NCBI GenBank assembly: GCA_004299305.1
Contig: SCPZ01000010.1
Span: 1-52,702, forward strand
Direction: 5' to 3'
Source of the DNA: Methylobacter sp.
GTDB lineage: Bacteria; Pseudomonadota; Gammaproteobacteria; Methylococcales; Methylomonadaceae
DNA: 52,702 bases
Under the pieces are notes generated by a model. The model saw nothing but the letters and a program-made list of their open reading frames with translations. It was not told where the DNA came from and did no database searches. The translations under genes were made by a program, and so were the position numbers. Positions 1 to 52,702 of the stretch are shown here, piece after piece. How positions within the stretch are numbered: the first letter of the stretch is position 1; the number at the start of each line of letters is the position of its first letter.

Positions 1-100
1 CGCCATGCGTAAGCTTATCCATCTTAGCTATGCCATCTTAAAATCAGGTGAGCCTTTCGATCCTAATTTTTCCTTGCAAAAATGCATTTAAGACGGTATC

Positions 101-149
101 TGCCGGGATGACGGTGTCTCGCAGACACTTGCGTATAAAGATGAGCGCC
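101..149. repeat. Dispersed repeat, copy 1
   Basis: A stretch of about 49 bp upstream of the TetR gene reappears in inverse orientation, with a few mismatches, at 52503-52550. It contains GTGTCTCGCAGACAC, itself a hairpin. The two copies lie near opposite ends of the window, one next to the efflux locus and one downstream of mxaI, so this is a host dispersed repeat and not part of either operon. No function is assigned. Confidence 0.75.
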
Positions 150-202
150 GGAACGTGCGAACGATAAGTCACATCAGTCATCACTCTAAATTTAACAAAT
201 AA

Positions 203-817
203 ATGACCTCAGAACCCACCGATCCCAAGCGGCAAGCCATCCTTAACGGAGCAACCCGCATGTTCCTGGCGCACGGCTACCGTAACGTCAGCATGGAAAA
301 AATAGCCCAGGCTGCGCCGGTTTCCAAGGCGACGCTGTATAACCATTTCGACAGCAAAAATGCCCTGCTCGCTGCGGTTATTGCCGATCTGTGCGAATCT
401 TTATTGCAAACCATGACTCAGGCGACTATCGAGTCTGATGATGTGGAAAATAACCTGACTCAAATCGCAAGTTCCGCAGTGGATTTGATTTTTGCCGAAG
501 ACGCCCTGGCCATTTACCGGCTGGTAGTCGCAGAAAGCCCGGATTTCCCTGAACTTGGCCAACTGTTTTATCAGAGCGGTCCGCAAGCCGCATTGACACA
601 ACTGGAAGATTATTTTCGGCGCTTGAATGCAGGCGGCCGCTTTAATATTAGCGACCCTGTATTTGCGGCGGATGCATTTTTCAGCATGTTGAGGGGTGAC
701 CTGCATTTACGTTGCCTGCTGTCAAAAACACTGCGTCCTTCCGCCGATGAAAAAAAACGCCTGGTGGCACAGGTCATTGCTTTTTACATGCGGGGCATAG
801 TCCATGCTAAATCATAA
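203..817 (+). CDS. TetR/AcrR-family transcriptional regulator
   Basis: A 204-residue protein with a classic TetR N-terminal helix-turn-helix at about residues 11-57, including the recognition-helix pattern SKATLYNHFDSK. The C-terminal two-thirds is helical and would form the ligand-binding and dimerisation domain, which is variable in this family. The stop overlaps the start of the downstream TolC-like gene by 14 bp, so the two are co-transcribed. TetR regulators in this position usually repress the efflux genes beside them; control of this locus is inferred from context only. No strong Shine-Dalgarno sequence precedes the ATG, which follows an AT-rich stretch. Confidence 0.9.
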   Translation: MTSEPTDPKRQAILNGATRMFLAHGYRNVSMEKIAQAAPVSKATLYNHFDSKNALLAAVIADLCESLLQTMTQATIESDDVENNLTQIASSAVDLIFAEDALAIYRLVVAESPDFPELGQLFYQSGPQAALTQLEDYFRRLNAGGRFNISDPVFAADAFFSMLRGDLHLRCLLSKTLRPSADEKKRLVAQVIAFYMRGIVHAKS

Positions 818-2081
818 AAACCATGTAATAGGCGTGCTAATGGTTTTCGTTGCCACAGCTGCTACAGCGGAAACACTGGAAGACGCCTGGAACAGCGCCA
901 TTAATAACAACCACCAAATCAAGTCGGCGAAAGCCGATACCAGCGCCTCCGAACAGCAACTGCATTCGGCGCAGGGTCAACGATTGCCTGACCTTAACGT
1001 AAGCAGCGCTTATACCCAATTTAGTGAAACGCCGACAGCAAAAACCCAAATAGCAGGCCAAACAGCCCAATTTAGCACCACCCAAGCCGGAAGCGTCAAA
1101 GCCCAGGCGATTGCTTCGGTGCCGATTTTTACCAGCGGACGCATCAGTCATAGCATTAATGCCGCCGAAGCTTCATTACAAGCCGTTCAATCCAATGAAA
1201 TCACCTCGGTATTAAACATCAAAATGCAGGTAGCGGAAGCCTATATCGCGGTATTGCGCATGGACAGCGCCTTGCAGGTCGCCCAAAGCCATGTCGATAC
1301 GCTGGAACTGCATACGAAGGATGTGAACAACCTGTTCGATCAGGGCATGGTCGCCCGCAACGACGTATTGGCGGCCAATGTGGAACGAGTCAATGCCCAA
1401 CAGCTGGTCGTGCAGGCGAACAATCAACTGGACATTGCCAAGGCGCGCTATAACCAGTTACTGGACCGGAACCTCGACGATGAGGTTAAGCTGGCTCAGC
1501 AATTCCCGGACACGCCGCAAGGCTCATTAAACGAACTGAGCGGCAATGCGGTAAAACAACGTCCCGAACTGGTCGCATTGGCGCAGCAAATAAAATCCCT
1601 GGAACAACAGGCGCAAAGCGTAAAAGCCGGGCTATTGCCGCAAGTCGCCGTCAATGGCGGCTATCAATACCAAGAAAACCGCTACCAGGCCTTTGAAGGC
1701 ATGTGGATGGCCAATGTCGGCGTGGATTGGAAGCTATTTGACGGCAGTTCCGGCCATCGTAGCGATACGCTTACCCGACAAGCGCTTTCCTTAAAAGAAC
1801 AACACGACGACTTATCCAGCATGATCGGCTTGCAAGTACGCCAAGCCTGGTTGGATATTCAAGAGACCCAAAAACGCATCGCCGTGACTCAACAAGCCAT
1901 AGCCCAAGCCGATGAAAACATAAAAGTTACCGCCGATCGCTATCAGCAGGGTTTATCTACCAATACCGAAGTGCTTAGGGCGGAAGATTTACGCACTACC
2001 ACGCACTATAATTTTAATAATGCGAATTATGATGCGGCATTAGCCTCATTACACTTGCGGCGTGCTTTAGGTGTTCTGTAA
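804..2081 (+). CDS. TolC-family outer membrane efflux protein
   Basis: A 425-residue outer membrane channel-tunnel protein. An N-terminal signal peptide (about residues 1-22, ending ATA) is followed by two repeats typical of the TolC/OEP family, rich in long amphipathic helices with Gln and Ala heptads. TolC proteins trimerise and connect an inner-membrane pump to the outside. The start lies inside the end of the TetR gene, giving translational coupling. There is no lipobox, unlike the second outer-membrane factor at 6979. A REP-like pair and 235 bp separate it from the fusion-protein gene, so it may have its own transcript end. Confidence 0.88.
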   Translation: MLNHKNHVIGVLMVFVATAATAETLEDAWNSAINNNHQIKSAKADTSASEQQLHSAQGQRLPDLNVSSAYTQFSETPTAKTQIAGQTAQFSTTQAGSVKAQAIASVPIFTSGRISHSINAAEASLQAVQSNEITSVLNIKMQVAEAYIAVLRMDSALQVAQSHVDTLELHTKDVNNLFDQGMVARNDVLAANVERVNAQQLVVQANNQLDIAKARYNQLLDRNLDDEVKLAQQFPDTPQGSLNELSGNAVKQRPELVALAQQIKSLEQQAQSVKAGLLPQVAVNGGYQYQENRYQAFEGMWMANVGVDWKLFDGSSGHRSDTLTRQALSLKEQHDDLSSMIGLQVRQAWLDIQETQKRIAVTQQAIAQADENIKVTADRYQQGLSTNTEVLRAEDLRTTTHYNFNNANYDAALASLHLRRALGVL

Positions 2082-2200
2082 AAAAGTGCTGGATGAAAGG
2101 CGAGAAAAACCATGTAGAACATTCCAAAACTAACTTTGAACAGACTACCGAAAAGGAACATATACTCTGAACGGTTAAGTTTTCGTTTTTTCAATTCACC

Positions 2201-2264
2201 GTAGGGTACGCTGTGCGTACCTTTTTCGTTGATTTTTAATAAAGGTACGCGCAGCGTACCCTAC
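2201..2264. repeat. Paired REP-like palindrome (GTAGGGTACGC family)
   Basis: Two 21-bp arms at 2201-2221 and 2244-2264 are inverted copies (GTAGGGTACGCTGTGCGTAC... against ...CGCAGCGTACCCTAC) with a 22-bp AT-rich loop. The same family occurs at 19398-19466, 20081-20144, 29788-29808 and 38497-38564 inside the prophage. This BIME-like unit could form a strong hairpin and end or stabilise the tetR-tolC transcript. Confidence 0.85.
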
Positions 2265-2358
2265 CGGGAAAGCCGAATATATGACCATTTGTGACTGAAC
2301 TGTCCAGACAAGTGCCTTGTATACCCATTTTTCCATTGACGAGCAGGATGTAAACAGG

Positions 2359-3540
2359 ATGAAAAAAGAAAACCAGATGCAGCTTGTAATCCGGCGCTAC
2401 GGCCTGCCGTTCATTGCGACCCTAATGATGCTCGGCTGTGAAAACCATGACGCCCCTGGCCCTCAGCCGGGCCAGGGACCGTCACCCAGCGTCAAAATCG
2501 CACAGCCCCTGTCGCAAGAAGTCACTGAATGGGACGAATATACGGGACGCATCGAAGCGGTGAACTCGGTAGATATTCGCGCACGGGTGAGCGGCTATCT
2601 GGAGAAAGTAAACTTCAAAGCGGGAGACAAGGTCAAGAAAGGCGATCTATTATTCCTGGTCGACCCGAAACCCTTCATGGCCCAACTGAATTACGCTAAA
2701 GCCGAACTGGAACGCGCTAAATCCCGGCACGACTTGGCAAGAAACGACCTGGTACGAGCCGAGCGTTTATTTCGCGTCAAGGCAATTTCCGAAGAGGAGC
2801 ACGATGCGCGTAATAAGGGGCTTCGGGAAACCATTGCAGCCGTTCAGTCCGCACAAGCCAATGTTGAAAGCGCACGATTGAACTTGGAATTTACCAAAGT
2901 ACGCGCCCCGATAGACGGAAGAATCGGCCGCGAGTTAATCACCGCCGGCAATGTGGTCAACGGCGGCGGAACCGAAGCAACCTTGCTGACTTTTATCGTA
3001 TCCACCGACCCGGTTTATGTTTATGCCGATGCGGACGAACGCTCGGTGCTGAAATATCGGCGGCAGGCCCAGCAAGGAGGCCGAGGCAGCCTGAGTGACG
3101 AAGGCATCCCCGTGGAACTGGCCGTGGCTGACGAGACTAATTTCCCTCATCAGGGCTATCTCGACTATATAGCGCCGCGTGAAGATGCAGCCACCGGCAC
3201 TTTAACCTTGCGGGGCGTATTCGCCAACCCGGACGAATTGTTAAGTCCCGGTTTTTTTGCCCGGATGAAGATTCGCCAAAGCGCTCCCTACACCGCCGTC
3301 TTGGTTCCCGACCGCGCCCTCGGCGCCGATCAGGCGCAACGGTTTGTGTGGGTAGTGAACCAACAAAACCAAGTGGAATATCGCAAGGTGGAGATCGGAG
3401 CGCTTATCGGCCAGTCCCGCGTAATCACTCAAGGGCTTAAGCCTGACGAATGGGTCGTTATCGAAGGTATCCAGAAACTCAAACCGGGTATCAAGGTGAA
3501 TCCAGAGCGCATCACGCTTACTGCGCAAGAGAGATTGTGA
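2359..3540 (+). CDS. RND efflux periplasmic adaptor (membrane fusion) lipoprotein
   Basis: A 393-residue HlyD/AcrA-type membrane fusion protein bridging the inner-membrane pump and the outer-membrane channel. I chose the ATG at 2359 over a TTG at 2317 because it gives a compact lipoprotein signal ending MMLGC, with the lipid-bearing cysteine at residue 27. The split lipoyl (barrel-sandwich) halves, a helical hairpin with Ala/Glu/Arg-rich heptads, and the beta-barrel and membrane-proximal domains follow in the usual AcrA order. The motif VRAPIDGRIGR (seen as VRAPIDGRIG) is typical. It lies immediately upstream of the RND pump. Confidence 0.9.
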   Translation: MKKENQMQLVIRRYGLPFIATLMMLGCENHDAPGPQPGQGPSPSVKIAQPLSQEVTEWDEYTGRIEAVNSVDIRARVSGYLEKVNFKAGDKVKKGDLLFLVDPKPFMAQLNYAKAELERAKSRHDLARNDLVRAERLFRVKAISEEEHDARNKGLRETIAAVQSAQANVESARLNLEFTKVRAPIDGRIGRELITAGNVVNGGGTEATLLTFIVSTDPVYVYADADERSVLKYRRQAQQGGRGSLSDEGIPVELAVADETNFPHQGYLDYIAPREDAATGTLTLRGVFANPDELLSPGFFARMKIRQSAPYTAVLVPDRALGADQAQRFVWVVNQQNQVEYRKVEIGALIGQSRVITQGLKPDEWVVIEGIQKLKPGIKVNPERITLTAQERL

Positions 3541-3557
3541 AAAAACGTTTTTCAATG

Positions 3558-3679
3558 GAACACGGATGACACGGATTTGACTGATCCGCACGGATAAAAT
3601 GGCGTTTTTTTTGCTCAAATTAAGGCGTATAACGAAAAAAATCCGTTTAAATCCGTACCAATCAGTGTCATCCGTGTTC
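3558..3679. repeat. Imperfect inverted repeat between adaptor and pump genes
   Basis: The 198-bp gap between the adaptor and pump genes holds two inverted arms built on the word GAACACGGATGACAC (about 3558-3597 and 3641-3679), with further internal repeats of ATCCG. The RNA could fold into a long hairpin between two cistrons of what is otherwise one operon, so it may tune relative expression or protect mRNA ends. It looks like a dispersed host repeat. Confidence 0.7.
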
Positions 3680-3738
3680 TGTTTTTTAGCTTACTTCGCA
3701 TAACACTTTCACAGCCTCAAGATGGCGGGAAATAGTCC

Positions 3739-6700
3739 ATGAACCGATTCGCACACTTTTTCATCGACCGGCCGATTTTCGCATCGGTATTATCCATCGT
3801 AATCGTCATTGTCGGAGGACTTGCGCTGATTGCCCTGCCTGTTGCCCAATATCCCGAGATCGCCCCGCCCACCGTCGTAGTCAGCGCCGTCTATCCGGGC
3901 GCCAATGCCCAGGTGGTGGCGGAAACCGTGGCGACGCCTATCGAGCAGGAAGTAAACGGCGTCGAGGATATGTTGTACATGTCCTCCCAATCCACCAACA
4001 GCGGCAACATGGCGCTTACCATCACGTTTAAGCCCGGCACTAACTTGGACAAAGCTCAAGTGCTGGTGCAAAACCGGGTGGCTTTGGCGGAACCCAAACT
4101 ACCCCAGGAAGTCGGCAGGCAAGGCATCAGCGTCAAAAAACGCAGCCCCGACTTGAGCCTGGTGGTCAACCTGATCTCCCCGGACAAGCGTTACGACAGT
4201 GTTTATTTAAGCAATTATGCCTTGCTGCAACTCAAGGATACCCTAGCGCGGCTGCCCGGAGTCGGCGATATTATCGTTTTCGGCGCTCGCGACTACAGTA
4301 TGCGCCTGTGGCTGAATCCCGAAAAAATTGCCGCCCGGAATCTGACCGCCGGCGACGTGGTCAATGCGGTTCGCGAGCAAAATGTCCAGGTCGCGGCAGG
4401 CGTGGTGGGCCAGCAGCCTAGCCGGGAAAATGCCGATTTTCAGTACACTGTCACGACGATGGGACGGCTGATGAAGGCTGAGCAGTTTGACGACATCGTT
4501 ATTAAAAAGGGCGAAGATGGGCAGGTGACCTACCTTAAAGATGTGGCCCGTATCGAACTGGGCGCTAAGGATTATAACTCGGGCCTGTTCCTGGACGGCG
4601 AGCCCACCGTAGGTCTCGCCATCTTCCAACTGCCCGGCTCCAACGCACTGGACACCAAAAAAGCGGTGGTCGATGCTATGGAAAAACTCAAACCGCGCTT
4701 CCCCGAAGGGCTGGATTACCTGCTGGTTTACGACACCGTGGTGTTTGTGCAGCAGTCTATCGATGCGGTAGTCAAGACTTTATTCGAAGCCATGCTGCTG
4801 GTAGTGCTGGTGGTGGTGATATTTTTGCAGAACTGGCGCGCCACTATTATCCCGCTGCTCGCCGTGCCGGTCTCATTAATCGGCACGTTCGCGGTGATGG
4901 CGGCAATGGGCTTGTCGCTTAACACCTTATCGTTATTCGGCCTGGTGCTGGCTATCGGCATCGTCGTAGATGATGCGATTGTGGTGGTGGAGAATGTAGA
5001 ACGCCACATCGCCTTAGGCTTAACGGCCAGGGATGCAACACGCAAGGCGATGGAAGAAGTCGTAGGCCCTATTATTGCTACGGCGCTGGTCCTGGTCGCC
5101 GTGTTCGTACCCACCGCGTTTATCACCGGCGTTTCGGGCGCATTCTACAAACAGTTTGCGTTGACCATCGCGGTTTCTACGGTGATCTCGGCGTTCAACT
5201 CGCTGACCCTGAGCCCGGCCTTATGCGCACTATTGCTGGATCGGGCGCACAGCGACAAAGACTGGTTCACACGCTTATTCGATGGCCTGTTCGGCTGGTT
5301 CTTCGTCGGCTTTAACCGCTTCTTCGATGCGTTCAGTACCGGTTATGCACGCCTGGTCGGCAGGCTGATTCGGATGACGGCGGTAGTGCTGCTGCTCTAT
5401 GCCGGACTCAATGGACTCAACTTTCTGGCCTTTGAAAAAGTGCCGATGGGCTTCATTCCTCAACAAGACCAGGGTTACCTGGTTTTATATGCGCAACTGC
5501 CCGATGCAGCCTCGCTGGCCCGCACCCAGGAAGTCGTTCAACAATCCACCCGTATTATCATGGCAACAAAAGGCGTCAAACATGTGAACGCCTACGCCGG
5601 TTTCTCGATCTTGAGCGGCGCCAGCCAATCCAACGTCGCAACAATGTTCGCGCGCCTGGATGGCTTCGAGCAACGCGCAGGTCATCCTGAACTTCACGCC
5701 GATGCGGTGATCCTTAATCTCAAGCAGCGTCTTGCCCAGGTCGAAGGCGCCCATATTGCGGTATTCGCCCCTCCCCCGATCCGGGGCATGAGTTCGGTGG
5801 GCGGTTTTAAGCTGCAAATCCAGGATCGCTCCAATGCCGGTATCGATGCGCTGCAAAACACTGTCAACGACCTTCTTGCGAAAGGCAATCAGCAGCCGGG
5901 TCTGGTCGGGTTGTTCACTACCTTGCGTTCGGGAGTGCCGCAACTTTTCCTGGACGTGGATCGTACCCGAACCAAGTCTATGGATGTACCGTTGAAAGAA
6001 GTGTTCGACACCTTACAAATCTACCTGGGTTCGCTTTATGTCAATGACTTCAACAGTTTTGGCAGAACCTATCAAGTAGTGGCGCAAGCCGATTCGGAGT
6101 TTCGAATGAAACCGTCTGACATCGCCGAATTGAAAACCCGGAATCTTCAAGGCGGCATGGTGCCGCTAGGGTCGCTGATGTCGGTTAAAGAGATTACCGG
6201 CCCCGACAAGATTACACGCTACAACATGTATCCGGCTGCGGAAATTAACGGCGGCACTTTGGCCGGAATCAGTTCCGGCGAGGCGATTACTATCATGAAT
6301 AAACTGATGAATGTAGAACTGCCGCCGGGATTCGACTTTGAATGGACAGAGCTCAGCCTGCAACAGGTCTTGGCCGGGAACGTCGCACTGTTGATTTTTC
6401 CGCTGAGCGTGATTTTCGTATTTCTAGCCTTGGCGGCCCAGTATGAAAGCTGGTCGCTACCGTTTGCAGTAATCCTGATCGTACCGATGTGCATATTGTC
6501 CTCGTTGGCCGGCGTATGGTTGCGCGATATGGACAACAACATTTTCACCCAAGTCGGCTTCATCGTACTGGTGGGATTGGCCAGCAAGAACGCGATTCTT
6601 ATCGTGGAATTCGCAAAGCGGCGTCAACAAGGCGGCCTTAACCGTTTCGATGCGGCCGTGGAAGCGGCGCGAATCCGGCTGCGGCCCATTTTGATGACCT

Positions 6701-6924
6701 CATTCGCCTTCATCATGGGCGTATTTCCGCTGGTGATAGCCCAAGGGGCCGGATCGGAATCGCGGCGATTGCTCGGCACTGCGGTATTTAGCGGCATGTT
6801 GGGTGTGACCTTGTTCGGCCTGCTGTTAACGCCGGTGTTCTACGTAATCGCTCAGGCATTGGCGCAACGCTGGCAGTCTTCCAGGCACAAGTTACCCCAT
6901 GATGCTGCTTCCAGCCATGAATGA
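3739..6924 (+). CDS. RND multidrug efflux permease (HAE1/AcrB type)
   Basis: A 1061-residue inner-membrane proton-driven pump, close to the usual length for the hydrophobe/amphiphile efflux-1 family. It has twelve predicted membrane segments and two large periplasmic loops. The proton-relay residues are present: D411 and D412 in the TM4 motif IGIVVDDAIVVVEN, and K950 in GLASKNAILIVEFAK. The N-terminus (FFIDRPIFASVLSI) is typical. It assembles with the adaptor at 2359 and one of the two outer membrane factors of the locus. Substrate range cannot be read from sequence. Confidence 0.95.
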   Translation: MNRFAHFFIDRPIFASVLSIVIVIVGGLALIALPVAQYPEIAPPTVVVSAVYPGANAQVVAETVATPIEQEVNGVEDMLYMSSQSTNSGNMALTITFKPGTNLDKAQVLVQNRVALAEPKLPQEVGRQGISVKKRSPDLSLVVNLISPDKRYDSVYLSNYALLQLKDTLARLPGVGDIIVFGARDYSMRLWLNPEKIAARNLTAGDVVNAVREQNVQVAAGVVGQQPSRENADFQYTVTTMGRLMKAEQFDDIVIKKGEDGQVTYLKDVARIELGAKDYNSGLFLDGEPTVGLAIFQLPGSNALDTKKAVVDAMEKLKPRFPEGLDYLLVYDTVVFVQQSIDAVVKTLFEAMLLVVLVVVIFLQNWRATIIPLLAVPVSLIGTFAVMAAMGLSLNTLSLFGLVLAIGIVVDDAIVVVENVERHIALGLTARDATRKAMEEVVGPIIATALVLVAVFVPTAFITGVSGAFYKQFALTIAVSTVISAFNSLTLSPALCALLLDRAHSDKDWFTRLFDGLFGWFFVGFNRFFDAFSTGYARLVGRLIRMTAVVLLLYAGLNGLNFLAFEKVPMGFIPQQDQGYLVLYAQLPDAASLARTQEVVQQSTRIIMATKGVKHVNAYAGFSILSGASQSNVATMFARLDGFEQRAGHPELHADAVILNLKQRLAQVEGAHIAVFAPPPIRGMSSVGGFKLQIQDRSNAGIDALQNTVNDLLAKGNQQPGLVGLFTTLRSGVPQLFLDVDRTRTKSMDVPLKEVFDTLQIYLGSLYVNDFNSFGRTYQVVAQADSEFRMKPSDIAELKTRNLQGGMVPLGSLMSVKEITGPDKITRYNMYPAAEINGGTLAGISSGEAITIMNKLMNVELPPGFDFEWTELSLQQVLAGNVALLIFPLSVIFVFLALAAQYESWSLPFAVILIVPMCILSSLAGVWLRDMDNNIFTQVGFIVLVGLASKNAILIVEFAKRRQQGGLNRFDAAVEAARIRLRPILMTSFAFIMGVFPLVIAQGAGSESRRLLGTAVFSGMLGVTLFGLLLTPVFYVIAQALAQRWQSSRHKLPHDAASSHE

Positions 6925-6978
6925 GGCTATGTTATCAACCATTCAGCCTCGGATTGACATCAGATACATACTGATAAC

Positions 6979-8505
6979 ATGAACCATACAGAACTTACCC
7001 GGATTATTATCAAGAGTTTGCTCTCGTTTCCAAGCTCCAGCTTGGGAAGCAACCGGCGAAGCCGCATTTTTGGCCGGGCCCTGCTCTGCGCCGCCGCACT
7101 GAGCGCCTGCGCGGTAGGCCCGGATTATAAGAGTCCGGCAACCGATACCGGATCGGCCTTCACCAATGCCGCCTCCCCTGAATTTTCCGGGCGCAGCCTG
7201 GAAGTCGCGTGGTGGAAGCTGTTCGACGACAAAATCCTAACCGAGCTGGTCGAGCGGACCGTGCAGCACAACCGCAATCTTCAGGCCGCCCGCGCTAATC
7301 TTCGCGAGGCACGGGCCCTGTACATGGACGCAGGCTTGAATTTGGCGCCAACCGTAACCTCGCACGCCAATTATACAGAGCAAAAACGCAGCGCCGGAGC
7401 CCTAAGCAACCGGGCCTTCGCGCCGCGCGAGCTGAAGCTCTACAATGCGGGTTTCGATGCTTTTTGGGAAATCGACTTGTTTGGCCGAGTGCGCCGCGAT
7501 GTGGAAGCTAGCAGCGATGAAGTCGATGCGCAGGAAGCCGATCTTAGGGATCTCAGTGTCAGCCTAATCGCTGAAGTGGCCAGAAATTATTTCGAACTAC
7601 GGGGTCTGCAACAACAATTAGCTATGGCGAAAAAGAACGCCAGAAACCAAGCTCAAACGCTGCAAATAACCCGAGCCAGGCTCGAAAGCGGGCGCGGCAC
7701 CGAACTCGACACCTCCAGGGCAGCAGCCCAGCTCGATTCGACACGGGCGATAGCGCCTCCTTTGGAGAGCGCCATTTACCAGACTATGCATCGACTCAGC
7801 GTACTCACCGGGCAGCTTCCCGGCGCACTGACAGGACGGTTGTCGCAGCCCGCAGCATTGCCCAAGATCCCCAAAACCATCAACATCGGCCAGCCTGCTG
7901 AATTGCTGCGCCGCCGCCCCGACATCCGCATCGCGGAACGGGCTTTAGCGGCGGCAACCGCCCGTATCGGCGTCGCCACCGCCGATCTTTTTCCGCGCGT
8001 CACCTTTGTCGGCACCATCGCCCTTGAGGCCGCCACCTTGTCGGGAGTCGGCGCTGCAAATTCAGATAGTTATTCAGTGGGTCCGAGAATCAGCTGGGCA
8101 GCGCTCGATCTAGGCCGCGTATATGCCCGCATTAAAGCCGCAGATGCCCGTGCCGAAGCCGGTCTGGCCCAATACGAGCAGACCGTGTTAAACGCATTGG
8201 AAGAAACGGAAAACGCCCTGGTCAATTACAACCGGGAGCGAAACCGTAAAGAATTGCTGGCCTCGGCGGCCCAGGCCAACGAAAGAGCCCATCAATTGGC
8301 GCACCTTCGCTACAGCGAAGGCATGAGCGATTTCCTGACGGTACTGGATGCCGAATTACGCCTGTTGCAAGACCAAGATCGCCTAGCCCAAAGCGAAACC
8401 GCTACGGCAACAGCATTGGCAGCGCTTTATAAGGCGCTGGGCGGCGGCTGGGAGTCGGCCATTGGTTTGGGTGATTCTGGAAAGGGAAGAGCAGTTGAGC
8501 CCTAG
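6979..8505 (+). CDS. Outer membrane efflux lipoprotein, NodT/OprM family
   Basis: A 508-residue NodT-family factor with the lipobox LSAC (Cys44) followed by AVGPDYKSP, the hallmark mature start. Two OEP repeats follow, with LLRRRPDIRIAERALAAATARIGVA near residue 310. The signal region is unusually long (43 residues) because codons about 17-24 (SFPSSSLGS) are supplied by a palindromic repeat at 7027-7049. A later start is possible, but no better-placed ATG is evident before the lipobox. It lies 54 bp after the pump gene and is the more likely dedicated partner of this RND pump. Confidence 0.9.
   Translation: MNHTELTRIIIKSLLSFPSSSLGSNRRSRIFGRALLCAAALSACAVGPDYKSPATDTGSAFTNAASPEFSGRSLEVAWWKLFDDKILTELVERTVQHNRNLQAARANLREARALYMDAGLNLAPTVTSHANYTEQKRSAGALSNRAFAPRELKLYNAGFDAFWEIDLFGRVRRDVEASSDEVDAQEADLRDLSVSLIAEVARNYFELRGLQQQLAMAKKNARNQAQTLQITRARLESGRGTELDTSRAAAQLDSTRAIAPPLESAIYQTMHRLSVLTGQLPGALTGRLSQPAALPKIPKTINIGQPAELLRRRPDIRIAERALAAATARIGVATADLFPRVTFVGTIALEAATLSGVGAANSDSYSVGPRISWAALDLGRVYARIKAADARAEAGLAQYEQTVLNALEETENALVNYNRERNRKELLASAAQANERAHQLAHLRYSEGMSDFLTVLDAELRLLQDQDRLAQSETATATALAALYKALGGGWESAIGLGDSGKGRAVEP
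7027..7049. repeat. Palindromic repeat inside a signal-peptide coding region
   Basis: TTCCAAGCTCCAGCTTGGGAA is a near-perfect palindrome inside the 5' end of the NodT-family gene. It belongs to the same family as intergenic sequence at about 50715-50733 and to a copy inside a phage gene at 33887-33917. It stays in frame and adds Ser/Pro/Leu/Gly residues. Confidence 0.65.
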
Positions 8506-9070
8506 ATGAGCAAGAGCTTAGTGCGTGTTTTAAAAGTCTCGATGTAATAAAAATCGGTCAAATCTCACTGAATTGTCCGAGCATAACAAAGAATAATTGT
8601 ATGAAATCACCTTATTTCAAGATAAATTTGATGTAAAAATATCAGTTTTTACTGCTGCCAGACTTTTAAAACACGCACTTAGGCAACTCGCATTTTTACC
8701 ATGAAGAACATGAAGGACTTGAAGATATTACTGTAGAGTATCCCACCAAGAATCTAAAAACATGCCCACGAACATCACGAAAGATACGAAAAAGTAACCG
8801 AAAAAATTGTGTTGCAGTGCTCTTCGTGGAAGATTATTTTGTGGTGTATTTTTTGCGAGTTACCTTAGGGATGATGCATTTCTCAAAATACCTTTCTTGG
8901 CGGATGGTAATATCCCATCATCTCAAGACCGTTGACTGGCCGACCCGATACAGCACATCGTTCGACTGTCCGGCCCCTCTTGTCCTGTAATGGTAGGCGA
9001 TTGATCATCGGTTCGCAGTTTTTAAAACCTGCACGGAGAAAATCGTTGATTTCGAACTTAACAAGCAGAG
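8506..9070. other. 565-bp gene-free, repeat-rich gap
   Basis: No convincing gene is seen between the NodT-type gene and the convergent SRPBCC gene. The gap holds the MITE-like element at 8518-8681, a second inverted repeat with arms at 8681-8692 and 8854-8865, and A/G-rich words such as ATGAAGAACATGAAGGAC and CACGAACATCACGAAAG that look like dispersed repeats. The remainder (about 8870-9070) shows no structure I can name. Confidence 0.7.
8518..8681. mobile_element. MITE-like element with 19-bp TIRs and TTA duplication
   Basis: A 158-bp AT-rich element (8521-8678) has perfect 19-bp terminal inverted repeats: GTGCGTGTTTTAAAAGTCT at 8521-8539 and its exact complement at 8660-8678. It is flanked on both sides by TTA (8518-8520 and 8679-8681). 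A 3-bp TNA target duplication and GTGCGTGTTTTA-like ends fit elements mobilised by IS5-family (IS427/IS1031 group) transposases. The interior has no open frame of useful length, so it is non-autonomous. The parent insertion sequence is not in this window. Confidence 0.85.
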
Positions 9071-9601
9071 CTATTTTTCCAGCTTTTGTTTTAACCCAAG
9101 CAAGCCGTTGCTGAAAAATACCTTCATCGCTGTAACCGCCGCCGCATCATTCAAATTATCCGACGGAGTATTGCCGGTATCGCCACGGTAAAAACGGCTT
9201 TTTAGCGAGACCACGCTGCTGTTGGCGTCACTCCCGGCTGTTACCTTAAGATTGGTGGTGTATGAACTGACCGGAAATGCCGTTACATTTTCGGCTTTAA
9301 GCCGGTAATTGTATTCATGATCCTTATCGCTGTAATAATCCAGACTGTCGACCAGTTGTCCGTCATTTTTCAGGGTAATAGTTCGGCTGCCGTCAGAGGC
9401 GTTTTTGCCGTCGCCTGAACTGGCTTTGACATCCGGATGCCAATCGGCAATACCGTCAAATTGCTTGACCACATTCCAGACAGCGTCAACAGAAGCATTG
9501 ATGGTAATGCTCTCATTGGCTTTTTGCGGAGTGGGTCCGTGCGCAACGGAAACAACGGGGAAGACGAGGAAACTCAATAATAGTAAAGTTAAGCGGTTCA
9601 T
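9071..9601 (-). CDS. mxaD: Exported SRPBCC-family protein, MxaD-like
   Basis: A 176-residue protein with a clear N-terminal signal peptide (hydrophobic residues 4-19, then AHG) and a START/polyketide-cyclase-like (SRPBCC) fold: SITINASVDAVWNVVKQFD at the start, a DWHP motif, and a C-terminal long helix. In methylotrophs a periplasmic SRPBCC-like protein, MxaD, stimulates electron transfer between methanol dehydrogenase and cytochrome cL. Assignment to MxaD rests on fold, export and closeness to a MxaB-like regulator and mxaFJGI, so it is an inference. It lies 110 bp downstream of the regulator on the same strand and could be co-transcribed with it. Confidence 0.65.
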   Translation of the reverse strand: MNRLTLLLLSFLVFPVVSVAHGPTPQKANESITINASVDAVWNVVKQFDGIADWHPDVKASSGDGKNASDGSRTITLKNDGQLVDSLDYYSDKDHEYNYRLKAENVTAFPVSSYTTNLKVTAGSDANSSVVSLKSRFYRGDTGNTPSDNLNDAAAVTAMKVFFSNGLLGLKQKLEK

Positions 9602-9711
9602 GTCATTAATGCCATTAGTAAAACGGCTTATTATTCATAATTCCGGGCGAAAGGTATCGGGCATGTTTCCTGATAATCGCCGGAAAATTTCCGTTTTTTA
9701 AACAGCGATGA

Positions 9712-10368
9712 TTAACTCTCGCGCACCTCGATAAGACCTTGCCTGCTTGCCAGCAAGGTCAGCTCGGCCAGTGTTTCCGCACCCATTTTTTCCTTGATCA
9801 CGGTACCGTGGTTGCACACTGTTTTATAGCTCAAACACAGTTTTTCCGCCGCTTTTCTGACCGTATAGCCATTCGCCAACAAACAAAATACATCGAACTC
9901 CCTGGGAGAAAGCAGCTTGATTTTCTCCGACTCGTCCTGCTCGCCAGCCATCGAAACGGCCAGTTGCTGGGCAATTTCAGGATCAACATAAGTGCCGCCC
10001 TGGGCTATTTTATACACTGCCGTGATCAGGGTTTCAGGCACGCTGCTTTTGGTAATATACCCCTTGGCTCCGGCTGCAAGCGCCCGCGTCACATAAACCA
10101 GTTCATTGTGAATGCTGAATACCAGGATTTTACAGTGCGGATCGCGGTTGATCAGCCTCCTGATGCCTTCAAAACCGCCTATGCCCGGCATCGATAAATC
10201 CATTACCACTATGCCGGGCTGATGCTGACTGTACATTTGGCAAGCTGTTTCGCCCCGATCCGCCTCATAAATCTGTCCGATCTTATCGGACACGGAAAGA
10301 TAAGCCTTGTAGCCCGTCCGAACCACGGCATGATCATCCACCAGTAACACACTAATCTTACCTGTCAC
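9712..10368 (-). CDS. mxaB: LuxR/NarL-type response regulator, MxaB-like
   Basis: A 218-residue response regulator. The frame is open for 70 more codons upstream, but a GTG at 10368 preceded by AAGGAG seven bases earlier, and directly ahead of the receiver domain, is the best start. Receiver: D11/D12 acidic pocket, phospho-acceptor D57 (VVMDLSMPG), S85 and K107. A LuxR-type helix-turn-helix follows (about 150-210, LSPREFDVFCLLANGYTVRKAAEKL). In methylotrophs MxaB is a response regulator needed for mxaF expression. The name is inferred from context: without the prophage it would sit divergently just upstream of mxaF. No partner histidine kinase is visible. Confidence 0.65.
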   Translation of the reverse strand: MTGKISVLLVDDHAVVRTGYKAYLSVSDKIGQIYEADRGETACQMYSQHQPGIVVMDLSMPGIGGFEGIRRLINRDPHCKILVFSIHNELVYVTRALAAGAKGYITKSSVPETLITAVYKIAQGGTYVDPEIAQQLAVSMAGEQDESEKIKLLSPREFDVFCLLANGYTVRKAAEKLCLSYKTVCNHGTVIKEKMGAETLAELTLLASRQGLIEVRES

Positions 10369-10637
10369 TACTTTGCTCCTTAACGTGTCAAAAAGAGGAT
10401 CATGCCTGTTTATAAACGGCAAATCGATAGGAGCTTTTCCTGTTTTATTCCCTCTAACGGCATAGGGAAGTCTTCTCGGTTTATTCCGGTATTTTTCCCG
10501 CCGATTTCCAGGCTTATTCCTTAACGCTGCAAACAACCACTCCCGTACCATGAGCGCCTGTTCAGCCCTGCATCTCAATGAGGCATTGCAAACGTTTTGA
10601 TTGATTGCTTTGATAATACTTTACGCCTGATTTTGCC
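10369..10637. other. Upstream region of the response-regulator gene (host side of prophage)
   Basis: These 269 bp hold the 5' region of the mxaB-like gene, including its ribosome-binding AAGGAG at about 10376-10381. The minus-strand frame is open to 10578, giving a low-quality 70-residue N-terminal extension (basic, no recognisable domain), which I treat as untranslated. The regulator's promoter should lie here or be disrupted by the prophage border at 10638. No clear sigma-70 match stands out. Confidence 0.5.
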
Positions 10638-10663
10638 TTGCTATTGGAATAGTTGGACGCTTT
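10638..10663. repeat. Left prophage end (terminal inverted repeat)
   Basis: A 26-bp sequence beginning TTGCTATTGGAATAGTTGGA is exactly inverted at 48735-48760. Its inner half, TAGTTGGACGC, is the complement of GCGTCCAACTA, the core of further copies near the right end, so it is probably the outermost transposase-binding site. A TG start one base in (10639) fits Mu-type TG...CA ends. Confidence 0.9.
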
Positions 10664-10732
10664 TTCGGGATTTAGCGGGTTTTATTGGTTTTTATCGGGA
10701 TTTGTTTATAGGTATTTCAACGAGTTACGATA

Positions 10733-10830
10733 TTCCATAAAGCTCATTCCATAAAGCGCATTTCATAAAGCGCATTTCATAAAGCGCATTCCATAAAGCT
10801 CATGTCATAAAGCTCATTTCATAAAGCGCA
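10733..10830. repeat. Seven tandem 14-bp repeats near the left prophage end
   Basis: Seven head-to-tail copies of TTYCATAAAGCKCA (exact period 14 bp, only T/C, G/T and one other substitution between units) occupy 98 bp between the left end and the leftward repressor operon. The first copy starts about 95 bp from the prophage end. The last overlaps the 3' end of the 97-residue gene. Candidate roles are transposase or repressor binding, an enhancer-like site, or slippage expansion. There are no spacers, so this is not a CRISPR array. Confidence 0.9.
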
Positions 10831-11107
10831 TTAAATTATTAACGTAGCTGTACACTTTTGACCAGACCTGTTTCGTAGTTGCAGGGCTTATTTTTGCAAC
10901 ATTTTCAGGTTGTTGGTTTGTTATAGTTTTAGTGATGTGGATCGTATGGTTATAGGTAATATCACGCAAGTTAACGTGTACATTATTACCATTGATCTCT
11001 ATCGTTGCTGTAGGTTTAATCGGTGTTGCTTTGGTATTTAAATCTTCAGTCTGTTTCGTATTATCTTTAAACAACTGCACTACGTTATTTTTTATATCGT
11101 CATCCAT
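10814..11107 (-). CDS. Hypothetical protein in the repressor operon
   Basis: A 97-residue protein of unknown function. The N-terminus is acidic and amphipathic (DDDIKNNVVQLFKDN), the middle is beta-rich with VHVNLRDITYNHTIHIT, and the C-terminus is basic. It lies 9 bp downstream of the repressor gene on the same strand, so it is expressed in the lysogen. That position suggests a lysogeny or superinfection-immunity accessory function, which is inference only. AT-rich codon use matches the repressor and not the head and tail genes. The 14-bp repeats run into its 3' end. Confidence 0.65.
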   Translation of the reverse strand: MDDDIKNNVVQLFKDNTKQTEDLNTKATPIKPTATIEINGNNVHVNLRDITYNHTIHITKTITNQQPENVAKISPATTKQVWSKVYSYVNNLMRFMK

Positions 11108-11116
11108 GCATTGATC

Positions 11117-11542
11117 CTATGCAGCAACTGATTGTACAAGTCTTAAGAGAGACTGTTTTACATCGGGAGTTTGATCTTTAAATAAATCATAGACCGCCAT
11201 AATCAACTCGGCCTTTTTATCTGGATCCATCGTGCGGCGAGTCGAATGTAAACCCTCCTCAACTGTTTCTATCGCTAACGTTAGACGCTTGCTGTCTAAT
11301 CCTAAAGTCTGTGGCTCTACTGACTTTATTTTCAACATTTCGCCCTCGCCCGTTAGAAGCCAATTAGCATTAATATCGAAATATTCTATATATTTAACGA
11401 TTATATCCTCTGGAATTTTTTGCTTTCCGGCCTCGATGTCTTGTAAACGCTGCCTTTTTTCGTCTATAGCCGCAGCCACTGCCGTTATAGTCATATTTTT
11501 ACTTTCCCTTATCTTTCTGAATCTATTGCATATTTGCGACAT
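11117..11542 (-). CDS. Phage repressor, Cro/C1-type helix-turn-helix
   Basis: A 141-residue repressor candidate. The frame is open 20 codons further upstream, but the ATG at 11542 has GGAG six bases before it and begins just ahead of the DNA-binding domain. The HTH_XRE domain spans about residues 4-62 (RKIRESKNMTITAVAAAIDEKRQRLQDIEAGKQKIP) and is followed by YFDINANWLLTGEGEM, a signature of phage C1-like repressors. The C-terminal part is helical, with no LexA-type peptidase residues, so control would not be by RecA-driven self-cleavage. It is transcribed away from the early operon. Confidence 0.85.
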   Translation of the reverse strand: MSQICNRFRKIRESKNMTITAVAAAIDEKRQRLQDIEAGKQKIPEDIIVKYIEYFDINANWLLTGEGEMLKIKSVEPQTLGLDSKRLTLAIETVEEGLHSTRRTMDPDKKAELIMAVYDLFKDQTPDVKQSLLRLVQSVAA

Positions 11543-11579
11543 TAAGCACTCCAGGCGGGGGTCAATTAAAGAATATTTC

Positions 11580-11608
11580 TTGAAATTTATAGAAATAGTC
11601 AATAAAAT
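11580..11608 (+). promoter_or_regulatory. Early phage promoter and operator region
   Basis: TTGAAA at 11580-11585 and TAAAAT at 11603-11608 are separated by exactly 17 bp, a good sigma-70 promoter reading into the Ner-like and transposase genes. On the other strand a TTGACT lies inside this spacer, pointing towards the repressor, so the two promoters overlap. Nearby inverted words (ATTTCT...AGAAAT at about 11575-11596) are candidate repressor operators. Confidence 0.65.
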
Positions 11609-11639
11609 TTAGCCGTACATTTACACTGAGAATAAAACA

Positions 11640-11861
11640 ATGGCTGCACCAACGCAAGAGCAAATTGCACATGCGCTCGAAACTCGCGGGACTAATTTGT
11701 GTGCGTGGGCGAAGGAACGGGAATACAAATACACCACTGTCTACAACACTGTGCAGCGCTGGGCTGGACGCAATGATCGTACTCCGCACGGAGGTATAGC
11801 TAGGCAGATTATGAGCGATCTAGCGAGTTACATAGGCGAAGACGATGATTCAGTGGATTAA
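11640..11861 (+). CDS. Ner/Cro-like early DNA-binding protein
   Basis: A 73-residue protein, first gene of the rightward early operon. A compact helix-turn-helix spans about residues 6-60 (AHALETRGTNLCAWAKEREYKYTTVYNTVQRWAG), with a conserved-looking HGGIARQIMSDLA after it. In Mu the equivalent gene, ner, represses both early and repressor promoters during lytic growth. That role is inferred here from position and fold. The 3' end overlaps the transposase start by 17 bp. Confidence 0.75.
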   Translation: MAAPTQEQIAHALETRGTNLCAWAKEREYKYTTVYNTVQRWAGRNDRTPHGGIARQIMSDLASYIGEDDDSVD

Positions 11862-13998
11862 CTCTAGGGAGTTAGCAGACGTGCTTAATATAAATTGGTC
11901 GCATAGCAAACGCATAATCGCATCCGGCCATTACAAAGGCACTCCATTAACAACTCGCCAAATAAAAAGCAAAAAAGGCAAGCCCACTGCCTTGGTGTTG
12001 TGGGATACAAAAACCAACCAACCCGCCCAACCAGGAGATGATGCCGATGACCAGATCAAAACTACACCTTGCGATAATCTCGTTACAACAATCTCTGCAA
12101 CGTCTAACAGCGGCCCTGCAAGCCTGTCTGCCCAATCTGGACAGCGTATTGACCTTAACCTTGCCAATGCCCAGGCTAATACCGGAAATCACATTGACGG
12201 AGCTGATGTTAAGCCATCTGCACCGGCTGAAAACCCAAGCCTACTGCTACAAAAGAAAACAACAACGGTACTTCCGTTCAAAAATATGGCTATAGAGCCG
12301 GAGCAACCCGAGTTAACAGCCGAAACTTTACCGTTAGATACGGCGACCCTTACTGAAGACCAAACCAGCCAAGAGCCGCCCGATTTTGAAACGCTGTTGC
12401 ACCGTAAAGTTTGCGATAAAAAGAAAAGCACTCAGCGCTCGTTAAAGGCGTACTACAGAAAGCAATACGCCGAGACGGGAGAAATACCCGCCTCGTTAAC
12501 GGTCGCTGAAGGCCGCCGCTTTGCCGGGAAAAAAAGCACCCTCGATCAAGCCATACAAAACCGCTTTATCGACATGGTGATGAAATCAGCGGACCCGACC
12601 GACATCTTTAACTATTACACCAAAGGCACCCGAAAGGTTACCGTCTTCCATCCGCAATTGGAAAAAGAATTTGGCCGCAAAATCAGCATCCAGCAGCTGT
12701 ATACCGTTGTCCGGTCATGCAACTTAAAACGCTTTCTGGATATGGCCGACGATGAAGAAGATAGCCAAAAATTACCGAGCTTTTTTAAAGCCGAGCCAGT
12801 TGGAAAAATCGTGCAAATGGACGGCGTCGAAGCCGATTACATAGAGATCCTGGTTGACGGAAAATGGCGTAAACCGATCTGGATCGAGTTCTTTGATTTG
12901 GGCAGTCGCAAGCTACTGGCTATGCACGCTTATTTATCGGAAAGCAATGAAAACTCGGTCGATATATTCACCCGCTTTCTGATGGATAACGTATTCGCCC
13001 ATCAACAAATGAATATTCGCCCGGATAACGCCAAAGGCTTTTTAAACCTGAAGCGGCCTATTAAAGAATTGAACAACCGCTATGCCATTCCGAACGGCTT
13101 TACCTTTGTTGATGACTTCGCCCGTGCCGGAACGCCCAAGGATAAAGCGCACCTGGAAAGCTCGCACCGTGCGTTTCACAGCTACGAAGGCACTATCGTT
13201 AAGCATTTTAAAGACCAGATCGATAGCCAGTACAAAAAGCAAAAAAAGACCGGAAACCAGCTGAAAACCGTCACCGTGACCCGGCTTAACATCAGCCTGG
13301 ACGAACTGAATAACTCAGGCATTACTGCCGACTACATGCGCCAGCATAATCTAAATAAGCATCGATTTAGTGAAGATGGCGTACAGCGCAGCTGGGTGCC
13401 CGATGATCGTTGGAACGCGCACCTGGCTGCCAATCAGACGTTTAAATTTAAGCAGGAAGATATAGAACTGTGCAGGCGCTACGGCTACACCAAAGCCGCG
13501 GCCACCATCAGCAAAGACGGCACCATTACCTACCAAAAACGCAAATACAGCGTGGCTAATCAAGCGCTGTGGAGCCGTCACAGCTCAACCAAAGTCAAAG
13601 TCAGCCTGATTGACGATCACCTGGCCATCTTCAGGGACAGCGACGAAGGCGTGTATTTAGGCGACGCCTTAGCCCTGGTGGCGCCGGTTAAATCGGAAAA
13701 ACTCCTGGCCAAGGAAAAAGCCAAGGTCGTCAAGATTCATACCGACAACGAATTTTTTACCATCGTTGCAGAGCTAAAACGAGTCGGCATGATTGTTAAC
13801 GAGGACCGGCTTAAACAAATGCTGGCCGACGGCTTAACGTATGAAGCCATCAGCCAGTTATTGGTCGATAAATACGAACGGTACAGCCAAAAGCCGGGAA
13901 CCATCGTGCCTTTTAACCTATTTGCCTCGGATGTTAAAGAATGGCTGGGAGAAAACAAAGGTAAAAAGCTCATCCCTTACGCGGACGTAAAAGCATGA
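11845..13998 (+). CDS. MuA-type DDE transposase
   Basis: A 717-residue transposase (Mu A is 663). The N-terminus has a Mu-type DNA-binding module (NSRELADVLNINWSHSKRIIASG). The catalytic triad can be placed at D326 (QMDGVEADY), D394 (IRPDNAKG) and E438 (KDKAHLESSHR), with the spacing of 68 and 44 residues expected for an RNase H-fold integrase core. The C-terminal part would carry the beta-barrel and the MuB/ClpX contact region. It catalyses integration and replicative transposition. Residues about 60-180 are Thr/Pro/Gln-rich and look like a linker, which explains the extra length. Confidence 0.95.
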   Translation: MIQWINSRELADVLNINWSHSKRIIASGHYKGTPLTTRQIKSKKGKPTALVLWDTKTNQPAQPGDDADDQIKTTPCDNLVTTISATSNSGPASLSAQSGQRIDLNLANAQANTGNHIDGADVKPSAPAENPSLLLQKKTTTVLPFKNMAIEPEQPELTAETLPLDTATLTEDQTSQEPPDFETLLHRKVCDKKKSTQRSLKAYYRKQYAETGEIPASLTVAEGRRFAGKKSTLDQAIQNRFIDMVMKSADPTDIFNYYTKGTRKVTVFHPQLEKEFGRKISIQQLYTVVRSCNLKRFLDMADDEEDSQKLPSFFKAEPVGKIVQMDGVEADYIEILVDGKWRKPIWIEFFDLGSRKLLAMHAYLSESNENSVDIFTRFLMDNVFAHQQMNIRPDNAKGFLNLKRPIKELNNRYAIPNGFTFVDDFARAGTPKDKAHLESSHRAFHSYEGTIVKHFKDQIDSQYKKQKKTGNQLKTVTVTRLNISLDELNNSGITADYMRQHNLNKHRFSEDGVQRSWVPDDRWNAHLAANQTFKFKQEDIELCRRYGYTKAAATISKDGTITYQKRKYSVANQALWSRHSSTKVKVSLIDDHLAIFRDSDEGVYLGDALALVAPVKSEKLLAKEKAKVVKIHTDNEFFTIVAELKRVGMIVNEDRLKQMLADGLTYEAISQLLVDKYERYSQKPGTIVPFNLFASDVKEWLGENKGKKLIPYADVKA

Positions 13999-14186
13999 AT
14001 ACCTACGGCAAGCGCCCACGCCAGTATGCTGCCGAGATCATCGCCCTACCTACGCTTGAACAGCGCCGGAAGGCATTGGCACTGGTGCCCTGTGATTGGC
14101 GGGATTGGGTCAAAGAATACGTCGTCGATTACTTCGGCAAACAGCATTTTTTAACGCGTTATCAACAAACTAGGAGAACACGATGA
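13995..14186 (+). CDS. Small hypothetical early protein
   Basis: A 63-residue basic protein of unknown function, starting in a 4-bp ATGA overlap with the transposase stop and overlapping the next gene by 4 bp, so it is translationally coupled on both sides. It has an Arg/Gln-rich helical N-terminus (PTLEQRRKALALVP) and a Trp-rich centre (CDWRDWVKEYV). I recognise no domain. Position and coupling support that it is real. Confidence 0.65.
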   Translation: MNTYGKRPRQYAAEIIALPTLEQRRKALALVPCDWRDWVKEYVVDYFGKQHFLTRYQQTRRTR

Positions 14187-14440
14187 GCCAGTCACAACAC
14201 GCTAAAGACCTTAAAAAAAATAAACTTTTAACCTTACGAACTATCGCAGTCGATCAGGCGATGGCGCTTGAAAACCTGTTACGGCATATAGACACGGAAT
14301 CTAAACAACCCCCCGTTATCAATAAGTCGGAACTAGCCGAAGCGCTGGACTATTGCACAAAAATCCATGATCTGTTGCATGATTTTAGGCACACATTTCC
14401 GGTGCTTATCAGTGAAGACTTAGCCAATACCGAGCTATAA
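14183..14440 (+). CDS. Small hypothetical early protein
   Basis: An 85-residue, mostly helical protein between the transposase and the B-type ATPase. It starts with GGAGAACACG-ATG, a good ribosome-binding site, and overlaps the previous gene by 4 bp. No known domain is visible. It is followed 33 bp later by an intrinsic terminator. Confidence 0.65.
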   Translation: MSQSQHAKDLKKNKLLTLRTIAVDQAMALENLLRHIDTESKQPPVINKSELAEALDYCTKIHDLLHDFRHTFPVLISEDLANTEL

Positions 14441-14473
14441 ACCAACCCTTTTATCAGCGCTCTACCTCAACTC

Positions 14474-14496
14474 GCCCTCTACCGAGGGCATTTTTT
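14474..14496 (+). terminator. Intrinsic terminator between transposase block and ATPase block
   Basis: GCCCTC-TACC-GAGGGC followed by ATTTTTT: a 6-bp GC-rich stem, a 4-base loop and a six-T tract. It lies after the 85-residue gene and before the small membrane protein and B gene, so A and B expression could be uncoupled. With a short stem it may be leaky or an attenuator. Confidence 0.7.
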
Positions 14497-14521
14497 GACA
14501 CTGAAAACACACGAGGCGACC

Positions 14522-14713
14522 ATGAAACTAATCATGATAGACCAAGCACACAAAAGCCGCAGACGCACCTTGCCGACCGTCATTGAAGACCTGCTCTATG
14601 TCGTAGCAACCGTTATCGCCATCGTCGCCATGCTGGCGACCGTCGTCGATGTGATCAGCATCCCCGATAGCGCCCCGCACGCCATAAACAACCAACAGCC
14701 ATTACAGGATTAA
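14522..14713 (+). CDS. Small single-pass membrane protein
   Basis: A 63-residue protein read from the ATG at 14522. An upstream TTG at 14495 lies in the T-tract of the terminator and is unlikely as a start. A basic N-terminal region (HKSRRR) precedes one hydrophobic helix (about residues 24-46, YVVATVIAIVAMLATVVDVI) and a short polar tail, predicting inner-membrane insertion. Function unknown. It stops 3 bp before the ATPase gene. Confidence 0.6.
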   Translation: MKLIMIDQAHKSRRRTLPTVIEDLLYVVATVIAIVAMLATVVDVISIPDSAPHAINNQQPLQD

Positions 14714-14716
14714 CCC

Positions 14717-15340
14717 ATGTTTATCAAAGACCAGGCCCGGCAAAACTGCCTAAACGCCGTCAGCAGCCACATCCAGCGTAAAGACAGCCTGCTGATTACC
14801 GCCAACTACGGTTGCGGCAAAACCAGCCTGCTGAAAGAAATAAAAAACAGCCCGACCGTGATCCGGGTGCGCTCCCTGGGCAGCCAGTACCAATTATTAG
14901 GCCGAATAGCAGGCGTCAAAGAAGCCAACCCACGCCATAAAGACAAATACCTGGATTACCGGTGCGACCATCCCGTCACCGTCATCATCGACGAAGCCCA
15001 GCACTTGCCGCATAGCCTGTACCCGTACTTAAAAATCATCATGGACGCTGGCACCAGCATCATCCTGTCAGGCTTACCGGAACTGCACGACACCCTGAAA
15101 AACCGGCACCCGGACGTATTAAGCCGCCTGACCCATATTCAGCTGGAACCGCTCAGCGAAGACGACTTGTTTAGCTTGGTTAAAGACGACTTCGATGCCG
15201 ATGCATTCAGCGTCATCTACGGCTCAACCTATGACATGCGCATGATGATGAGCCACATTAAAAACTGCCGCGATTACATCAAAAGCAACAACCTGAAGAC
15301 AGTAGACATCGACACCGTCTTACAATTTATCAACGAATAG
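14717..15340 (+). CDS. MuB-type AAA+ ATPase, transposition target protein
   Basis: A 207-residue ATPase with Walker A at residues 32-37 (GCGKTS) and Walker B with D92/E93 (VIIDEAQH). LSRLTHIQLEPLS is typical of the MuB/ExeA-like ATPases, and a short C-terminal helical bundle follows. In Mu, B binds target DNA, stimulates A and confers target immunity. Mu B has 312 residues; this shorter form lacks the N-terminal helix-turn-helix appendage, as in several B3-like phages. Confidence 0.87.
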   Translation: MFIKDQARQNCLNAVSSHIQRKDSLLITANYGCGKTSLLKEIKNSPTVIRVRSLGSQYQLLGRIAGVKEANPRHKDKYLDYRCDHPVTVIIDEAQHLPHSLYPYLKIIMDAGTSIILSGLPELHDTLKNRHPDVLSRLTHIQLEPLSEDDLFSLVKDDFDADAFSVIYGSTYDMRMMMSHIKNCRDYIKSNNLKTVDIDTVLQFINE

Positions 15341-15348
15341 GGGGAACC

Positions 15349-15609
15349 ATGCCGAACCAGATCAACAAACTACAAGTCAGCAACCTATTGAATATCGATT
15401 ATGCAGCAACCAATCGGTTGATTGAAAATGACGCCCATTTTCCAAAAGCAGTCGGGAAAAAGTTAGGTACCGGGGGAGGCTTACTGTTCGATCGCGTAGA
15501 AGTGCAGACCTGGGCCACTCGCCATCAAAAGGGCTTTATCTCGATCCTGGCCCAGCAGGCCATCCAGGGCAAACTATGGCCGATCAACAAGCAGGCCAGC
15601 CATGGATGA
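15349..15609 (+). CDS. AlpA/excisionase-like helix-turn-helix protein
   Basis: An 86-residue protein with a winged-helix MerR/AlpA-like pattern: KLQVSNLLNIDYAATNRLIEND, FPKAVG and FDRVEVQTWATRH, as in small DNA-binding domains that select a helix by a trailing Trp. It lies 8 bp after the ATPase gene with a GGGGGAACC ribosome-binding site, and its 3' end overlaps the next gene by 8 bp. It probably regulates early phage genes or aids DNA transactions; the exact role is unknown. Confidence 0.6.
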   Translation: MPNQINKLQVSNLLNIDYAATNRLIENDAHFPKAVGKKLGTGGGLLFDRVEVQTWATRHQKGFISILAQQAIQGKLWPINKQASHG

Positions 15610-15790
15610 CGCCGATATAACCGAACGCCTAAGCGAAACCATCGCCAAGGCCAATCGCTATCAAAGCCGCAAAGATGAGCCGCAAGGCGTAGCCAATGGC
15701 CAATGCTGGTTTTGCGGTGAAGACGTAGAACCCGGACGCCGGTGGTGCAGCAAACAATGCTGCGATGACTGGCAAATAGAAACTAATTAA
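15602..15790 (+). CDS. Small zinc-finger protein
   Basis: A 62-residue protein with two cysteine pairs, CWFCGEDVEPGRRWCSKQCC, a zinc-ribbon of the CxxC...CxxxC type. The N-terminal half is helical (ITERLSETIAKANRYQSR). The arrangement resembles small DksA/TraR-like zinc-finger proteins of phages, but it is too short to classify. The start overlaps the preceding gene by 8 bp. Confidence 0.65.
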   Translation: MDDADITERLSETIAKANRYQSRKDEPQGVANGQCWFCGEDVEPGRRWCSKQCCDDWQIETN

Positions 15791-15800
15791 AGAGAACGAC

Positions 15801-16505
15801 ATGACCGAAGACGAACTTAAAAAAATAGCCGATAAAATAGCAAAATGCTTAGCGGTGGCCGCATCAACCAGCCCGGAAGAAGCCGAAATAGCCAAACGCC
15901 AGGCTAACGCCTTAATGGAAAAATATGGCTTAAATAGCAACGATGTAGCCGCCGCTGGCGTGCATGAAAAAACCAGCAAAACCGGTGGAAAATTTAATCC
16001 GCCAGTACATTTGGTCAGGCTTTCAGGATTAATCGCCAGCGCATTTGGCTGCGGATCCGTATTTCAGTCGGGCGGCGGGTTTAACGACAGCCTAAATTAC
16101 TTTATTGGCCCAGGGATAAAACCGGAACTCGCCGCCTATACCTTTGATGTCTTACGTAGACAGATAAGCAAAGACCGGAGCGCCTATACCGCCACCTTAA
16201 AGCGTTATAAACGGGAAAATAGAATCCGCATGGCCGATCTATTTTGCAACGCTTGGGTAACCCGCATAGCCAGGCAAGTCCATGAATTCGCCGGGTCGGA
16301 ACAGGACAGGACCGCCATTAATGCCTACAAACAAAAACGCTGGGGCAAAGCCTTAACTAAAGATGCGCGTAACAGCGCCCAACCTAAAAAAGACTCCGAC
16401 TGGCAAGCCGATGTAGCCGGTGCCCAGGCGGCCAGTGACGTATCGCTGCATAAACCCGTACAAGCCAAACACGGCAAAGCCATCACCGATAGGAGCGCAT
16501 TATGA
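15801..16505 (+). CDS. DUF2786-domain phage protein
   Basis: A 234-residue protein whose N-terminus (about 4-45, IADKIAKCLAVAASTSPEEAEIAKRQANALMEKYGL) is the DUF2786 motif found in phage and plasmid proteins. The region after it (about 60-180) is the usual partner domain with FIGPGIKPELAAYTFDVLRRQ and FCNAWVTRI. Function is unknown. It has a good ribosome-binding site (AAAGAGAACGAC) and overlaps the next gene by 4 bp. Confidence 0.8.
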   Translation: MTEDELKKIADKIAKCLAVAASTSPEEAEIAKRQANALMEKYGLNSNDVAAAGVHEKTSKTGGKFNPPVHLVRLSGLIASAFGCGSVFQSGGGFNDSLNYFIGPGIKPELAAYTFDVLRRQISKDRSAYTATLKRYKRENRIRMADLFCNAWVTRIARQVHEFAGSEQDRTAINAYKQKRWGKALTKDARNSAQPKKDSDWQADVAGAQAASDVSLHKPVQAKHGKAITDRSAL

Positions 16506-16696
16506 AAGCCAAATACACCATCGAGCTTTTCGACCTACCCGAAACCCCAGACGGCCAAACCATCGGCTATCGGGTCATCAGCAATGACGCCAACCTATTG
16601 AGTATTACCGATGCCGACTACCTGATGCATTCCCTGACCGAAACCCTGTCGCGCATCGCCCAGGTCGTACCCATCCCAACACCGATAGGCGCATAA
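16502..16696 (+). CDS. Small hypothetical early protein
   Basis: A 64-residue protein beginning in a 4-bp overlap with the DUF2786 gene. It has a short beta-rich N-terminus (YTIELFDLPE) and a helical C-terminus (YLMHSLTETLSRIAQ). No domain recognised. The tight coupling on both sides (the next gene starts 2 bp after its stop) supports that it is translated. Confidence 0.6.
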   Translation: MKAKYTIELFDLPETPDGQTIGYRVISNDANLLSITDADYLMHSLTETLSRIAQVVPIPTPIGA

Positions 16697-16698
16697 CC

Positions 16699-17031
16699 AT
16701 GGCTACACAAATTGAATTCGACGACATCGAAACCCTTAGGGTTTCAGAGCTGAAATTCGGCGCATTGGGTTGGCGGCTGGCCATCATCATGACCGACAGC
16801 ATGGGCAACCGTATTGACCTGTCATTAAAAACCAGCCACGACGCCGTCCTGGACAAACTAAAACCGGAAACACCGGTTAATGCCGAATTATTAGCGGCAT
16901 CCAAACTGGCGCTGCCATTAATGAAGGCCTTCTTTCAAACCAAAGATGGAAAAGCAACCATAAAGCTATTAGAACAAGCCATCAACCAAGCCGATAGCTA
17001 TCACCCAGCCGCCTTAGGACACCAACAATGA
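16699..17031 (+). CDS. Hypothetical early protein
   Basis: A 110-residue protein of unknown function with alternating beta strands (ALGWRLAIIMTDSMGNRIDLSL) and two C-terminal helices. It overlaps the following DUF3164 gene by 4 bp. No catalytic motif seen. Confidence 0.6.
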   Translation: MATQIEFDDIETLRVSELKFGALGWRLAIIMTDSMGNRIDLSLKTSHDAVLDKLKPETPVNAELLAASKLALPLMKAFFQTKDGKATIKLLEQAINQADSYHPAALGHQQ

Positions 17032-17738
17032 GCCCCAAACAACGCTTAGAAAACAGCCTACAAAAAATCAAAGCCCTGTATCAGCATGTTACCGAGATCA
17101 AAAAAGACGAAGGATTCCCCTTGCTGTCTGATGGAAAAGGTCGGCTTTGTCCGGTTAGCATCATCAGCGACATCGACCTGGCCAGAAATAACCTGGTCAA
17201 CAACCGCAATGCCCGCGCCCAGGAGCTATCCCTACTGATCGAGCAATTTAAAGCCGAAACCTTCGCCGACATCGACGCCTTTATCGACATCAGCAACAGC
17301 GAACACGGCGGAAAAATCGGCATCGTCAGCGAAAACAGCAAGCGCAAAGCCTGGAAAGGCAACATCCAACTGATCAACTACAGCGCCACCCAAAAAATAA
17401 ACTTAAGAATCAGCGACAAAATCGCCTTTAGCGAAAAGCTAAACAACGCCATGGAAAAACTGCAAGGCTTGATTAAAGCGCATAGCAGCGATATAGACGA
17501 CATCATCAAAGTCCTGATTAATGAAGCCTTTAGAGTCGATAAAACCGGCTATATCGACACCCAAAAAATACTCGAACTGCGCCGCTACAAAATCAACCAT
17601 CCGGTCTGGAAGTCAGCTATGGACGACATCGCCGAAAGCATCCAGATCGTCGGCAGCAAATCGTATTTGCAATTCTGGTTCCGGGACAGCCCGGACGCAG
17701 AATGGCAGCCCATCGCCTTGGATATAGCGAGATTGTAA
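17028..17738 (+). CDS. DUF3164-family protein
   Basis: A 236-residue protein matching the DUF3164 pattern found in Mu-like and B3-like phages: a helical N-terminal half with RNNLVNNRNARAQELS, the AFIDISNSEHGGK stretch, and a C-terminal SYLQFWFRDSPDAEWQPIALDIA. Function unknown, with a suspected role in early DNA metabolism. The stop overlaps the next start (TAATG). Confidence 0.75.
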   Translation: MSPKQRLENSLQKIKALYQHVTEIKKDEGFPLLSDGKGRLCPVSIISDIDLARNNLVNNRNARAQELSLLIEQFKAETFADIDAFIDISNSEHGGKIGIVSENSKRKAWKGNIQLINYSATQKINLRISDKIAFSEKLNNAMEKLQGLIKAHSSDIDDIIKVLINEAFRVDKTGYIDTQKILELRRYKINHPVWKSAMDDIAESIQIVGSKSYLQFWFRDSPDAEWQPIALDIARL

Positions 17739-17968
17739 TGCGTATTTACGCAGAGGATTCGCAGCTTATTTTTGAATGCGACTATTGCGGGATAAAACAA
17801 AGCGTATCCCCTGCAAAAACGAAGCGGACATTCATGAAATCGCTAAATAGTTTCGTGAGGCAGCATGACCATACCTGTAAATGGACTAAGGAACGGAATG
17901 ATCGCATTAAATTAAGCGCTACGTTAGCGAGTGAAATAATTAAAAAAATAACCGAATCCTGCCATTAG
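17738..17968 (+). CDS. Small putative zinc-binding protein
   Basis: A 76-residue protein read from the ATG at 17738, which shares a base with the previous stop. It carries CDYCG near the N-terminus and HDHTC about 35 residues on, a possible single zinc site. More AT-rich than its neighbours, so it may be a recent acquisition. Function unknown. Confidence 0.6.
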   Translation: MRIYAEDSQLIFECDYCGIKQSVSPAKTKRTFMKSLNSFVRQHDHTCKWTKERNDRIKLSATLASEIIKKITESCH

Positions 17969-17972
17969 AGCC

Positions 17973-18536
17973 ATGAACAAAGCCCAATTCATCCAGCAGA
18001 TCGTCATCCGCACCTGCCCCGGCCTAGACAAACTGCCCGCCGCCATCGCGCATGGCGAGCAGCTTTGGCAGGGCTTAACCAAGGCCGGTTATGGCGATAA
18101 AAAGCCCGCAGAACCCAGAGACATCAAGGACGACTACTACAGCCTACTGAGCGACCGGCAAAAAAGCTGGTTTGATAAATTTTGGGCCGCGTTCAACCTA
18201 AAGACCGGCAAACAACGGGCCGCACTGCGCTGGCAGCAACTCGGCGAGTTAAGCGACAGCCAATACCAAACCATCGTCACCGCCGCCAAAAAAGAAGCCG
18301 AGCGCGACCATGGCGGCGCAACCAGAAAATACGCCGAAGGCTGGCTCAGCGACCGGAGATGGACCGATTACACGCCCACCCAGACCGTGCAAAACCAGCA
18401 ACAAGACAACGAAATCAACAAACTGCTCGCCGACCTAAACGGCATCAAGCGCCTGTACCAGCAAAGCCAAGATGAAGCCCTGTTGCCGCAGATCAAAAAA
18501 CTGGAACACGCCATCAAAGCCAGAAGGCCGCACTGA
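17973..18536 (+). CDS. Hypothetical protein with replication-organiser-like C-terminal motif
   Basis: A 187-residue protein directly upstream of mor, where Mu carries gp16/GemA, but the sequence does not show the GemA pattern. The middle has WFDKFWAAFNLKTGKQRAALRWQQL. Then KYAEGWLSDRRWTDY resembles the C-terminal signature of phage replisome-organiser and DnaT-like proteins. The end is a coiled coil. A link to replication is a weak inference. It stops 1 bp before the mor start. Confidence 0.6.
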   Translation: MNKAQFIQQIVIRTCPGLDKLPAAIAHGEQLWQGLTKAGYGDKKPAEPRDIKDDYYSLLSDRQKSWFDKFWAAFNLKTGKQRAALRWQQLGELSDSQYQTIVTAAKKEAERDHGGATRKYAEGWLSDRRWTDYTPTQTVQNQQQDNEINKLLADLNGIKRLYQQSQDEALLPQIKKLEHAIKARRPH

Positions 18537-18537
18537 C

Positions 18538-18975
18538 ATGAGTCTGACCGACACCGCCGCACTGCTGGCCGACTACCTGCCAGGCAGCATCCACGAATTA
18601 ATGACCGTGATCAGCGCCGCCTCGGTAGCGGCCTTGATCAAAGCAAGGCCCGGCACCCGCGTGCAAATCCCAGGAACCCCGACCGCCGAGCATTGGCTAG
18701 TCGCGCTGATCGGCTGGGACGACCTGAACAAACTGAGCGCCCGCTATGGCGGCACCGCCATCGACATCCCGCGTTGCGTCCAAGTGATGACCGCCGCCCA
18801 GGACAGCCGAATCCTGGCCGACCGGCGTAGCGGCCACTCCTTAACAGAGCTGGCGCTGAAATACCGGATGACCGAGCGCGGCATCAGCAAAGCCTTGCGC
18901 CGGATAGAAAAGCAGGAATACAAACCCTGGGTCAAGCAGGCGGTCAGCTGGAGCCAGGGGGATTTGTTTGATTAG
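18538..18975 (+). CDS. mor: Mor-family transcription activator
   Basis: A 145-residue middle-operon regulator of the Mu Mor/C family, read from the ATG at 18538. The N-terminal dimerisation part (MSLTDTAALLADYLPGSIHEL) is followed by a beta-strand linker and a C-terminal helix-turn-helix (GHSLTELALKYRMTERGISKALRRIEKQE). In Mu, Mor activates the middle promoter that drives the late activator. No separate C-type gene is seen here, so Mor may control late genes directly. The last 42 codons are duplicated at 19471-19596. Confidence 0.85.
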   Translation: MSLTDTAALLADYLPGSIHELMTVISAASVAALIKARPGTRVQIPGTPTAEHWLVALIGWDDLNKLSARYGGTAIDIPRCVQVMTAAQDSRILADRRSGHSLTELALKYRMTERGISKALRRIEKQEYKPWVKQAVSWSQGDLFD

Positions 18976-19100
18976 CCCCATCGTTCCCACGCTCCGGCGT
19001 GGGAATGTAGGTAGCGACGCTCCAGCGTCGCGGTTAACAACGCTGGAGCGTGGGAACGATACAATCGCAATGTTGTTAAACAACGGTACGCACAGCGTAC
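18976..19100. repeat. Palindromic repeat cluster after mor
   Basis: Two nested palindromes (CGTTCCCACGCTCCGGCGTGGGAA type, and GCGACGCTCCAGCGTCGC) are followed by the right half of a GTAGGGTACGC-family unit (GTTGTTAAACAACGGTACGC). All are of families also seen in the host flanks. The first hairpin may act as the mor terminator. Confidence 0.75.
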
Positions 19101-19135
19101 ATGGCTAACCGGACCGCAACAGCGGGAGCAAGACT

Positions 19136-19390
19136 ATGACAACTGAACAAAACTCGCCCGCTATTGCGGGTCCGGTTGAGCGCCGGGTTAGCAGACCTAA
19201 TGCAACTTGGTCTTTGTCGCTTGATTGCGAATGTCCGTCCTGCGGAGAGTACGTTGACCTGCTCGAATACCCGGATTTCTGGGACGGGCGCAGGTTAGAT
19301 GCCTGCGAGCACGATACAGAGCGCAGCCTAGGCGTTGATGTGGTGTGTCCAGAGTGCGGCCATGACTTTGAGGTTGACCTGAATTATTGA
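19136..19390 (+). CDS. Small zinc-ribbon protein
   Basis: An 84-residue protein with two CPxCG knuckles: CECPSCGEYVDL near residue 31 and VCPECGHDFEVDL near the C-terminus. Together they make a zinc-ribbon pair. The linker is acidic (EYPDFWDGRRLDACEHDTE). Similar small ribbons occur as phage accessory proteins. Function unknown. It lies between repeat units, so it was probably acquired with them. Confidence 0.65.
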   Translation: MTTEQNSPAIAGPVERRVSRPNATWSLSLDCECPSCGEYVDLLEYPDFWDGRRLDACEHDTERSLGVDVVCPECGHDFEVDLNY

Positions 19391-19397
19391 CAGCCCG

Positions 19398-19466
19398 GTA
19401 GGGTACGCTGTGCGTACCTTTTCAATCGCAACGTTGTTAAACAACGGTACGCACAGCGTACCCTAC
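19398..19466. repeat. Paired REP-like palindrome (GTAGGGTACGC family)
   Basis: Inverted 21-bp arms at 19398-19418 and 19446-19466 are separated by a spacer that itself contains AACGTTGTTAAACAACG. The same arm and spacer combination returns at 20081-20144. It immediately precedes the duplicated mor fragment. Confidence 0.88.
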
Positions 19467-19470
19467 ATGG

Positions 19471-19596
19471 CTGGCGCTGAAATACCGGATGACCGAGCGC
19501 GGCATCAGCAAAGCCTTGCGCCGGATAGAAAAGCAGGAATATAAGCCCTGGGTTAAGCAGGCGGTCAGCTGGAGTCAGGGGGATTTGTTTGATTAG
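19471..19596 (+). pseudogene. Duplicated 3' fragment of mor
   Basis: A 126-bp copy of the last 42 codons of mor (18850-18975) including the stop, lacking the N-terminal two-thirds and any start. It differs at four positions, all third-codon and all synonymous (Tyr, Lys, Val and Ser codons). It still encodes the complete helix-turn-helix, so it is the scar of recombination with a related mor gene that had been under selection. Expression without a start is unlikely. Confidence 0.92.
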
Positions 19597-19678
19597 CCGT
19601 ATCGCCACGGCCTAGCCTAAACGTTATACTTCGCCTTCCACGCATTCTGCGCGGCTTTTATAACAACAGAGAACCACT

Positions 19679-20065
19679 ATGAAAAACGTTAACAAAATAC
19701 TATTGAGCCTTGGCCTGATCTGCACAACGTCATTGCTATCCGGTTGTATGTCCATGGGAACCAAGGTTGACCCTGCACAAGTCGGGCAATTTAAAAAAGG
19801 CGTAACCACTGAGGCTGATATTGTCTCAGTGTTAGGAGCGCCCAATCAGCGTTCAACTCAGCCGGACGGTAGTAGCTCTATCGCCTATATGAGCATGAGT
19901 GGCAGGCCGGATGCCGCCATGTTTATCCCTTATATCGGTCCATTTATTGGCAAGGTTGAAAACCAAACAACGGCAGTTAACTTTGTATTTGACCAAAGCG
20001 GACACTTGACGGCAACTTCAACCAACGCCACAACTATGCGCGGCGGCTTATTGGGCGGTGATTAA
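19679..20065 (+). CDS. SmpA/OmlA-like small lipoprotein
   Basis: A 128-residue protein with a lipoprotein signal (LLSGC, Cys at 23) and a BamE/SmpA/OmlA-like fold pattern: QFKKGVTTEADIVSVLGAPNQ, then beta strands ending VNFVFDQSGHLTA. Such small beta-alpha lipoproteins often sit in the outer membrane. In a prophage, a lipoprotein expressed outside the structural operons may be a superinfection-exclusion or host-fitness factor; this is inferred. A shared leader (GCTTTTATAACAACAGAGAA) precedes it and the next gene. Confidence 0.78.
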   Translation: MKNVNKILLSLGLICTTSLLSGCMSMGTKVDPAQVGQFKKGVTTEADIVSVLGAPNQRSTQPDGSSSIAYMSMSGRPDAAMFIPYIGPFIGKVENQTTAVNFVFDQSGHLTATSTNATTMRGGLLGGD

Positions 20066-20080
20066 CAAAGTGCGTAGCCC

Positions 20081-20144
20081 GGTACGCTGTGCGTACCTTT
20101 TCAATCGCAACGTTGTTAAACAACGGTACGCACAGCGTACCCTA
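20081..20144. repeat. Paired REP-like palindrome (GTAGGGTACGC family)
   Basis: The left arm (20081-20097, slightly shortened) and right arm (20124-20144) flank the same AACGTTGTTAAACAACG spacer as at 19398-19466. It separates two exported-protein genes and may terminate the first. Confidence 0.85.
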
Positions 20145-20173
20145 CATGGCTTTTATAACAACAGAGAAATACT

Positions 20174-20494
20174 ATGAAAAAGATAATTATTTTAGCTGGT
20201 ATATTGCTGCCCATCTTGGCAATAGCTAGCGATGGATCAGCTATAAAGCAACTAAAAGGAAATGCATGGGTAAAAGATTTATATGTATCTCCAGGGCATA
20301 TGAATGTTGGTGTAATTTCTAAAGAAAAGAATTGGGATTCCCCAATGATTGCCCGTTATGTTTGTGGAGTATTAAAGAAAAATAGCAGTGATTTAAATTT
20401 TGTCAGATTTGTCGACATTGAACAGGTTCTCTATAAAAATAAAACACCAAATGATGCAGAAATAGCGAAATTCACCTGTAGGGATGTTCTTTAG
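20174..20494 (+). CDS. Small exported protein, unknown function
   Basis: A 106-residue protein with a signal peptide (KKIIILAGILLPILAIA, cleavage after about residue 19) and two cysteines (RYVCGV and FTCRDVL) that could form a periplasmic disulfide. AT-rich composition contrasts with the surrounding phage genes. The same 20-bp leader as the previous gene ends 5 bp before its start. No family recognised; part of an accessory (moron-like) cassette. Confidence 0.65.
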   Translation: MKKIIILAGILLPILAIASDGSAIKQLKGNAWVKDLYVSPGHMNVGVISKEKNWDSPMIARYVCGVLKKNSSDLNFVRFVDIEQVLYKNKTPNDAEIAKFTCRDVL

Positions 20495-20559
20495 CAACAT
20501 AGCCACCTAACCCGGCTTGCGCGGCTTTTTATAACTATGATAAATAACACAGAGGTTTT

Positions 20560-20937
20560 ATGAAAAAATTGATATTGATATTAGGATTGCTAGTTTTAGC
20601 AAGTTGTGTGAATCCAGAGAAACAGGCACTTTTGTCCAAGGTAGCCAACCAGTCCATAATCTGTGGAACAATAGATGACTGCGAAGTCAAATGGGGCCGA
20701 TCAATCCTTTGGATCACCCAAAATTCACATTGGAAAATACGCCAGCAAACCGAACAACTTATCACCACTGAGGGTCCATTGGATAGCACGGAAGCTGCCT
20801 TTGTCGTTAACAAAATACCGTTAGGGGGTGGAAAATATCAAATTGACATCCAGGCTGCCTGTGGCAACCCGTTTGGATGCGTCCCTGAAACATTAGATTT
20901 ACGAGCTGATTTTGTACAGTTTGTTTTGAGTAAGTAA
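20560..20937 (+). CDS. Small lipoprotein, unknown function
   Basis: A 125-residue lipoprotein with signal KKLILILGLLVLASC (Cys16) followed by a mature part with several cysteines (ICGTIDDCEVKWG; AACGNPFGCVP). It has a good ribosome-binding site (CAGAGG) and is the third exported product in a row. The preceding sequence keeps a degraded form of the shared leader (GCGCGGCTTTTTATAAC). No family recognised. Surface location fits an exclusion or lysogenic-conversion role, which is inference. Confidence 0.68.
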   Translation: MKKLILILGLLVLASCVNPEKQALLSKVANQSIICGTIDDCEVKWGRSILWITQNSHWKIRQQTEQLITTEGPLDSTEAAFVVNKIPLGGGKYQIDIQAACGNPFGCVPETLDLRADFVQFVLSK

Positions 20938-21008
20938 GAGTTTAGATAATTTGACAAAAACAAACTGAGGGGCTAATCTAATCGCGCGCTGGCAAAATCC
21001 AGCGTACG

Positions 21009-21180
21009 GGATTGGTCTCTCGGTTTCCAGGGCGTGTAAAACGCCGCTTTATGCGGTTTTTTTATGCGCAACGTTCAGCATTCCTTTATGGTGGGCTGGG
21101 CGAGGCGCTCTTCGGAGCGGCCAGACCTTGGACTGGTAGACCAACCTCGTTCAGTTCACCGCCAATGATTGGTCTCATTG
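21009..21180 (+). ncRNA. C4-antisense-RNA-like leader upstream of KilA-N gene
   Basis: The core at about 21090-21160 can fold as a GGTG/CACC closing stem enclosing two hairpins, CGCTC-TTCG-GAGCG and CCAG-ACCTTGGA-CTGG, then AGACCAACCTCG. It resembles the phage P1/P7 C4 antisense RNA that silences antirepressor genes. ATTGGTCTC, complementary to the AGACCAA in the core, occurs both upstream (21011-21019) and downstream (21168-21176), matching the two-target design of C4 loci. A possible hairpin with a T-tract lies at about 21038-21063. It ends about 35 bp before the KilA-N gene. Confidence 0.72.
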
Positions 21181-21215
21181 GCGATGTTAAAAATTAACAT
21201 CCAAGGAAAAAAATC

Positions 21216-21956
21216 ATGAACACATTATCCCTAGTTATTTCCAATACCCCCATTCAACAAGACACTAAAGGCCGTTATTGCTTAAACGACCTGCACAAAG
21301 CCGCTGGCAATGAAAAACGCCATCAGCCTTCCAACTGGCTACAAATTCAACAAACTCAAGAATTGATTGCCGAGCTTGAAAGTTATGATCATGGAATTAC
21401 AGGAGCTAAAATTCAGGCAATTGAGACCATACAAGGCAAAGGCAAGCAACAAGGCACCTACGTCGTTAAAGAACTCGTCTACGCCTACGCCATGTGGATC
21501 AGCCCCGCCTTCAGCCTAAAAGTGATCCGCACCTTTGACGCCCTGGTTAACACACCGCCCCTCGACCCCTTCAAGCTATCGTACACGCCGGAACAGTTGG
21601 AAGACCTGATTACAGACCGCATCCGGGAATCCTCCTTAATCCCCCCGACCGGCCCGCTGACCTTAGCCCAATTCAACGCCGCCCAACAAGCCGTCAGCGT
21701 GGCCCAAAAACACTTGGCTGTAGTCCAAATCATCGTCAGCGCCGCCGATCTACAGCAGCTGAAAGGCAAGGCCGGTAAAGTCCAACAGGCCGTGGTGTTC
21801 AAGCGCTGGTCGCCGGAAGACAGCGACGCCGCCCAAGAGATGCAAGCGAAAGGCTACGGTCCTACGCATATCGCCAAGCTGATCGGAGACCGCACCGCTA
21901 ATGGCGTCAAAAAACATTTACAGTATCTGGCTAAAAAACACGGCGGTACCCAATGA
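21216..21956 (+). CDS. KilA-N domain protein, probable antirepressor
   Basis: A 246-residue protein with a KilA-N DNA-binding domain at about residues 10-110 (YCLNDLHKAAGNEKRHQPSNWL, then TYVVKELVYAYAMWISPAFSLKVI). The C-terminal part (about 185-246) looks like a second helix-turn-helix region with GYGPTHIAKLIGDRTANGVKKHL. KilA-N proteins of temperate phages often act as antirepressors or lytic-switch factors. The C4-like RNA leader directly upstream supports post-transcriptional silencing. A good AAGGAAAAAAATC ribosome-binding region precedes the ATG. Confidence 0.85.
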   Translation: MNTLSLVISNTPIQQDTKGRYCLNDLHKAAGNEKRHQPSNWLQIQQTQELIAELESYDHGITGAKIQAIETIQGKGKQQGTYVVKELVYAYAMWISPAFSLKVIRTFDALVNTPPLDPFKLSYTPEQLEDLITDRIRESSLIPPTGPLTLAQFNAAQQAVSVAQKHLAVVQIIVSAADLQQLKGKAGKVQQAVVFKRWSPEDSDAAQEMQAKGYGPTHIAKLIGDRTANGVKKHLQYLAKKHGGTQ

Positions 21957-22141
21957 GCGCCCAAATCCTGCTGTTCCCGGTCAACCGGATTCGTCGCCTG
22001 ACCTGTTCAGGCAAGCTGACCTCCGACATGACCCTGATCAGCGTAATGAGCCAGATCCCGAGCGTTGCGAGCAATTGCCGGATTGATTTGCTGTACGCAG
22101 TGTTCGATAATGCCTTAAAAGCGTCGATGAACAAAAAGTAA
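21953..22141 (+). CDS. Small hypothetical protein
   Basis: A 62-residue protein starting in a 4-bp ATGA overlap with the KilA-N gene and ending just before a strong terminator, so it is the last gene of that operon. It has a basic N-terminus (FPVNRIRRL). No domain recognised. Confidence 0.6.
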   Translation: MSAQILLFPVNRIRRLTCSGKLTSDMTLISVMSQIPSVASNCRIDLLYAVFDNALKASMNKK

Positions 22142-22162
22142 TCGGGCTAGCGTAACCCACCC

Positions 22163-22202
22163 AGCCCCGCTGAACAGAACCGGTTCAGCGGGGCTTTTTT
22201 TT
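22163..22202 (+). terminator. Strong intrinsic terminator
   Basis: A 12-bp GC-rich stem (GCCCCGCTGAAC paired with GTTCAGCGGGGC), a short loop and eight Ts. It closes the KilA-N operon before the lysis genes, so the holin gene must have its own promoter or depend on antitermination. Confidence 0.93.
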
Positions 22203-22268
22203 ACCCGGCGTTTTATGATGCAGTCTACCTAGCCGCAACCCTAGCGGTATTGACGTGGAGACATGAAG

Positions 22269-22685
22269 ATGTTTGGGATGGATGATGCAGTCGCCGCCGG
22301 TGCGACCTTGATTGATACGGTGGTCAAGCGAGTCTGGCCGGATGCGACCGAGCTTGAAAAAATCAAACTGGAACAAATGAGCCAGGCCTTGCAGGCCGAA
22401 TGGACTAACCAGCTGGCGCAGATCGAGGTAAATAAGGTCGAAGCCGCCTCCAGTTCATTGTGGGTGTCAGGCTGGCGGCCTTTTGTCGGTTGGGTGTGCG
22501 GGGCGGCGCTGGCTTATGCGGCGCTGATCGAGCCGATCGCGCGCTTTGTGGCGATGGTGGCGTTTAGCTATCCGGGGGCATTTCCGGTCATCAATACCGA
22601 GCTGACCTTGCAAGTGCTGTTGGGACTGTTAGGCCTGGGCTGGATGCGCTCATCGGAAAAGAAAGCCGGTGTGGCCGGAAAATAA
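22269..22685 (+). CDS. Phage holin, 3TM family
   Basis: A 138-residue membrane protein read from the ATG at 22269, where GTGGAG is eight bases upstream; an ATG two codons earlier is too close to that site. An amphipathic N-terminal half (IKLEQMSQALQAEWTNQLAQIEVNKVEAAS) is followed by SGWRPFVGWVCGAALAYAAL and two more hydrophobic segments, the pattern of the Holin_3TMs family (GWRPF...). It would permeabilise the inner membrane for the endolysin encoded downstream. Confidence 0.87.
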   Translation: MFGMDDAVAAGATLIDTVVKRVWPDATELEKIKLEQMSQALQAEWTNQLAQIEVNKVEAASSSLWVSGWRPFVGWVCGAALAYAALIEPIARFVAMVAFSYPGAFPVINTELTLQVLLGLLGLGWMRSSEKKAGVAGK

Positions 22686-22691
22686 TAAGCC

Positions 22692-22854
22692 CTCGTTCCC
22701 ACGTAGCGCGTCACTGCCATTAAGTTAATGGTTGCGCATTCCCAGCGAGTGGAGTGCAAGGCTGGCCTTGCACTATGAAGCGGTTAGTACAAGGCCAGCC
22801 TTGTACTCCATTTGGGCTTAACTTAATGGCCGTGACGCAGCGCGTGGGAACGAG
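22692..22854. repeat. Composite nested palindrome between holin and endolysin genes
   Basis: Outer arms CTCGTTCCCACG (22692-22703) and CGTGGGAACGAG (22843-22854) enclose a second inverted pair (GCGTCAC..CCATTAAGTTAA against TTAACTTAATGG.CGTGACGC). Inside are two self-complementary units (GTGCAAGGCTGGCCTTGCAC at about 22753-22773 and GTACAAGGCCAGCCTTGTAC at about 22787-22806). It looks like stepwise insertion of one repeat family within another. Confidence 0.88.
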
Positions 22855-22875
22855 AATAAACACCCAGAGACTCTT

Positions 22876-23406
22876 ATGATTATCACAGAAGAACAGTTAA
22901 AAAAAATCGCCCCCTACTCGACCGCTCAGCAACGGAACCGGTATTTGCCGCATTTGAATGCAGTCTTTGCCGGTGCTCACATTAATACCCCGCTCCGGGT
23001 GGCCGCGTTTTTGGCGCAGCTCATTCATGAGTCGGGCAGTTTTAACTATGTGTTGGAATTGGCCGATGGTAAAGCTTACGAAAACCGCAAGGACTTAGGC
23101 AATACCTGCAAAGGCGACGGGGTGCGCTACAAGGGCCGGGGCTTGATTCAGGTCACCGGGCGAGCCAATTATCTGCGTTGCGGTCAGGCGCTGGGTCTGG
23201 ACTTGTTGGCTCAGCCCGAGTTACTGGAACAGCCGGAACCGGCGGTGTTATCGGCGGCTTGGTTTTGGACCACACATGACTGTAATGCCTTGGCCGACAA
23301 GAGCGAATTTAACGCGATTACGCGGGTGATTAACGGCGGCTACAACGGGATGATAGAGCGCTTTAAGTTGTATAAATGCGCTAAAAAGGTCTTGGGACTT
23401 AGTTAA
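22876..23406 (+). CDS. GH19 chitinase-like endolysin
   Basis: A 176-residue glycoside hydrolase family 19 lysozyme. The catalytic glutamate is E52 in LIHESGSF, a second acidic residue lies at about E61, and the substrate-cleft motif YKGRGLIQVTGRANY is intact. It also has WFWTTHDCNALAD and TRVINGGYNG, both characteristic. It cleaves peptidoglycan glycan strands at lysis. No signal peptide, so release depends on the holin at 22269. Confidence 0.94.
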   Translation: MIITEEQLKKIAPYSTAQQRNRYLPHLNAVFAGAHINTPLRVAAFLAQLIHESGSFNYVLELADGKAYENRKDLGNTCKGDGVRYKGRGLIQVTGRANYLRCGQALGLDLLAQPELLEQPEPAVLSAAWFWTTHDCNALADKSEFNAITRVINGGYNGMIERFKLYKCAKKVLGLS

Positions 23407-23407
23407 G

Positions 23408-23428
23408 GCCGTCCAACTATTAACAAAA
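23408..23428. repeat. Internal copy of the prophage-end repeat
   Basis: GCCGTCCAACTATTAACAAA matches the subterminal repeats near the right end (GGCGTCCAACTATTAGCAAA at 48581; GGCGTCCAAGTATTAACAAA at 48635). It lies in the 70-bp gap between the endolysin and DUF2730 genes, far from either end. It may be an extra transposase-binding site or a leftover from a recombination event. Confidence 0.75.
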
Positions 23429-23476
23429 AACGGCGAATGTTGATGTTTATTTGCCAATACTTGAACGCTAACAGGA

Positions 23477-23851
23477 ATGAATATGGATTATGAACTGATA
23501 AAAATGGTCTTGATGGCGTTGAATATGCTGATGACCTTGGCGTTATGGCGATTCTCGGTAAATGACCGTAAGCAGCGGGCAACGGCTGAATCGATCAAGG
23601 AGCTGGATAAAACAGTCACCAAGAAGTTTGAGGAAAAGGCGGCACGCCTCGCTAAAGTCGAGAGCGAATTAAGGACGCTGCCATCTCGTGACGAATTGAT
23701 TCGGCTGCATGAACGCATTGATAAGGAATACCTGATTATTAATGAAAAACTGGAACGTATGAGTACGGACCTTAACAAAAACAACAAAGACACTACTTTG
23801 CTATTAGGTAGACTGATCGGGCAAGTCGACCAGATGAATGAGGCTAAATAA
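23477..23851 (+). CDS. DUF2730-family membrane-anchored coiled-coil protein (Mu gp25-like)
   Basis: A 124-residue protein with one N-terminal membrane helix (about 6-25, LIKMVLMALNMLMTLALWRF), a charged segment and a long coiled coil with LPSRDELIRLHERIDKEY. This is the DUF2730 layout of Mu-like phages at the same place, between lysis and terminase genes. A second ATG two codons in is an equally good start. Its stop shares a base with the next start. Function unknown; a spanin-like or packaging-linked role is speculative. Confidence 0.75.
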   Translation: MNMDYELIKMVLMALNMLMTLALWRFSVNDRKQRATAESIKELDKTVTKKFEEKAARLAKVESELRTLPSRDELIRLHERIDKEYLIINEKLERMSTDLNKNNKDTTLLLGRLIGQVDQMNEAK

Positions 23852-24183
23852 TGAATCCACAACAAGATACGATTACCTCTTACCGCCGCCTGTACATCCT
23901 CAAGACCTTAAAAGTCTCCAGCGATTACCGGATGAGCGACATGCTGTTGCAAGCGGCGCTGAACAAAATCGGCCTTGGCGTATCGATGTCGGTATTGCGC
24001 GGGGATCTGGCCTGGCTGGAGCGTCAAGGATTGGTGGCGACCTCAAAGGTGGGCGAGATGACCATGGCGCTGTTGCGCAAAGAGGGCCTGGATGTCGCCG
24101 ACGGCTTGGCGATTGTGCCGGGTATCGACCGACCGCAGCCGGAAGAAGCGGCCGCGACCAAGGTCGAATTGACCTTGCTGTAG
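23851..24183 (+). CDS. Winged-helix phage protein (Mu gp26-like position)
   Basis: A 110-residue protein with a winged-helix pattern (YILKTLKVSSDYRMSDMLLQAALNKIGLGVSMSVLRGDLAWLERQGLVATSKV), of the kind found between DUF2730 and DUF3486 genes in Mu-like phages. It probably binds DNA or helps packaging. Starts in a 1-bp overlap (TAATGA) and ends 15 bp before the small terminase. Confidence 0.72.
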   Translation: MNPQQDTITSYRRLYILKTLKVSSDYRMSDMLLQAALNKIGLGVSMSVLRGDLAWLERQGLVATSKVGEMTMALLRKEGLDVADGLAIVPGIDRPQPEEAAATKVELTLL

Positions 24184-24198
24184 CGCCGGGGAACAGTG

Positions 24199-24825
24199 AT
24201 GGGACGCAAATCGACCATTGAAGGCTTACCTGACTATATCCGTGAAAAGCTGGACAAGCTGTTGCTGGATAAGCGCGTGACCATAGCGGGCGCAACGGAT
24301 TATCTTAATGGGTGGTTGGAACAACATGGGGTATTAGAGGTAATGCCGGATGGTACGGTTAAGCAGGATGCGCCGAAAACCGTGAGTAAATCAGCCGTGG
24401 GCCGTTATAGCCAGACCTTTGCTGAATTGACGGCGGATATAGCGGAAACCGATCACCTGGCCGCACTGATGCTAAAAGAGCTGAACATTACCAATCAAAG
24501 CAATGTTGCCCAGGCGACCGCCGAGACCTTGCGAGTCATGTTGATGCACTTTATCCCGATTTTGAGAAAATCGATGCAGGCTGAAGAGCTCAGTATCAAG
24601 GAAATGAAAGTCATCACCGGGATGATGAAGGATTTGACGGTAGGACACGAGCGGCTGGAGAATTCGGCGACGATTAACGAGAAACGTCAGCTAGCGATTG
24701 AGTTAGCAGCGGAGCAAAAAGCCAATCAGAAAGCGGCGAAAAACGTGGAGAAGGCGGCTAAAGCCGCCGGTGTTTCCAAGGAAACCATTGAACAGATTCA
24801 ACGTGATGTACTGGGTATGGCGTAA
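24199..24825 (+). CDS. Small terminase subunit, DUF3486 (Mu gp27-like)
   Basis: A 208-residue protein read from the ATG at 24199 (a GTG lies one codon earlier). The N-terminus GRKSTIEGLPDYIREKLDKLL, then ITIAGATDYLN-like sequence, is the DUF3486 signature of Mu-type small terminases, with a helix-turn-helix for DNA recognition. The C-terminal half is a coiled coil rich in Ala, Glu and Lys. It works with the large subunit 5 bp downstream in headful packaging. Confidence 0.87.
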   Translation: MGRKSTIEGLPDYIREKLDKLLLDKRVTIAGATDYLNGWLEQHGVLEVMPDGTVKQDAPKTVSKSAVGRYSQTFAELTADIAETDHLAALMLKELNITNQSNVAQATAETLRVMLMHFIPILRKSMQAEELSIKEMKVITGMMKDLTVGHERLENSATINEKRQLAIELAAEQKANQKAAKNVEKAAKAAGVSKETIEQIQRDVLGMA

Positions 24826-24830
24826 CGTTA

Positions 24831-26210
24831 ATGGGTAACGCTAAAGTCATTCCGGTAAACCCCAAGAGCTTATTTTTGCCTGCGCAAGAACGCTGGATTA
24901 AAGATCATTCGCGCTTAAAGTTAATGGAAAAAAGCCGACAGATCGGGATTAGCTGGGCAACGGCTTATGCGGCAGTTGAGCGCACTGCGATGGCGGGCGC
25001 CAAGTGGGATCAATGGGTATCCTCCCGTGACGATCTGCAAGCCCGGCTGTTTATTGAAGACTGCAAGATGTGGGCGAAAGTGCTGGATTTGGCGGCGCGG
25101 GACTTGGGCGAAAAGGTGGTTGATGAAAAAAACAAGCTGACGGCTTATGTATTGGAATTTAGCAGCGGCAAGCGTATTCATTCCATGAGCAGCAACCCCG
25201 ATGCCCAGGCGGGCAAGCGCGGCGGTCGGGTGCTGGATGAATTCGCGCTGCATCCCGATCCGCGTAAGCTGTGGAGTATTGCCTACCCTGGCATTACCTG
25301 GGGTGGCTCCATGGAGATCATCTCGACCCATCGTGGCAGCCATAACTTTTTTAACCACTTGATTCGGGAAGTGCGCGAGCACGGCAATCCTAAAAATATC
25401 AGCCTGCACCGAATTACCTTACAAGATGCGCTGGACGGCGGTTTTTTGTACAAACTGCAAAAGTCTTTGCCGAGCGATCATGAGGTGCAGGCCATGGACG
25501 AGGCCGCCTATTTTGATTTTATTAAATCAGGTTGCGCGGATGAGGAAAGTTTTCAGCAAGAGTATTTATGCCAACCGGCGGACGATGATTCGGCCTTCCT
25601 GGAATACGATCTTATTTCCAGTTGCGAGTATGGCGCTGATGAGAGCTGGGATGTTGACCTTGAGCAAGCCAAACGGCGCGGCGCAAAACTGTTTGCCGGG
25701 ATCGACATTGGCCGCAAGAAAGATTTAACTGTGATGTGGGTGTTTGAGTTATTGGGCGATGTGCTGTACACGCGCAAGGTTATTGAGCTGAAGGCAATGA
25801 CCAAACCGAATCAGGAAAAGGTGTTGTGGCCGATCATGGCGCTGATGGACAGAACCTGTATCGACTACACCGGCTTAGGGATAGGTTGGGGCGATGATGC
25901 ACAGGCCAAGTTCGGCCAGTACCGCGTTGAATGCCTGACCTTTACCGGTCGGGTCAAAGAAGAATTAGCCTATCCGGTGCGCGGAGCGATGGAAGACAAG
26001 AAGCTGCGCATCCCGTATAAGCCGGAGATTCGCGCGGATTTACGCGCGGTGACCAAGGTTACAACGGCGGCAGGCAATACCCGTTTTACCGCAGAACGTT
26101 CCGAAAACGGTCATGCCGACCGATTTTGGGCGCTGGCGTTGGGCGTTCATGCGGCTAGTTCTGGCGTAATGGGTGCGGTTTATACACCAATGAATTTCAG
26201 GTTTTTATAA
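24831..26210 (+). CDS. Large terminase subunit (Mu gp28-like)
   Basis: A 459-residue packaging motor and nuclease. ATPase part: EKSRQIGISWATAYA (about 33-47) replaces a classic Walker A as in Mu-type terminases, and Walker B is VLDEF with D136/E137. Nuclease part: AGIDIGRKKDLTVMWVFE with D292 as the first metal ligand, and a late acidic cluster (NGHADRFWALALG). The stop overlaps the portal start (ATAATGG). Full length with no break. Confidence 0.93.
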   Translation: MGNAKVIPVNPKSLFLPAQERWIKDHSRLKLMEKSRQIGISWATAYAAVERTAMAGAKWDQWVSSRDDLQARLFIEDCKMWAKVLDLAARDLGEKVVDEKNKLTAYVLEFSSGKRIHSMSSNPDAQAGKRGGRVLDEFALHPDPRKLWSIAYPGITWGGSMEIISTHRGSHNFFNHLIREVREHGNPKNISLHRITLQDALDGGFLYKLQKSLPSDHEVQAMDEAAYFDFIKSGCADEESFQQEYLCQPADDDSAFLEYDLISSCEYGADESWDVDLEQAKRRGAKLFAGIDIGRKKDLTVMWVFELLGDVLYTRKVIELKAMTKPNQEKVLWPIMALMDRTCIDYTGLGIGWGDDAQAKFGQYRVECLTFTGRVKEELAYPVRGAMEDKKLRIPYKPEIRADLRAVTKVTTAAGNTRFTAERSENGHADRFWALALGVHAASSGVMGAVYTPMNFRFL

Positions 26211-27568
26211 TGGCAAACGCGTTAACCAGCGACCAATACCTTTACGGCGACTATAAAAGCACCGACCGCTTTTTATTGGACAGTTACTCTGGAAAAGGCG
26301 GCTATGTCACTGGGCTTTATTTGGTGAGGCATCCGCGCGAGACTGACGATAAGTTTAAGCGGCGTCGAGCGTCGGCGGTCTACCCCAATTTCACCCGCAA
26401 AATCATTGACGTGTTCATGGGTTTTTTGTGGCGGCAGGCGCCCAATCGTGAGGTTGACGAGTTGTATGCCGCCTTTATGAAAAATGCCGACGGCGCGGGC
26501 GGCAAGCTGGATGCGGTGCTGTCCAGTTATCAACGGCTGGCGATGATTTTAGGCACGGTTTATGTGATTGTCGATAAGGCGCAGCAACAAGGCCAAAGCC
26601 GAGCCGATCAAGCGCTGCCTTATCTGGCGTTGCGCTTGAAAAGCCAATTGGTTAATGAACAGAAAAACGCTGCCGGGGTCTGGACCAGGCTTACCTTTAG
26701 CGAGATTATCAATGACGAAACCTGCTACCGGACCTTTACCGAAACCGCCTGGCTGGTTAGTCGCGATGCGGACGGCCAGGATATTATCAGCCAAGGTACG
26801 CACCCCTTAGGCCGGGTTCCGGTGGTACGGCTGCATATCGCCAAGCCGCTCAATCCTACCGACAGTTTTAGCCAATCCTGGGCCTACGACCTGGCGATGT
26901 TGAACTGGGAGTTATTTAACGTGCGCTCGGAGTTACGCGACCTGGAACGCAGCCAGACCTTTGCTATTTTATCGATGCCGGTGGTGAATGACGTAGAGCG
27001 TGAACGGCTGACTAATTTGACCATCAGCACTGAAAACGGCCTGACCTATAACCCCATGGGCGGCGGCAAGCCTGAGTTTATCGCTCCGCCTGCGGAGCCT
27101 GCCGCGCATTACATGAACCGGATCGAGGCGGTCATCAATGATATTTACCGGGTTGCCAATTTGGAGTTTGTCGGCGGGGTGCAGCAATCGGGGGTAGCGT
27201 TGTCGTTTCACTTCCAGGAGGCTAATAGCGCATTGCGTGGCATGGCGGAGATGTGCGAGTCGGCAGAGCATGAGATTGCCGGGTTAGTGTACGCCTGGCA
27301 AAACCAGGCGTTTGCCGGAAATATTGCCTACGCTAATGATTTTAACCTGACTGATTTAGCGCAGGCCATCAGCGTGGCGCTGGATTCTGCGACCTTGGGC
27401 ATGGGCAATGAATTCGATAAAGCGCTTAAAAAGCGTCTGGCCAAGCAGATTTTGGCGAATGATACCTCGCCGACGGTGATGACGGCGATTGATGCCGAGA
27501 TTGATGCGATGGGGGATGTTTATGGTGATCGTGTGGCACAACAGGCTGGGGCAATGGTAGGCAATTAA
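26210..27568 (+). CDS. Portal protein, DUF4055-type
   Basis: A 452-residue protein in the portal position. The start (YLVRHPRETDDKFKRRRASAVYPNFTRKIIDVFMGFLWRQAP) and the WELFNVRSELRDLERSQTFAI region match the DUF4055 portal group better than the Mu gp29/DUF935 group. The C-terminal part is helical with the DIYRVANLEFVGGVQQSGVALSFHFQEANSALRGMAEMCESAE pattern. It forms the dodecameric DNA gate. Its presence beside Mu-type terminases indicates module exchange. Confidence 0.8.
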   Translation: MANALTSDQYLYGDYKSTDRFLLDSYSGKGGYVTGLYLVRHPRETDDKFKRRRASAVYPNFTRKIIDVFMGFLWRQAPNREVDELYAAFMKNADGAGGKLDAVLSSYQRLAMILGTVYVIVDKAQQQGQSRADQALPYLALRLKSQLVNEQKNAAGVWTRLTFSEIINDETCYRTFTETAWLVSRDADGQDIISQGTHPLGRVPVVRLHIAKPLNPTDSFSQSWAYDLAMLNWELFNVRSELRDLERSQTFAILSMPVVNDVERERLTNLTISTENGLTYNPMGGGKPEFIAPPAEPAAHYMNRIEAVINDIYRVANLEFVGGVQQSGVALSFHFQEANSALRGMAEMCESAEHEIAGLVYAWQNQAFAGNIAYANDFNLTDLAQAISVALDSATLGMGNEFDKALKKRLAKQILANDTSPTVMTAIDAEIDAMGDVYGDRVAQQAGAMVGN

Positions 27569-27600
27569 ACGCCTATTTTTTTATTACTTATTTTAGGAAA

Positions 27601-27801
27601 ATGACGATGGATGAAGACGATAGAAAAGTTATTGATGCATTGAGTGAAAAGATTATTTTATTAATGCGGCATGAGATGCCGGAAACTTATGATAGCCATA
27701 TCGCACAAGAGGCTGTGCTGCTGGCGCAGCACAGACTGTTTGGTAGTCGTTATGTCAATGCTTTATTTATCGGTAAGACTAACCTCTTCCCCGCTGGTTA
27801 G
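27601..27801 (+). CDS. Small hypothetical protein
   Basis: A 66-residue acidic helical protein with an AGGA site just ahead of the start (a second ATG lies two codons in). No domain recognised. Its 3' end overlaps the end of the leftward gene at 27763-27978 by 39 bp, so the two converge. Confidence 0.55.
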   Translation: MTMDEDDRKVIDALSEKIILLMRHEMPETYDSHIAQEAVLLAQHRLFGSRYVNALFIGKTNLFPAG

Positions 27802-27978
27802 TTGCTGATATTGGTCATGAGTCGCCTTAACGCAATCATTGAATACAGTCACAATATTAGGTATATCAGCAGGTCTTTTAGGGTCTTGACTCGGGTATTT
27901 AGTTCCCCCTTTATTGATAGTCGTTATTGTGAGTTCGGTTGCTATTTTAAGTAACTCAACCGCTATTTGTTCATTCAT
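27763..27978 (-). CDS. Leftward small protein inside the head operon
   Basis: A 71-residue protein on the opposite strand to all structural genes, read from the ATG at 27978 (AGA-rich ribosome-binding region upstream); the frame is open 12 codons further. It is helical with an N-terminal NEQIAVELLKIATELTITTIN and a C-terminal FNDCVKATHDQYQQL. Anti-sense, AT-rich genes inserted into a structural operon are typical morons expressed from the prophage. No family recognised. Confidence 0.6.
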   Translation of the reverse strand: MNEQIAVELLKIATELTITTINKGGTKYPSQDPKRPADIPNIVTVFNDCVKATHDQYQQLTSGEEVSLTDK

Positions 27979-28064
27979 AAAGATCTGCCTTTGTATTTTT
28001 GTTGTGGAATTCAAAGATTAACATAAGGCATGATCTTCACCAGTAATTTACTCTTTGAACAGTC

Positions 28065-29522
28065 ATGACTGACTACCCCGACCTCTATAAACGCCTGGCG
28101 CAAGAAATTCTTAAAACCGACGGCAAGCTGGACGGCGGCGCACAGGCGTTTATCCGGCGCTTGATTGAAAAGCTAAAGGCTGAAGGCTGGCAGTTGCAGG
28201 GCGATGCCGAAACGGTGTTGAATGATTACCTGGGCGGCATGGATGCCGCAATCAAAAAAGCCATCGGCACGGCGGTGGCAGTGGCATCGAAACTGCCTTT
28301 AACGCGGGCCAGTTTACAGTCCGAAGCGGTGCTGTCCGCCGCCGAGCAAGCCTTTAGCGCCCAATGGCCGGACGGCCTGACCTTGACCCGGAGATTATGG
28401 CAATGGCGCAGGCAAACCCATACCGAAGTCGCCAAGGTCTTGCAATCCGGCATCAAACAAGGCAAGGCCGTCAATAGCGTCATCTACGATATGCAGCGTA
28501 CTATCGAGCGCAGCACCGGCGCACGCTTTACGGTGGTCAGTGCGCATAAGGTTGAATGGGTCAATAAACTGGCCGATGCCGGTCGGGAGTTGATTAATAA
28601 TCCCGGTGATCGGCAGCAGTGGCAAAAGGTGGTCGCCGATGCCGAGGCGTACATTGACGGCTTGGCCGCAACCGGAACCCGGCACGACGCGCAGCGCTTT
28701 TTAGCGGATATTAAAACGGCGGTTGAAAAAGGCAGGCTGGCCGCGATTGAACGGGCGGTACACTGGAAGGTGTATAACAAGCAGTTGTATAACCTAAAAC
28801 GCATTGCTCGAACCGAAATGGCGAATACCGGTCATCAAGCGGTGATCCAGTCAACCGAGCATGACGATAGCATTATCGGCTATCAATGGCGAATTTCAGG
28901 ATCACATAAAGTCGCGGATATTTGCGATTACTATGCCTCAATTGAAATGGGCCTGGGTAAAGGCGTCTGGACCAAGGAGACCGTACCCCGGCATAAGGCG
29001 CACCCGCAGTGTATGTGTTTGATTATTCCGCGCGTTACACCGATCAGGCAGGCGGGCAGCCAAAGCTATGCCGAATTTATCGATAAAGCGTCGCCGGAAC
29101 TGCGTGAGCAGTTGTTGCCGAACTGGGTGAAGGATGCGGTAAAATCCGGCGTTCCATTACAGCAATTGCTGCGTAAAGAAGGTCTGGGCTTACTCACCCG
29201 ACAAGCGGCTGAAAAAGCCGGTATCATAGTGGCGATGAAAAACGATGCTTATGACATAGCTAAAAACGGCGGCGATTATGATAAATTTTATCAGCGCTAT
29301 AAAAATGAATATTTGCCCCGGCTGAATCGCGCCGTCAAATCTTATGATAAAGTCATCACCGATCATCAGACCTGGATTGAAAATCCTGCATTAAAATTGG
29401 CAGATACCACAAACACTGATTATGTCAGGCGCTATACGGAAATTAAGTGGCCACAAGACATTGCCCGTAACCAAACCTACAAAACTATTATTGAAGGCAT
29501 TATTAAGGAGCGTAAAAAATGA
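28065..29522 (+). CDS. Minor head protein (Mu gpF/SPP1 gp7-like)
   Basis: A 485-residue protein following the portal gene. A conserved core around residues 245-330 has RIARTEMANTGHQAVIQS, then GYQWRISGSHKVADICDYYA and HPQCMCLIIP, the phage Mu F-like domain with its Cys/His motif. In SPP1 and Mu relatives this protein enters the capsid with the portal and helps DNA ejection. The ends are mostly helical. It overlaps the next gene by 4 bp. Confidence 0.83.
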   Translation: MTDYPDLYKRLAQEILKTDGKLDGGAQAFIRRLIEKLKAEGWQLQGDAETVLNDYLGGMDAAIKKAIGTAVAVASKLPLTRASLQSEAVLSAAEQAFSAQWPDGLTLTRRLWQWRRQTHTEVAKVLQSGIKQGKAVNSVIYDMQRTIERSTGARFTVVSAHKVEWVNKLADAGRELINNPGDRQQWQKVVADAEAYIDGLAATGTRHDAQRFLADIKTAVEKGRLAAIERAVHWKVYNKQLYNLKRIARTEMANTGHQAVIQSTEHDDSIIGYQWRISGSHKVADICDYYASIEMGLGKGVWTKETVPRHKAHPQCMCLIIPRVTPIRQAGSQSYAEFIDKASPELREQLLPNWVKDAVKSGVPLQQLLRKEGLGLLTRQAAEKAGIIVAMKNDAYDIAKNGGDYDKFYQRYKNEYLPRLNRAVKSYDKVITDHQTWIENPALKLADTTNTDYVRRYTEIKWPQDIARNQTYKTIIEGIIKERKK

Positions 29523-29755
29523 CATCGAAAGCCGATTACCAAGTATTGCTGGAAACGATTGTTACCGCCGCGAAAGCCTCCGCCATTGAAGCCGGTGGAA
29601 AGCAGGATCAAGAAAGCCGAGCCTATCTATTTGCGTATTGCGACATCCTGGACAGTGTAAAAACCCAAGCCGAGGTATTGGGTGTTCCTTTATCTGAAAT
29701 AGGGCTTGAAGGATTCGACCCTTATCAGCTTACCGCAGGAAAGAAAGCCGCATAG
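29519..29755 (+). CDS. Small helical phage protein (Mu G position)
   Basis: A 78-residue protein coupled to the minor head gene by a 4-bp overlap. Entirely helical, with ETIVTAAKASAIEAGGKQDQESRAYLFAYCDILDSVKTQAEVLG. No domain recognised. It lies where Mu has the head gene G and is the last gene before the central gap. Confidence 0.6.
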   Translation: MTSKADYQVLLETIVTAAKASAIEAGGKQDQESRAYLFAYCDILDSVKTQAEVLGVPLSEIGLEGFDPYQLTAGKKAA

Positions 29756-29787
29756 CCCGTTTATGAGCGATTTGTGCTAGGTTGTAA

Positions 29788-29808
29788 GGTACGCACAGCG
29801 TACCCTAC
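29788..29808. repeat. Single REP-like arm (GTAGGGTACGC family)
   Basis: One 21-bp copy, GGTACGCACAGCGTACCCTA plus C, without its inverted partner. It is at the left edge of the central gap and fused to a decayed frame. Confidence 0.85.
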
Positions 29809-30205
29809 ACCGTACCGGAAACCTTCATTGACGACGAGGCAAAAACCGTTAAAAAATGGGTGGTGGCACCTTGGAAAAATACGTAAAAAAAGCTATCCGA
29901 TAGCGCTGTTTTCAGCACATTTTCAGGCGCTTTACCGGCCTTAAAAAAAGCTCAAAAAAGCCAAAAATCAACCGCATTACCTGCCGAACGCAGAAAAATG
30001 CGTGTTTATCAAGACCTGAATAATCGCTGCTAATTAGTTGATTTAAAATTAGAATCGCGTAAATAAAAAAGTAATGCTAACGCCAAGCTCAGGGCTTAAT
30101 CGGCTTATATCGCAATGTCGTTAGAATTTGCGATTTTTTAAAAGGTCAAGCAAATTAAGCAAAAACGCCTTTGGTTAAGGTGTTTTTACGCGGTTATACT
30201 ATGAA

Positions 30206-30231
30206 AAACGGGGGGTAAAAATACCCCGTTT
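30206..30231. other. Hairpin in central region
   Basis: AAACGGGG and CCCCGTTT form an 8-bp stem with a 10-base A-rich loop, followed by TCGACCC and not by a T-tract, so it is a weak fit to an intrinsic terminator. It may be a structural or regulatory element. Confidence 0.6.
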
Positions 30232-30343
30232 CGACCCTTTCGTAGGCGCTAAATTTAACGCTTGCCGTCCTCTAAAAAATACTATTTCCGACACGGTGCG
30301 GAACCGGTTCGATCTACTTCAAAGCGCTTGTCCACGATATTCT

Positions 30344-30372
30344 GTAGTCTGATTATTCATCAATCAGACTAC
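30344..30372 (+). promoter_or_regulatory. 5'-UTR hairpin next to the scaffold-gene ribosome-binding site
   Basis: A perfect 11-bp stem (GTAGTCTGATT / AATCAGACTAC) with a 7-base loop ends exactly at the AGGA ribosome-binding site (30373-30376) of the scaffold gene. It could protect the mRNA end, act as a processing site or influence translation of the scaffold-capsid pair. Confidence 0.8.
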
Positions 30373-30382
30373 AGGAAACGCT

Positions 30383-30985
30383 ATGTCAGACCCCTTAGCT
30401 CCACCGCCAGCGCCTGCCCCAGGCGCAAGCCCGGAAACACCTTCTACGCAGCAGACAGCTACGCCGCCAGCTATCGACGTGCAAGCGCAAGTCAATCAAG
30501 CGCGGGCCGAACTGCAAGCCGATTTCGCCAAACAATTGCAAGAAATTACCGGACACAGTGATTTGAAATCATTGTCTGAGGCGAATTTAAAAGCCCAGGG
30601 TAAGTTACAAGAACTCGCCGACAGTAAGACTGCGGAAGCGCTCAGCTTTAAAGCGAAATTTGAGCAAGCCGCTATCAGCAATGCCCTTTTACAATCGGCC
30701 AGCGACGCGATAGATCCCGCTGTGGTCAGTGCGTTGCTATCGGGTCAGTGCGTCTGTGATGCTAACGGGGCTGTTACCATCGACGGCAAGCCGGTTAGCG
30801 ATGCGGTTAAGAGCTTACTGGCAGCCAAGCCCTTTCTAGCCAAGGTTCAGGGCAGCCCAGGTTCTGGAACGCCCCCGGCAACCGAGGTAACGGATGCCGC
30901 TAAAACGCAACAAGACTACCAGAGCGCCGCGAAAGCGAAAGACGTGCTGGGGATGCTGAAACTTAACACCGGAGCCGCTCGCTAA
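30383..30985 (+). CDS. Capsid scaffolding protein
   Basis: A 200-residue protein immediately before the major capsid gene. It has a Pro/Ala-rich N-terminus, a central coiled coil (about 35-105, QAQVNQARAELQADFAKQLQE and later), and a C-terminal DGKPVSDAVKSLLAAKPFLAKV followed by a Gly/Pro linker and short helix. This is the usual plan of small phage scaffolds that guide capsid assembly and are then expelled. No protease residues seen, so it replaces the Mu gpI/Z protease-scaffold arrangement. It stops on the capsid start (TAATGG). Confidence 0.78.
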   Translation: MSDPLAPPPAPAPGASPETPSTQQTATPPAIDVQAQVNQARAELQADFAKQLQEITGHSDLKSLSEANLKAQGKLQELADSKTAEALSFKAKFEQAAISNALLQSASDAIDPAVVSALLSGQCVCDANGAVTIDGKPVSDAVKSLLAAKPFLAKVQGSPGSGTPPATEVTDAAKTQQDYQSAAKAKDVLGMLKLNTGAAR

Positions 30986-32121
30986 TGGCAACTCAACAAA
31001 CCTCAGACGTTTTTAACAATAAGCTGCGCTCTCTGGATAATGAGATGGCGACCCTGGTATCGCTTCAGCCGAATTTGATTTCTTTACTGTCATCGTCTTC
31101 GACCAGCGGTCTGATGATTATCAATAGCCGAACGCCGGTTTCGCAAAATAAGCATGAATGGGCGGAATTGCAATTGAGCCCTGAACTGGGATACGTGAGC
31201 GGTGCGCACACTAATGCGGTGACGACCTTATCCCTGGTTGATGCGACGGGTTTTGTCGCCGACATGATCTTGGCCTTTGAAGGCAGTGATGAAGTCATGA
31301 AGGTGACGGCGGTGACCAATAATGATTTAACCGTGGTGCGTGGCTACGGCGGCAGTACCGCAGCGGCTTTGACCGATGCGATGTTGATCAGGGTGGTGAG
31401 CAGGCCGCGTCCTGAAGGATCAGATCCCGATCCTAATGCCAATTCGGTGCCGTCGGTGAATTATAACTATACCGAAATCTTCGACGATACCTTTAAAGTC
31501 TCCAATACCACGGTCAGCACAGCGCTCGGCGGGATCAGCGATATTATCAATACTAACCTGATGCAATCGATGCTGAAGGTGACACGACGTATTAATACAG
31601 CGGCCATTTACGGGCGCAGGGTGCAGCGTTCTGCATCGGAAAAAGGCACCATGGGCGGTATCTTGCAGTTGGTGACGAACCGGGTGAATGCAGCGGGTGC
31701 CGCCTTAACCTCAACCATTTTGAACGACGGCGTGGAGAGTATTTTTAAGAACGGCGGCACACCCAATGCCATTATTTGCAATACCAACCAGGCGCGACGC
31801 ATTACCGCGTTTCATGCGGCACAGATGTTTGTGCTGCGGGCCGACAACACGGTAGGTTCATCCGTTAACCAGTTTCAAAGCGATTTGCCGATGGGGGCGA
31901 TTTCAACCATTGTGGTAGAGCCGAGTTTTCCGAAAACTAAAATCGGTTTGCTGGATATGTCGAAACTCTTTTTGGACCCGATGCAAGGACGCGGTTTAGC
32001 CGAGTGGGACGCTACCTTGCCGGGGGCCGATGCGGTTTCGCGTCGCTTGCTGGGTGAATACACCCTGGAACTGCTGAACGGCGATGCCGCTCATGCCATT
32101 ATCGATAACTTGGCACCGTAG
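30985..32121 (+). CDS. Major capsid protein, DUF5309-like (HK97 fold)
   Basis: A 378-residue protein following the scaffold. The N-terminal arm (NNKLRSLDNEMATLV), the DDTFKVSNTTVSTALGGISDIINTNLMQSMLKVTRRINTAAIYGRRVQ stretch near 170 and the P-domain-like C-terminus (RRLLGEYTLELLNGDAAHAIIDN) match the DUF5309/SU10-like capsid group, which adopts the HK97 fold. It lacks similarity to Mu gpT as far as can be judged by eye. It is the most abundant virion protein. Confidence 0.85.
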   Translation: MATQQTSDVFNNKLRSLDNEMATLVSLQPNLISLLSSSSTSGLMIINSRTPVSQNKHEWAELQLSPELGYVSGAHTNAVTTLSLVDATGFVADMILAFEGSDEVMKVTAVTNNDLTVVRGYGGSTAAALTDAMLIRVVSRPRPEGSDPDPNANSVPSVNYNYTEIFDDTFKVSNTTVSTALGGISDIINTNLMQSMLKVTRRINTAAIYGRRVQRSASEKGTMGGILQLVTNRVNAAGAALTSTILNDGVESIFKNGGTPNAIICNTNQARRITAFHAAQMFVLRADNTVGSSVNQFQSDLPMGAISTIVVEPSFPKTKIGLLDMSKLFLDPMQGRGLAEWDATLPGADAVSRRLLGEYTLELLNGDAAHAIIDNLAP

Positions 32122-32130
32122 GAAACTTTT

Positions 32131-32385
32131 ATGAAATTAATCGGCGAGCCAAATACGACTCTATCAACGCCGCATGGCATGGTGCATGTCAACCGAAACG
32201 GTATAGCGGAGATTAGCAGCGCACAGGCGGATTTTATCAATGAGCGTATCGAAGCGGGTTCGTTGCCGGGATATTCGCTGAACGATCAGGATGCAGAGGA
32301 TAAGCCTGAAGCGGAACCTGAAAAATCCGGCGGTAAGACCAACAAAAAGGCGGTCGTCGAACAAAGCCCCGATCCATCGGCATGA
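32131..32385 (+). CDS. Small hypothetical virion-module protein
   Basis: An 84-residue protein: a compact beta-helix N-terminal half (TPHGMVHVNRNGIAEISSAQADFINERIEAGSLPGYS) and a charged, disordered tail with Lys/Glu/Pro. A similar layout (strand, NG-turn, helix, Gly) recurs in the 99-residue gene at 33637. It may be a head decoration or joining protein; inferred from position only. Confidence 0.6.
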   Translation: MKLIGEPNTTLSTPHGMVHVNRNGIAEISSAQADFINERIEAGSLPGYSLNDQDAEDKPEAEPEKSGGKTNKKAVVEQSPDPSA

Positions 32386-32846
32386 GCGGCATCAGTTTAG
32401 ATTTTGGCAGTATTCCGTCGGTGCTGAATGCGCTACGGAATCCGGCCAACGATCAGTTGATGGCTAATGCGGCAGCGGAAAGCTATACCGACGATACACT
32501 GAACTGGATTGCAGCGGGGCATAGCTTTACCCCGCGTAGTGGCGGCGGACTGGAGCAGTCTATCAGTTGGTTGCCACTGGGCGGGGGGCGGTCTGTCATC
32601 TATGCCAACAAGGATTATGCACTTTATATGGAAGAAGGTACGCGGGCTCATGTGATTGCGCCTAAGCCGGGCAGAAAAGGCTTAAAGATTCCTGTTGGCG
32701 GTGGCGGCGGCTTTATTCTTCGTCGCAAGGTTAATCATCCCGGAACCCGTCCGATGCCATTCTTTTTTGCCGATATGGAGGCCAGAAAAGAGCATCTACA
32801 CGCGTCTGCAATGTCGGTTTTAGCGAGGGCCATGGCTAATGCCTAA
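32382..32846 (+). CDS. HK97 gp10-like / head-tail connector protein
   Basis: A 154-residue protein in the connector block. YALYMEEGTRAHVIAPKPGRKGLKIPVGGGGGFILRRKVNHPGTRPMPFFFADM is the signature of HK97 gp10-type tail-joining proteins, which sit at the head-tail interface of siphoviruses. It overlaps the previous gene by 4 bp and the next by 8 bp. Confidence 0.8.
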   Translation: MSGISLDFGSIPSVLNALRNPANDQLMANAAAESYTDDTLNWIAAGHSFTPRSGGGLEQSISWLPLGGGRSVIYANKDYALYMEEGTRAHVIAPKPGRKGLKIPVGGGGGFILRRKVNHPGTRPMPFFFADMEARKEHLHASAMSVLARAMANA

Positions 32847-33189
32847 ATATGCCGAATTAACCGACGCTATCGATCCGGCGTTAACCAATCTGGAAGAGCG
32901 GCATTTATTAAAAGCCGATGTCTATGTGGATGCCAAGCTGGCTGAAATCGGCATTAATCCCGCCGATCTCATCCTGCCTAAGCCGGTGCTGACTGAGTTG
33001 GCGTCGGCCTGGGCGTTACGGATGGCGGCCATCGAGGGATCGATGGGCGACAGTTCGCAGCTGAATGACAAGGCCAAACAATATGAGCGTAATGCCGAGC
33101 TGTTGGCTAAAACGCTCAGTCGTGAAGCCTTGGGACTTAGCCAGGTCGCAGGCGTCGGTTTGGGTTATTTCAGTGTGGGGCGTGGCTGA
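32839..33189 (+). CDS. Head-tail adaptor-like protein
   Basis: A 116-residue, mainly helical protein (LTDAIDPALTNLEERHLLKADVYVDAKLAEIGI, then a pair of helices) typical of head-completion adaptors that dock on the portal. No family name is certain; position between the gp10-like and terminator-like genes supports it. 1-bp overlap with the next gene. Confidence 0.65.
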   Translation: MPKYAELTDAIDPALTNLEERHLLKADVYVDAKLAEIGINPADLILPKPVLTELASAWALRMAAIEGSMGDSSQLNDKAKQYERNAELLAKTLSREALGLSQVAGVGLGYFSVGRG

Positions 33190-33626
33190 TGACGTTAGTA
33201 GCGATTGAACGGGTGCGCGATGCGATAAAAAACGATGCCGCTTTAGCCGCATTTTGGAACAGCCATTACAGCAAGGCGGCCAAGGTTGTGATCGGCTACA
33301 AGCGTTCCGCCAATGCCGCAGACTTTCCTGCGGTTAACTTGGTGCAGGTCACTGGCCTTCGCAATGCGCAAACCGGCAATAAGGAGGTCATTAGTATTGT
33401 CATTGGCGTCAATAATCCCGGCATTACTAATGAGGTGTTTGACGGCATAACGCGTGTCAATGAGGCGGGCGATTTGGTGTTGGAAGCCATTAAGCATTGT
33501 TATGTCGGCGACGCCCGCCTGGTCACGGATCTGGGTGAACGGCATCCGTTTTATGAGCTGGAAATTTCGGTGCAGTTGCGCTACCGAAAGGAAGGCAAGT
33601 TGTTTAATAGCATAGGTAACACCTAA
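33189..33626 (+). CDS. Tail terminator-like protein
   Basis: A 145-residue alpha/beta protein with VAIERVRDAIKNDAALAAFW, FPAVNLVQVTG and C-terminal FYELEISVQLRY strands, the pattern of phage tail-terminator proteins (gpU/gp37-like) that cap the tail tube. Position before the tube gene agrees. Confidence 0.68.
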   Translation: MTLVAIERVRDAIKNDAALAAFWNSHYSKAAKVVIGYKRSANAADFPAVNLVQVTGLRNAQTGNKEVISIVIGVNNPGITNEVFDGITRVNEAGDLVLEAIKHCYVGDARLVTDLGERHPFYELEISVQLRYRKEGKLFNSIGNT

Positions 33627-33636
33627 GGAGAACTCT

Positions 33637-33936
33637 ATGGAACTTTATAAATCAGGCTGCCGTGAATTAGCCATCAACGGCGTTAGGTATCAGGCTGACG
33701 AACGCGGCATTGTCGAGGTGCCGGACGACAAAATTAACTCCAGTGTCTGGGCGGCGGGCTGGGTTTCGGCTGCGGGCCACGTGAAAGCGCTCGCTGTTGA
33801 AATAGCGCCGGTCCTGAGCACTGCCCAAGGGACTTACGAAACGCCTATTGCCACGCCCGCAACCGGCGCGGTTACAGCGCCAAAACCAGGGAACGCCGAG
33901 CCCCAGCTCGGCAAACCATTAACTAAAACCGATTAG
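33637..33936 (+). CDS. Small tail-region protein with repeat-derived C-terminus
   Basis: A 99-residue protein. The N-terminus (LYKSGCRELAINGVRYQADERGIVEVP) forms a small beta unit like that of the gene at 32131. The C-terminal third is Thr/Pro/Ala-rich, and its last residues (PGNAEPQLGKP) are encoded by a palindromic repeat at 33887-33917 of a host family. It precedes the tail-tube gene by 9 bp. Function unknown. Confidence 0.6.
   Translation: MELYKSGCRELAINGVRYQADERGIVEVPDDKINSSVWAAGWVSAAGHVKALAVEIAPVLSTAQGTYETPIATPATGAVTAPKPGNAEPQLGKPLTKTD
33887..33917. repeat. Palindromic repeat inside a phage coding region
   Basis: GCCGAGCCCCAGCTCGGC (7-bp stem, 4-base loop) within GGGAAC...CAAACC. It is a relative of the AAGCCCCAGCTTGG repeat at about 50718-50731 and the copy at 7027-7049. 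It lies in frame at the 3' end of the gene at 33637. Confidence 0.7.
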
Positions 33937-33945
33937 GAACAGATC

Positions 33946-35448
33946 ATGTCAGAACCACAAGTCGTTTTCGGGGCGGGTCACGTCCACATTACCCAGGTCA
34001 AAGACGCGCAGGGCAATAAAATTAATCCGCCCCAGGTTATCGCAGCCCCGGCGGTGCAAAACGTCTCTGCCGACTTCGGAAAAGCCGACGTAAAATCAAT
34101 GTACGGACAAAAGGAGTTTGCCATTCATGCCGCGCAGGGCAAAAAATCCACTGAGGTTTCGTTCGAGTGCGGCGAGCTGTATTTGGCTATGCTCAACGCG
34201 CTGTATTTCGGTCAGTCGGTTGCCGGAGGATCTCATAGTATTCGGCGCGATACAGCGGGAACGCTGGTGCCTGAATATTACGAACGGTCCGTTAAAATCA
34301 CCGCAGCCAGAAAAACGTTCCAGCTAAATAACCTGGTCAGTGTCACCGGCGTTCTCATTGCCGGTGTAGCGGCAGGGGCTTATACCGGTTTAGAAGCCGT
34401 GCCGACCGGACAGTATAAAGTCAGCAACGGCGTGTTCAGTTTCGCCGCCGCCGATACGAATAAATACACCACCATCACCTACCTTGCCGTAGGCGGGGTA
34501 ACCGTCAGTAGTCAGCTGAAAATACCGGAAACCCTGTCATTTAATAGCCACGATTTTACCGCTCAGCTGACTTTAACGGCCAGCGCCGCGTTTAGCCGCG
34601 AAACCTACAATACTGAAGGGGCGACGCCTGCGGTCGGCAGCTATCAGATGGATAAGGGTATTTACATCTACAACGGCGCTGAAACGCGGACCCATTTGGT
34701 CATAACCCATACCACCGATGGGCGGCAAGTGACATCGACTATCGAGGCATTGCCGACATCGGCGGTTGGCGTCATTATCGATCCACCGGCCTCGTCAGTG
34801 TATGTGGCGACCGTTAGCGTCAGACATACCAAATCAACCGGCGGTATGGCCGGAGTTGCGCTAGGCGATGAATTAACCGCAGGGTCAGGAACTCCGACCA
34901 CCGGACAGTATGTGGTAACGACAGCCGGGCAAACCGCCATCTACACCTTTGCCGTCGCCGATGTGGGTGAAACCGTAAAAATAACCTACACCACCGATTT
35001 TGAGTATATGGTTATGACGCCGCCCAACGCGGGCGAATTTGTCGCCGATAAAGGCGTAAGAGGCGCTAACGGCCTGCCATTGACCCGCGTTGCACTAACC
35101 AGCCCGGTATCGTTGTTGCACAATCAATACGCGGTCAGTAATGCCGGGGCGTATTATTTTGACAGCACCAATGCAGGCGATAGGCTGTACATCGATTATG
35201 AGTATAGCTCAAGCGAGGGGGCGACCCTGGTGATTGCCAATAACGACATGGGCAGCACGCCTATGGTGTCATTGGACATCAGCGGTAAAGCGGAAGGCCA
35301 AGAGTGGCTGATTAAATACCCAAGGGCCATTCCCAAAGCCTTCGGTTTTGCCACCAAGATGGACGATTTCGGCACCCATAAAATCACCTATGAGGTGCTG
35401 GCCGATCGGATGTCGGGCGAAGTTGGCACGGTTTATATGACGTCTTAG
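33946..35448 (+). CDS. Major tail (tube) protein with additional beta domains
   Basis: A 500-residue protein in the tail-tube position. The N-terminal part (VFGAGHVHITQVKDAQGNKINPPQVIAAPAVQNVSADFGKADVKSMYGQKEFAIHAAQGKKSTEVSFECGELYLAMLNALYFG) and the final part (STPMVSLDISGKAEGQEWLIKYPRAIPKAFGFATKMDDFGTHKITYEVLAD) form the tube fold. Between them are three to four repeats with A(Y/V)(T/A)G...TG.Y.V..G.(F/A).FA.AD, inserted beta domains likely exposed on the tail surface. Tube proteins are normally 150-300 residues, so the insertion is large. Confidence 0.75.
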   Translation: MSEPQVVFGAGHVHITQVKDAQGNKINPPQVIAAPAVQNVSADFGKADVKSMYGQKEFAIHAAQGKKSTEVSFECGELYLAMLNALYFGQSVAGGSHSIRRDTAGTLVPEYYERSVKITAARKTFQLNNLVSVTGVLIAGVAAGAYTGLEAVPTGQYKVSNGVFSFAAADTNKYTTITYLAVGGVTVSSQLKIPETLSFNSHDFTAQLTLTASAAFSRETYNTEGATPAVGSYQMDKGIYIYNGAETRTHLVITHTTDGRQVTSTIEALPTSAVGVIIDPPASSVYVATVSVRHTKSTGGMAGVALGDELTAGSGTPTTGQYVVTTAGQTAIYTFAVADVGETVKITYTTDFEYMVMTPPNAGEFVADKGVRGANGLPLTRVALTSPVSLLHNQYAVSNAGAYYFDSTNAGDRLYIDYEYSSSEGATLVIANNDMGSTPMVSLDISGKAEGQEWLIKYPRAIPKAFGFATKMDDFGTHKITYEVLADRMSGEVGTVYMTS

Positions 35449-35473
35449 CGGTAGGGCGTACTGGGGGACATTC

Positions 35474-35791
35474 ATGAGGACGCTCAAAATAAAACAAGGC
35501 GAAACCTTCAGTTTGGATGCGCAATATTTGGATGACGACGGCATCACGCCTAAGGCGCTGACCGGCGTCGTGCTCAGCAGTCAGGTGCGCAATAACAACG
35601 ATCTGGTGGCGACCTTGACCTTTACGGTGCTGGATGAGCTGGCCGGATCCTATCGGATCACCGCACCTGAGGGAACGCTAAACTGGCCTGCCGGCCCATT
35701 GCAATGGGACATTAAAGAGTCGGCAGGCGGCAATGTCAAGCTAACAGAGACGCACGCGATCATCGTCACCAAGGCCATCACCCGACTATGA
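35474..35791 (+). CDS. Small beta-rich tail-associated protein
   Basis: A 105-residue protein starting KIKQGETFSLDAQYLDDDGITPKALTGVVLSSQVRN, a beta-sandwich pattern seen in phage baseplate upper (BppU-like) and fibre-anchor domains. It overlaps the following gene by 4 bp and probably attaches the fibre proteins encoded next. Assignment is tentative. Confidence 0.6.
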   Translation: MRTLKIKQGETFSLDAQYLDDDGITPKALTGVVLSSQVRNNNDLVATLTFTVLDELAGSYRITAPEGTLNWPAGPLQWDIKESAGGNVKLTETHAIIVTKAITRL

Positions 35792-36171
35792 GCGTGCATA
35801 AATTCACCCTGCCGCCGTCATCGACTATCAAGATCGAAGGCGGCGGCAATACCCTGACCTTTGCGGCGTTTTCGGCATCCCCAGGGCCGCCGGGGCCGAG
35901 TGCTTATCAAATCGCAGTAGCTCATGGCTTTGTAGGTGATGAGGTGGCGTGGTTAGCGGCACAGGTGGTCTCAGCCAGCGGGCATTTTGAATATACTCAA
36001 TCCACACCGTCCGCCACCTGGACGGTTAATCATAATCTAGGCTACCGCCCGGCTGTACAAGTGACAACGTTGGGGGGGCTGCGCGTATGGGCCGACACCT
36101 TGCACATTAGCATTAACCAAGTCGTCATCTATCTGGAACTACCGGCCACAGGTCGAGTGCTCTGTACGTAA
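35788..36171 (+). CDS. Tail-fibre-like protein with collagen-like start
   Basis: A 127-residue protein. A short collagen-like GPPGPSAYQIAVAHGF.GDE.AWLA motif (about residues 33-58), widespread in phage fibres, leads into a beta-rich C-terminal domain with ATWTVNHNLGYRPAVQVTTLGG, a pattern found at fibre tips. Likely part of the host-adsorption apparatus. Confidence 0.7.
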   Translation: MSVHKFTLPPSSTIKIEGGGNTLTFAAFSASPGPPGPSAYQIAVAHGFVGDEVAWLAAQVVSASGHFEYTQSTPSATWTVNHNLGYRPAVQVTTLGGLRVWADTLHISINQVVIYLELPATGRVLCT

Positions 36172-36192
36172 TTATTTATAGGAAAAACCAAC

Positions 36193-36984
36193 ATGGCAAC
36201 TAGCGTTCTAAGTACCTTAAATTTCGAAAACTCAGCAAGAATTATAAATCTGCCGAACGGGATAAACCCGCAGGAACCGGCGACAGTGGCTCAGCTGGAC
36301 TCCGCTATAGAAGGGCTGGCATGGAAGACTAATTCGCGTGTGTCTACGCAAGGCAATATCGATCTGGCTACGCCAGGTGCGGCTATCGACGGCATCACCC
36401 TGGTATCTGGCGACCGGGTATTAGTGCGGGCTCAGACTGTCGGCGCTGCCAACGGCATTTATATTTGGAATGGCGCTGCCATCGCCATGACCCGAAGCTT
36501 AGATTGTTCGACGGCGGCAGAGCTAAAGCAAGCTATCACTACCATTGAGGAGGGTACTAACGGCGGAACCAGCTACCGGCAAACCGTGGTGGGAGCTACG
36601 CTGGAAACAACCGACCTGATTTGGACAACGTTCGGCACAGGGGTTGGAGCGGCGTCTGAAACTAGCCCAGGCGTTGCCGAATTAGCGACTCAGGCAGAAA
36701 CGGATGCGGGCGCCGATGATTCGCGCGTGGTGACGCCATTGAAATTGGCGAGTTCTGTTTTTGCGTCGCGAAAGCATAATGCGATTATCGGTGACGGGGC
36801 CGCCACCAGCTACACCGTCACGCATAATTTTAATACGCGTGATGTAGAGGTAGAGGTTTATCGTAATAGTGGCAACTATGATACGGTTTTAGTCAATGTA
36901 CAACGTACTAGCGTCAATGCCATTACCCTGTTGTTTGATGTCGCACCAACCAGCAACGCATTTCGCGTAATGATTAAGGCATAA
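36193..36984 (+). CDS. Tail fibre protein
   Basis: A 263-residue fibre-type protein. It has NLPNGINPQEPATVAQLDSAIEGLAWKTNSRV, then IDLATPGAAIDGITLVSGDRVLVRAQT...NGIY.W.G, the common phage fibre repeat. After that, GVAELATQAETDAGADDSRVVTPLKLASS is the helix motif of tail fibres, and a C-terminal beta domain follows with YTVTHNFNTRDVEVEVYRNSG, similar to the end of the 127-residue protein upstream. Confidence 0.78.
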   Translation: MATSVLSTLNFENSARIINLPNGINPQEPATVAQLDSAIEGLAWKTNSRVSTQGNIDLATPGAAIDGITLVSGDRVLVRAQTVGAANGIYIWNGAAIAMTRSLDCSTAAELKQAITTIEEGTNGGTSYRQTVVGATLETTDLIWTTFGTGVGAASETSPGVAELATQAETDAGADDSRVVTPLKLASSVFASRKHNAIIGDGAATSYTVTHNFNTRDVEVEVYRNSGNYDTVLVNVQRTSVNAITLLFDVAPTSNAFRVMIKA

Positions 36985-36986
36985 TT

Positions 36987-38480
36987 ATGGTCATAGAAGC
37001 GTTAAGTAATATTGAAAAATCCGGGACCGGCGCATTTGCAGCGCCAGGAGAGATCAAACAGCAATGCGGATCGACGATTCAGGCCGGTTGGATGCTTTGT
37101 GAGGGGCAGCTATTGGCGGTCGCAGACTATCCGCTGCTATTTGCCGTATTAGGGTCGAGCTATGGCGGCAACGGCACCACAAACTTTGCCTTGCCGAATT
37201 ATCGCCATCATGGAGCCGGTGCGCGGCGCATTATATGCGTTGATTATCATGCACCGCAGCCGGTGCTCGGGCTAACGGTTCCGGCGGCTATACATGGCCC
37301 AGCCCCAGGCTATTACAAAGCCGGAGCCGTGCTGTCGTTTAGCGTCCAGTTGCTTGAGGACATCGCCATCACCGGCGGCCCTATCAGCCTGAGCATCGAT
37401 ATTGGCGGAGTAGCGCATTCGCTGGCGTTTATCAGTGGATCGGCCAGGGAATGGCTATTTGCCGATTACACCGTGCAATCCGGCGATAACGGCGAGGTAA
37501 CAGCAACGATTAACCTCAATGGCGCAACGCTTTCAAGCAGTGGCATTGCCGCCGTTTTAAGCGTCGGCAACACGACTGGTCTGACCGTTGATACCACAGC
37601 GCCCACTATCACTTTTAGCGCGCTTACATTTTCAAACGATACCGGAACCAGCACGACTGATTTTATTACGGCGACCGCCGCGCAAACGATCACCGCAACA
37701 CTGAGTGCTGCGCCATCATCGACCGAGCGGGTTTTTGGATCGTTGGACAACGGCAGCGCCTGGATGGACATCACCAACCGTTTAGCAGGGACGGCGCTCA
37801 TCTGGGATCAGGTAACACTCACCGGTAGCAATACGCTCAAGCTTAAAATAACAGACTTAGCGGGTAATGACGGTACGGTTGCCAGTCAGGCCTACGTGCT
37901 GGATACCACAGCACCGGCAACGCCGACTATTAGCTTGGCAACGGACAGCGGCGCAAGCAACAGCGATGGCATCACCAACGTCGGCACTATCAATGTCGGT
38001 GCCTTAGAGTCTGGCGCTACCTGGCAATACAGTACCAATACCGGCAGCACCTGGACTAACGGCATCGGCAATAGCTTTACCTTGGCGGCAGGTGCTTACG
38101 CGATAGGCAGTGTCCAGGTTAAACAAACCGATGTTGCCGGTAACATCAGTGCCGTTGGCAGCAATGCCACAGCGATTACAGTCGATACCACCGCCCCTGT
38201 TGTACCAACCGTAGCTGCGCAAACCACGGCCAACACGACGCCAACCATTACCGGAACGGCGACCGTTGACGCAGGAGACGTGTTGACTGTCGCAGTCAAT
38301 GGCATCACCTATACCGCTGGCGCTGGCGATTTAAGCTTGGTTGGTACGGCGTGGACGCTAGTGATTCCGGCAGGCAACGCACTAACAATAGGCACATACA
38401 ACGTCACCGCTACGGTAACAGATACGGCAGGTAATGCGACCGGAGACGCAACCAGCGGCGAATTAGTGATTACAGCCTGA
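36987..38480 (+). CDS. Tail-collar protein fused to Ig-like adhesin repeats
   Basis: A 497-residue protein. Residues about 20-75 match the phage tail-collar domain (GWMLCEGQLLAVADYPLLFAVLGSSYGGNGTTNFALPNYR). Then come at least three bacterial Ig-like/cadherin-like repeats with VDTTAPTITFSALTFSNDTGTSTTDF, VLDTTAPATPTISLATDSG and VDTTAPVVPTVA, as in large bacterial surface adhesins. A collar domain is normally followed by a short variable tip, so this fusion is unusual. It probably extends receptor binding. A REP pair follows its stop. Confidence 0.8.
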   Translation: MVIEALSNIEKSGTGAFAAPGEIKQQCGSTIQAGWMLCEGQLLAVADYPLLFAVLGSSYGGNGTTNFALPNYRHHGAGARRIICVDYHAPQPVLGLTVPAAIHGPAPGYYKAGAVLSFSVQLLEDIAITGGPISLSIDIGGVAHSLAFISGSAREWLFADYTVQSGDNGEVTATINLNGATLSSSGIAAVLSVGNTTGLTVDTTAPTITFSALTFSNDTGTSTTDFITATAAQTITATLSAAPSSTERVFGSLDNGSAWMDITNRLAGTALIWDQVTLTGSNTLKLKITDLAGNDGTVASQAYVLDTTAPATPTISLATDSGASNSDGITNVGTINVGALESGATWQYSTNTGSTWTNGIGNSFTLAAGAYAIGSVQVKQTDVAGNISAVGSNATAITVDTTAPVVPTVAAQTTANTTPTITGTATVDAGDVLTVAVNGITYTAGAGDLSLVGTAWTLVIPAGNALTIGTYNVTATVTDTAGNATGDATSGELVITA

Positions 38481-38496
38481 TAAGCCCTGTAGCCCT

Positions 38497-38564
38497 GTAG
38501 GGTACGCTGTGCGTACCTTTTCAATCATAGCGAATTTTAACAACGGTACGCGCAGCGTACCCTA
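38497..38564. repeat. Paired REP-like palindrome (GTAGGGTACGC family)
   Basis: Inverted 21-bp arms at 38497-38517 and 38544-38564 lie in the 100-bp gap between the collar-Ig gene and the tape-measure operon. It may separate the fibre transcript from the tail-assembly transcript. Confidence 0.88.
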
Positions 38565-38580
38565 CAGAGCTAACATTCCA

Positions 38581-39099
38581 ATGACAACCACCACACTGAT
38601 ACTAGCCGGTCGCGAGCGCGCTATTGCCGAACCGGTGTTTAAGCAATTACGCCGGATTATCCAGGCTTATGGCAAGCTGGCAGACCCGGCCTGTTCGGAT
38701 GCCGAAAAAATCGAGGCGGTTAAAATCATCCTGGTTTGTCTGTTAGACGAATCCATCAACATTAAGCGCCTGGCTGGTGATGAGCTGGGGGCTTTGTTGC
38801 AAGCTATCCCGGACATCTGCGGTTTGAAACCCGTATCGCCCGGCAGTAAAAACACCGGCACCGACTGGGGAGGAATCTACGCCTACCTATCCGCCTATTT
38901 TGGCTGGACTTACGATTACATCGACAATTACATGACCTTAAGCCGTCTTAATGAATATCAAGGCTATTTGAAAAAACACCCACCAACCCATGAACTGGTC
39001 GCGGCCTATTTGGGTTACGAATACCAAGATAAGCAATCCGGCAATGGTTTTCTGGCGGCGATTGCGGCGCAGGTCAAAAGCAAACAGGCATTATCATGA
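38581..39099 (+). CDS. Tail assembly chaperone-like protein
   Basis: A 172-residue protein read from the ATG at 38581 (an earlier in-frame start would run through the REP pair). The N-terminus TTTTLILAGRERAIAEPVFKQLRRIIQAYGKLA and the position directly before the tape measure (4-bp overlap) fit a tail-assembly chaperone. No slippery sequence is evident for the frameshift such genes often use. Family not certain. Confidence 0.65.
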   Translation: MTTTTLILAGRERAIAEPVFKQLRRIIQAYGKLADPACSDAEKIEAVKIILVCLLDESINIKRLAGDELGALLQAIPDICGLKPVSPGSKNTGTDWGGIYAYLSAYFGWTYDYIDNYMTLSRLNEYQGYLKKHPPTHELVAAYLGYEYQDKQSGNGFLAAIAAQVKSKQALS

Positions 39100-41819
39100 C
39101 TGATTTAAATCTTCGCGTTATTATTGGTGCCGTTACCGACGGTATACGCAATGGCATTAATGAAGTAGAAACCCGATTGGGCGCAATGGGGCGCAATATT
39201 ACATCGGCGTTCACCTCCATCCAGACCTTGATCAGCGTAAGCTTAGTCGGGGTAATGATCCATGCCGCCGTTGGAATTGCGCGGGGTTTTGATGTCATTA
39301 ACGCCAGTATTAAGACAGCTACAAAAGGCCTGCAAAATGAAGCAATTCCGGCGCTAAAGGATTTTGCCAAAACGACGCCGTATGATTTGGCGCAGGTATC
39401 AGAAGCCTTTGTAAAGCTGGTCAATTTTGGCTTGACTCCGTCTGAAGCAGCATTAACTAGCTATGGTAATACAGCCAGCGCCTTGGGAAAAAATCTCAAC
39501 CAAATGGTCGAAGCGGTAGCCGATGCTGTTACCGGTGAATTTGAGCGCTTAAAAGAATTTGGTATTAAATCGAAGGTTGAGGGTGACAATGTTGTTTTTA
39601 CCTTTCAAGGCGTTAAAACAACCGTAAAAAACAACGCCGCTGACATTGAAAAGTATTTGATTCGACTAGGCGAGGTAAATTTTGCCGGGGCAATGACCGA
39701 TAGGGCAAAAACGCTAGACGGTGCATTATCCAATTTGTCAGACAGTTGGAACAACTTGGTTTTAACGGTTATGCAATCCGGTTTTAGTGACTTTATCGCT
39801 GAAAGCGCACGTAGCGCTTCAGGGTCATTGGATGGCATTAGCAAATATATTGAATCGGGAGTCTTGCAAGCCAATATTGCCACGATTACTACCGCATTTG
39901 ACGGTATGGGCAGGGATGTAGTCCAGTCAATGGGCATTGTCACTGCCTATATTAAGCAGCAATTTGCCGAATGGAGTGCAGCTGGGAAAGATTCAGCGCA
40001 TACGCTAACGACAGAGTTTCAAAACTGGATGAATAACACCAGGTCATTTATCAAAATAATGACCGTTGAAGTTGCATCGATGTGGGACACGGTTAAAATC
40101 TTGACCGACTCAAGCTTACAGTCCATGCGCAAACCAATGGAGGCGCAGCAAGAGAGACTAGAGGGTATCAATAAGGCCCGTCAGGATAGTATCTCATCAA
40201 TTCTTGATGAGCACGCCACTCAGAAAGCCGCTAACAAAGATGCGATAGATGCCAGTGATGCCATAGTGAAATCACTGGAACGTGAGGCAGCAGCGCACGC
40301 AAAAAATGAAACCGATAGACTGGCAAAATTCAAAATAGGTGGCTCGCCAACGGATTCTGCAGGTAGCGGAAAAAAGAAAAAGGAGAAGAAACCAAAAGCG
40401 CCGCCCGTCGAATCAGAAATGCACGGCTTCGACTTCGGCTTAGAACAGCAAAAAATAGCCTTTGAAAAGTCTAACGCACTGCTTGATTTCTCTAAAGAAG
40501 CCGAGAAAGCCTATTGGGACAATATCATTGCCAATTATAAAGGCAATGCTAAAACCTTGGCTGACCTGAAAAAGAAAAGCGCCGATCTTGAATTGGGTAT
40601 CATCCGCGACAACGCCAAGCTTAAGCAGGACGTGCAGAAAGAGGCTATCGACTCGGAACATGCTGCCGCACTGGATGAGCTGGGCGTAAAAGAAGCCGCC
40701 TCGCAGCAACAGCTTGAGCTGGGCAATATCACCCAAGAACAACACCTGGCGAATTTACGAAACTTTGCCGCCGAGCGTCTGGCTATCGAGCAGAAGTCGC
40801 TTGACGACTACCGCAAGCTGTTAGGCGATGACGCGCTGGCTTTAGCGCAAAATCTGCACCAAAAAGAAGCGTTTGAGCGCGCTAGTGCTGCAAAAATTAA
40901 GGCCATTGAAACCCAAGAAAAACTATCAAAAAAAGAGCATTTCAAGCAGATGTTCGCGCCGTTTACTAATGCCCTGGAGCAGATGACCAACGGTATTTTG
41001 ACCGGCCAACAGACCGTTAAAAAAGCCATTCAAAATGTGGCTCAGTCCATGGTGGTCAGTTATGCCGCGTCGTTTATAAAAACCGGGGCGCTGGCGGCGG
41101 CCAGCTGGGCTTGGGAACTTACCGGGCATACCGCGAAAGAACAAGCCAAAGTTGGCGAGACTATTATTGGCGAGACTGAATGCACGGTTGCTACAGCAGC
41201 AGGTGCAGAAGCCAGGGATGGTATAGAAATCATGGCCGCCGCTAAATCCAGTATCAGGATGGCATGGTTAGCGGCGAAAGGGGCGTTCTCATCCGTCATG
41301 GCCTGGGTGCCATTTCCGCTTAATGTGGTGCTTGCACCCATAGCCGGAGCGGCGGCATTCATGGGGACTATGGCGCTAGGCTCAGCAAAAGGCGGAGAAT
41401 GGCAAGTCGGCAAAGACGGCAGCCCTTACATTCTGCACGAAAAAGAATCGGTCTTACCTGCCGGTGTTGCGGAAAACTTCCGCAAAGTGGTTGGCATCGT
41501 TAATGGTCACGTTGAAGCGCCCAATCATATCGCTGTCATTGATGAGTTATTCGCCTCAGGAAAAATAGCCAAAAACTTGGCCTTGCCGAGCTTTGCCCTG
41601 AATATGACGACACAGTCTCAGTCAGCCGCTAATGCCCTGGTGCGTGACCGACTCAGCGTCGACAGTGAGCGTAAATCAGCCGCTTCAAAGGCTGGAGAAA
41701 CCCATATTCACATGAACGGATTGATGCTGGCGCCTGAAGACTTTTTAAAGCAGCAAGGTAAAACCCTCGCCAGGATAGCTAAAGACGAAGCCCGTAAATT
41801 CAACACCGGTAAACGCTAA
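39096..41819 (+). CDS. Tape measure protein
   Basis: A 907-residue protein, the longest in the tail assembly block before the tip. The N-terminal NGINEVETRLGAMGRNITSAFTSIQT and the PYDLAQVSEAFVKLVNFGLTPSEAALTSYGNTASALGKNLNQMVEAVADAVTGEFERLKEFGIKSKVEGD stretch are typical of tape measure proteins. A long coiled-coil middle (about 440-620) and hydrophobic segments (about 640-770) follow. Its length sets tail length, giving a tail of moderate size. It overlaps the next gene by 1 bp. Confidence 0.92.
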   Translation: MTDLNLRVIIGAVTDGIRNGINEVETRLGAMGRNITSAFTSIQTLISVSLVGVMIHAAVGIARGFDVINASIKTATKGLQNEAIPALKDFAKTTPYDLAQVSEAFVKLVNFGLTPSEAALTSYGNTASALGKNLNQMVEAVADAVTGEFERLKEFGIKSKVEGDNVVFTFQGVKTTVKNNAADIEKYLIRLGEVNFAGAMTDRAKTLDGALSNLSDSWNNLVLTVMQSGFSDFIAESARSASGSLDGISKYIESGVLQANIATITTAFDGMGRDVVQSMGIVTAYIKQQFAEWSAAGKDSAHTLTTEFQNWMNNTRSFIKIMTVEVASMWDTVKILTDSSLQSMRKPMEAQQERLEGINKARQDSISSILDEHATQKAANKDAIDASDAIVKSLEREAAAHAKNETDRLAKFKIGGSPTDSAGSGKKKKEKKPKAPPVESEMHGFDFGLEQQKIAFEKSNALLDFSKEAEKAYWDNIIANYKGNAKTLADLKKKSADLELGIIRDNAKLKQDVQKEAIDSEHAAALDELGVKEAASQQQLELGNITQEQHLANLRNFAAERLAIEQKSLDDYRKLLGDDALALAQNLHQKEAFERASAAKIKAIETQEKLSKKEHFKQMFAPFTNALEQMTNGILTGQQTVKKAIQNVAQSMVVSYAASFIKTGALAAASWAWELTGHTAKEQAKVGETIIGETECTVATAAGAEARDGIEIMAAAKSSIRMAWLAAKGAFSSVMAWVPFPLNVVLAPIAGAAAFMGTMALGSAKGGEWQVGKDGSPYILHEKESVLPAGVAENFRKVVGIVNGHVEAPNHIAVIDELFASGKIAKNLALPSFALNMTTQSQSAANALVRDRLSVDSERKSAASKAGETHIHMNGLMLAPEDFLKQQGKTLARIAKDEARKFNTGKR

Positions 41820-42436
41820 TGACGTTATCGGTATTTCCCAGCTTGGACGGCCTGGAGTGGAACACCACCAAGCGCCCCGAATTTAAAACCGGCCTGTTCG
41901 AGGCGTTAAGCGGCCACGAAAGTCGTGTCAAGTTCCGGCAATACCCCAAATACACTTTTAAAGTGTCATTTGAGTTTTTGATTGAAAACCAGGATGAGGC
42001 GCAACTGACCGCGTTAATGGGCTTCATGCTGCAACAGGGCGGCATGTATCAAGCGTTTTTGTACACCGATCCCAACGATAATGCGGTCACCGGCCAGGTC
42101 ATCGGAACCGGCAACGGAACCCTAAGCACATTCCAGCTACTGCGCGATTATGGCGGTTTTACCGAGCCGGTCAATAATGTTAACGATACCGTGGCAGCGC
42201 CCAGCCTTTATATTGACGGCGTGTTAAAAACGCTGACGACACATTACACCCTGTCGTCAACCGGGCTTGTGACCTTTGGAACCGCTCCCGGCACCGGCGC
42301 TGTCATCAGCTGGACCGGCAGTTATTACTATCGGGTCCGGTTCACTGCTGAGGGTTACGATTTTACGCAATTGATGCGCGATCTGCACGAATGCCAGGAT
42401 GTCGAATTCATCGGCTCAGTGAGGAACGTGGTATGA
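41819..42436 (+). CDS. Distal tail protein, DUF2460
   Basis: A 205-residue protein with FPSLDGLEWNTTKRPEFKTGLFEALSGHESRVKFRQYPKYTFKVSFEFL near the start and FTAEGYDFTQLMRDLHECQDVEFIGSVRNVV at the end: the DUF2460 family. In gene transfer agents and siphoviruses it is the distal tail hub ring. It is the first of the tip cassette and is coupled to the DUF2163 gene by a 4-bp overlap. Confidence 0.9.
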   Translation: MTLSVFPSLDGLEWNTTKRPEFKTGLFEALSGHESRVKFRQYPKYTFKVSFEFLIENQDEAQLTALMGFMLQQGGMYQAFLYTDPNDNAVTGQVIGTGNGTLSTFQLLRDYGGFTEPVNNVNDTVAAPSLYIDGVLKTLTTHYTLSSTGLVTFGTAPGTGAVISWTGSYYYRVRFTAEGYDFTQLMRDLHECQDVEFIGSVRNVV

Positions 42437-43251
42437 AAACCGCCCACCCAGGCATACCTGAATTAGCCGTCGGCGTTATTTGCGAGACCTATAGAATTAC
42501 CCTCTCGAACGGAACGGCATTGTATTACACCACTGGCGATGTCGATATTAACTACTATGGTCAGACGTTTTTAGCCGGTGAGTTGATTTTTGACCGTGGC
42601 CCGATCAGGACGGTGGTCGGCGTTGAAGTGGACGATGTCGCCGTCACTGTTTATCCGGGCATCAACGGCAACTCGATACTGTCGCCGGAATTTGTCAACA
42701 ACGGCGGACTGGATTTGGCGTGGCTGACTATTTTTCGGGTTCGGCAAAATTATGGTGTGTGTTTGTTTGATGGGCTGATTTCCGATGCCACTGCCGACCG
42801 CAGCAAAGCCGAACTAATTGCCAGCGCCGGAACCCTGTTGCTGAATATCGATATGCCGCGCAACGTGTACACCGCAGGCTGCATTCATACCCTGTTTGAT
42901 AGTGGTTGCGGACTGATAAAAGCCAATTTTGCTAATCCCAGCGCGGTATTAAGCGGATCGACCCACCGGGTTTTGTTGTGTGGACTGACCCAGGCGTTGG
43001 GCTATTTCGACCTGGGCACCGTCACCTTTACCTCCGGCGCTAACAATGGCGTAACCCGTACGATTAGCTACTCCGATATAGGTAATATCAGGTTGTCCTA
43101 TCCGTTAAAAAATGCCCCGGAAGTCGGCGACACCTTTATAGCTTATCCTGGCTGCGATAAGCGCATGGCCGAGACCTGTGCCGGTAAATTCTCCAATTTG
43201 CCGCGTTATCGCGGCTTTCCGTTTATCCCTGTGCCTGAGGCGACCATTTAA
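42433..43251 (+). CDS. Tail tip protein, DUF2163
   Basis: A 272-residue protein read from the ATG at 42433, inside the end of the DUF2460 gene. Features: ICETYRITLSNGTALYYTTGDVDINYYGQTFLAGELIFDRGPIRTVVGVEVDDVAVTVYPG, then CIHTLFDSGCGLIK and PGCDKRMAETCAGKFSNLPRYRGFPFIPVPE, the DUF2163/BR0599 signature with its cysteine-rich end. In gene transfer agents the homologue is part of the tail tip that binds an iron-sulphur cluster. 1-bp overlap downstream. Confidence 0.9.
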   Translation: MKTAHPGIPELAVGVICETYRITLSNGTALYYTTGDVDINYYGQTFLAGELIFDRGPIRTVVGVEVDDVAVTVYPGINGNSILSPEFVNNGGLDLAWLTIFRVRQNYGVCLFDGLISDATADRSKAELIASAGTLLLNIDMPRNVYTAGCIHTLFDSGCGLIKANFANPSAVLSGSTHRVLLCGLTQALGYFDLGTVTFTSGANNGVTRTISYSDIGNIRLSYPLKNAPEVGDTFIAYPGCDKRMAETCAGKFSNLPRYRGFPFIPVPEATI

Positions 43252-43739
43252 TGCAACAGCCTGATTTTACCGATAACATCCCTTCAAGGGATGTTACCGG
43301 TCACACCACTACTCAGGATGCGCGAGCCGCCATTATCGCCGAAGCCCGCCGCTGGATTGGCGCAACCTGGCACCATCAGGCCTGCATTCCGTATCAGGCC
43401 GTTGACTGCGGTCAGCTCCTGATCGATGTCTACGTCAAATGCGGCTTGATTGAGCGACCCGAGACCCTTTATTGTCCTCGCGACTGGGCGCTGCATCGTG
43501 ATGGCGAGCAGTATCTGCTCGATATAGTCGAGCAATACGCGCATCAAGTCGATGCACCGCTGCCCGGTGACGTGGCATTGTGGAGAATTGGCCGCGTGTT
43601 CAGCCATGCCGCTATCGTCATCGACTGGCCGACTATCATTCACGCCAATAGTGATGAGAACGTAACCGTCGCCGACGCGTCATGCTGCAAGCTAGCGCAA
43701 CGCGAAGTGCGTTTTTATTCTATTTTCGGAGATCGATAA
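43251..43739 (+). CDS. NlpC/P60-type tail peptidase
   Basis: A 162-residue protein with the NlpC/P60 catalytic triad: C53 (YQAVDCGQLLIDVYVKCG), H119 (VFSHAAIVI) and H131 (PTIIHAN). Such tip-associated peptidases cut peptide cross-links of peptidoglycan during DNA entry. Placement after DUF2163 and before the hub is the standard order in GTA-like tails. Ends on the next start. Confidence 0.9.
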   Translation: MQQPDFTDNIPSRDVTGHTTTQDARAAIIAEARRWIGATWHHQACIPYQAVDCGQLLIDVYVKCGLIERPETLYCPRDWALHRDGEQYLLDIVEQYAHQVDAPLPGDVALWRIGRVFSHAAIVIDWPTIIHANSDENVTVADASCCKLAQREVRFYSIFGDR

Positions 43740-45028
43740 TGTCATTATTTGGCGGCGGAAATAGTAGCGCCGGGGCGGAACAACCCGCCATATCGGCCCT
43801 ATCCATTCAAACAGCCGGATTCGGCGTGGCCATGCAGATATGCTGGGGCACTAACCGGGTATCGCCAACATTGGGCTACACCAGCAATTTTATCGCCACG
43901 CCACATCAGTCAAGCGGCGGCGGAAAAATGGGCGGGGGCAGCGGCGGAAGTACGACTTATACCTATTCCTCGACCATCCTGATGTTTGTCTGCGAGGGCG
44001 AAATCAGGAACTTCGGCAAGGTATGGAAGGATAAAGACATTTACGCGGATATTAGCGCCGCCGGGTTTACTTTTTCCAAAACAGGCACCTATCCGCAAAC
44101 TAACTGGGGCTTTTTAGATACCAATCACCCAACCGAAGCGCTGGCCTATAACGGCACCGCCCTGGTTGCGGCCAGCGGCTATGCGTTAAGCGGCAGCGCC
44201 ACCCTGGGCAACCATTCAACCGAAGTGGCGGGCCGCTGTTTAAGCGCTACGGATACCGATCAAAACTACACCGATGCGCATATTAGAGATGTGCTTAGCG
44301 ATTTTTTGACCAACCCGCATTTCGGCGCTATCGATGCCAAAACAGCGGTGTTGACGCTGGACACCGACCGAATGCACGACTATTGCCAGGCCTGCGGCTT
44401 CCTGATCAGCCCGGTGCTGAGCAGCCAAAAACCTGCGCATGAGTATTTAACCGAATGGGCTACCGTCGCCAATGCCGGAATAGTCTGGAGCGAGGGCAAG
44501 TTAAAGTTCATCCCCTACGCCGACGAATCGTTTACCGGCAACGGCGTAACATTCACCGCCGACAACACTATTCGCTATGCCTTCGATGACGATAATATCG
44601 CTGAACCGATCAAACCTAAGCGTAAAAAGTCGATCGATGCATTTAATAGTGTCCCATTTGAGTGTTTAGACCGAGCTAACGATTACAACAAATTCGCCGA
44701 TTCAGCAAAAGACCAGGCATCAATAGAACAACCTGGCGTAGGCTTAAGGCCAGCCAGCACGATGGTCCTGGACTGCATCTGCCTGCCCGGCATCGCCATA
44801 CAAATAGCCCATATCCAACTGGTGCGCGGCCTGTACATCCGCAACGAATACACGATCCAAACCTGGTGTGATGCCGATCTGCTGGAACCGCTGGATTTTA
44901 TCAGTATCACTGACGTGGGTTTAGGCTTGAATGCCGCCCGCTGCCGGATAACCGCTATCGAAGATGACCAGGAAGGTAAATTGACTATCACTGCCGAAGA
45001 AGCACCGGAGGGCGTCTACAATGGCTAG
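43739..45028 (+). CDS. Tail hub protein (gpJ-like, short form)
   Basis: A 429-residue protein read from the ATG at 43739. Features: a Gly-rich N-terminal loop with GGGKMGGGSGGSTTYTYSSTILMFVCEGEI, MHDYCQACGFLISPVLSSQKPAHEYLTEWATVANAGIVWSEGKLKFIPYAD, and a C-terminal domain with VRGLYIRNEYTIQTWCDADLLEPLDFISITD. This is the phage-tail-3/GTA hub family. It sits under the tube as the baseplate hub and is followed by the tip gene with an 8-bp overlap. Confidence 0.82.
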   Translation: MSLFGGGNSSAGAEQPAISALSIQTAGFGVAMQICWGTNRVSPTLGYTSNFIATPHQSSGGGKMGGGSGGSTTYTYSSTILMFVCEGEIRNFGKVWKDKDIYADISAAGFTFSKTGTYPQTNWGFLDTNHPTEALAYNGTALVAASGYALSGSATLGNHSTEVAGRCLSATDTDQNYTDAHIRDVLSDFLTNPHFGAIDAKTAVLTLDTDRMHDYCQACGFLISPVLSSQKPAHEYLTEWATVANAGIVWSEGKLKFIPYADESFTGNGVTFTADNTIRYAFDDDNIAEPIKPKRKKSIDAFNSVPFECLDRANDYNKFADSAKDQASIEQPGVGLRPASTMVLDCICLPGIAIQIAHIQLVRGLYIRNEYTIQTWCDADLLEPLDFISITDVGLGLNAARCRITAIEDDQEGKLTITAEEAPEGVYNG

Positions 45029-48000
45029 AGGCGATTATCAACGTGCCGGGGGGCATAAGCCGAATAATACCTACGTCCCGGCACTGGTCAACCCGCCGAC
45101 GATTTTTATTGCCCCGTCGGAACACACGGTTTCGGGCGGCGAAATCTGGATGGCGGTATCGTGCAATGACACTAACTATGGTGGTTGTGTTATCCATGCA
45201 TCAAACGATAACTCGCATTATTACATCATTGGCCGGATGCGCAGTAAATCAACCCACGGCGTGTTGACATCGGCATTGGTCAGCGCTACCGGAACCGATA
45301 CCGCGCACACGCTTTCAGTTGATGTGCATTTATCCGGTGGAACCATTGACGGCGTCAGTCAGACTACAATTGATACCCATGACTCCTTATGCTATGTCGG
45401 CGGCGAGTTTTTAGCCTATAAAGATGCAGCGCTCAGTTCTGGTATCGGTTACTACAACCTTAGCCATTTACAGCGCGGTTTGTACGGATCAACGCCGGGA
45501 GCCGTCAGCGGCGCGCCGTTTGTGCTGTGCAATGAGCAATTATTTAAATACCGGTTTAACCGCAATCTGGCCGGTAGCACCATCTATTTAAAATTCCAGG
45601 GCTTCAACGGTGTAGAGAGCGGTTATCAGGACCTGGCGAGCATTACCGCCTATCCGTTTTATGTCAGCTCTGACGGTGGCATCAAAGCGCTGCAAAGCGA
45701 CATCACTTTGCTGCAAGAGGCTATCGGGGCGCTACCGGGAGCGCCTAGCAATAATCCGGTTCCCAGCGGAATTCAGGTGATTAACCGGGTCAACAGCACT
45801 CGCGAGATAACCCTGGTTTGGGATGCGTATAGCCAAGGGCCATTAAAAGCCAATTATTTAGCGGTATTTTTTAAGCCGATTTCCACACCTGGCGATGTAA
45901 TAACATCAACAGATCCATCACGATTGGTTTCAGTACATGCTACATCAGCCGTTTTTAGCGGCCTTAGCCCTGATGTTGAGTATAAATTCGGCATTGCCGC
46001 TGTCAAGGTAGTCGGCAGCACCGTTGAATCAACGGCTATTATTCAGCCGACAGCCTTGCCCGATTGGCTGGTTGCACCAGGTTCCGTCGATTACACCGGG
46101 AAAATAGGCGGGATTGAGGTCGGCACCGTGTTGTTCGACCTGAATGCGGCGAAGGACGATATTAACTCAATATTGGCGGATGGTAAGTTGTCGCCGCTCG
46201 AAAAGAACGGCATTCGTAAAGAGTGGGAAGGGATAGTCGATGAAAAATCACTACTGGATGCACAGGCGGACGCTTACGCAATAACCGCTAAAAAAACGGC
46301 TTATGACAATGCGTATACAGAGCTGGGCAATTATCTCAATAACACCACGGCGCCGAGCTGGAATGCGGCAACCATTCCGCAGTGGATTAATGACACCAAT
46401 ATTACGCTACTAACCACGCTGCCTGGGGCGACGCCGGCAGCGGCAAAAACGGCGTATCGCGCGGCCTGGGTGACGTATTACACAGCCAGAATTGCGTTAA
46501 CACAAGAGATCGCCGATCGGGCCAAAGCGATTGCCGATGTGGCTCAAACGGCGGCGGCTACTGCGCTTAGTGCTGCAAGCACGGCACAAACAGCGGCCAA
46601 CACGGCAAATCAAGATTTAGCCACTATCGCCAAAGACGGCATATTGTCAAAAATCGAGAAAAAACGTGTCATCTTGGACTATAACGCGATTCTCGATGAA
46701 AAAGCCGACATTGATGCGAAAGCGGCTGATATGGGCTTGGCCGCCGATGCGTTGAAAACCGCTTATGATGATTCAATCGCGCACCCAAGCACAGGACTGA
46801 CCGCGTATCTGGCGACATTAACCAGCCCTACTGCCTGGAATGACGTATCCGATGCGACCGGCGGAGCAACAACTATTGTCGGCTCTACCTTCCGGGCTAA
46901 ATTTAAGGCCGTCTACACAGCACGACAAGCATTACTCAATGCTATTACAGCTGAAGCGGCTAAACGGGCGGTTTGGGGCGATAACATCACAGGTAAGCCC
47001 GGAACTGTTGGCGGTTATGCCACGGATTTTGGCACGGCTAACTTTACAGGATTAATCACCGGATCGGCTGGTATTGATATTACCGGTACAGCTAGATTTA
47101 CAGGACTGCATAGAGATGCTGACGGTGTAGATGCTGCCGCAATAATGTCAAATGGCGGCAATGGAACTATCAATGGAGGTTATGGATGGATTAATGGAAC
47201 TTTAAATAATGGTCACGGCTACTTTGGGGCTTACTGGGGATTAGGCGCAGGGGGAGGTGTACGTGGGTTAGCCGCAGGTACGGGTGCAGGTGTGCTCGCT
47301 CAGAATGTGGGCCCAGGACCGGCATTAAGGGTTGAAGGGCCAATGGAGGTGACAAGCGGAACTAAGGTTGTCAATCTGAACGCGGATAAGTTAGATGACC
47401 TTAGCTCGCCATCGTATCTAAACGCGGAATTAAACCTGACAGCTAACGGCTATTTAACGAGTTTCAATCTAACTAATCCGTCATCGCCGACCGTGTTAGG
47501 GCATATAACCTTGGCAGGCATTGGCGCTGAAGCGGCAAGCAGTAAAGGCATGGCGGGAGGGACATGTCCGCTGGGCCTCGATATTAAAATAGATCCCATT
47601 TATCTGCCCGTTTCAATTACAGGACAGCTGCAATACCAAGGCGCACGGGACATGTCCGCAGCACTCCCCGCCGCATCATCAACCAATCATGGCTGGTATT
47701 ACATTACATCGGTCGCGGGCAATGGCTATAACATTGGCGACTGGGCTGTCAGCAACGGCGCATCGTGGGATAAGGTGGACAATACTGACGCAATCAGTTC
47801 GTTTAATGGACGGACAGGGGCGATTAACTTATTGGCCTCCGATATACCGAACTTAGATTGGAGCAAGATCTCTTCAGGAACACCATCCACTCTGGGTGGT
47901 TACGGAATCACCAATGCCCTTGCCGAAGGAAATCGTCTTTCGGAGATAGCTGTTGCGGGTTCTACTGCGCAAGCTACGGCCCGAGCTAACCTGGGTGTTC

Positions 48001-48563
48001 CTGGCAAGGCATCAAATGACACAATTGCAGCCAACTGGACATTCTCAGGTCAGCAAGCATTCACCTATGTTGGTGCAGCGCCGTTCACAGTTGCCAGTAC
48101 GATGCTTGTAATTAATCTAAATGCCGACCGACTTGATGGTCAAGACGGCGCTTATTATCTTGATTGCAGTAATTTTACGGGCACGTTAGCAGCAGCCAGA
48201 GTGCCGACGCTTAATCAGAATACAACAGGTAGCAGCGGCTCATGCACAGGAAACGCTGGAACAGTTACTAACGGTGTGTACACTACGGATAGAAATTCCA
48301 ACAGCGGTGCTGGCTTTGTAGGTGTAAGTGTAGGCTATAGAATTCAATTTAAAGATAGCTCGGGGCAGTTTATAAGCTTATTAGCAAATAATAATTCTAC
48401 GAGCAGGACTTATAATTTCCCTGATCTATCGGGTAATGTGGTGATAGCGGCCTCTGCATCCACAATAGGGACAGCGGTAACGGGAACTCACACCAATATT
48501 GTTAAATGGGTGCCGTACAGCGAAAGCGGGGTATTGTTAGGGTATCTTCCTGTATATTCGTAA
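45021..48563 (+). CDS. Tail tip / host-specificity protein
   Basis: A 1180-residue protein. The N-terminal 230 residues continue the hub fold (GEFLAYKDAALSSGIGYYNLSHLQRGLYGST). A fibronectin-III-like domain follows at about 250-345 (NSTREITLVWDAY...VSVHATSAVFSGLSPDVEYKFGIAAV). Then come two long helical repeats of about 150 residues each beginning DGKLSPLEKNGIRKEW and DGILSKIEKKRVILDYN. The C-terminal fibre has (V)INLNADKLD/LNADRLDGQDG repeats and a Gly/Ser tip. It carries the receptor-binding part and decides host range. Confidence 0.85.
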   Translation: MARGDYQRAGGHKPNNTYVPALVNPPTIFIAPSEHTVSGGEIWMAVSCNDTNYGGCVIHASNDNSHYYIIGRMRSKSTHGVLTSALVSATGTDTAHTLSVDVHLSGGTIDGVSQTTIDTHDSLCYVGGEFLAYKDAALSSGIGYYNLSHLQRGLYGSTPGAVSGAPFVLCNEQLFKYRFNRNLAGSTIYLKFQGFNGVESGYQDLASITAYPFYVSSDGGIKALQSDITLLQEAIGALPGAPSNNPVPSGIQVINRVNSTREITLVWDAYSQGPLKANYLAVFFKPISTPGDVITSTDPSRLVSVHATSAVFSGLSPDVEYKFGIAAVKVVGSTVESTAIIQPTALPDWLVAPGSVDYTGKIGGIEVGTVLFDLNAAKDDINSILADGKLSPLEKNGIRKEWEGIVDEKSLLDAQADAYAITAKKTAYDNAYTELGNYLNNTTAPSWNAATIPQWINDTNITLLTTLPGATPAAAKTAYRAAWVTYYTARIALTQEIADRAKAIADVAQTAAATALSAASTAQTAANTANQDLATIAKDGILSKIEKKRVILDYNAILDEKADIDAKAADMGLAADALKTAYDDSIAHPSTGLTAYLATLTSPTAWNDVSDATGGATTIVGSTFRAKFKAVYTARQALLNAITAEAAKRAVWGDNITGKPGTVGGYATDFGTANFTGLITGSAGIDITGTARFTGLHRDADGVDAAAIMSNGGNGTINGGYGWINGTLNNGHGYFGAYWGLGAGGGVRGLAAGTGAGVLAQNVGPGPALRVEGPMEVTSGTKVVNLNADKLDDLSSPSYLNAELNLTANGYLTSFNLTNPSSPTVLGHITLAGIGAEAASSKGMAGGTCPLGLDIKIDPIYLPVSITGQLQYQGARDMSAALPAASSTNHGWYYITSVAGNGYNIGDWAVSNGASWDKVDNTDAISSFNGRTGAINLLASDIPNLDWSKISSGTPSTLGGYGITNALAEGNRLSEIAVAGSTAQATARANLGVPGKASNDTIAANWTFSGQQAFTYVGAAPFTVASTMLVINLNADRLDGQDGAYYLDCSNFTGTLAAARVPTLNQNTTGSSGSCTGNAGTVTNGVYTTDRNSNSGAGFVGVSVGYRIQFKDSSGQFISLLANNNSTSRTYNFPDLSGNVVIAASASTIGTAVTGTHTNIVKWVPYSESGVLLGYLPVYS

Positions 48564-48580
48564 TCAATTCTCTGTCGGAG

Positions 48581-48655
48581 GGCGTCCAACTATTAGCAAA
48601 TAAAGTATTAAAAAACGAAAAAATCCAAGTTAACGGCGTCCAAGTATTAACAAAT
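48581..48655. repeat. Subterminal repeats at the right prophage end
   Basis: Two copies at 48581-48602 (GGCGTCCAACTATTAGCAAA) and 48635-48655 (GGCGTCCAAGTATTAACAAA), plus a shorter TCCAAGTTAAC at 48624-48634. All share the GCGTCCAA core with the terminal repeat and point the same way. They are the probable R2/R3-like transposase-binding sites of this phage. Confidence 0.85.
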
Positions 48656-48734
48656 TAATTTTTATTCGATTTTTGTAAAAAAAACAATAAATTCAATTGC
48701 TTATTAAAAATCGATTAAAAAATATTTTCACTGG

Positions 48735-48760
48735 AAAGCGTCCAACTATTCCAATAGCAA
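48735..48760. repeat. Right prophage end (terminal inverted repeat)
   Basis: Exact inverted copy of 10638-10663, starting AAAGCGTCCAACTATTCCAA and ending ATAGCAA. Host sequence leading to mxaF begins just after it. Confidence 0.9.
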
Positions 48761-48865
48761 TCATTTGATCAAGAAAGCTGGTTGTCTTACTTAAACTTTA
48801 TTGATACGCACGGGCTGGCTTTATAGCTTGATATAAGTACAACAATCATAACCCCTGGAGGAACT

Positions 48866-50680
48866 ATGCGGATTTCTAAATTCACCCGCACCGCTGTCGC
48901 ATCCGCTGTCTGTAGCGGCGCCTTGTTGTCGGTTTCGATACCGGCACAGGCCAACAAAGCCCTGGATAGACTGTCAAAAGAAGATACTAACTGGGTCATG
49001 CAGACCAAAGACTACGGTGCCACCCACTTTAGTGAAATGACCCAGATTAACGCGCACAACGTCCAGCATCTACAGCCGGTCTGGTCGTTTTCTACGGGCG
49101 TACTGAACGGGCATGAGGGCGGACCGCTGGTTATTGACGGCATCATGTATGTGCATACGCCCTTCCCTAACAATATTTTTGCCATCGACCTGGATCAGCC
49201 AGACAAAATCTTATGGGAATACAAACCCAAACAAAACCCGGCCGCCCGCGCCGTAGCCTGTTGCGACGTGGTCAACAGGGGCTTGGCTTATGCGCCCGCT
49301 GGTGATGATTACCCGGCGACTATTTTCCAGAATCAATTGGACGGCCATATCGTTGCGTTAAACGCCAAGACCGGCGAATTGCTGTGGAAAATGGAAAACT
49401 CCGATATTGCGATGGGCTCCACGCTGACCGTAGCGCCTTTTGTGGCTAAGGACAAAGTCATTGTTGGCAGCTCGGGCGCGGAACTGGGCGTAAGAGGCTA
49501 TGCCACCGCCTATAACATTAAAGACGGTAAACAGGCGTGGCGCGTTTATGCGACCGGTCCTGACGCCGACATCAAACTGGCCAAGGATTTTAACAGCGCC
49601 AACCCGCATTACGGCCAGTTCGGACTGGGCCTTAAAACCTGGGAAGGCGACGCCTGGAAAATCGGCGGCGGCACCAACTGGGGCTGGTATGCGTTCGATC
49701 CTGACCTGGATATGCTCTATTACGGCTCGGGCAACCCCGCGCCGTGGAATGAAACCATGCGCCCCGGCGACAACAAATGGACGATGACCATCTGGGGCCG
49801 CGACATCAATACCGGCGAAGCGAAATTCGGCTATCAAAAAACGCCGCACGACGAATGGGATTACGCCGGCGTCAACTACATGGGCTTATCCGAGCAGCTG
49901 GTTGACGGCAAAATGACCAAACTACTGACCCACCCCGACCGTAACGGCTTGGTTTATACCCTGAACCGCGAAAACGGCGACTTGGTCAACGCGTTTAAAA
50001 TCGACGATACCGTCAACTGGGTTAAAAAAGTCGACCTGAAAACCGGCCTGCCGGTTCGCGATCCTGAGTTTTCCACCCACATGGATCATGAAGCCAAAGG
50101 CATTTGTCCATCCGCCATGGGTTATCACAACCAAGGCATCGAATCGTACGATCCAAACAAGAAACTGTTCTTCATGGGCACCAACCATATCTGCATGGAC
50201 TGGGAACCGTTCATGCTGCCTTACCGCGCAGGCCAGTTTTTTGTCGGCGCGACGCTGAACATGTATCCGGGACCCAAAGGCACCTTGGGACAGGTTAAAG
50301 CGATGAATTCCGTGACCGGAAAATTCGAATGGGAAATCAAGGAAAAGTTTGCAGTCTGGGGCGGAACCACCGCAACCGCAGGCGACCTGGTTTTCTATGG
50401 CACCTTGGACGGTTACATCAAAGCGTTGGATTCACGGAACGGCAAGGAATTGTGGAAATTCAAACTGCCTTCCGGCGTTATCGGTCACCCGATTACTTTC
50501 GGACACAAAGGCAAACAATATGTGGCGATTTACTACGGTGTCGGCGGCTGGCCCGGCGTTGGTTTAGTGTTTGACTTGCAGGATCCTACCGCAGGTTTGG
50601 GCGCAGTCGGCGCGTTTAAAGAACTGGCGCACTATACGCAACAAGGCGGCGGTGTGATGGTCTTCGCATTGGGCTATTGA
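48866..50680 (+). CDS. mxaF: Methanol dehydrogenase large subunit (calcium/PQQ)
   Basis: A 604-residue periplasmic PQQ enzyme with a signal peptide ending AQA (about residue 29). It oxidises methanol to formaldehyde and passes electrons to cytochrome cL. The adjacent cysteine pair over PQQ is C132-C133 ([11 protein letters not shown]). The calcium-site Asn lies in [11 protein letters not shown]. The catalytic base is D332 in HDEWDYA; A334 two residues later distinguishes MxaF (calcium) from the lanthanide XoxF type, which has Asp there. Beta-propeller W motifs ([14 protein letters not shown]) are present. First gene of mxaFJGI, with an excellent GGAGG site. Confidence 0.98.
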
Positions 50681-50681
50681 T

Positions 50682-50740
50682 AACACTCGTTCCCACGCAG
50701 CACGTGGGAACGAGAACAAGCCCCAGCTTGGAAACCAGCG
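50682..50740. repeat. Palindromic repeats between mxaF and mxaJ
   Basis: CTCGTTCCCACG-CAG-CACGTGGGAACGAG (50688-50714) forms a strong hairpin, followed by the AAGCCCCAGCTTGG unit. They may act as an mRNA-stabilising or attenuating element, lowering mxaJGI relative to the very abundant mxaF. The same families are found next to the phage holin and inside two genes. Confidence 0.85.
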
Positions 50741-50773
50741 AAACATTTAATCCGGCATTGATTGAGAGTAAAT

Positions 50774-51619
50774 ATGCAGATAAACAAATTTTTAATAACG
50801 GCTTTGTGTTTGGGAAGCAGTTTAGCAATACCCCAAGCCCAGGCCGAACAAAACAAACCGCTAAAGGCCTGCGTAGCGGAAAACGAAATGCCTTATTCCA
50901 ATAAGGCAGGCGAAGGCTTTGAGAATAAGCTGGCGGAATTGGTAGGTAAAGCTCTGGGCAGGAAAGTCGAATATGCTCTCTGGAGCGACCCGCGTTATTA
51001 CATCCGCGACACTCTGTATAAAGGGCTGTGCGACGTGGTGTTGGGGGTTGATAAAGGCGATCCGAATGTTTTAACCACTCAGCCCTATTACCGCTCCGGC
51101 TATGTCTTCATCTCACGTGAAGCCGATCATCTGGATTTGGAAAATTGGGACAGCGAGACGCTACGTAAAGCGCAACGCATCGCTTTTGTGCCCGGCACAC
51201 CGCCGGAAGTGATGCTGCGAGCTATCGGTCGTTATAACGATATGTTTAATTATTCCCAGGAGCTGGTCGGCTTTAAATCCAGGCGTAACCAATATGTAAA
51301 ATACGAGCCCTCGAAACTGGTCTACGAAGTTTCATCAGGTCATGCCGAGATTGCCGCCCTTTGGGGGCCGTCTGCGGCGCGTTATGTCAAGGCATCGGCA
51401 ACACCGTTGATGATGACGCTGATTCCCGACGACAACGTTCGCGCCGACGGGCAAAAAGTCGACTCTCATTACAGCACATCGATGGGCGTTCGGAAAAACG
51501 ACCCTGCCTTGCTGGCTCAGTTGAATAAGGTCATTGAAGACAACCAAGATGAAATAACCGAGTTGCTGGAAGAAGAAGGCATTCCTTTAGTCGATGAACC
51601 CGATGCGCCGCAACCATAA
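50774..51619 (+). CDS. mxaJ: MxaJ, periplasmic methanol dehydrogenase accessory protein
   Basis: A 281-residue protein read from the ATG at 50774 (a TTG four codons earlier is less likely), with a signal peptide ending AQA at about residue 24. It has a periplasmic solute-binding (SBP_bac_3-like) fold: LKACVAENEMPYSNKAGEGFENKLAELVGKALGRKVEYALW, then LCDVVLGVDKGDP and YYRSGYVFISR. MxaJ associates with methanol dehydrogenase and is needed for its assembly. The C-terminus is acidic and Glu-rich. Confidence 0.95.
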   Translation: MQINKFLITALCLGSSLAIPQAQAEQNKPLKACVAENEMPYSNKAGEGFENKLAELVGKALGRKVEYALWSDPRYYIRDTLYKGLCDVVLGVDKGDPNVLTTQPYYRSGYVFISREADHLDLENWDSETLRKAQRIAFVPGTPPEVMLRAIGRYNDMFNYSQELVGFKSRRNQYVKYEPSKLVYEVSSGHAEIAALWGPSAARYVKASATPLMMTLIPDDNVRADGQKVDSHYSTSMGVRKNDPALLAQLNKVIEDNQDEITELLEEEGIPLVDEPDAPQP

Positions 51620-51634
51620 AAAATAGGTTTTAAC

Positions 51635-52105
51635 ATGAAGAAAAAATTATTCGCCGTATCGGCTGTCAGCATTGCCTTGATCAGCACGTCGGCTTTAGCG
51701 GAAATAACCTTTCGCAATGCCATTACCGGCGCGCCGCTGGATATGAGCGTCGCCAAATCTGGCGGTAATGAAACCGTTTTCAATCAGTTTAAGGAAAGCG
51801 GCAAGAACCCCTACAACGGCGATAAGGAAGCCGTACAAAAAGGTCACGACCTTTATTTGACCGCCTGCTCCGGCTGCCATGGCCACGAAGCCGAAGGCAA
51901 ACTAGGACCGGGACTGGCGGACGATTACTGGACCTATCCGGCTAATGCGACTGACAAGGGCTTGTTCGAAGTCTTGTTCGGCGGCGCCAACGGCATGATG
52001 GGGCCGCAATATGTCAACTTATCGACCGATGAAATGCTGATGATTATGTCCTGGATACGGGACATCTATAAAGGCGATCCGAAAAAAGCCAAGTGGCTGA
52101 AATAA
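51635..52105 (+). CDS. mxaG: Cytochrome cL, electron acceptor of methanol dehydrogenase
   Basis: A 156-residue exported c-type cytochrome. Signal peptide ends at about residue 22 (SALA). The single haem-binding motif is C78-S-G-C81-H82, and GMMGPQYVNL carries the probable axial methionine. It takes electrons from MxaF and hands them to another cytochrome c. The gene is 15 bp downstream of mxaJ and followed 15 bp later by mxaI. Confidence 0.97.
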   Translation: MKKKLFAVSAVSIALISTSALAEITFRNAITGAPLDMSVAKSGGNETVFNQFKESGKNPYNGDKEAVQKGHDLYLTACSGCHGHEAEGKLGPGLADDYWTYPANATDKGLFEVLFGGANGMMGPQYVNLSTDEMLMIMSWIRDIYKGDPKKAKWLK

Positions 52106-52120
52106 AGAGAGGAAAAACCC

Positions 52121-52405
52121 ATGAAAAAAATGCTTTTAATAAATGCAGGCGTGGTGTTGGCGGCGCTGTCCTATTCGGCTATCGCTTACGACGGTCAAAA
52201 TTGCAGCGAACCGGGAGTTTGCTGGGAACCCAAACCGGGCTACCCGGAAAAAGTGGCGGGCAGCAAGTATGACCCGAAACACGATGTCAACGAACTCAAT
52301 AAACAGGCTCAATCGGTTGTGGAAATGGAAGAGCGCAATAAAAAACGCCAAGAACATTTGGCCAAAACCGGCAAATTTGTTTATGACGTAGACGATATCG
52401 ACTAG
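52121..52405 (+). CDS. mxaI: Methanol dehydrogenase small subunit
   Basis: A 94-residue exported beta subunit of the alpha2-beta2 enzyme. Signal peptide ends SAIA (about residue 22). The mature protein starts YDGQNCSEPGVCWEPKPGYPEKVAGSKYDPKHD with the conserved cysteine pair C28/C34, and continues as the long lysine-rich helix that wraps the large subunit. A good AGAGAGG ribosome-binding site precedes it. It is the last mxa gene in the window; the usual mxaR and following genes would lie beyond a repeat block. Confidence 0.97.
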   Translation: MKKMLLINAGVVLAALSYSAIAYDGQNCSEPGVCWEPKPGYPEKVAGSKYDPKHDVNELNKQAQSVVEMEERNKKRQEHLAKTGKFVYDVDDID

Positions 52406-52484
52406 CGATTTGTTTTGGGCATAGATGCATTCCAACCTTTCGTCCCCTTGTGAGTCTGTTTGTATCTTATGCCCTTTTTCTTTT

Positions 52485-52702
52485 TTCTCGTTCCCACGCG
52501 GCGCGCTCATCGTTATACACAAGTGTCTGGGAGACACCGTCATCCCGGCAGGGATTGCCGGGATCCAGAGCACAGGGATGTGGAATGCTTGATTTCATTG
52601 AGCAATTCCTGTGGCGAGACTTGTTGCCTACTTCAGTATGCCATCCATGGCTTCTGGATCCCGGCAATCCCTGCCGGGATGACGTGCTTTGAAATACTTG
52701 TG
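52485..52702. repeat. Repeat block downstream of mxaI
   Basis: The block contains a CTCGTTCCCACG half-palindrome (52486-52498), copy 2 of the window-start repeat (52503-52550, inverted relative to 101-149), and a 31-bp pair of inverted arms at 52538-52568 and 52654-52684 built on GTCATCCCGGCAGGGATTGC. The 85 bp between the arms show no gene. It may end the mxaFJGI transcript, and the ends resemble a small non-coding mobile or BIME-like unit. Confidence 0.8.

Follow-up and report, generated by a model that had tools for sequence, protein, structure and literature searches.

The window, that is, the whole 52,702-nucleotide stretch of Methylobacter sp. DNA analysed here, carries a transposable prophage of 38,162 bp (10602-48763), which separates the gene of a LuxR-type response regulator from mxaF (Table 1). 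Gene sets for transposition, immunity, lysis and structural proteins are present in the prophage, and downstream of mxaF lie genes whose names, mxaJ, mxaG and mxaI, are presumptive and assigned by gene order. The genome also encodes a second PQQ dehydrogenase, 49% identical to MxaF, which is likely to be XoxF.

Table 1. Features of the regulator-prophage-mxaF region (window coordinates)
Feature	Position	Strand	Basis
MxaB-like response regulator, receiver and LuxR/GerE HTH, 218 aa, GTG start	9712..10368	-	Pfam, location
Left part of original spacer, 233 bp; block A at 10421, block B at 10513	10369..10601		
Block B, CTTATTCCGTAACG, one mismatch here	10513..10526	+	
Target duplication TTTGAT, left copy	10596..10601		Empty-site comparison
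Prophage left end: TGATTGCT terminus, putative diverged end site, then 26-bp repeat 10638-10663	10602..10663		
Small gene behind repressor, towards regulator	10814..11107	-	No PHROG or NCBIfam match
XRE-type phage repressor, towards regulator	11117..11602	-	phrog_8 (E 1.6e-12), HTH_19
Small HTH protein, Ner-like position	11640..11861	+	phrog_8503, phrog_925
Divergent DDE transposase	11845..13998	+	D326, D394, E438 invariant in alignment of 5
MuB/TnpB-like AAA ATPase	14717..15340	+	phrog_296 DNA transposition protein (E 1.1e-12), AAA_22
ORF in GemA position before Mor	17973-18536		Matches replication-initiation and primosomal families only
Mor/C-like late transcription activator	18472..18975	+	phrog_836 (E 5.9e-29)
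isrK-like RNA	20986-21063	+	Rfam RF01394, 51.2 bits (cut-off 50)
C4 antisense RNA	21084-21166	+	Rfam RF01695, 66.7 bits (cut-off 45)
Antirepressor-like protein	21216..21956	+	phrog_129 transcriptional regulator (E 2e-47), phrog_63 anti-repressor Ant (E 5.6e-7)
Holin	22263-22685	+	phrog_3427
Endolysin	22876-23406	+	phrog_181
Inverted pair of end-type sites within phage	23409..23468		1 and 2 mismatches to 13-base core
Terminase small and large subunits, portal	24196..27568	+	phrog_426, phrog_5909, phrog_145
Head, tail and fibre genes, towards mxaF	28065..48563	+	PHROG matches
Prophage right end: end-type sites at 48582, 48636, 48738 and AGCAATCA terminus	48582..48763	+	
Target duplication TTTGAT, right copy; rebuilds TTTGATCAAG beside mxaF	48764..48769		Empty-site comparison
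Remaining mxaF upstream DNA, 96 bp; block D at 48798	48770..48865	+	
mxaF, large subunit of calcium methanol dehydrogenase	48866..50680	+	TIGR03075, 676 bits (cut-off 480)
mxaJ, mxaG, mxaI-like genes	50762..52405	+	ORFs; DNA homologous to same place in L064

Both domains of the regulator were recognized by Pfam (PF00072, E = 5.9e-26, and PF00196, E = 3.4e-11; query 9712-10371), and its most likely start is the GTG at 10368-10366, which is preceded by AAGGAG. A 288-aa ORF with a TTG start was rejected, frame-breaking indels being found in its upstream stretch in relatives. Kin of the regulator, with 69-84% identity, share the location by mxaF in four other genera (L087, L089, L090 and L091). 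We take MxaB itself to consist of receiver and LuxR-type HTH domains, and place and domain type both support the identification of the product as a regulator of the MxaB type, as the first-pass annotation had proposed. In Methylomicrobium buryatense, according to an earlier report, mxaB likewise lies upstream of the mxaF operon and is transcribed divergently from it, and its product raises mxa expression and lowers xoxF expression (PMC5018670); in the window the two genes are split by a 38-kb prophage.

The ends of the prophage were fixed by comparison with the empty site of phage-free relatives. The left alignment stops at 10601 in all 17 phage-free loci of the same genus, the right alignment begins at 48764 in 16 of them and at 48765 in the other, and the two overlap at the empty site by a 6-bp repeat, TTTGAT, with no loss of host DNA. 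The length of 6 bp follows from the symmetry of the ends; 5 bp would require uneven ends. The termini are of the form TG...CA, with TGATTGCT as the first and AGCAATCA as the last bases, and the putative diverged copy of an end site at the left terminus was judged by eye. The comparison bears out the position first given for the element, between the minus-strand regulator and plus-strand mxaF. The earlier ends, 10637 and 48761 (38.1 kb), are however those of a 26-bp exact inverted repeat (10638-10663 and 48735-48760) that is internal, not terminal, and they are ruled out by the relatives, in whose alignments the left boundary lies 36 bp to the left, and the right boundary 3 bp to the right, of those positions. 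A rearranged flank, suggested by the missing duplication at those earlier ends, was dropped once the 6-bp repeat had been recognized at the empty site. The original spacer between the two genes measures 329 bp, of which 233 bp now lie to the left of the prophage and 96 bp to the right; together with the duplicated copy, 102 bp of original DNA precede the mxaF ATG, so that a small native remnant does exist there, although its exact size is not the 105 bp or so first estimated. We hold the site, ends and duplication of this insertion to be practically certain. That the duplication restores TTTGATCAAG beside mxaF had been overlooked.

The prophage had been called Mu-like; it is indeed a transposable phage, but of the B3 type and not Mu proper, because its target duplication is 6 bp long and its large terminase 71% (precisely, 70.6%) identical to that of phage B3. 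The literature gives TG...CA as the usual ends of transposable phages, 36-39 kb as the size of Mu/B3-type genomes and a 6-bp duplication together with TG...CA ends as the B3 signature (PMC8705779), and the 38,162 bp found here lie within that range; target duplications of phages of the Mu/B3 type are 5 or 6 bp long. Pseudomonas phage B3 (Beetrevirus, a transposable siphovirus) has the same 38-kb genome, TG...CA ends and 6-bp duplication, and an AAA transposition partner weakly similar to that of the prophage (BLASTP E = 5e-5, single comparison). However, of 31 prophage proteins compared, only four have a B3 match at E = 1e-5, the early block of B3 is inverted relative to that of the prophage, and the prophage transposase is not significantly similar to the Tn552-related TnpA of B3 (best BLASTP E = 3.9). 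The order of leftward repressor, small HTH protein, transposase and AAA partner is that of Escherichia phage Mu, in which Mor/C and the late genes presumably also run rightward as here, whereas Mu makes a 5-bp duplication and its transposase resembles that of the prophage only faintly (hhalign probability about 1%, E = 0.057).

The transposase belongs to the DDE enzymes but has diverged very strongly. With the protein itself as query, PHROGs gave no match, Pfam (best E = 0.18) and PDB nothing meaningful, and NCBIfam a weak match to an IS21 transposase (E = 0.023). Searches of 50,697 phage and 72,556 plasmid records, 120 other relatives, 368 other genomes of the class and 44 IMG/VR records (the last searched without a positive control) gave no match; an IMG/VR scan with the whole transposase was unsuccessful, and the transposase core as query brought out four relatives. 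Three of the five members of the transposase alignment match the phrog_310 transposase (best E = 1.2e-10), and a PDB profile search with this alignment returned nothing meaningful. The idea of a wholly new transposase family is weakened by these phrog_310 matches and the four IMG/VR relatives. A structural model from the single sequence failed (pLDDT 37), and one from the five-row alignment was poor (51.7, with about 30 in the core); the top Foldseek matches of this poor model, TnsB and CAST chains and IstA (E = 4.6e-4 to 0.065, TM about 0.1), would fit a Mu/TnsB-type enzyme, and we give them little weight.

Relatives without the phage show what has been interrupted. As had been supposed, the regulator and mxaF are then neighbours: they are adjacent in 45 of 46 phage-free loci, which were drawn from two overlapping sets and represent 28 distinct spacers of Methylobacter and kin, the sole exception (L085) having no mxaF within the 10.7 kb examined. 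A divergent regulator lies upstream of mxaF in 27 of 29 loci (in L066 the two are head to head, with mxaF cut by the contig end), and in all 28 spacers the genes stand head to head, 313-347 bp apart in 21 of them. MxaF is 85-99% identical in the 27 loci with adjacent mxaF (L075 and L086 are partial matches). Four blocks, A to D, defined by conservation and not by binding, can be followed through these spacers. Block C is TTTTGATCAAG. It is the middle member of an arrangement B-C-D ahead of mxaF, and the phage cut falls inside it; of 16 full bins of 20 bp, the one at the junction shows the highest conservation (0.88). The distance from B to C is 82 bp in 17 spacers; 24 of the 28 fall within 79-84 bp, and the four that break the rule have a C match out of order (G019, L082 and L090) or a distance of 67 bp (L091). 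From C to D it is 34-36 bp in 22 spacers, six of which (L077, L078, L084, L086, L089 and L092) have a block D with 3-5 mismatches; the copy of D in the window is exact. From A to B it is 89-93 bp in 22 spacers and more than 100 bp in the other six, which carry insertions beside the regulator, of about 20 to 210 bp where block A is well placed; in two of the six (L089 and L090) it is poorly placed, with 5-6 mismatches. In the 24 spacers where the B-C stretch could be measured, we saw no insertion there. The prophage has moved block B 38 kb away from mxaF, on the side of the regulator; C (via the duplication) and D stay by mxaF. The earlier expectation that conserved sequence upstream of mxaF had been displaced thus holds for block B.

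The lanthanide switch sets which methanol dehydrogenase methanotrophs use, and the insertion can be viewed as a natural dissection of the promoter, in which block B is parted from the restored C and from D. In the explanation that we favour by a narrow measure, the DDE transposase and its AAA partner would have cut the TG...CA ends and joined them to target strands staggered by 6 bp. Block D and the sequence below it would most likely form the core promoter, and B and/or C would be activator sites; mxaF of the lysogen would then keep its promoter and lose part of its activator input, its expression would be lower or less responsive to lanthanides, and XoxF would cover methanol oxidation. Upstream of the regulator gene 233 bp of native DNA remain; the phage repressor operon now reads towards the gene, and transcripts of that operon might run on into it. 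For the central step, that the insertion changes the regulator's control of mxaF, we put the chances at even, having lowered a slightly higher estimate because the A-B distance is also nearly constant in the spacers.

The main rival is a neutral insertion, to which we give an appreciable but smaller than even probability: C, D and the sequence below would suffice for mxaF, the upstream blocks would serve the regulator, and mxaF would be regulated normally in the lysogen. The native DNA kept beside mxaF includes the restored TTTGATCAAG as well as the exact block D, and C, which lies some 35 bp above D, would be well placed for an activator; with C and D still beside mxaF, its activation may be intact. 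Moreover, A, B and C all have near-constant spacing in at least 21 of the 28 spacers, so that spacing alone does not tie B to mxaF; B could serve the regulator. However, insertions between A and B in 6 of 28 spacers, and none seen between B and C in 24, would be easier to understand if B works with C and D, a contrast that rests on six insertions versus none in related sequences.

A second rival, which we consider improbable, would place methanol dehydrogenase under the state of the prophage, with the repressor transcript entering the regulator in the lysogen and the late transcript entering mxaF on induction. The phage has an immunity circuit of repressor, C4 RNA and antirepressor-like protein, and both outward operons stop at the phage ends. 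The late genes do read towards mxaF, as first described, and a simple consensus scan, which Rho-dependent ends would escape, revealed no plus-strand terminator at 48450-48880 (one minus-strand terminator is predicted at 48868-48847) and none on either strand at 10370-11900. As the outward-reading strands showed no terminator, read-through is possible; that it reaches the regulator in the lysogen seems to us rather doubtful. Promoter-like matches near both prophage ends are no commoner than in shuffles. On the other hand, late transcription precedes lysis, so expression of mxaF at that stage would hardly benefit the host. The locus shares with phage regulatory switches (active lysogeny) a prophage in a host regulatory locus, but such switches need precise excision by a site-specific recombinase, whereas the prophage here transposes. 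Transposable phages multiply by making copies of themselves, and to our knowledge clean excision on induction is not known for them; a reversible switch is therefore unlikely. Improbable too is a combination of effects: read-through from the repressor operon would drive the regulator, mxaF would lose contact with its distal activator block, and as a consequence the MxaF/XoxF lanthanide switch would depend on lysogeny and the strain would be pushed to XoxF. An assembly artefact joining unrelated sequences can be dismissed, since, even though the assembly is a draft of 144 contigs and the window one entire contig, a misjoin would not give a 6-bp target duplication exactly where all 17 relatives join, together with complementary phage ends.

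In our literature search, which covered few subscription papers, we could not find any paper that maps the DNA sites behind the lanthanide switch in gammaproteobacterial methanotrophs (PMC5018670 and PMC8788690, in their accessible parts), and a search by title and abstract found none on a prophage at mxaF. The comparison prompted by the insertion gives a directly testable B-C-D arrangement, the spacing pattern of which is new, and the insertion itself adds a nearly complete B3-type methanotroph phage with an unusual transposase.

Some minor observations may be added. The leftward repressor operon, aimed at the regulator gene and without a detected terminator, had been overlooked in the first-pass annotation. 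The sequence GTTTTGATCAAG occurs at two other places in the genome, where no methanol-related neighbour was recognized among the ORFs by eye. IMG/VR contains no match to an exact 24-mer of the right end, and four other viral contigs with an end-type site (L203-L206) were taken as chance, as none of the 31 phage proteins of the window matched in the stretches examined. The right-end DNA has only short matches in relatives and a weak match at C31 of its own genome.

Based on the comparison with phage-free relatives, a B3-type transposable prophage is inserted in the conserved promoter region between the MxaB-like response regulator gene and mxaF (the calcium methanol dehydrogenase large subunit gene). 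Host alignment reaches 10601 on the regulator side in all 17 same-genus loci, and on the mxaF side begins at 48764 in 16 and at 48765 in one; because the two flank alignments stop there and overlap by TTTGAT, the element was assigned the ends listed in the table, with a 6-bp duplication. Its first bases are TGATTGCT and its last AGCAATCA. The gene positions and the empty sites bear out the first-pass annotation in placing a prophage between these two genes, but not in its ends, 10637 and 48761, which correspond to an exact 26-bp repeat (10638-10663 and 48735-48760) and not to the true termini; the left copy marks a second site 36 bp in from the end, preceded by what by eye resembles a diverged first copy. 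When the flanks are joined, the spacer measures 329 bp (10372 through the ATG inclusive), and thus no host DNA was lost. About seven tandem 14-bp units resembling CATAAAGCGCATTT lie near the left phage end (10718-10846), overlapping the end of a gene at 10814.

Features of the window
Feature	Position	Strand	Basis or remark
Response regulator, receiver and LuxR-type domains	9712-10368	minus	domain matches
Block A	10421		
Block B	10513		
Prophage (38,162 bp)	10602-48763		empty-site comparison; 6-bp duplication either side
Transposase	11845-13998		
isrK-like RNA and C4 antisense RNA	20986-21166		directly before antirepressor-like gene
Inverted pair of phage-end-type sites	23409-23468 (sites 23409/23456)		directly behind endolysin gene
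Block D	48798		
mxaF	48866-50680	plus	

The window is an entire contig (C13, 52,702 bp) of a draft genome totalling 4.49 Mb. By DNA search, the mxaF upstream region is present in 17 of 22 other same-genus genomes, and no spacer was recovered from the remaining five (G003, G006, G008, G017 and G018). Named records sharing the locus, M. tundripaludum SV96 and OWC-G53F among them, are mostly from Methylobacter, which is also the likely host genus. As had been proposed, the two genes are divergent neighbours without the phage: they stand head to head in 45 of 46 loci (the same-genus set and 29 named loci, which overlap). Measured from the first valine codon, the gap is 281-635 bp in the 27 named loci with adjacent mxaF; in another, L066, mxaF is truncated by the contig end. 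A Methylococcaceae locus, L085, has the regulator with no mxaF beside it within the stretch examined; a large ORF, TonB-dependent receptor-like by eye, takes its place. In the window, 8692-8735 matches many places in its own and sister genomes and is probably a small interspersed repeat, and the contig end behind the mxaI-like gene (52480-52702) shows no alignment to the L064 locus and looks repeat-like by eye.

The 46 loci hold 28 distinct spacers, 21 of them 313-347 bp long, in which four conserved blocks, A to D from regulator to mxaF, were located by best match; the resulting counts come from related sequences and are not independent events. The B-C distance is 82 bp in 17 of the 28 and 79-84 in 24, the exceptions being 67 in L091 and three spacers (G019, L082 and L090) whose best C match is out of order. 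C and D lie 34-36 bp apart in 22, D having 3-5 mismatches in six of these. Apart from the phage itself, neither the B-C nor the C-D interval showed an insertion in any measurable spacer. The A-B distance is 89-93 bp in 22 spacers and above 100 (113-414 bp) in six that carry insertions: 113, 222, 236 and 302 among G004, G009, G010 and G021, and 245 and 414 in L089 and L090, in which block A is poorly placed. A-B, too, is near-constant in most spacers, and its contrast with B-C and C-D is that insertions have been tolerated in A-B. Below D, only G016 has an insertion; in spacers matching D with two mismatches or fewer, D lies 58-121 bp from the ATG.

The phage cut inside block C, and among the 16 full 20-bp bins the one across the junction is on average the best conserved (0.88). 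On the mxaF side the duplication rebuilds TTTGATCAAG, which differs from the 11-base block C at one position, and block D is exact; on the regulator side the best C match carries three mismatches. If B or C is a regulator site, the lysogen now lacks B near mxaF and retains C. According to one study of M. buryatense (PMC5018670), MxaB raises mxa expression and lowers xoxF expression, and without lanthanum the kinase MxaY raises mxaB and mxaF transcription and lowers that of xoxF. The chances that mxaF control is weaker or altered in the lysogen seem to us about even. A neutral insertion is the main alternative because 102 bp of native DNA still precede mxaF; it is possible, if on balance doubtful. 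The near-constancy of A-B in 22 of the 28 spacers tells somewhat against altered control and in favour of the neutral alternative. Neither the leftward strand beyond the repressor operon nor the rightward one beyond the tail genes yielded a terminator, and an AT-rich hairpin at the right phage end was equalled or bettered by 31 of 200 shuffles. Another contig, C100, encodes a second PQQ dehydrogenase, 49% identical to MxaF and probably XoxF, which would sustain methanol oxidation given available lanthanides.

Insertion of such an element is an ordinary event; the location, and the arrangement of blocks brought to light by it, are of moderate interest. PHROG matches (E 0.001) cover 32 of 40 phage ORFs, including holin and endolysin, terminase and portal, the head, tail and tape measure genes, repressor and antirepressor, an HTH protein, the AAA transposition protein and the Mor-like activator. 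According to PMC8705779, the target duplication is 6 bp in B3 and 5 bp in Mu, and TG-CA ends are usual; by duplication and ends the element is B3-like, so that of the earlier designation "Mu-like" the transposable character stands and the Mu type does not. Its large terminase shares 70.6% identity with that of B3. However, B3 (L174) matches only four of 31 phage proteins compared, its transposase does not match that of the window, and its early block has the opposite orientation (10602-23406 compared). In another record, L187, the terminase-side genes are oriented opposite to the transposase; the title of a reference in PMC8705779 already names two genome layouts.

C4 RNA was found in four of 30 other phage records searched, but not in those of B3 and Mu. 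The RNA pair and antirepressor together presumably represent the P1/P22-type immunity circuit, here in a transposable phage.

The internal inverted pair could be a transposase-binding site or an enhancer. Thirty prophage shuffles gave on average 0.03 end-type pairs at up to two mismatches. Two records with the same transposase clade have comparable sites: L189 a pair at 2855/2901 (2855-2913) behind a homologue of the window endolysin, and L187 (about 5880-5950) a single exact site, whose partner is by eye degenerate, adjoining a homologue of the window gene at 23477, the next after the pair. When 86 sequences were scanned with up to three mismatches allowed, L095 additionally yielded a self-overlapping palindrome and L097 a weak 3+3 pair; the L187 pair was not called. 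Records L188, L190 and L192 have no site at up to two mismatches; the gap may be uncovered there or the sites different.

The window transposase has no match in PHROG and no meaningful one in Pfam or PDB. Four relatives were found in IMG/VR, and three of the five aligned transposases, the window's own not among them, match phrog_310. D326, D394 and E438 are common to all five, and in a profile comparison (hhalign probability about 1%, E 0.057) D326 and D394 align with MuA residues 269 and 336, which we take to be catalytic.
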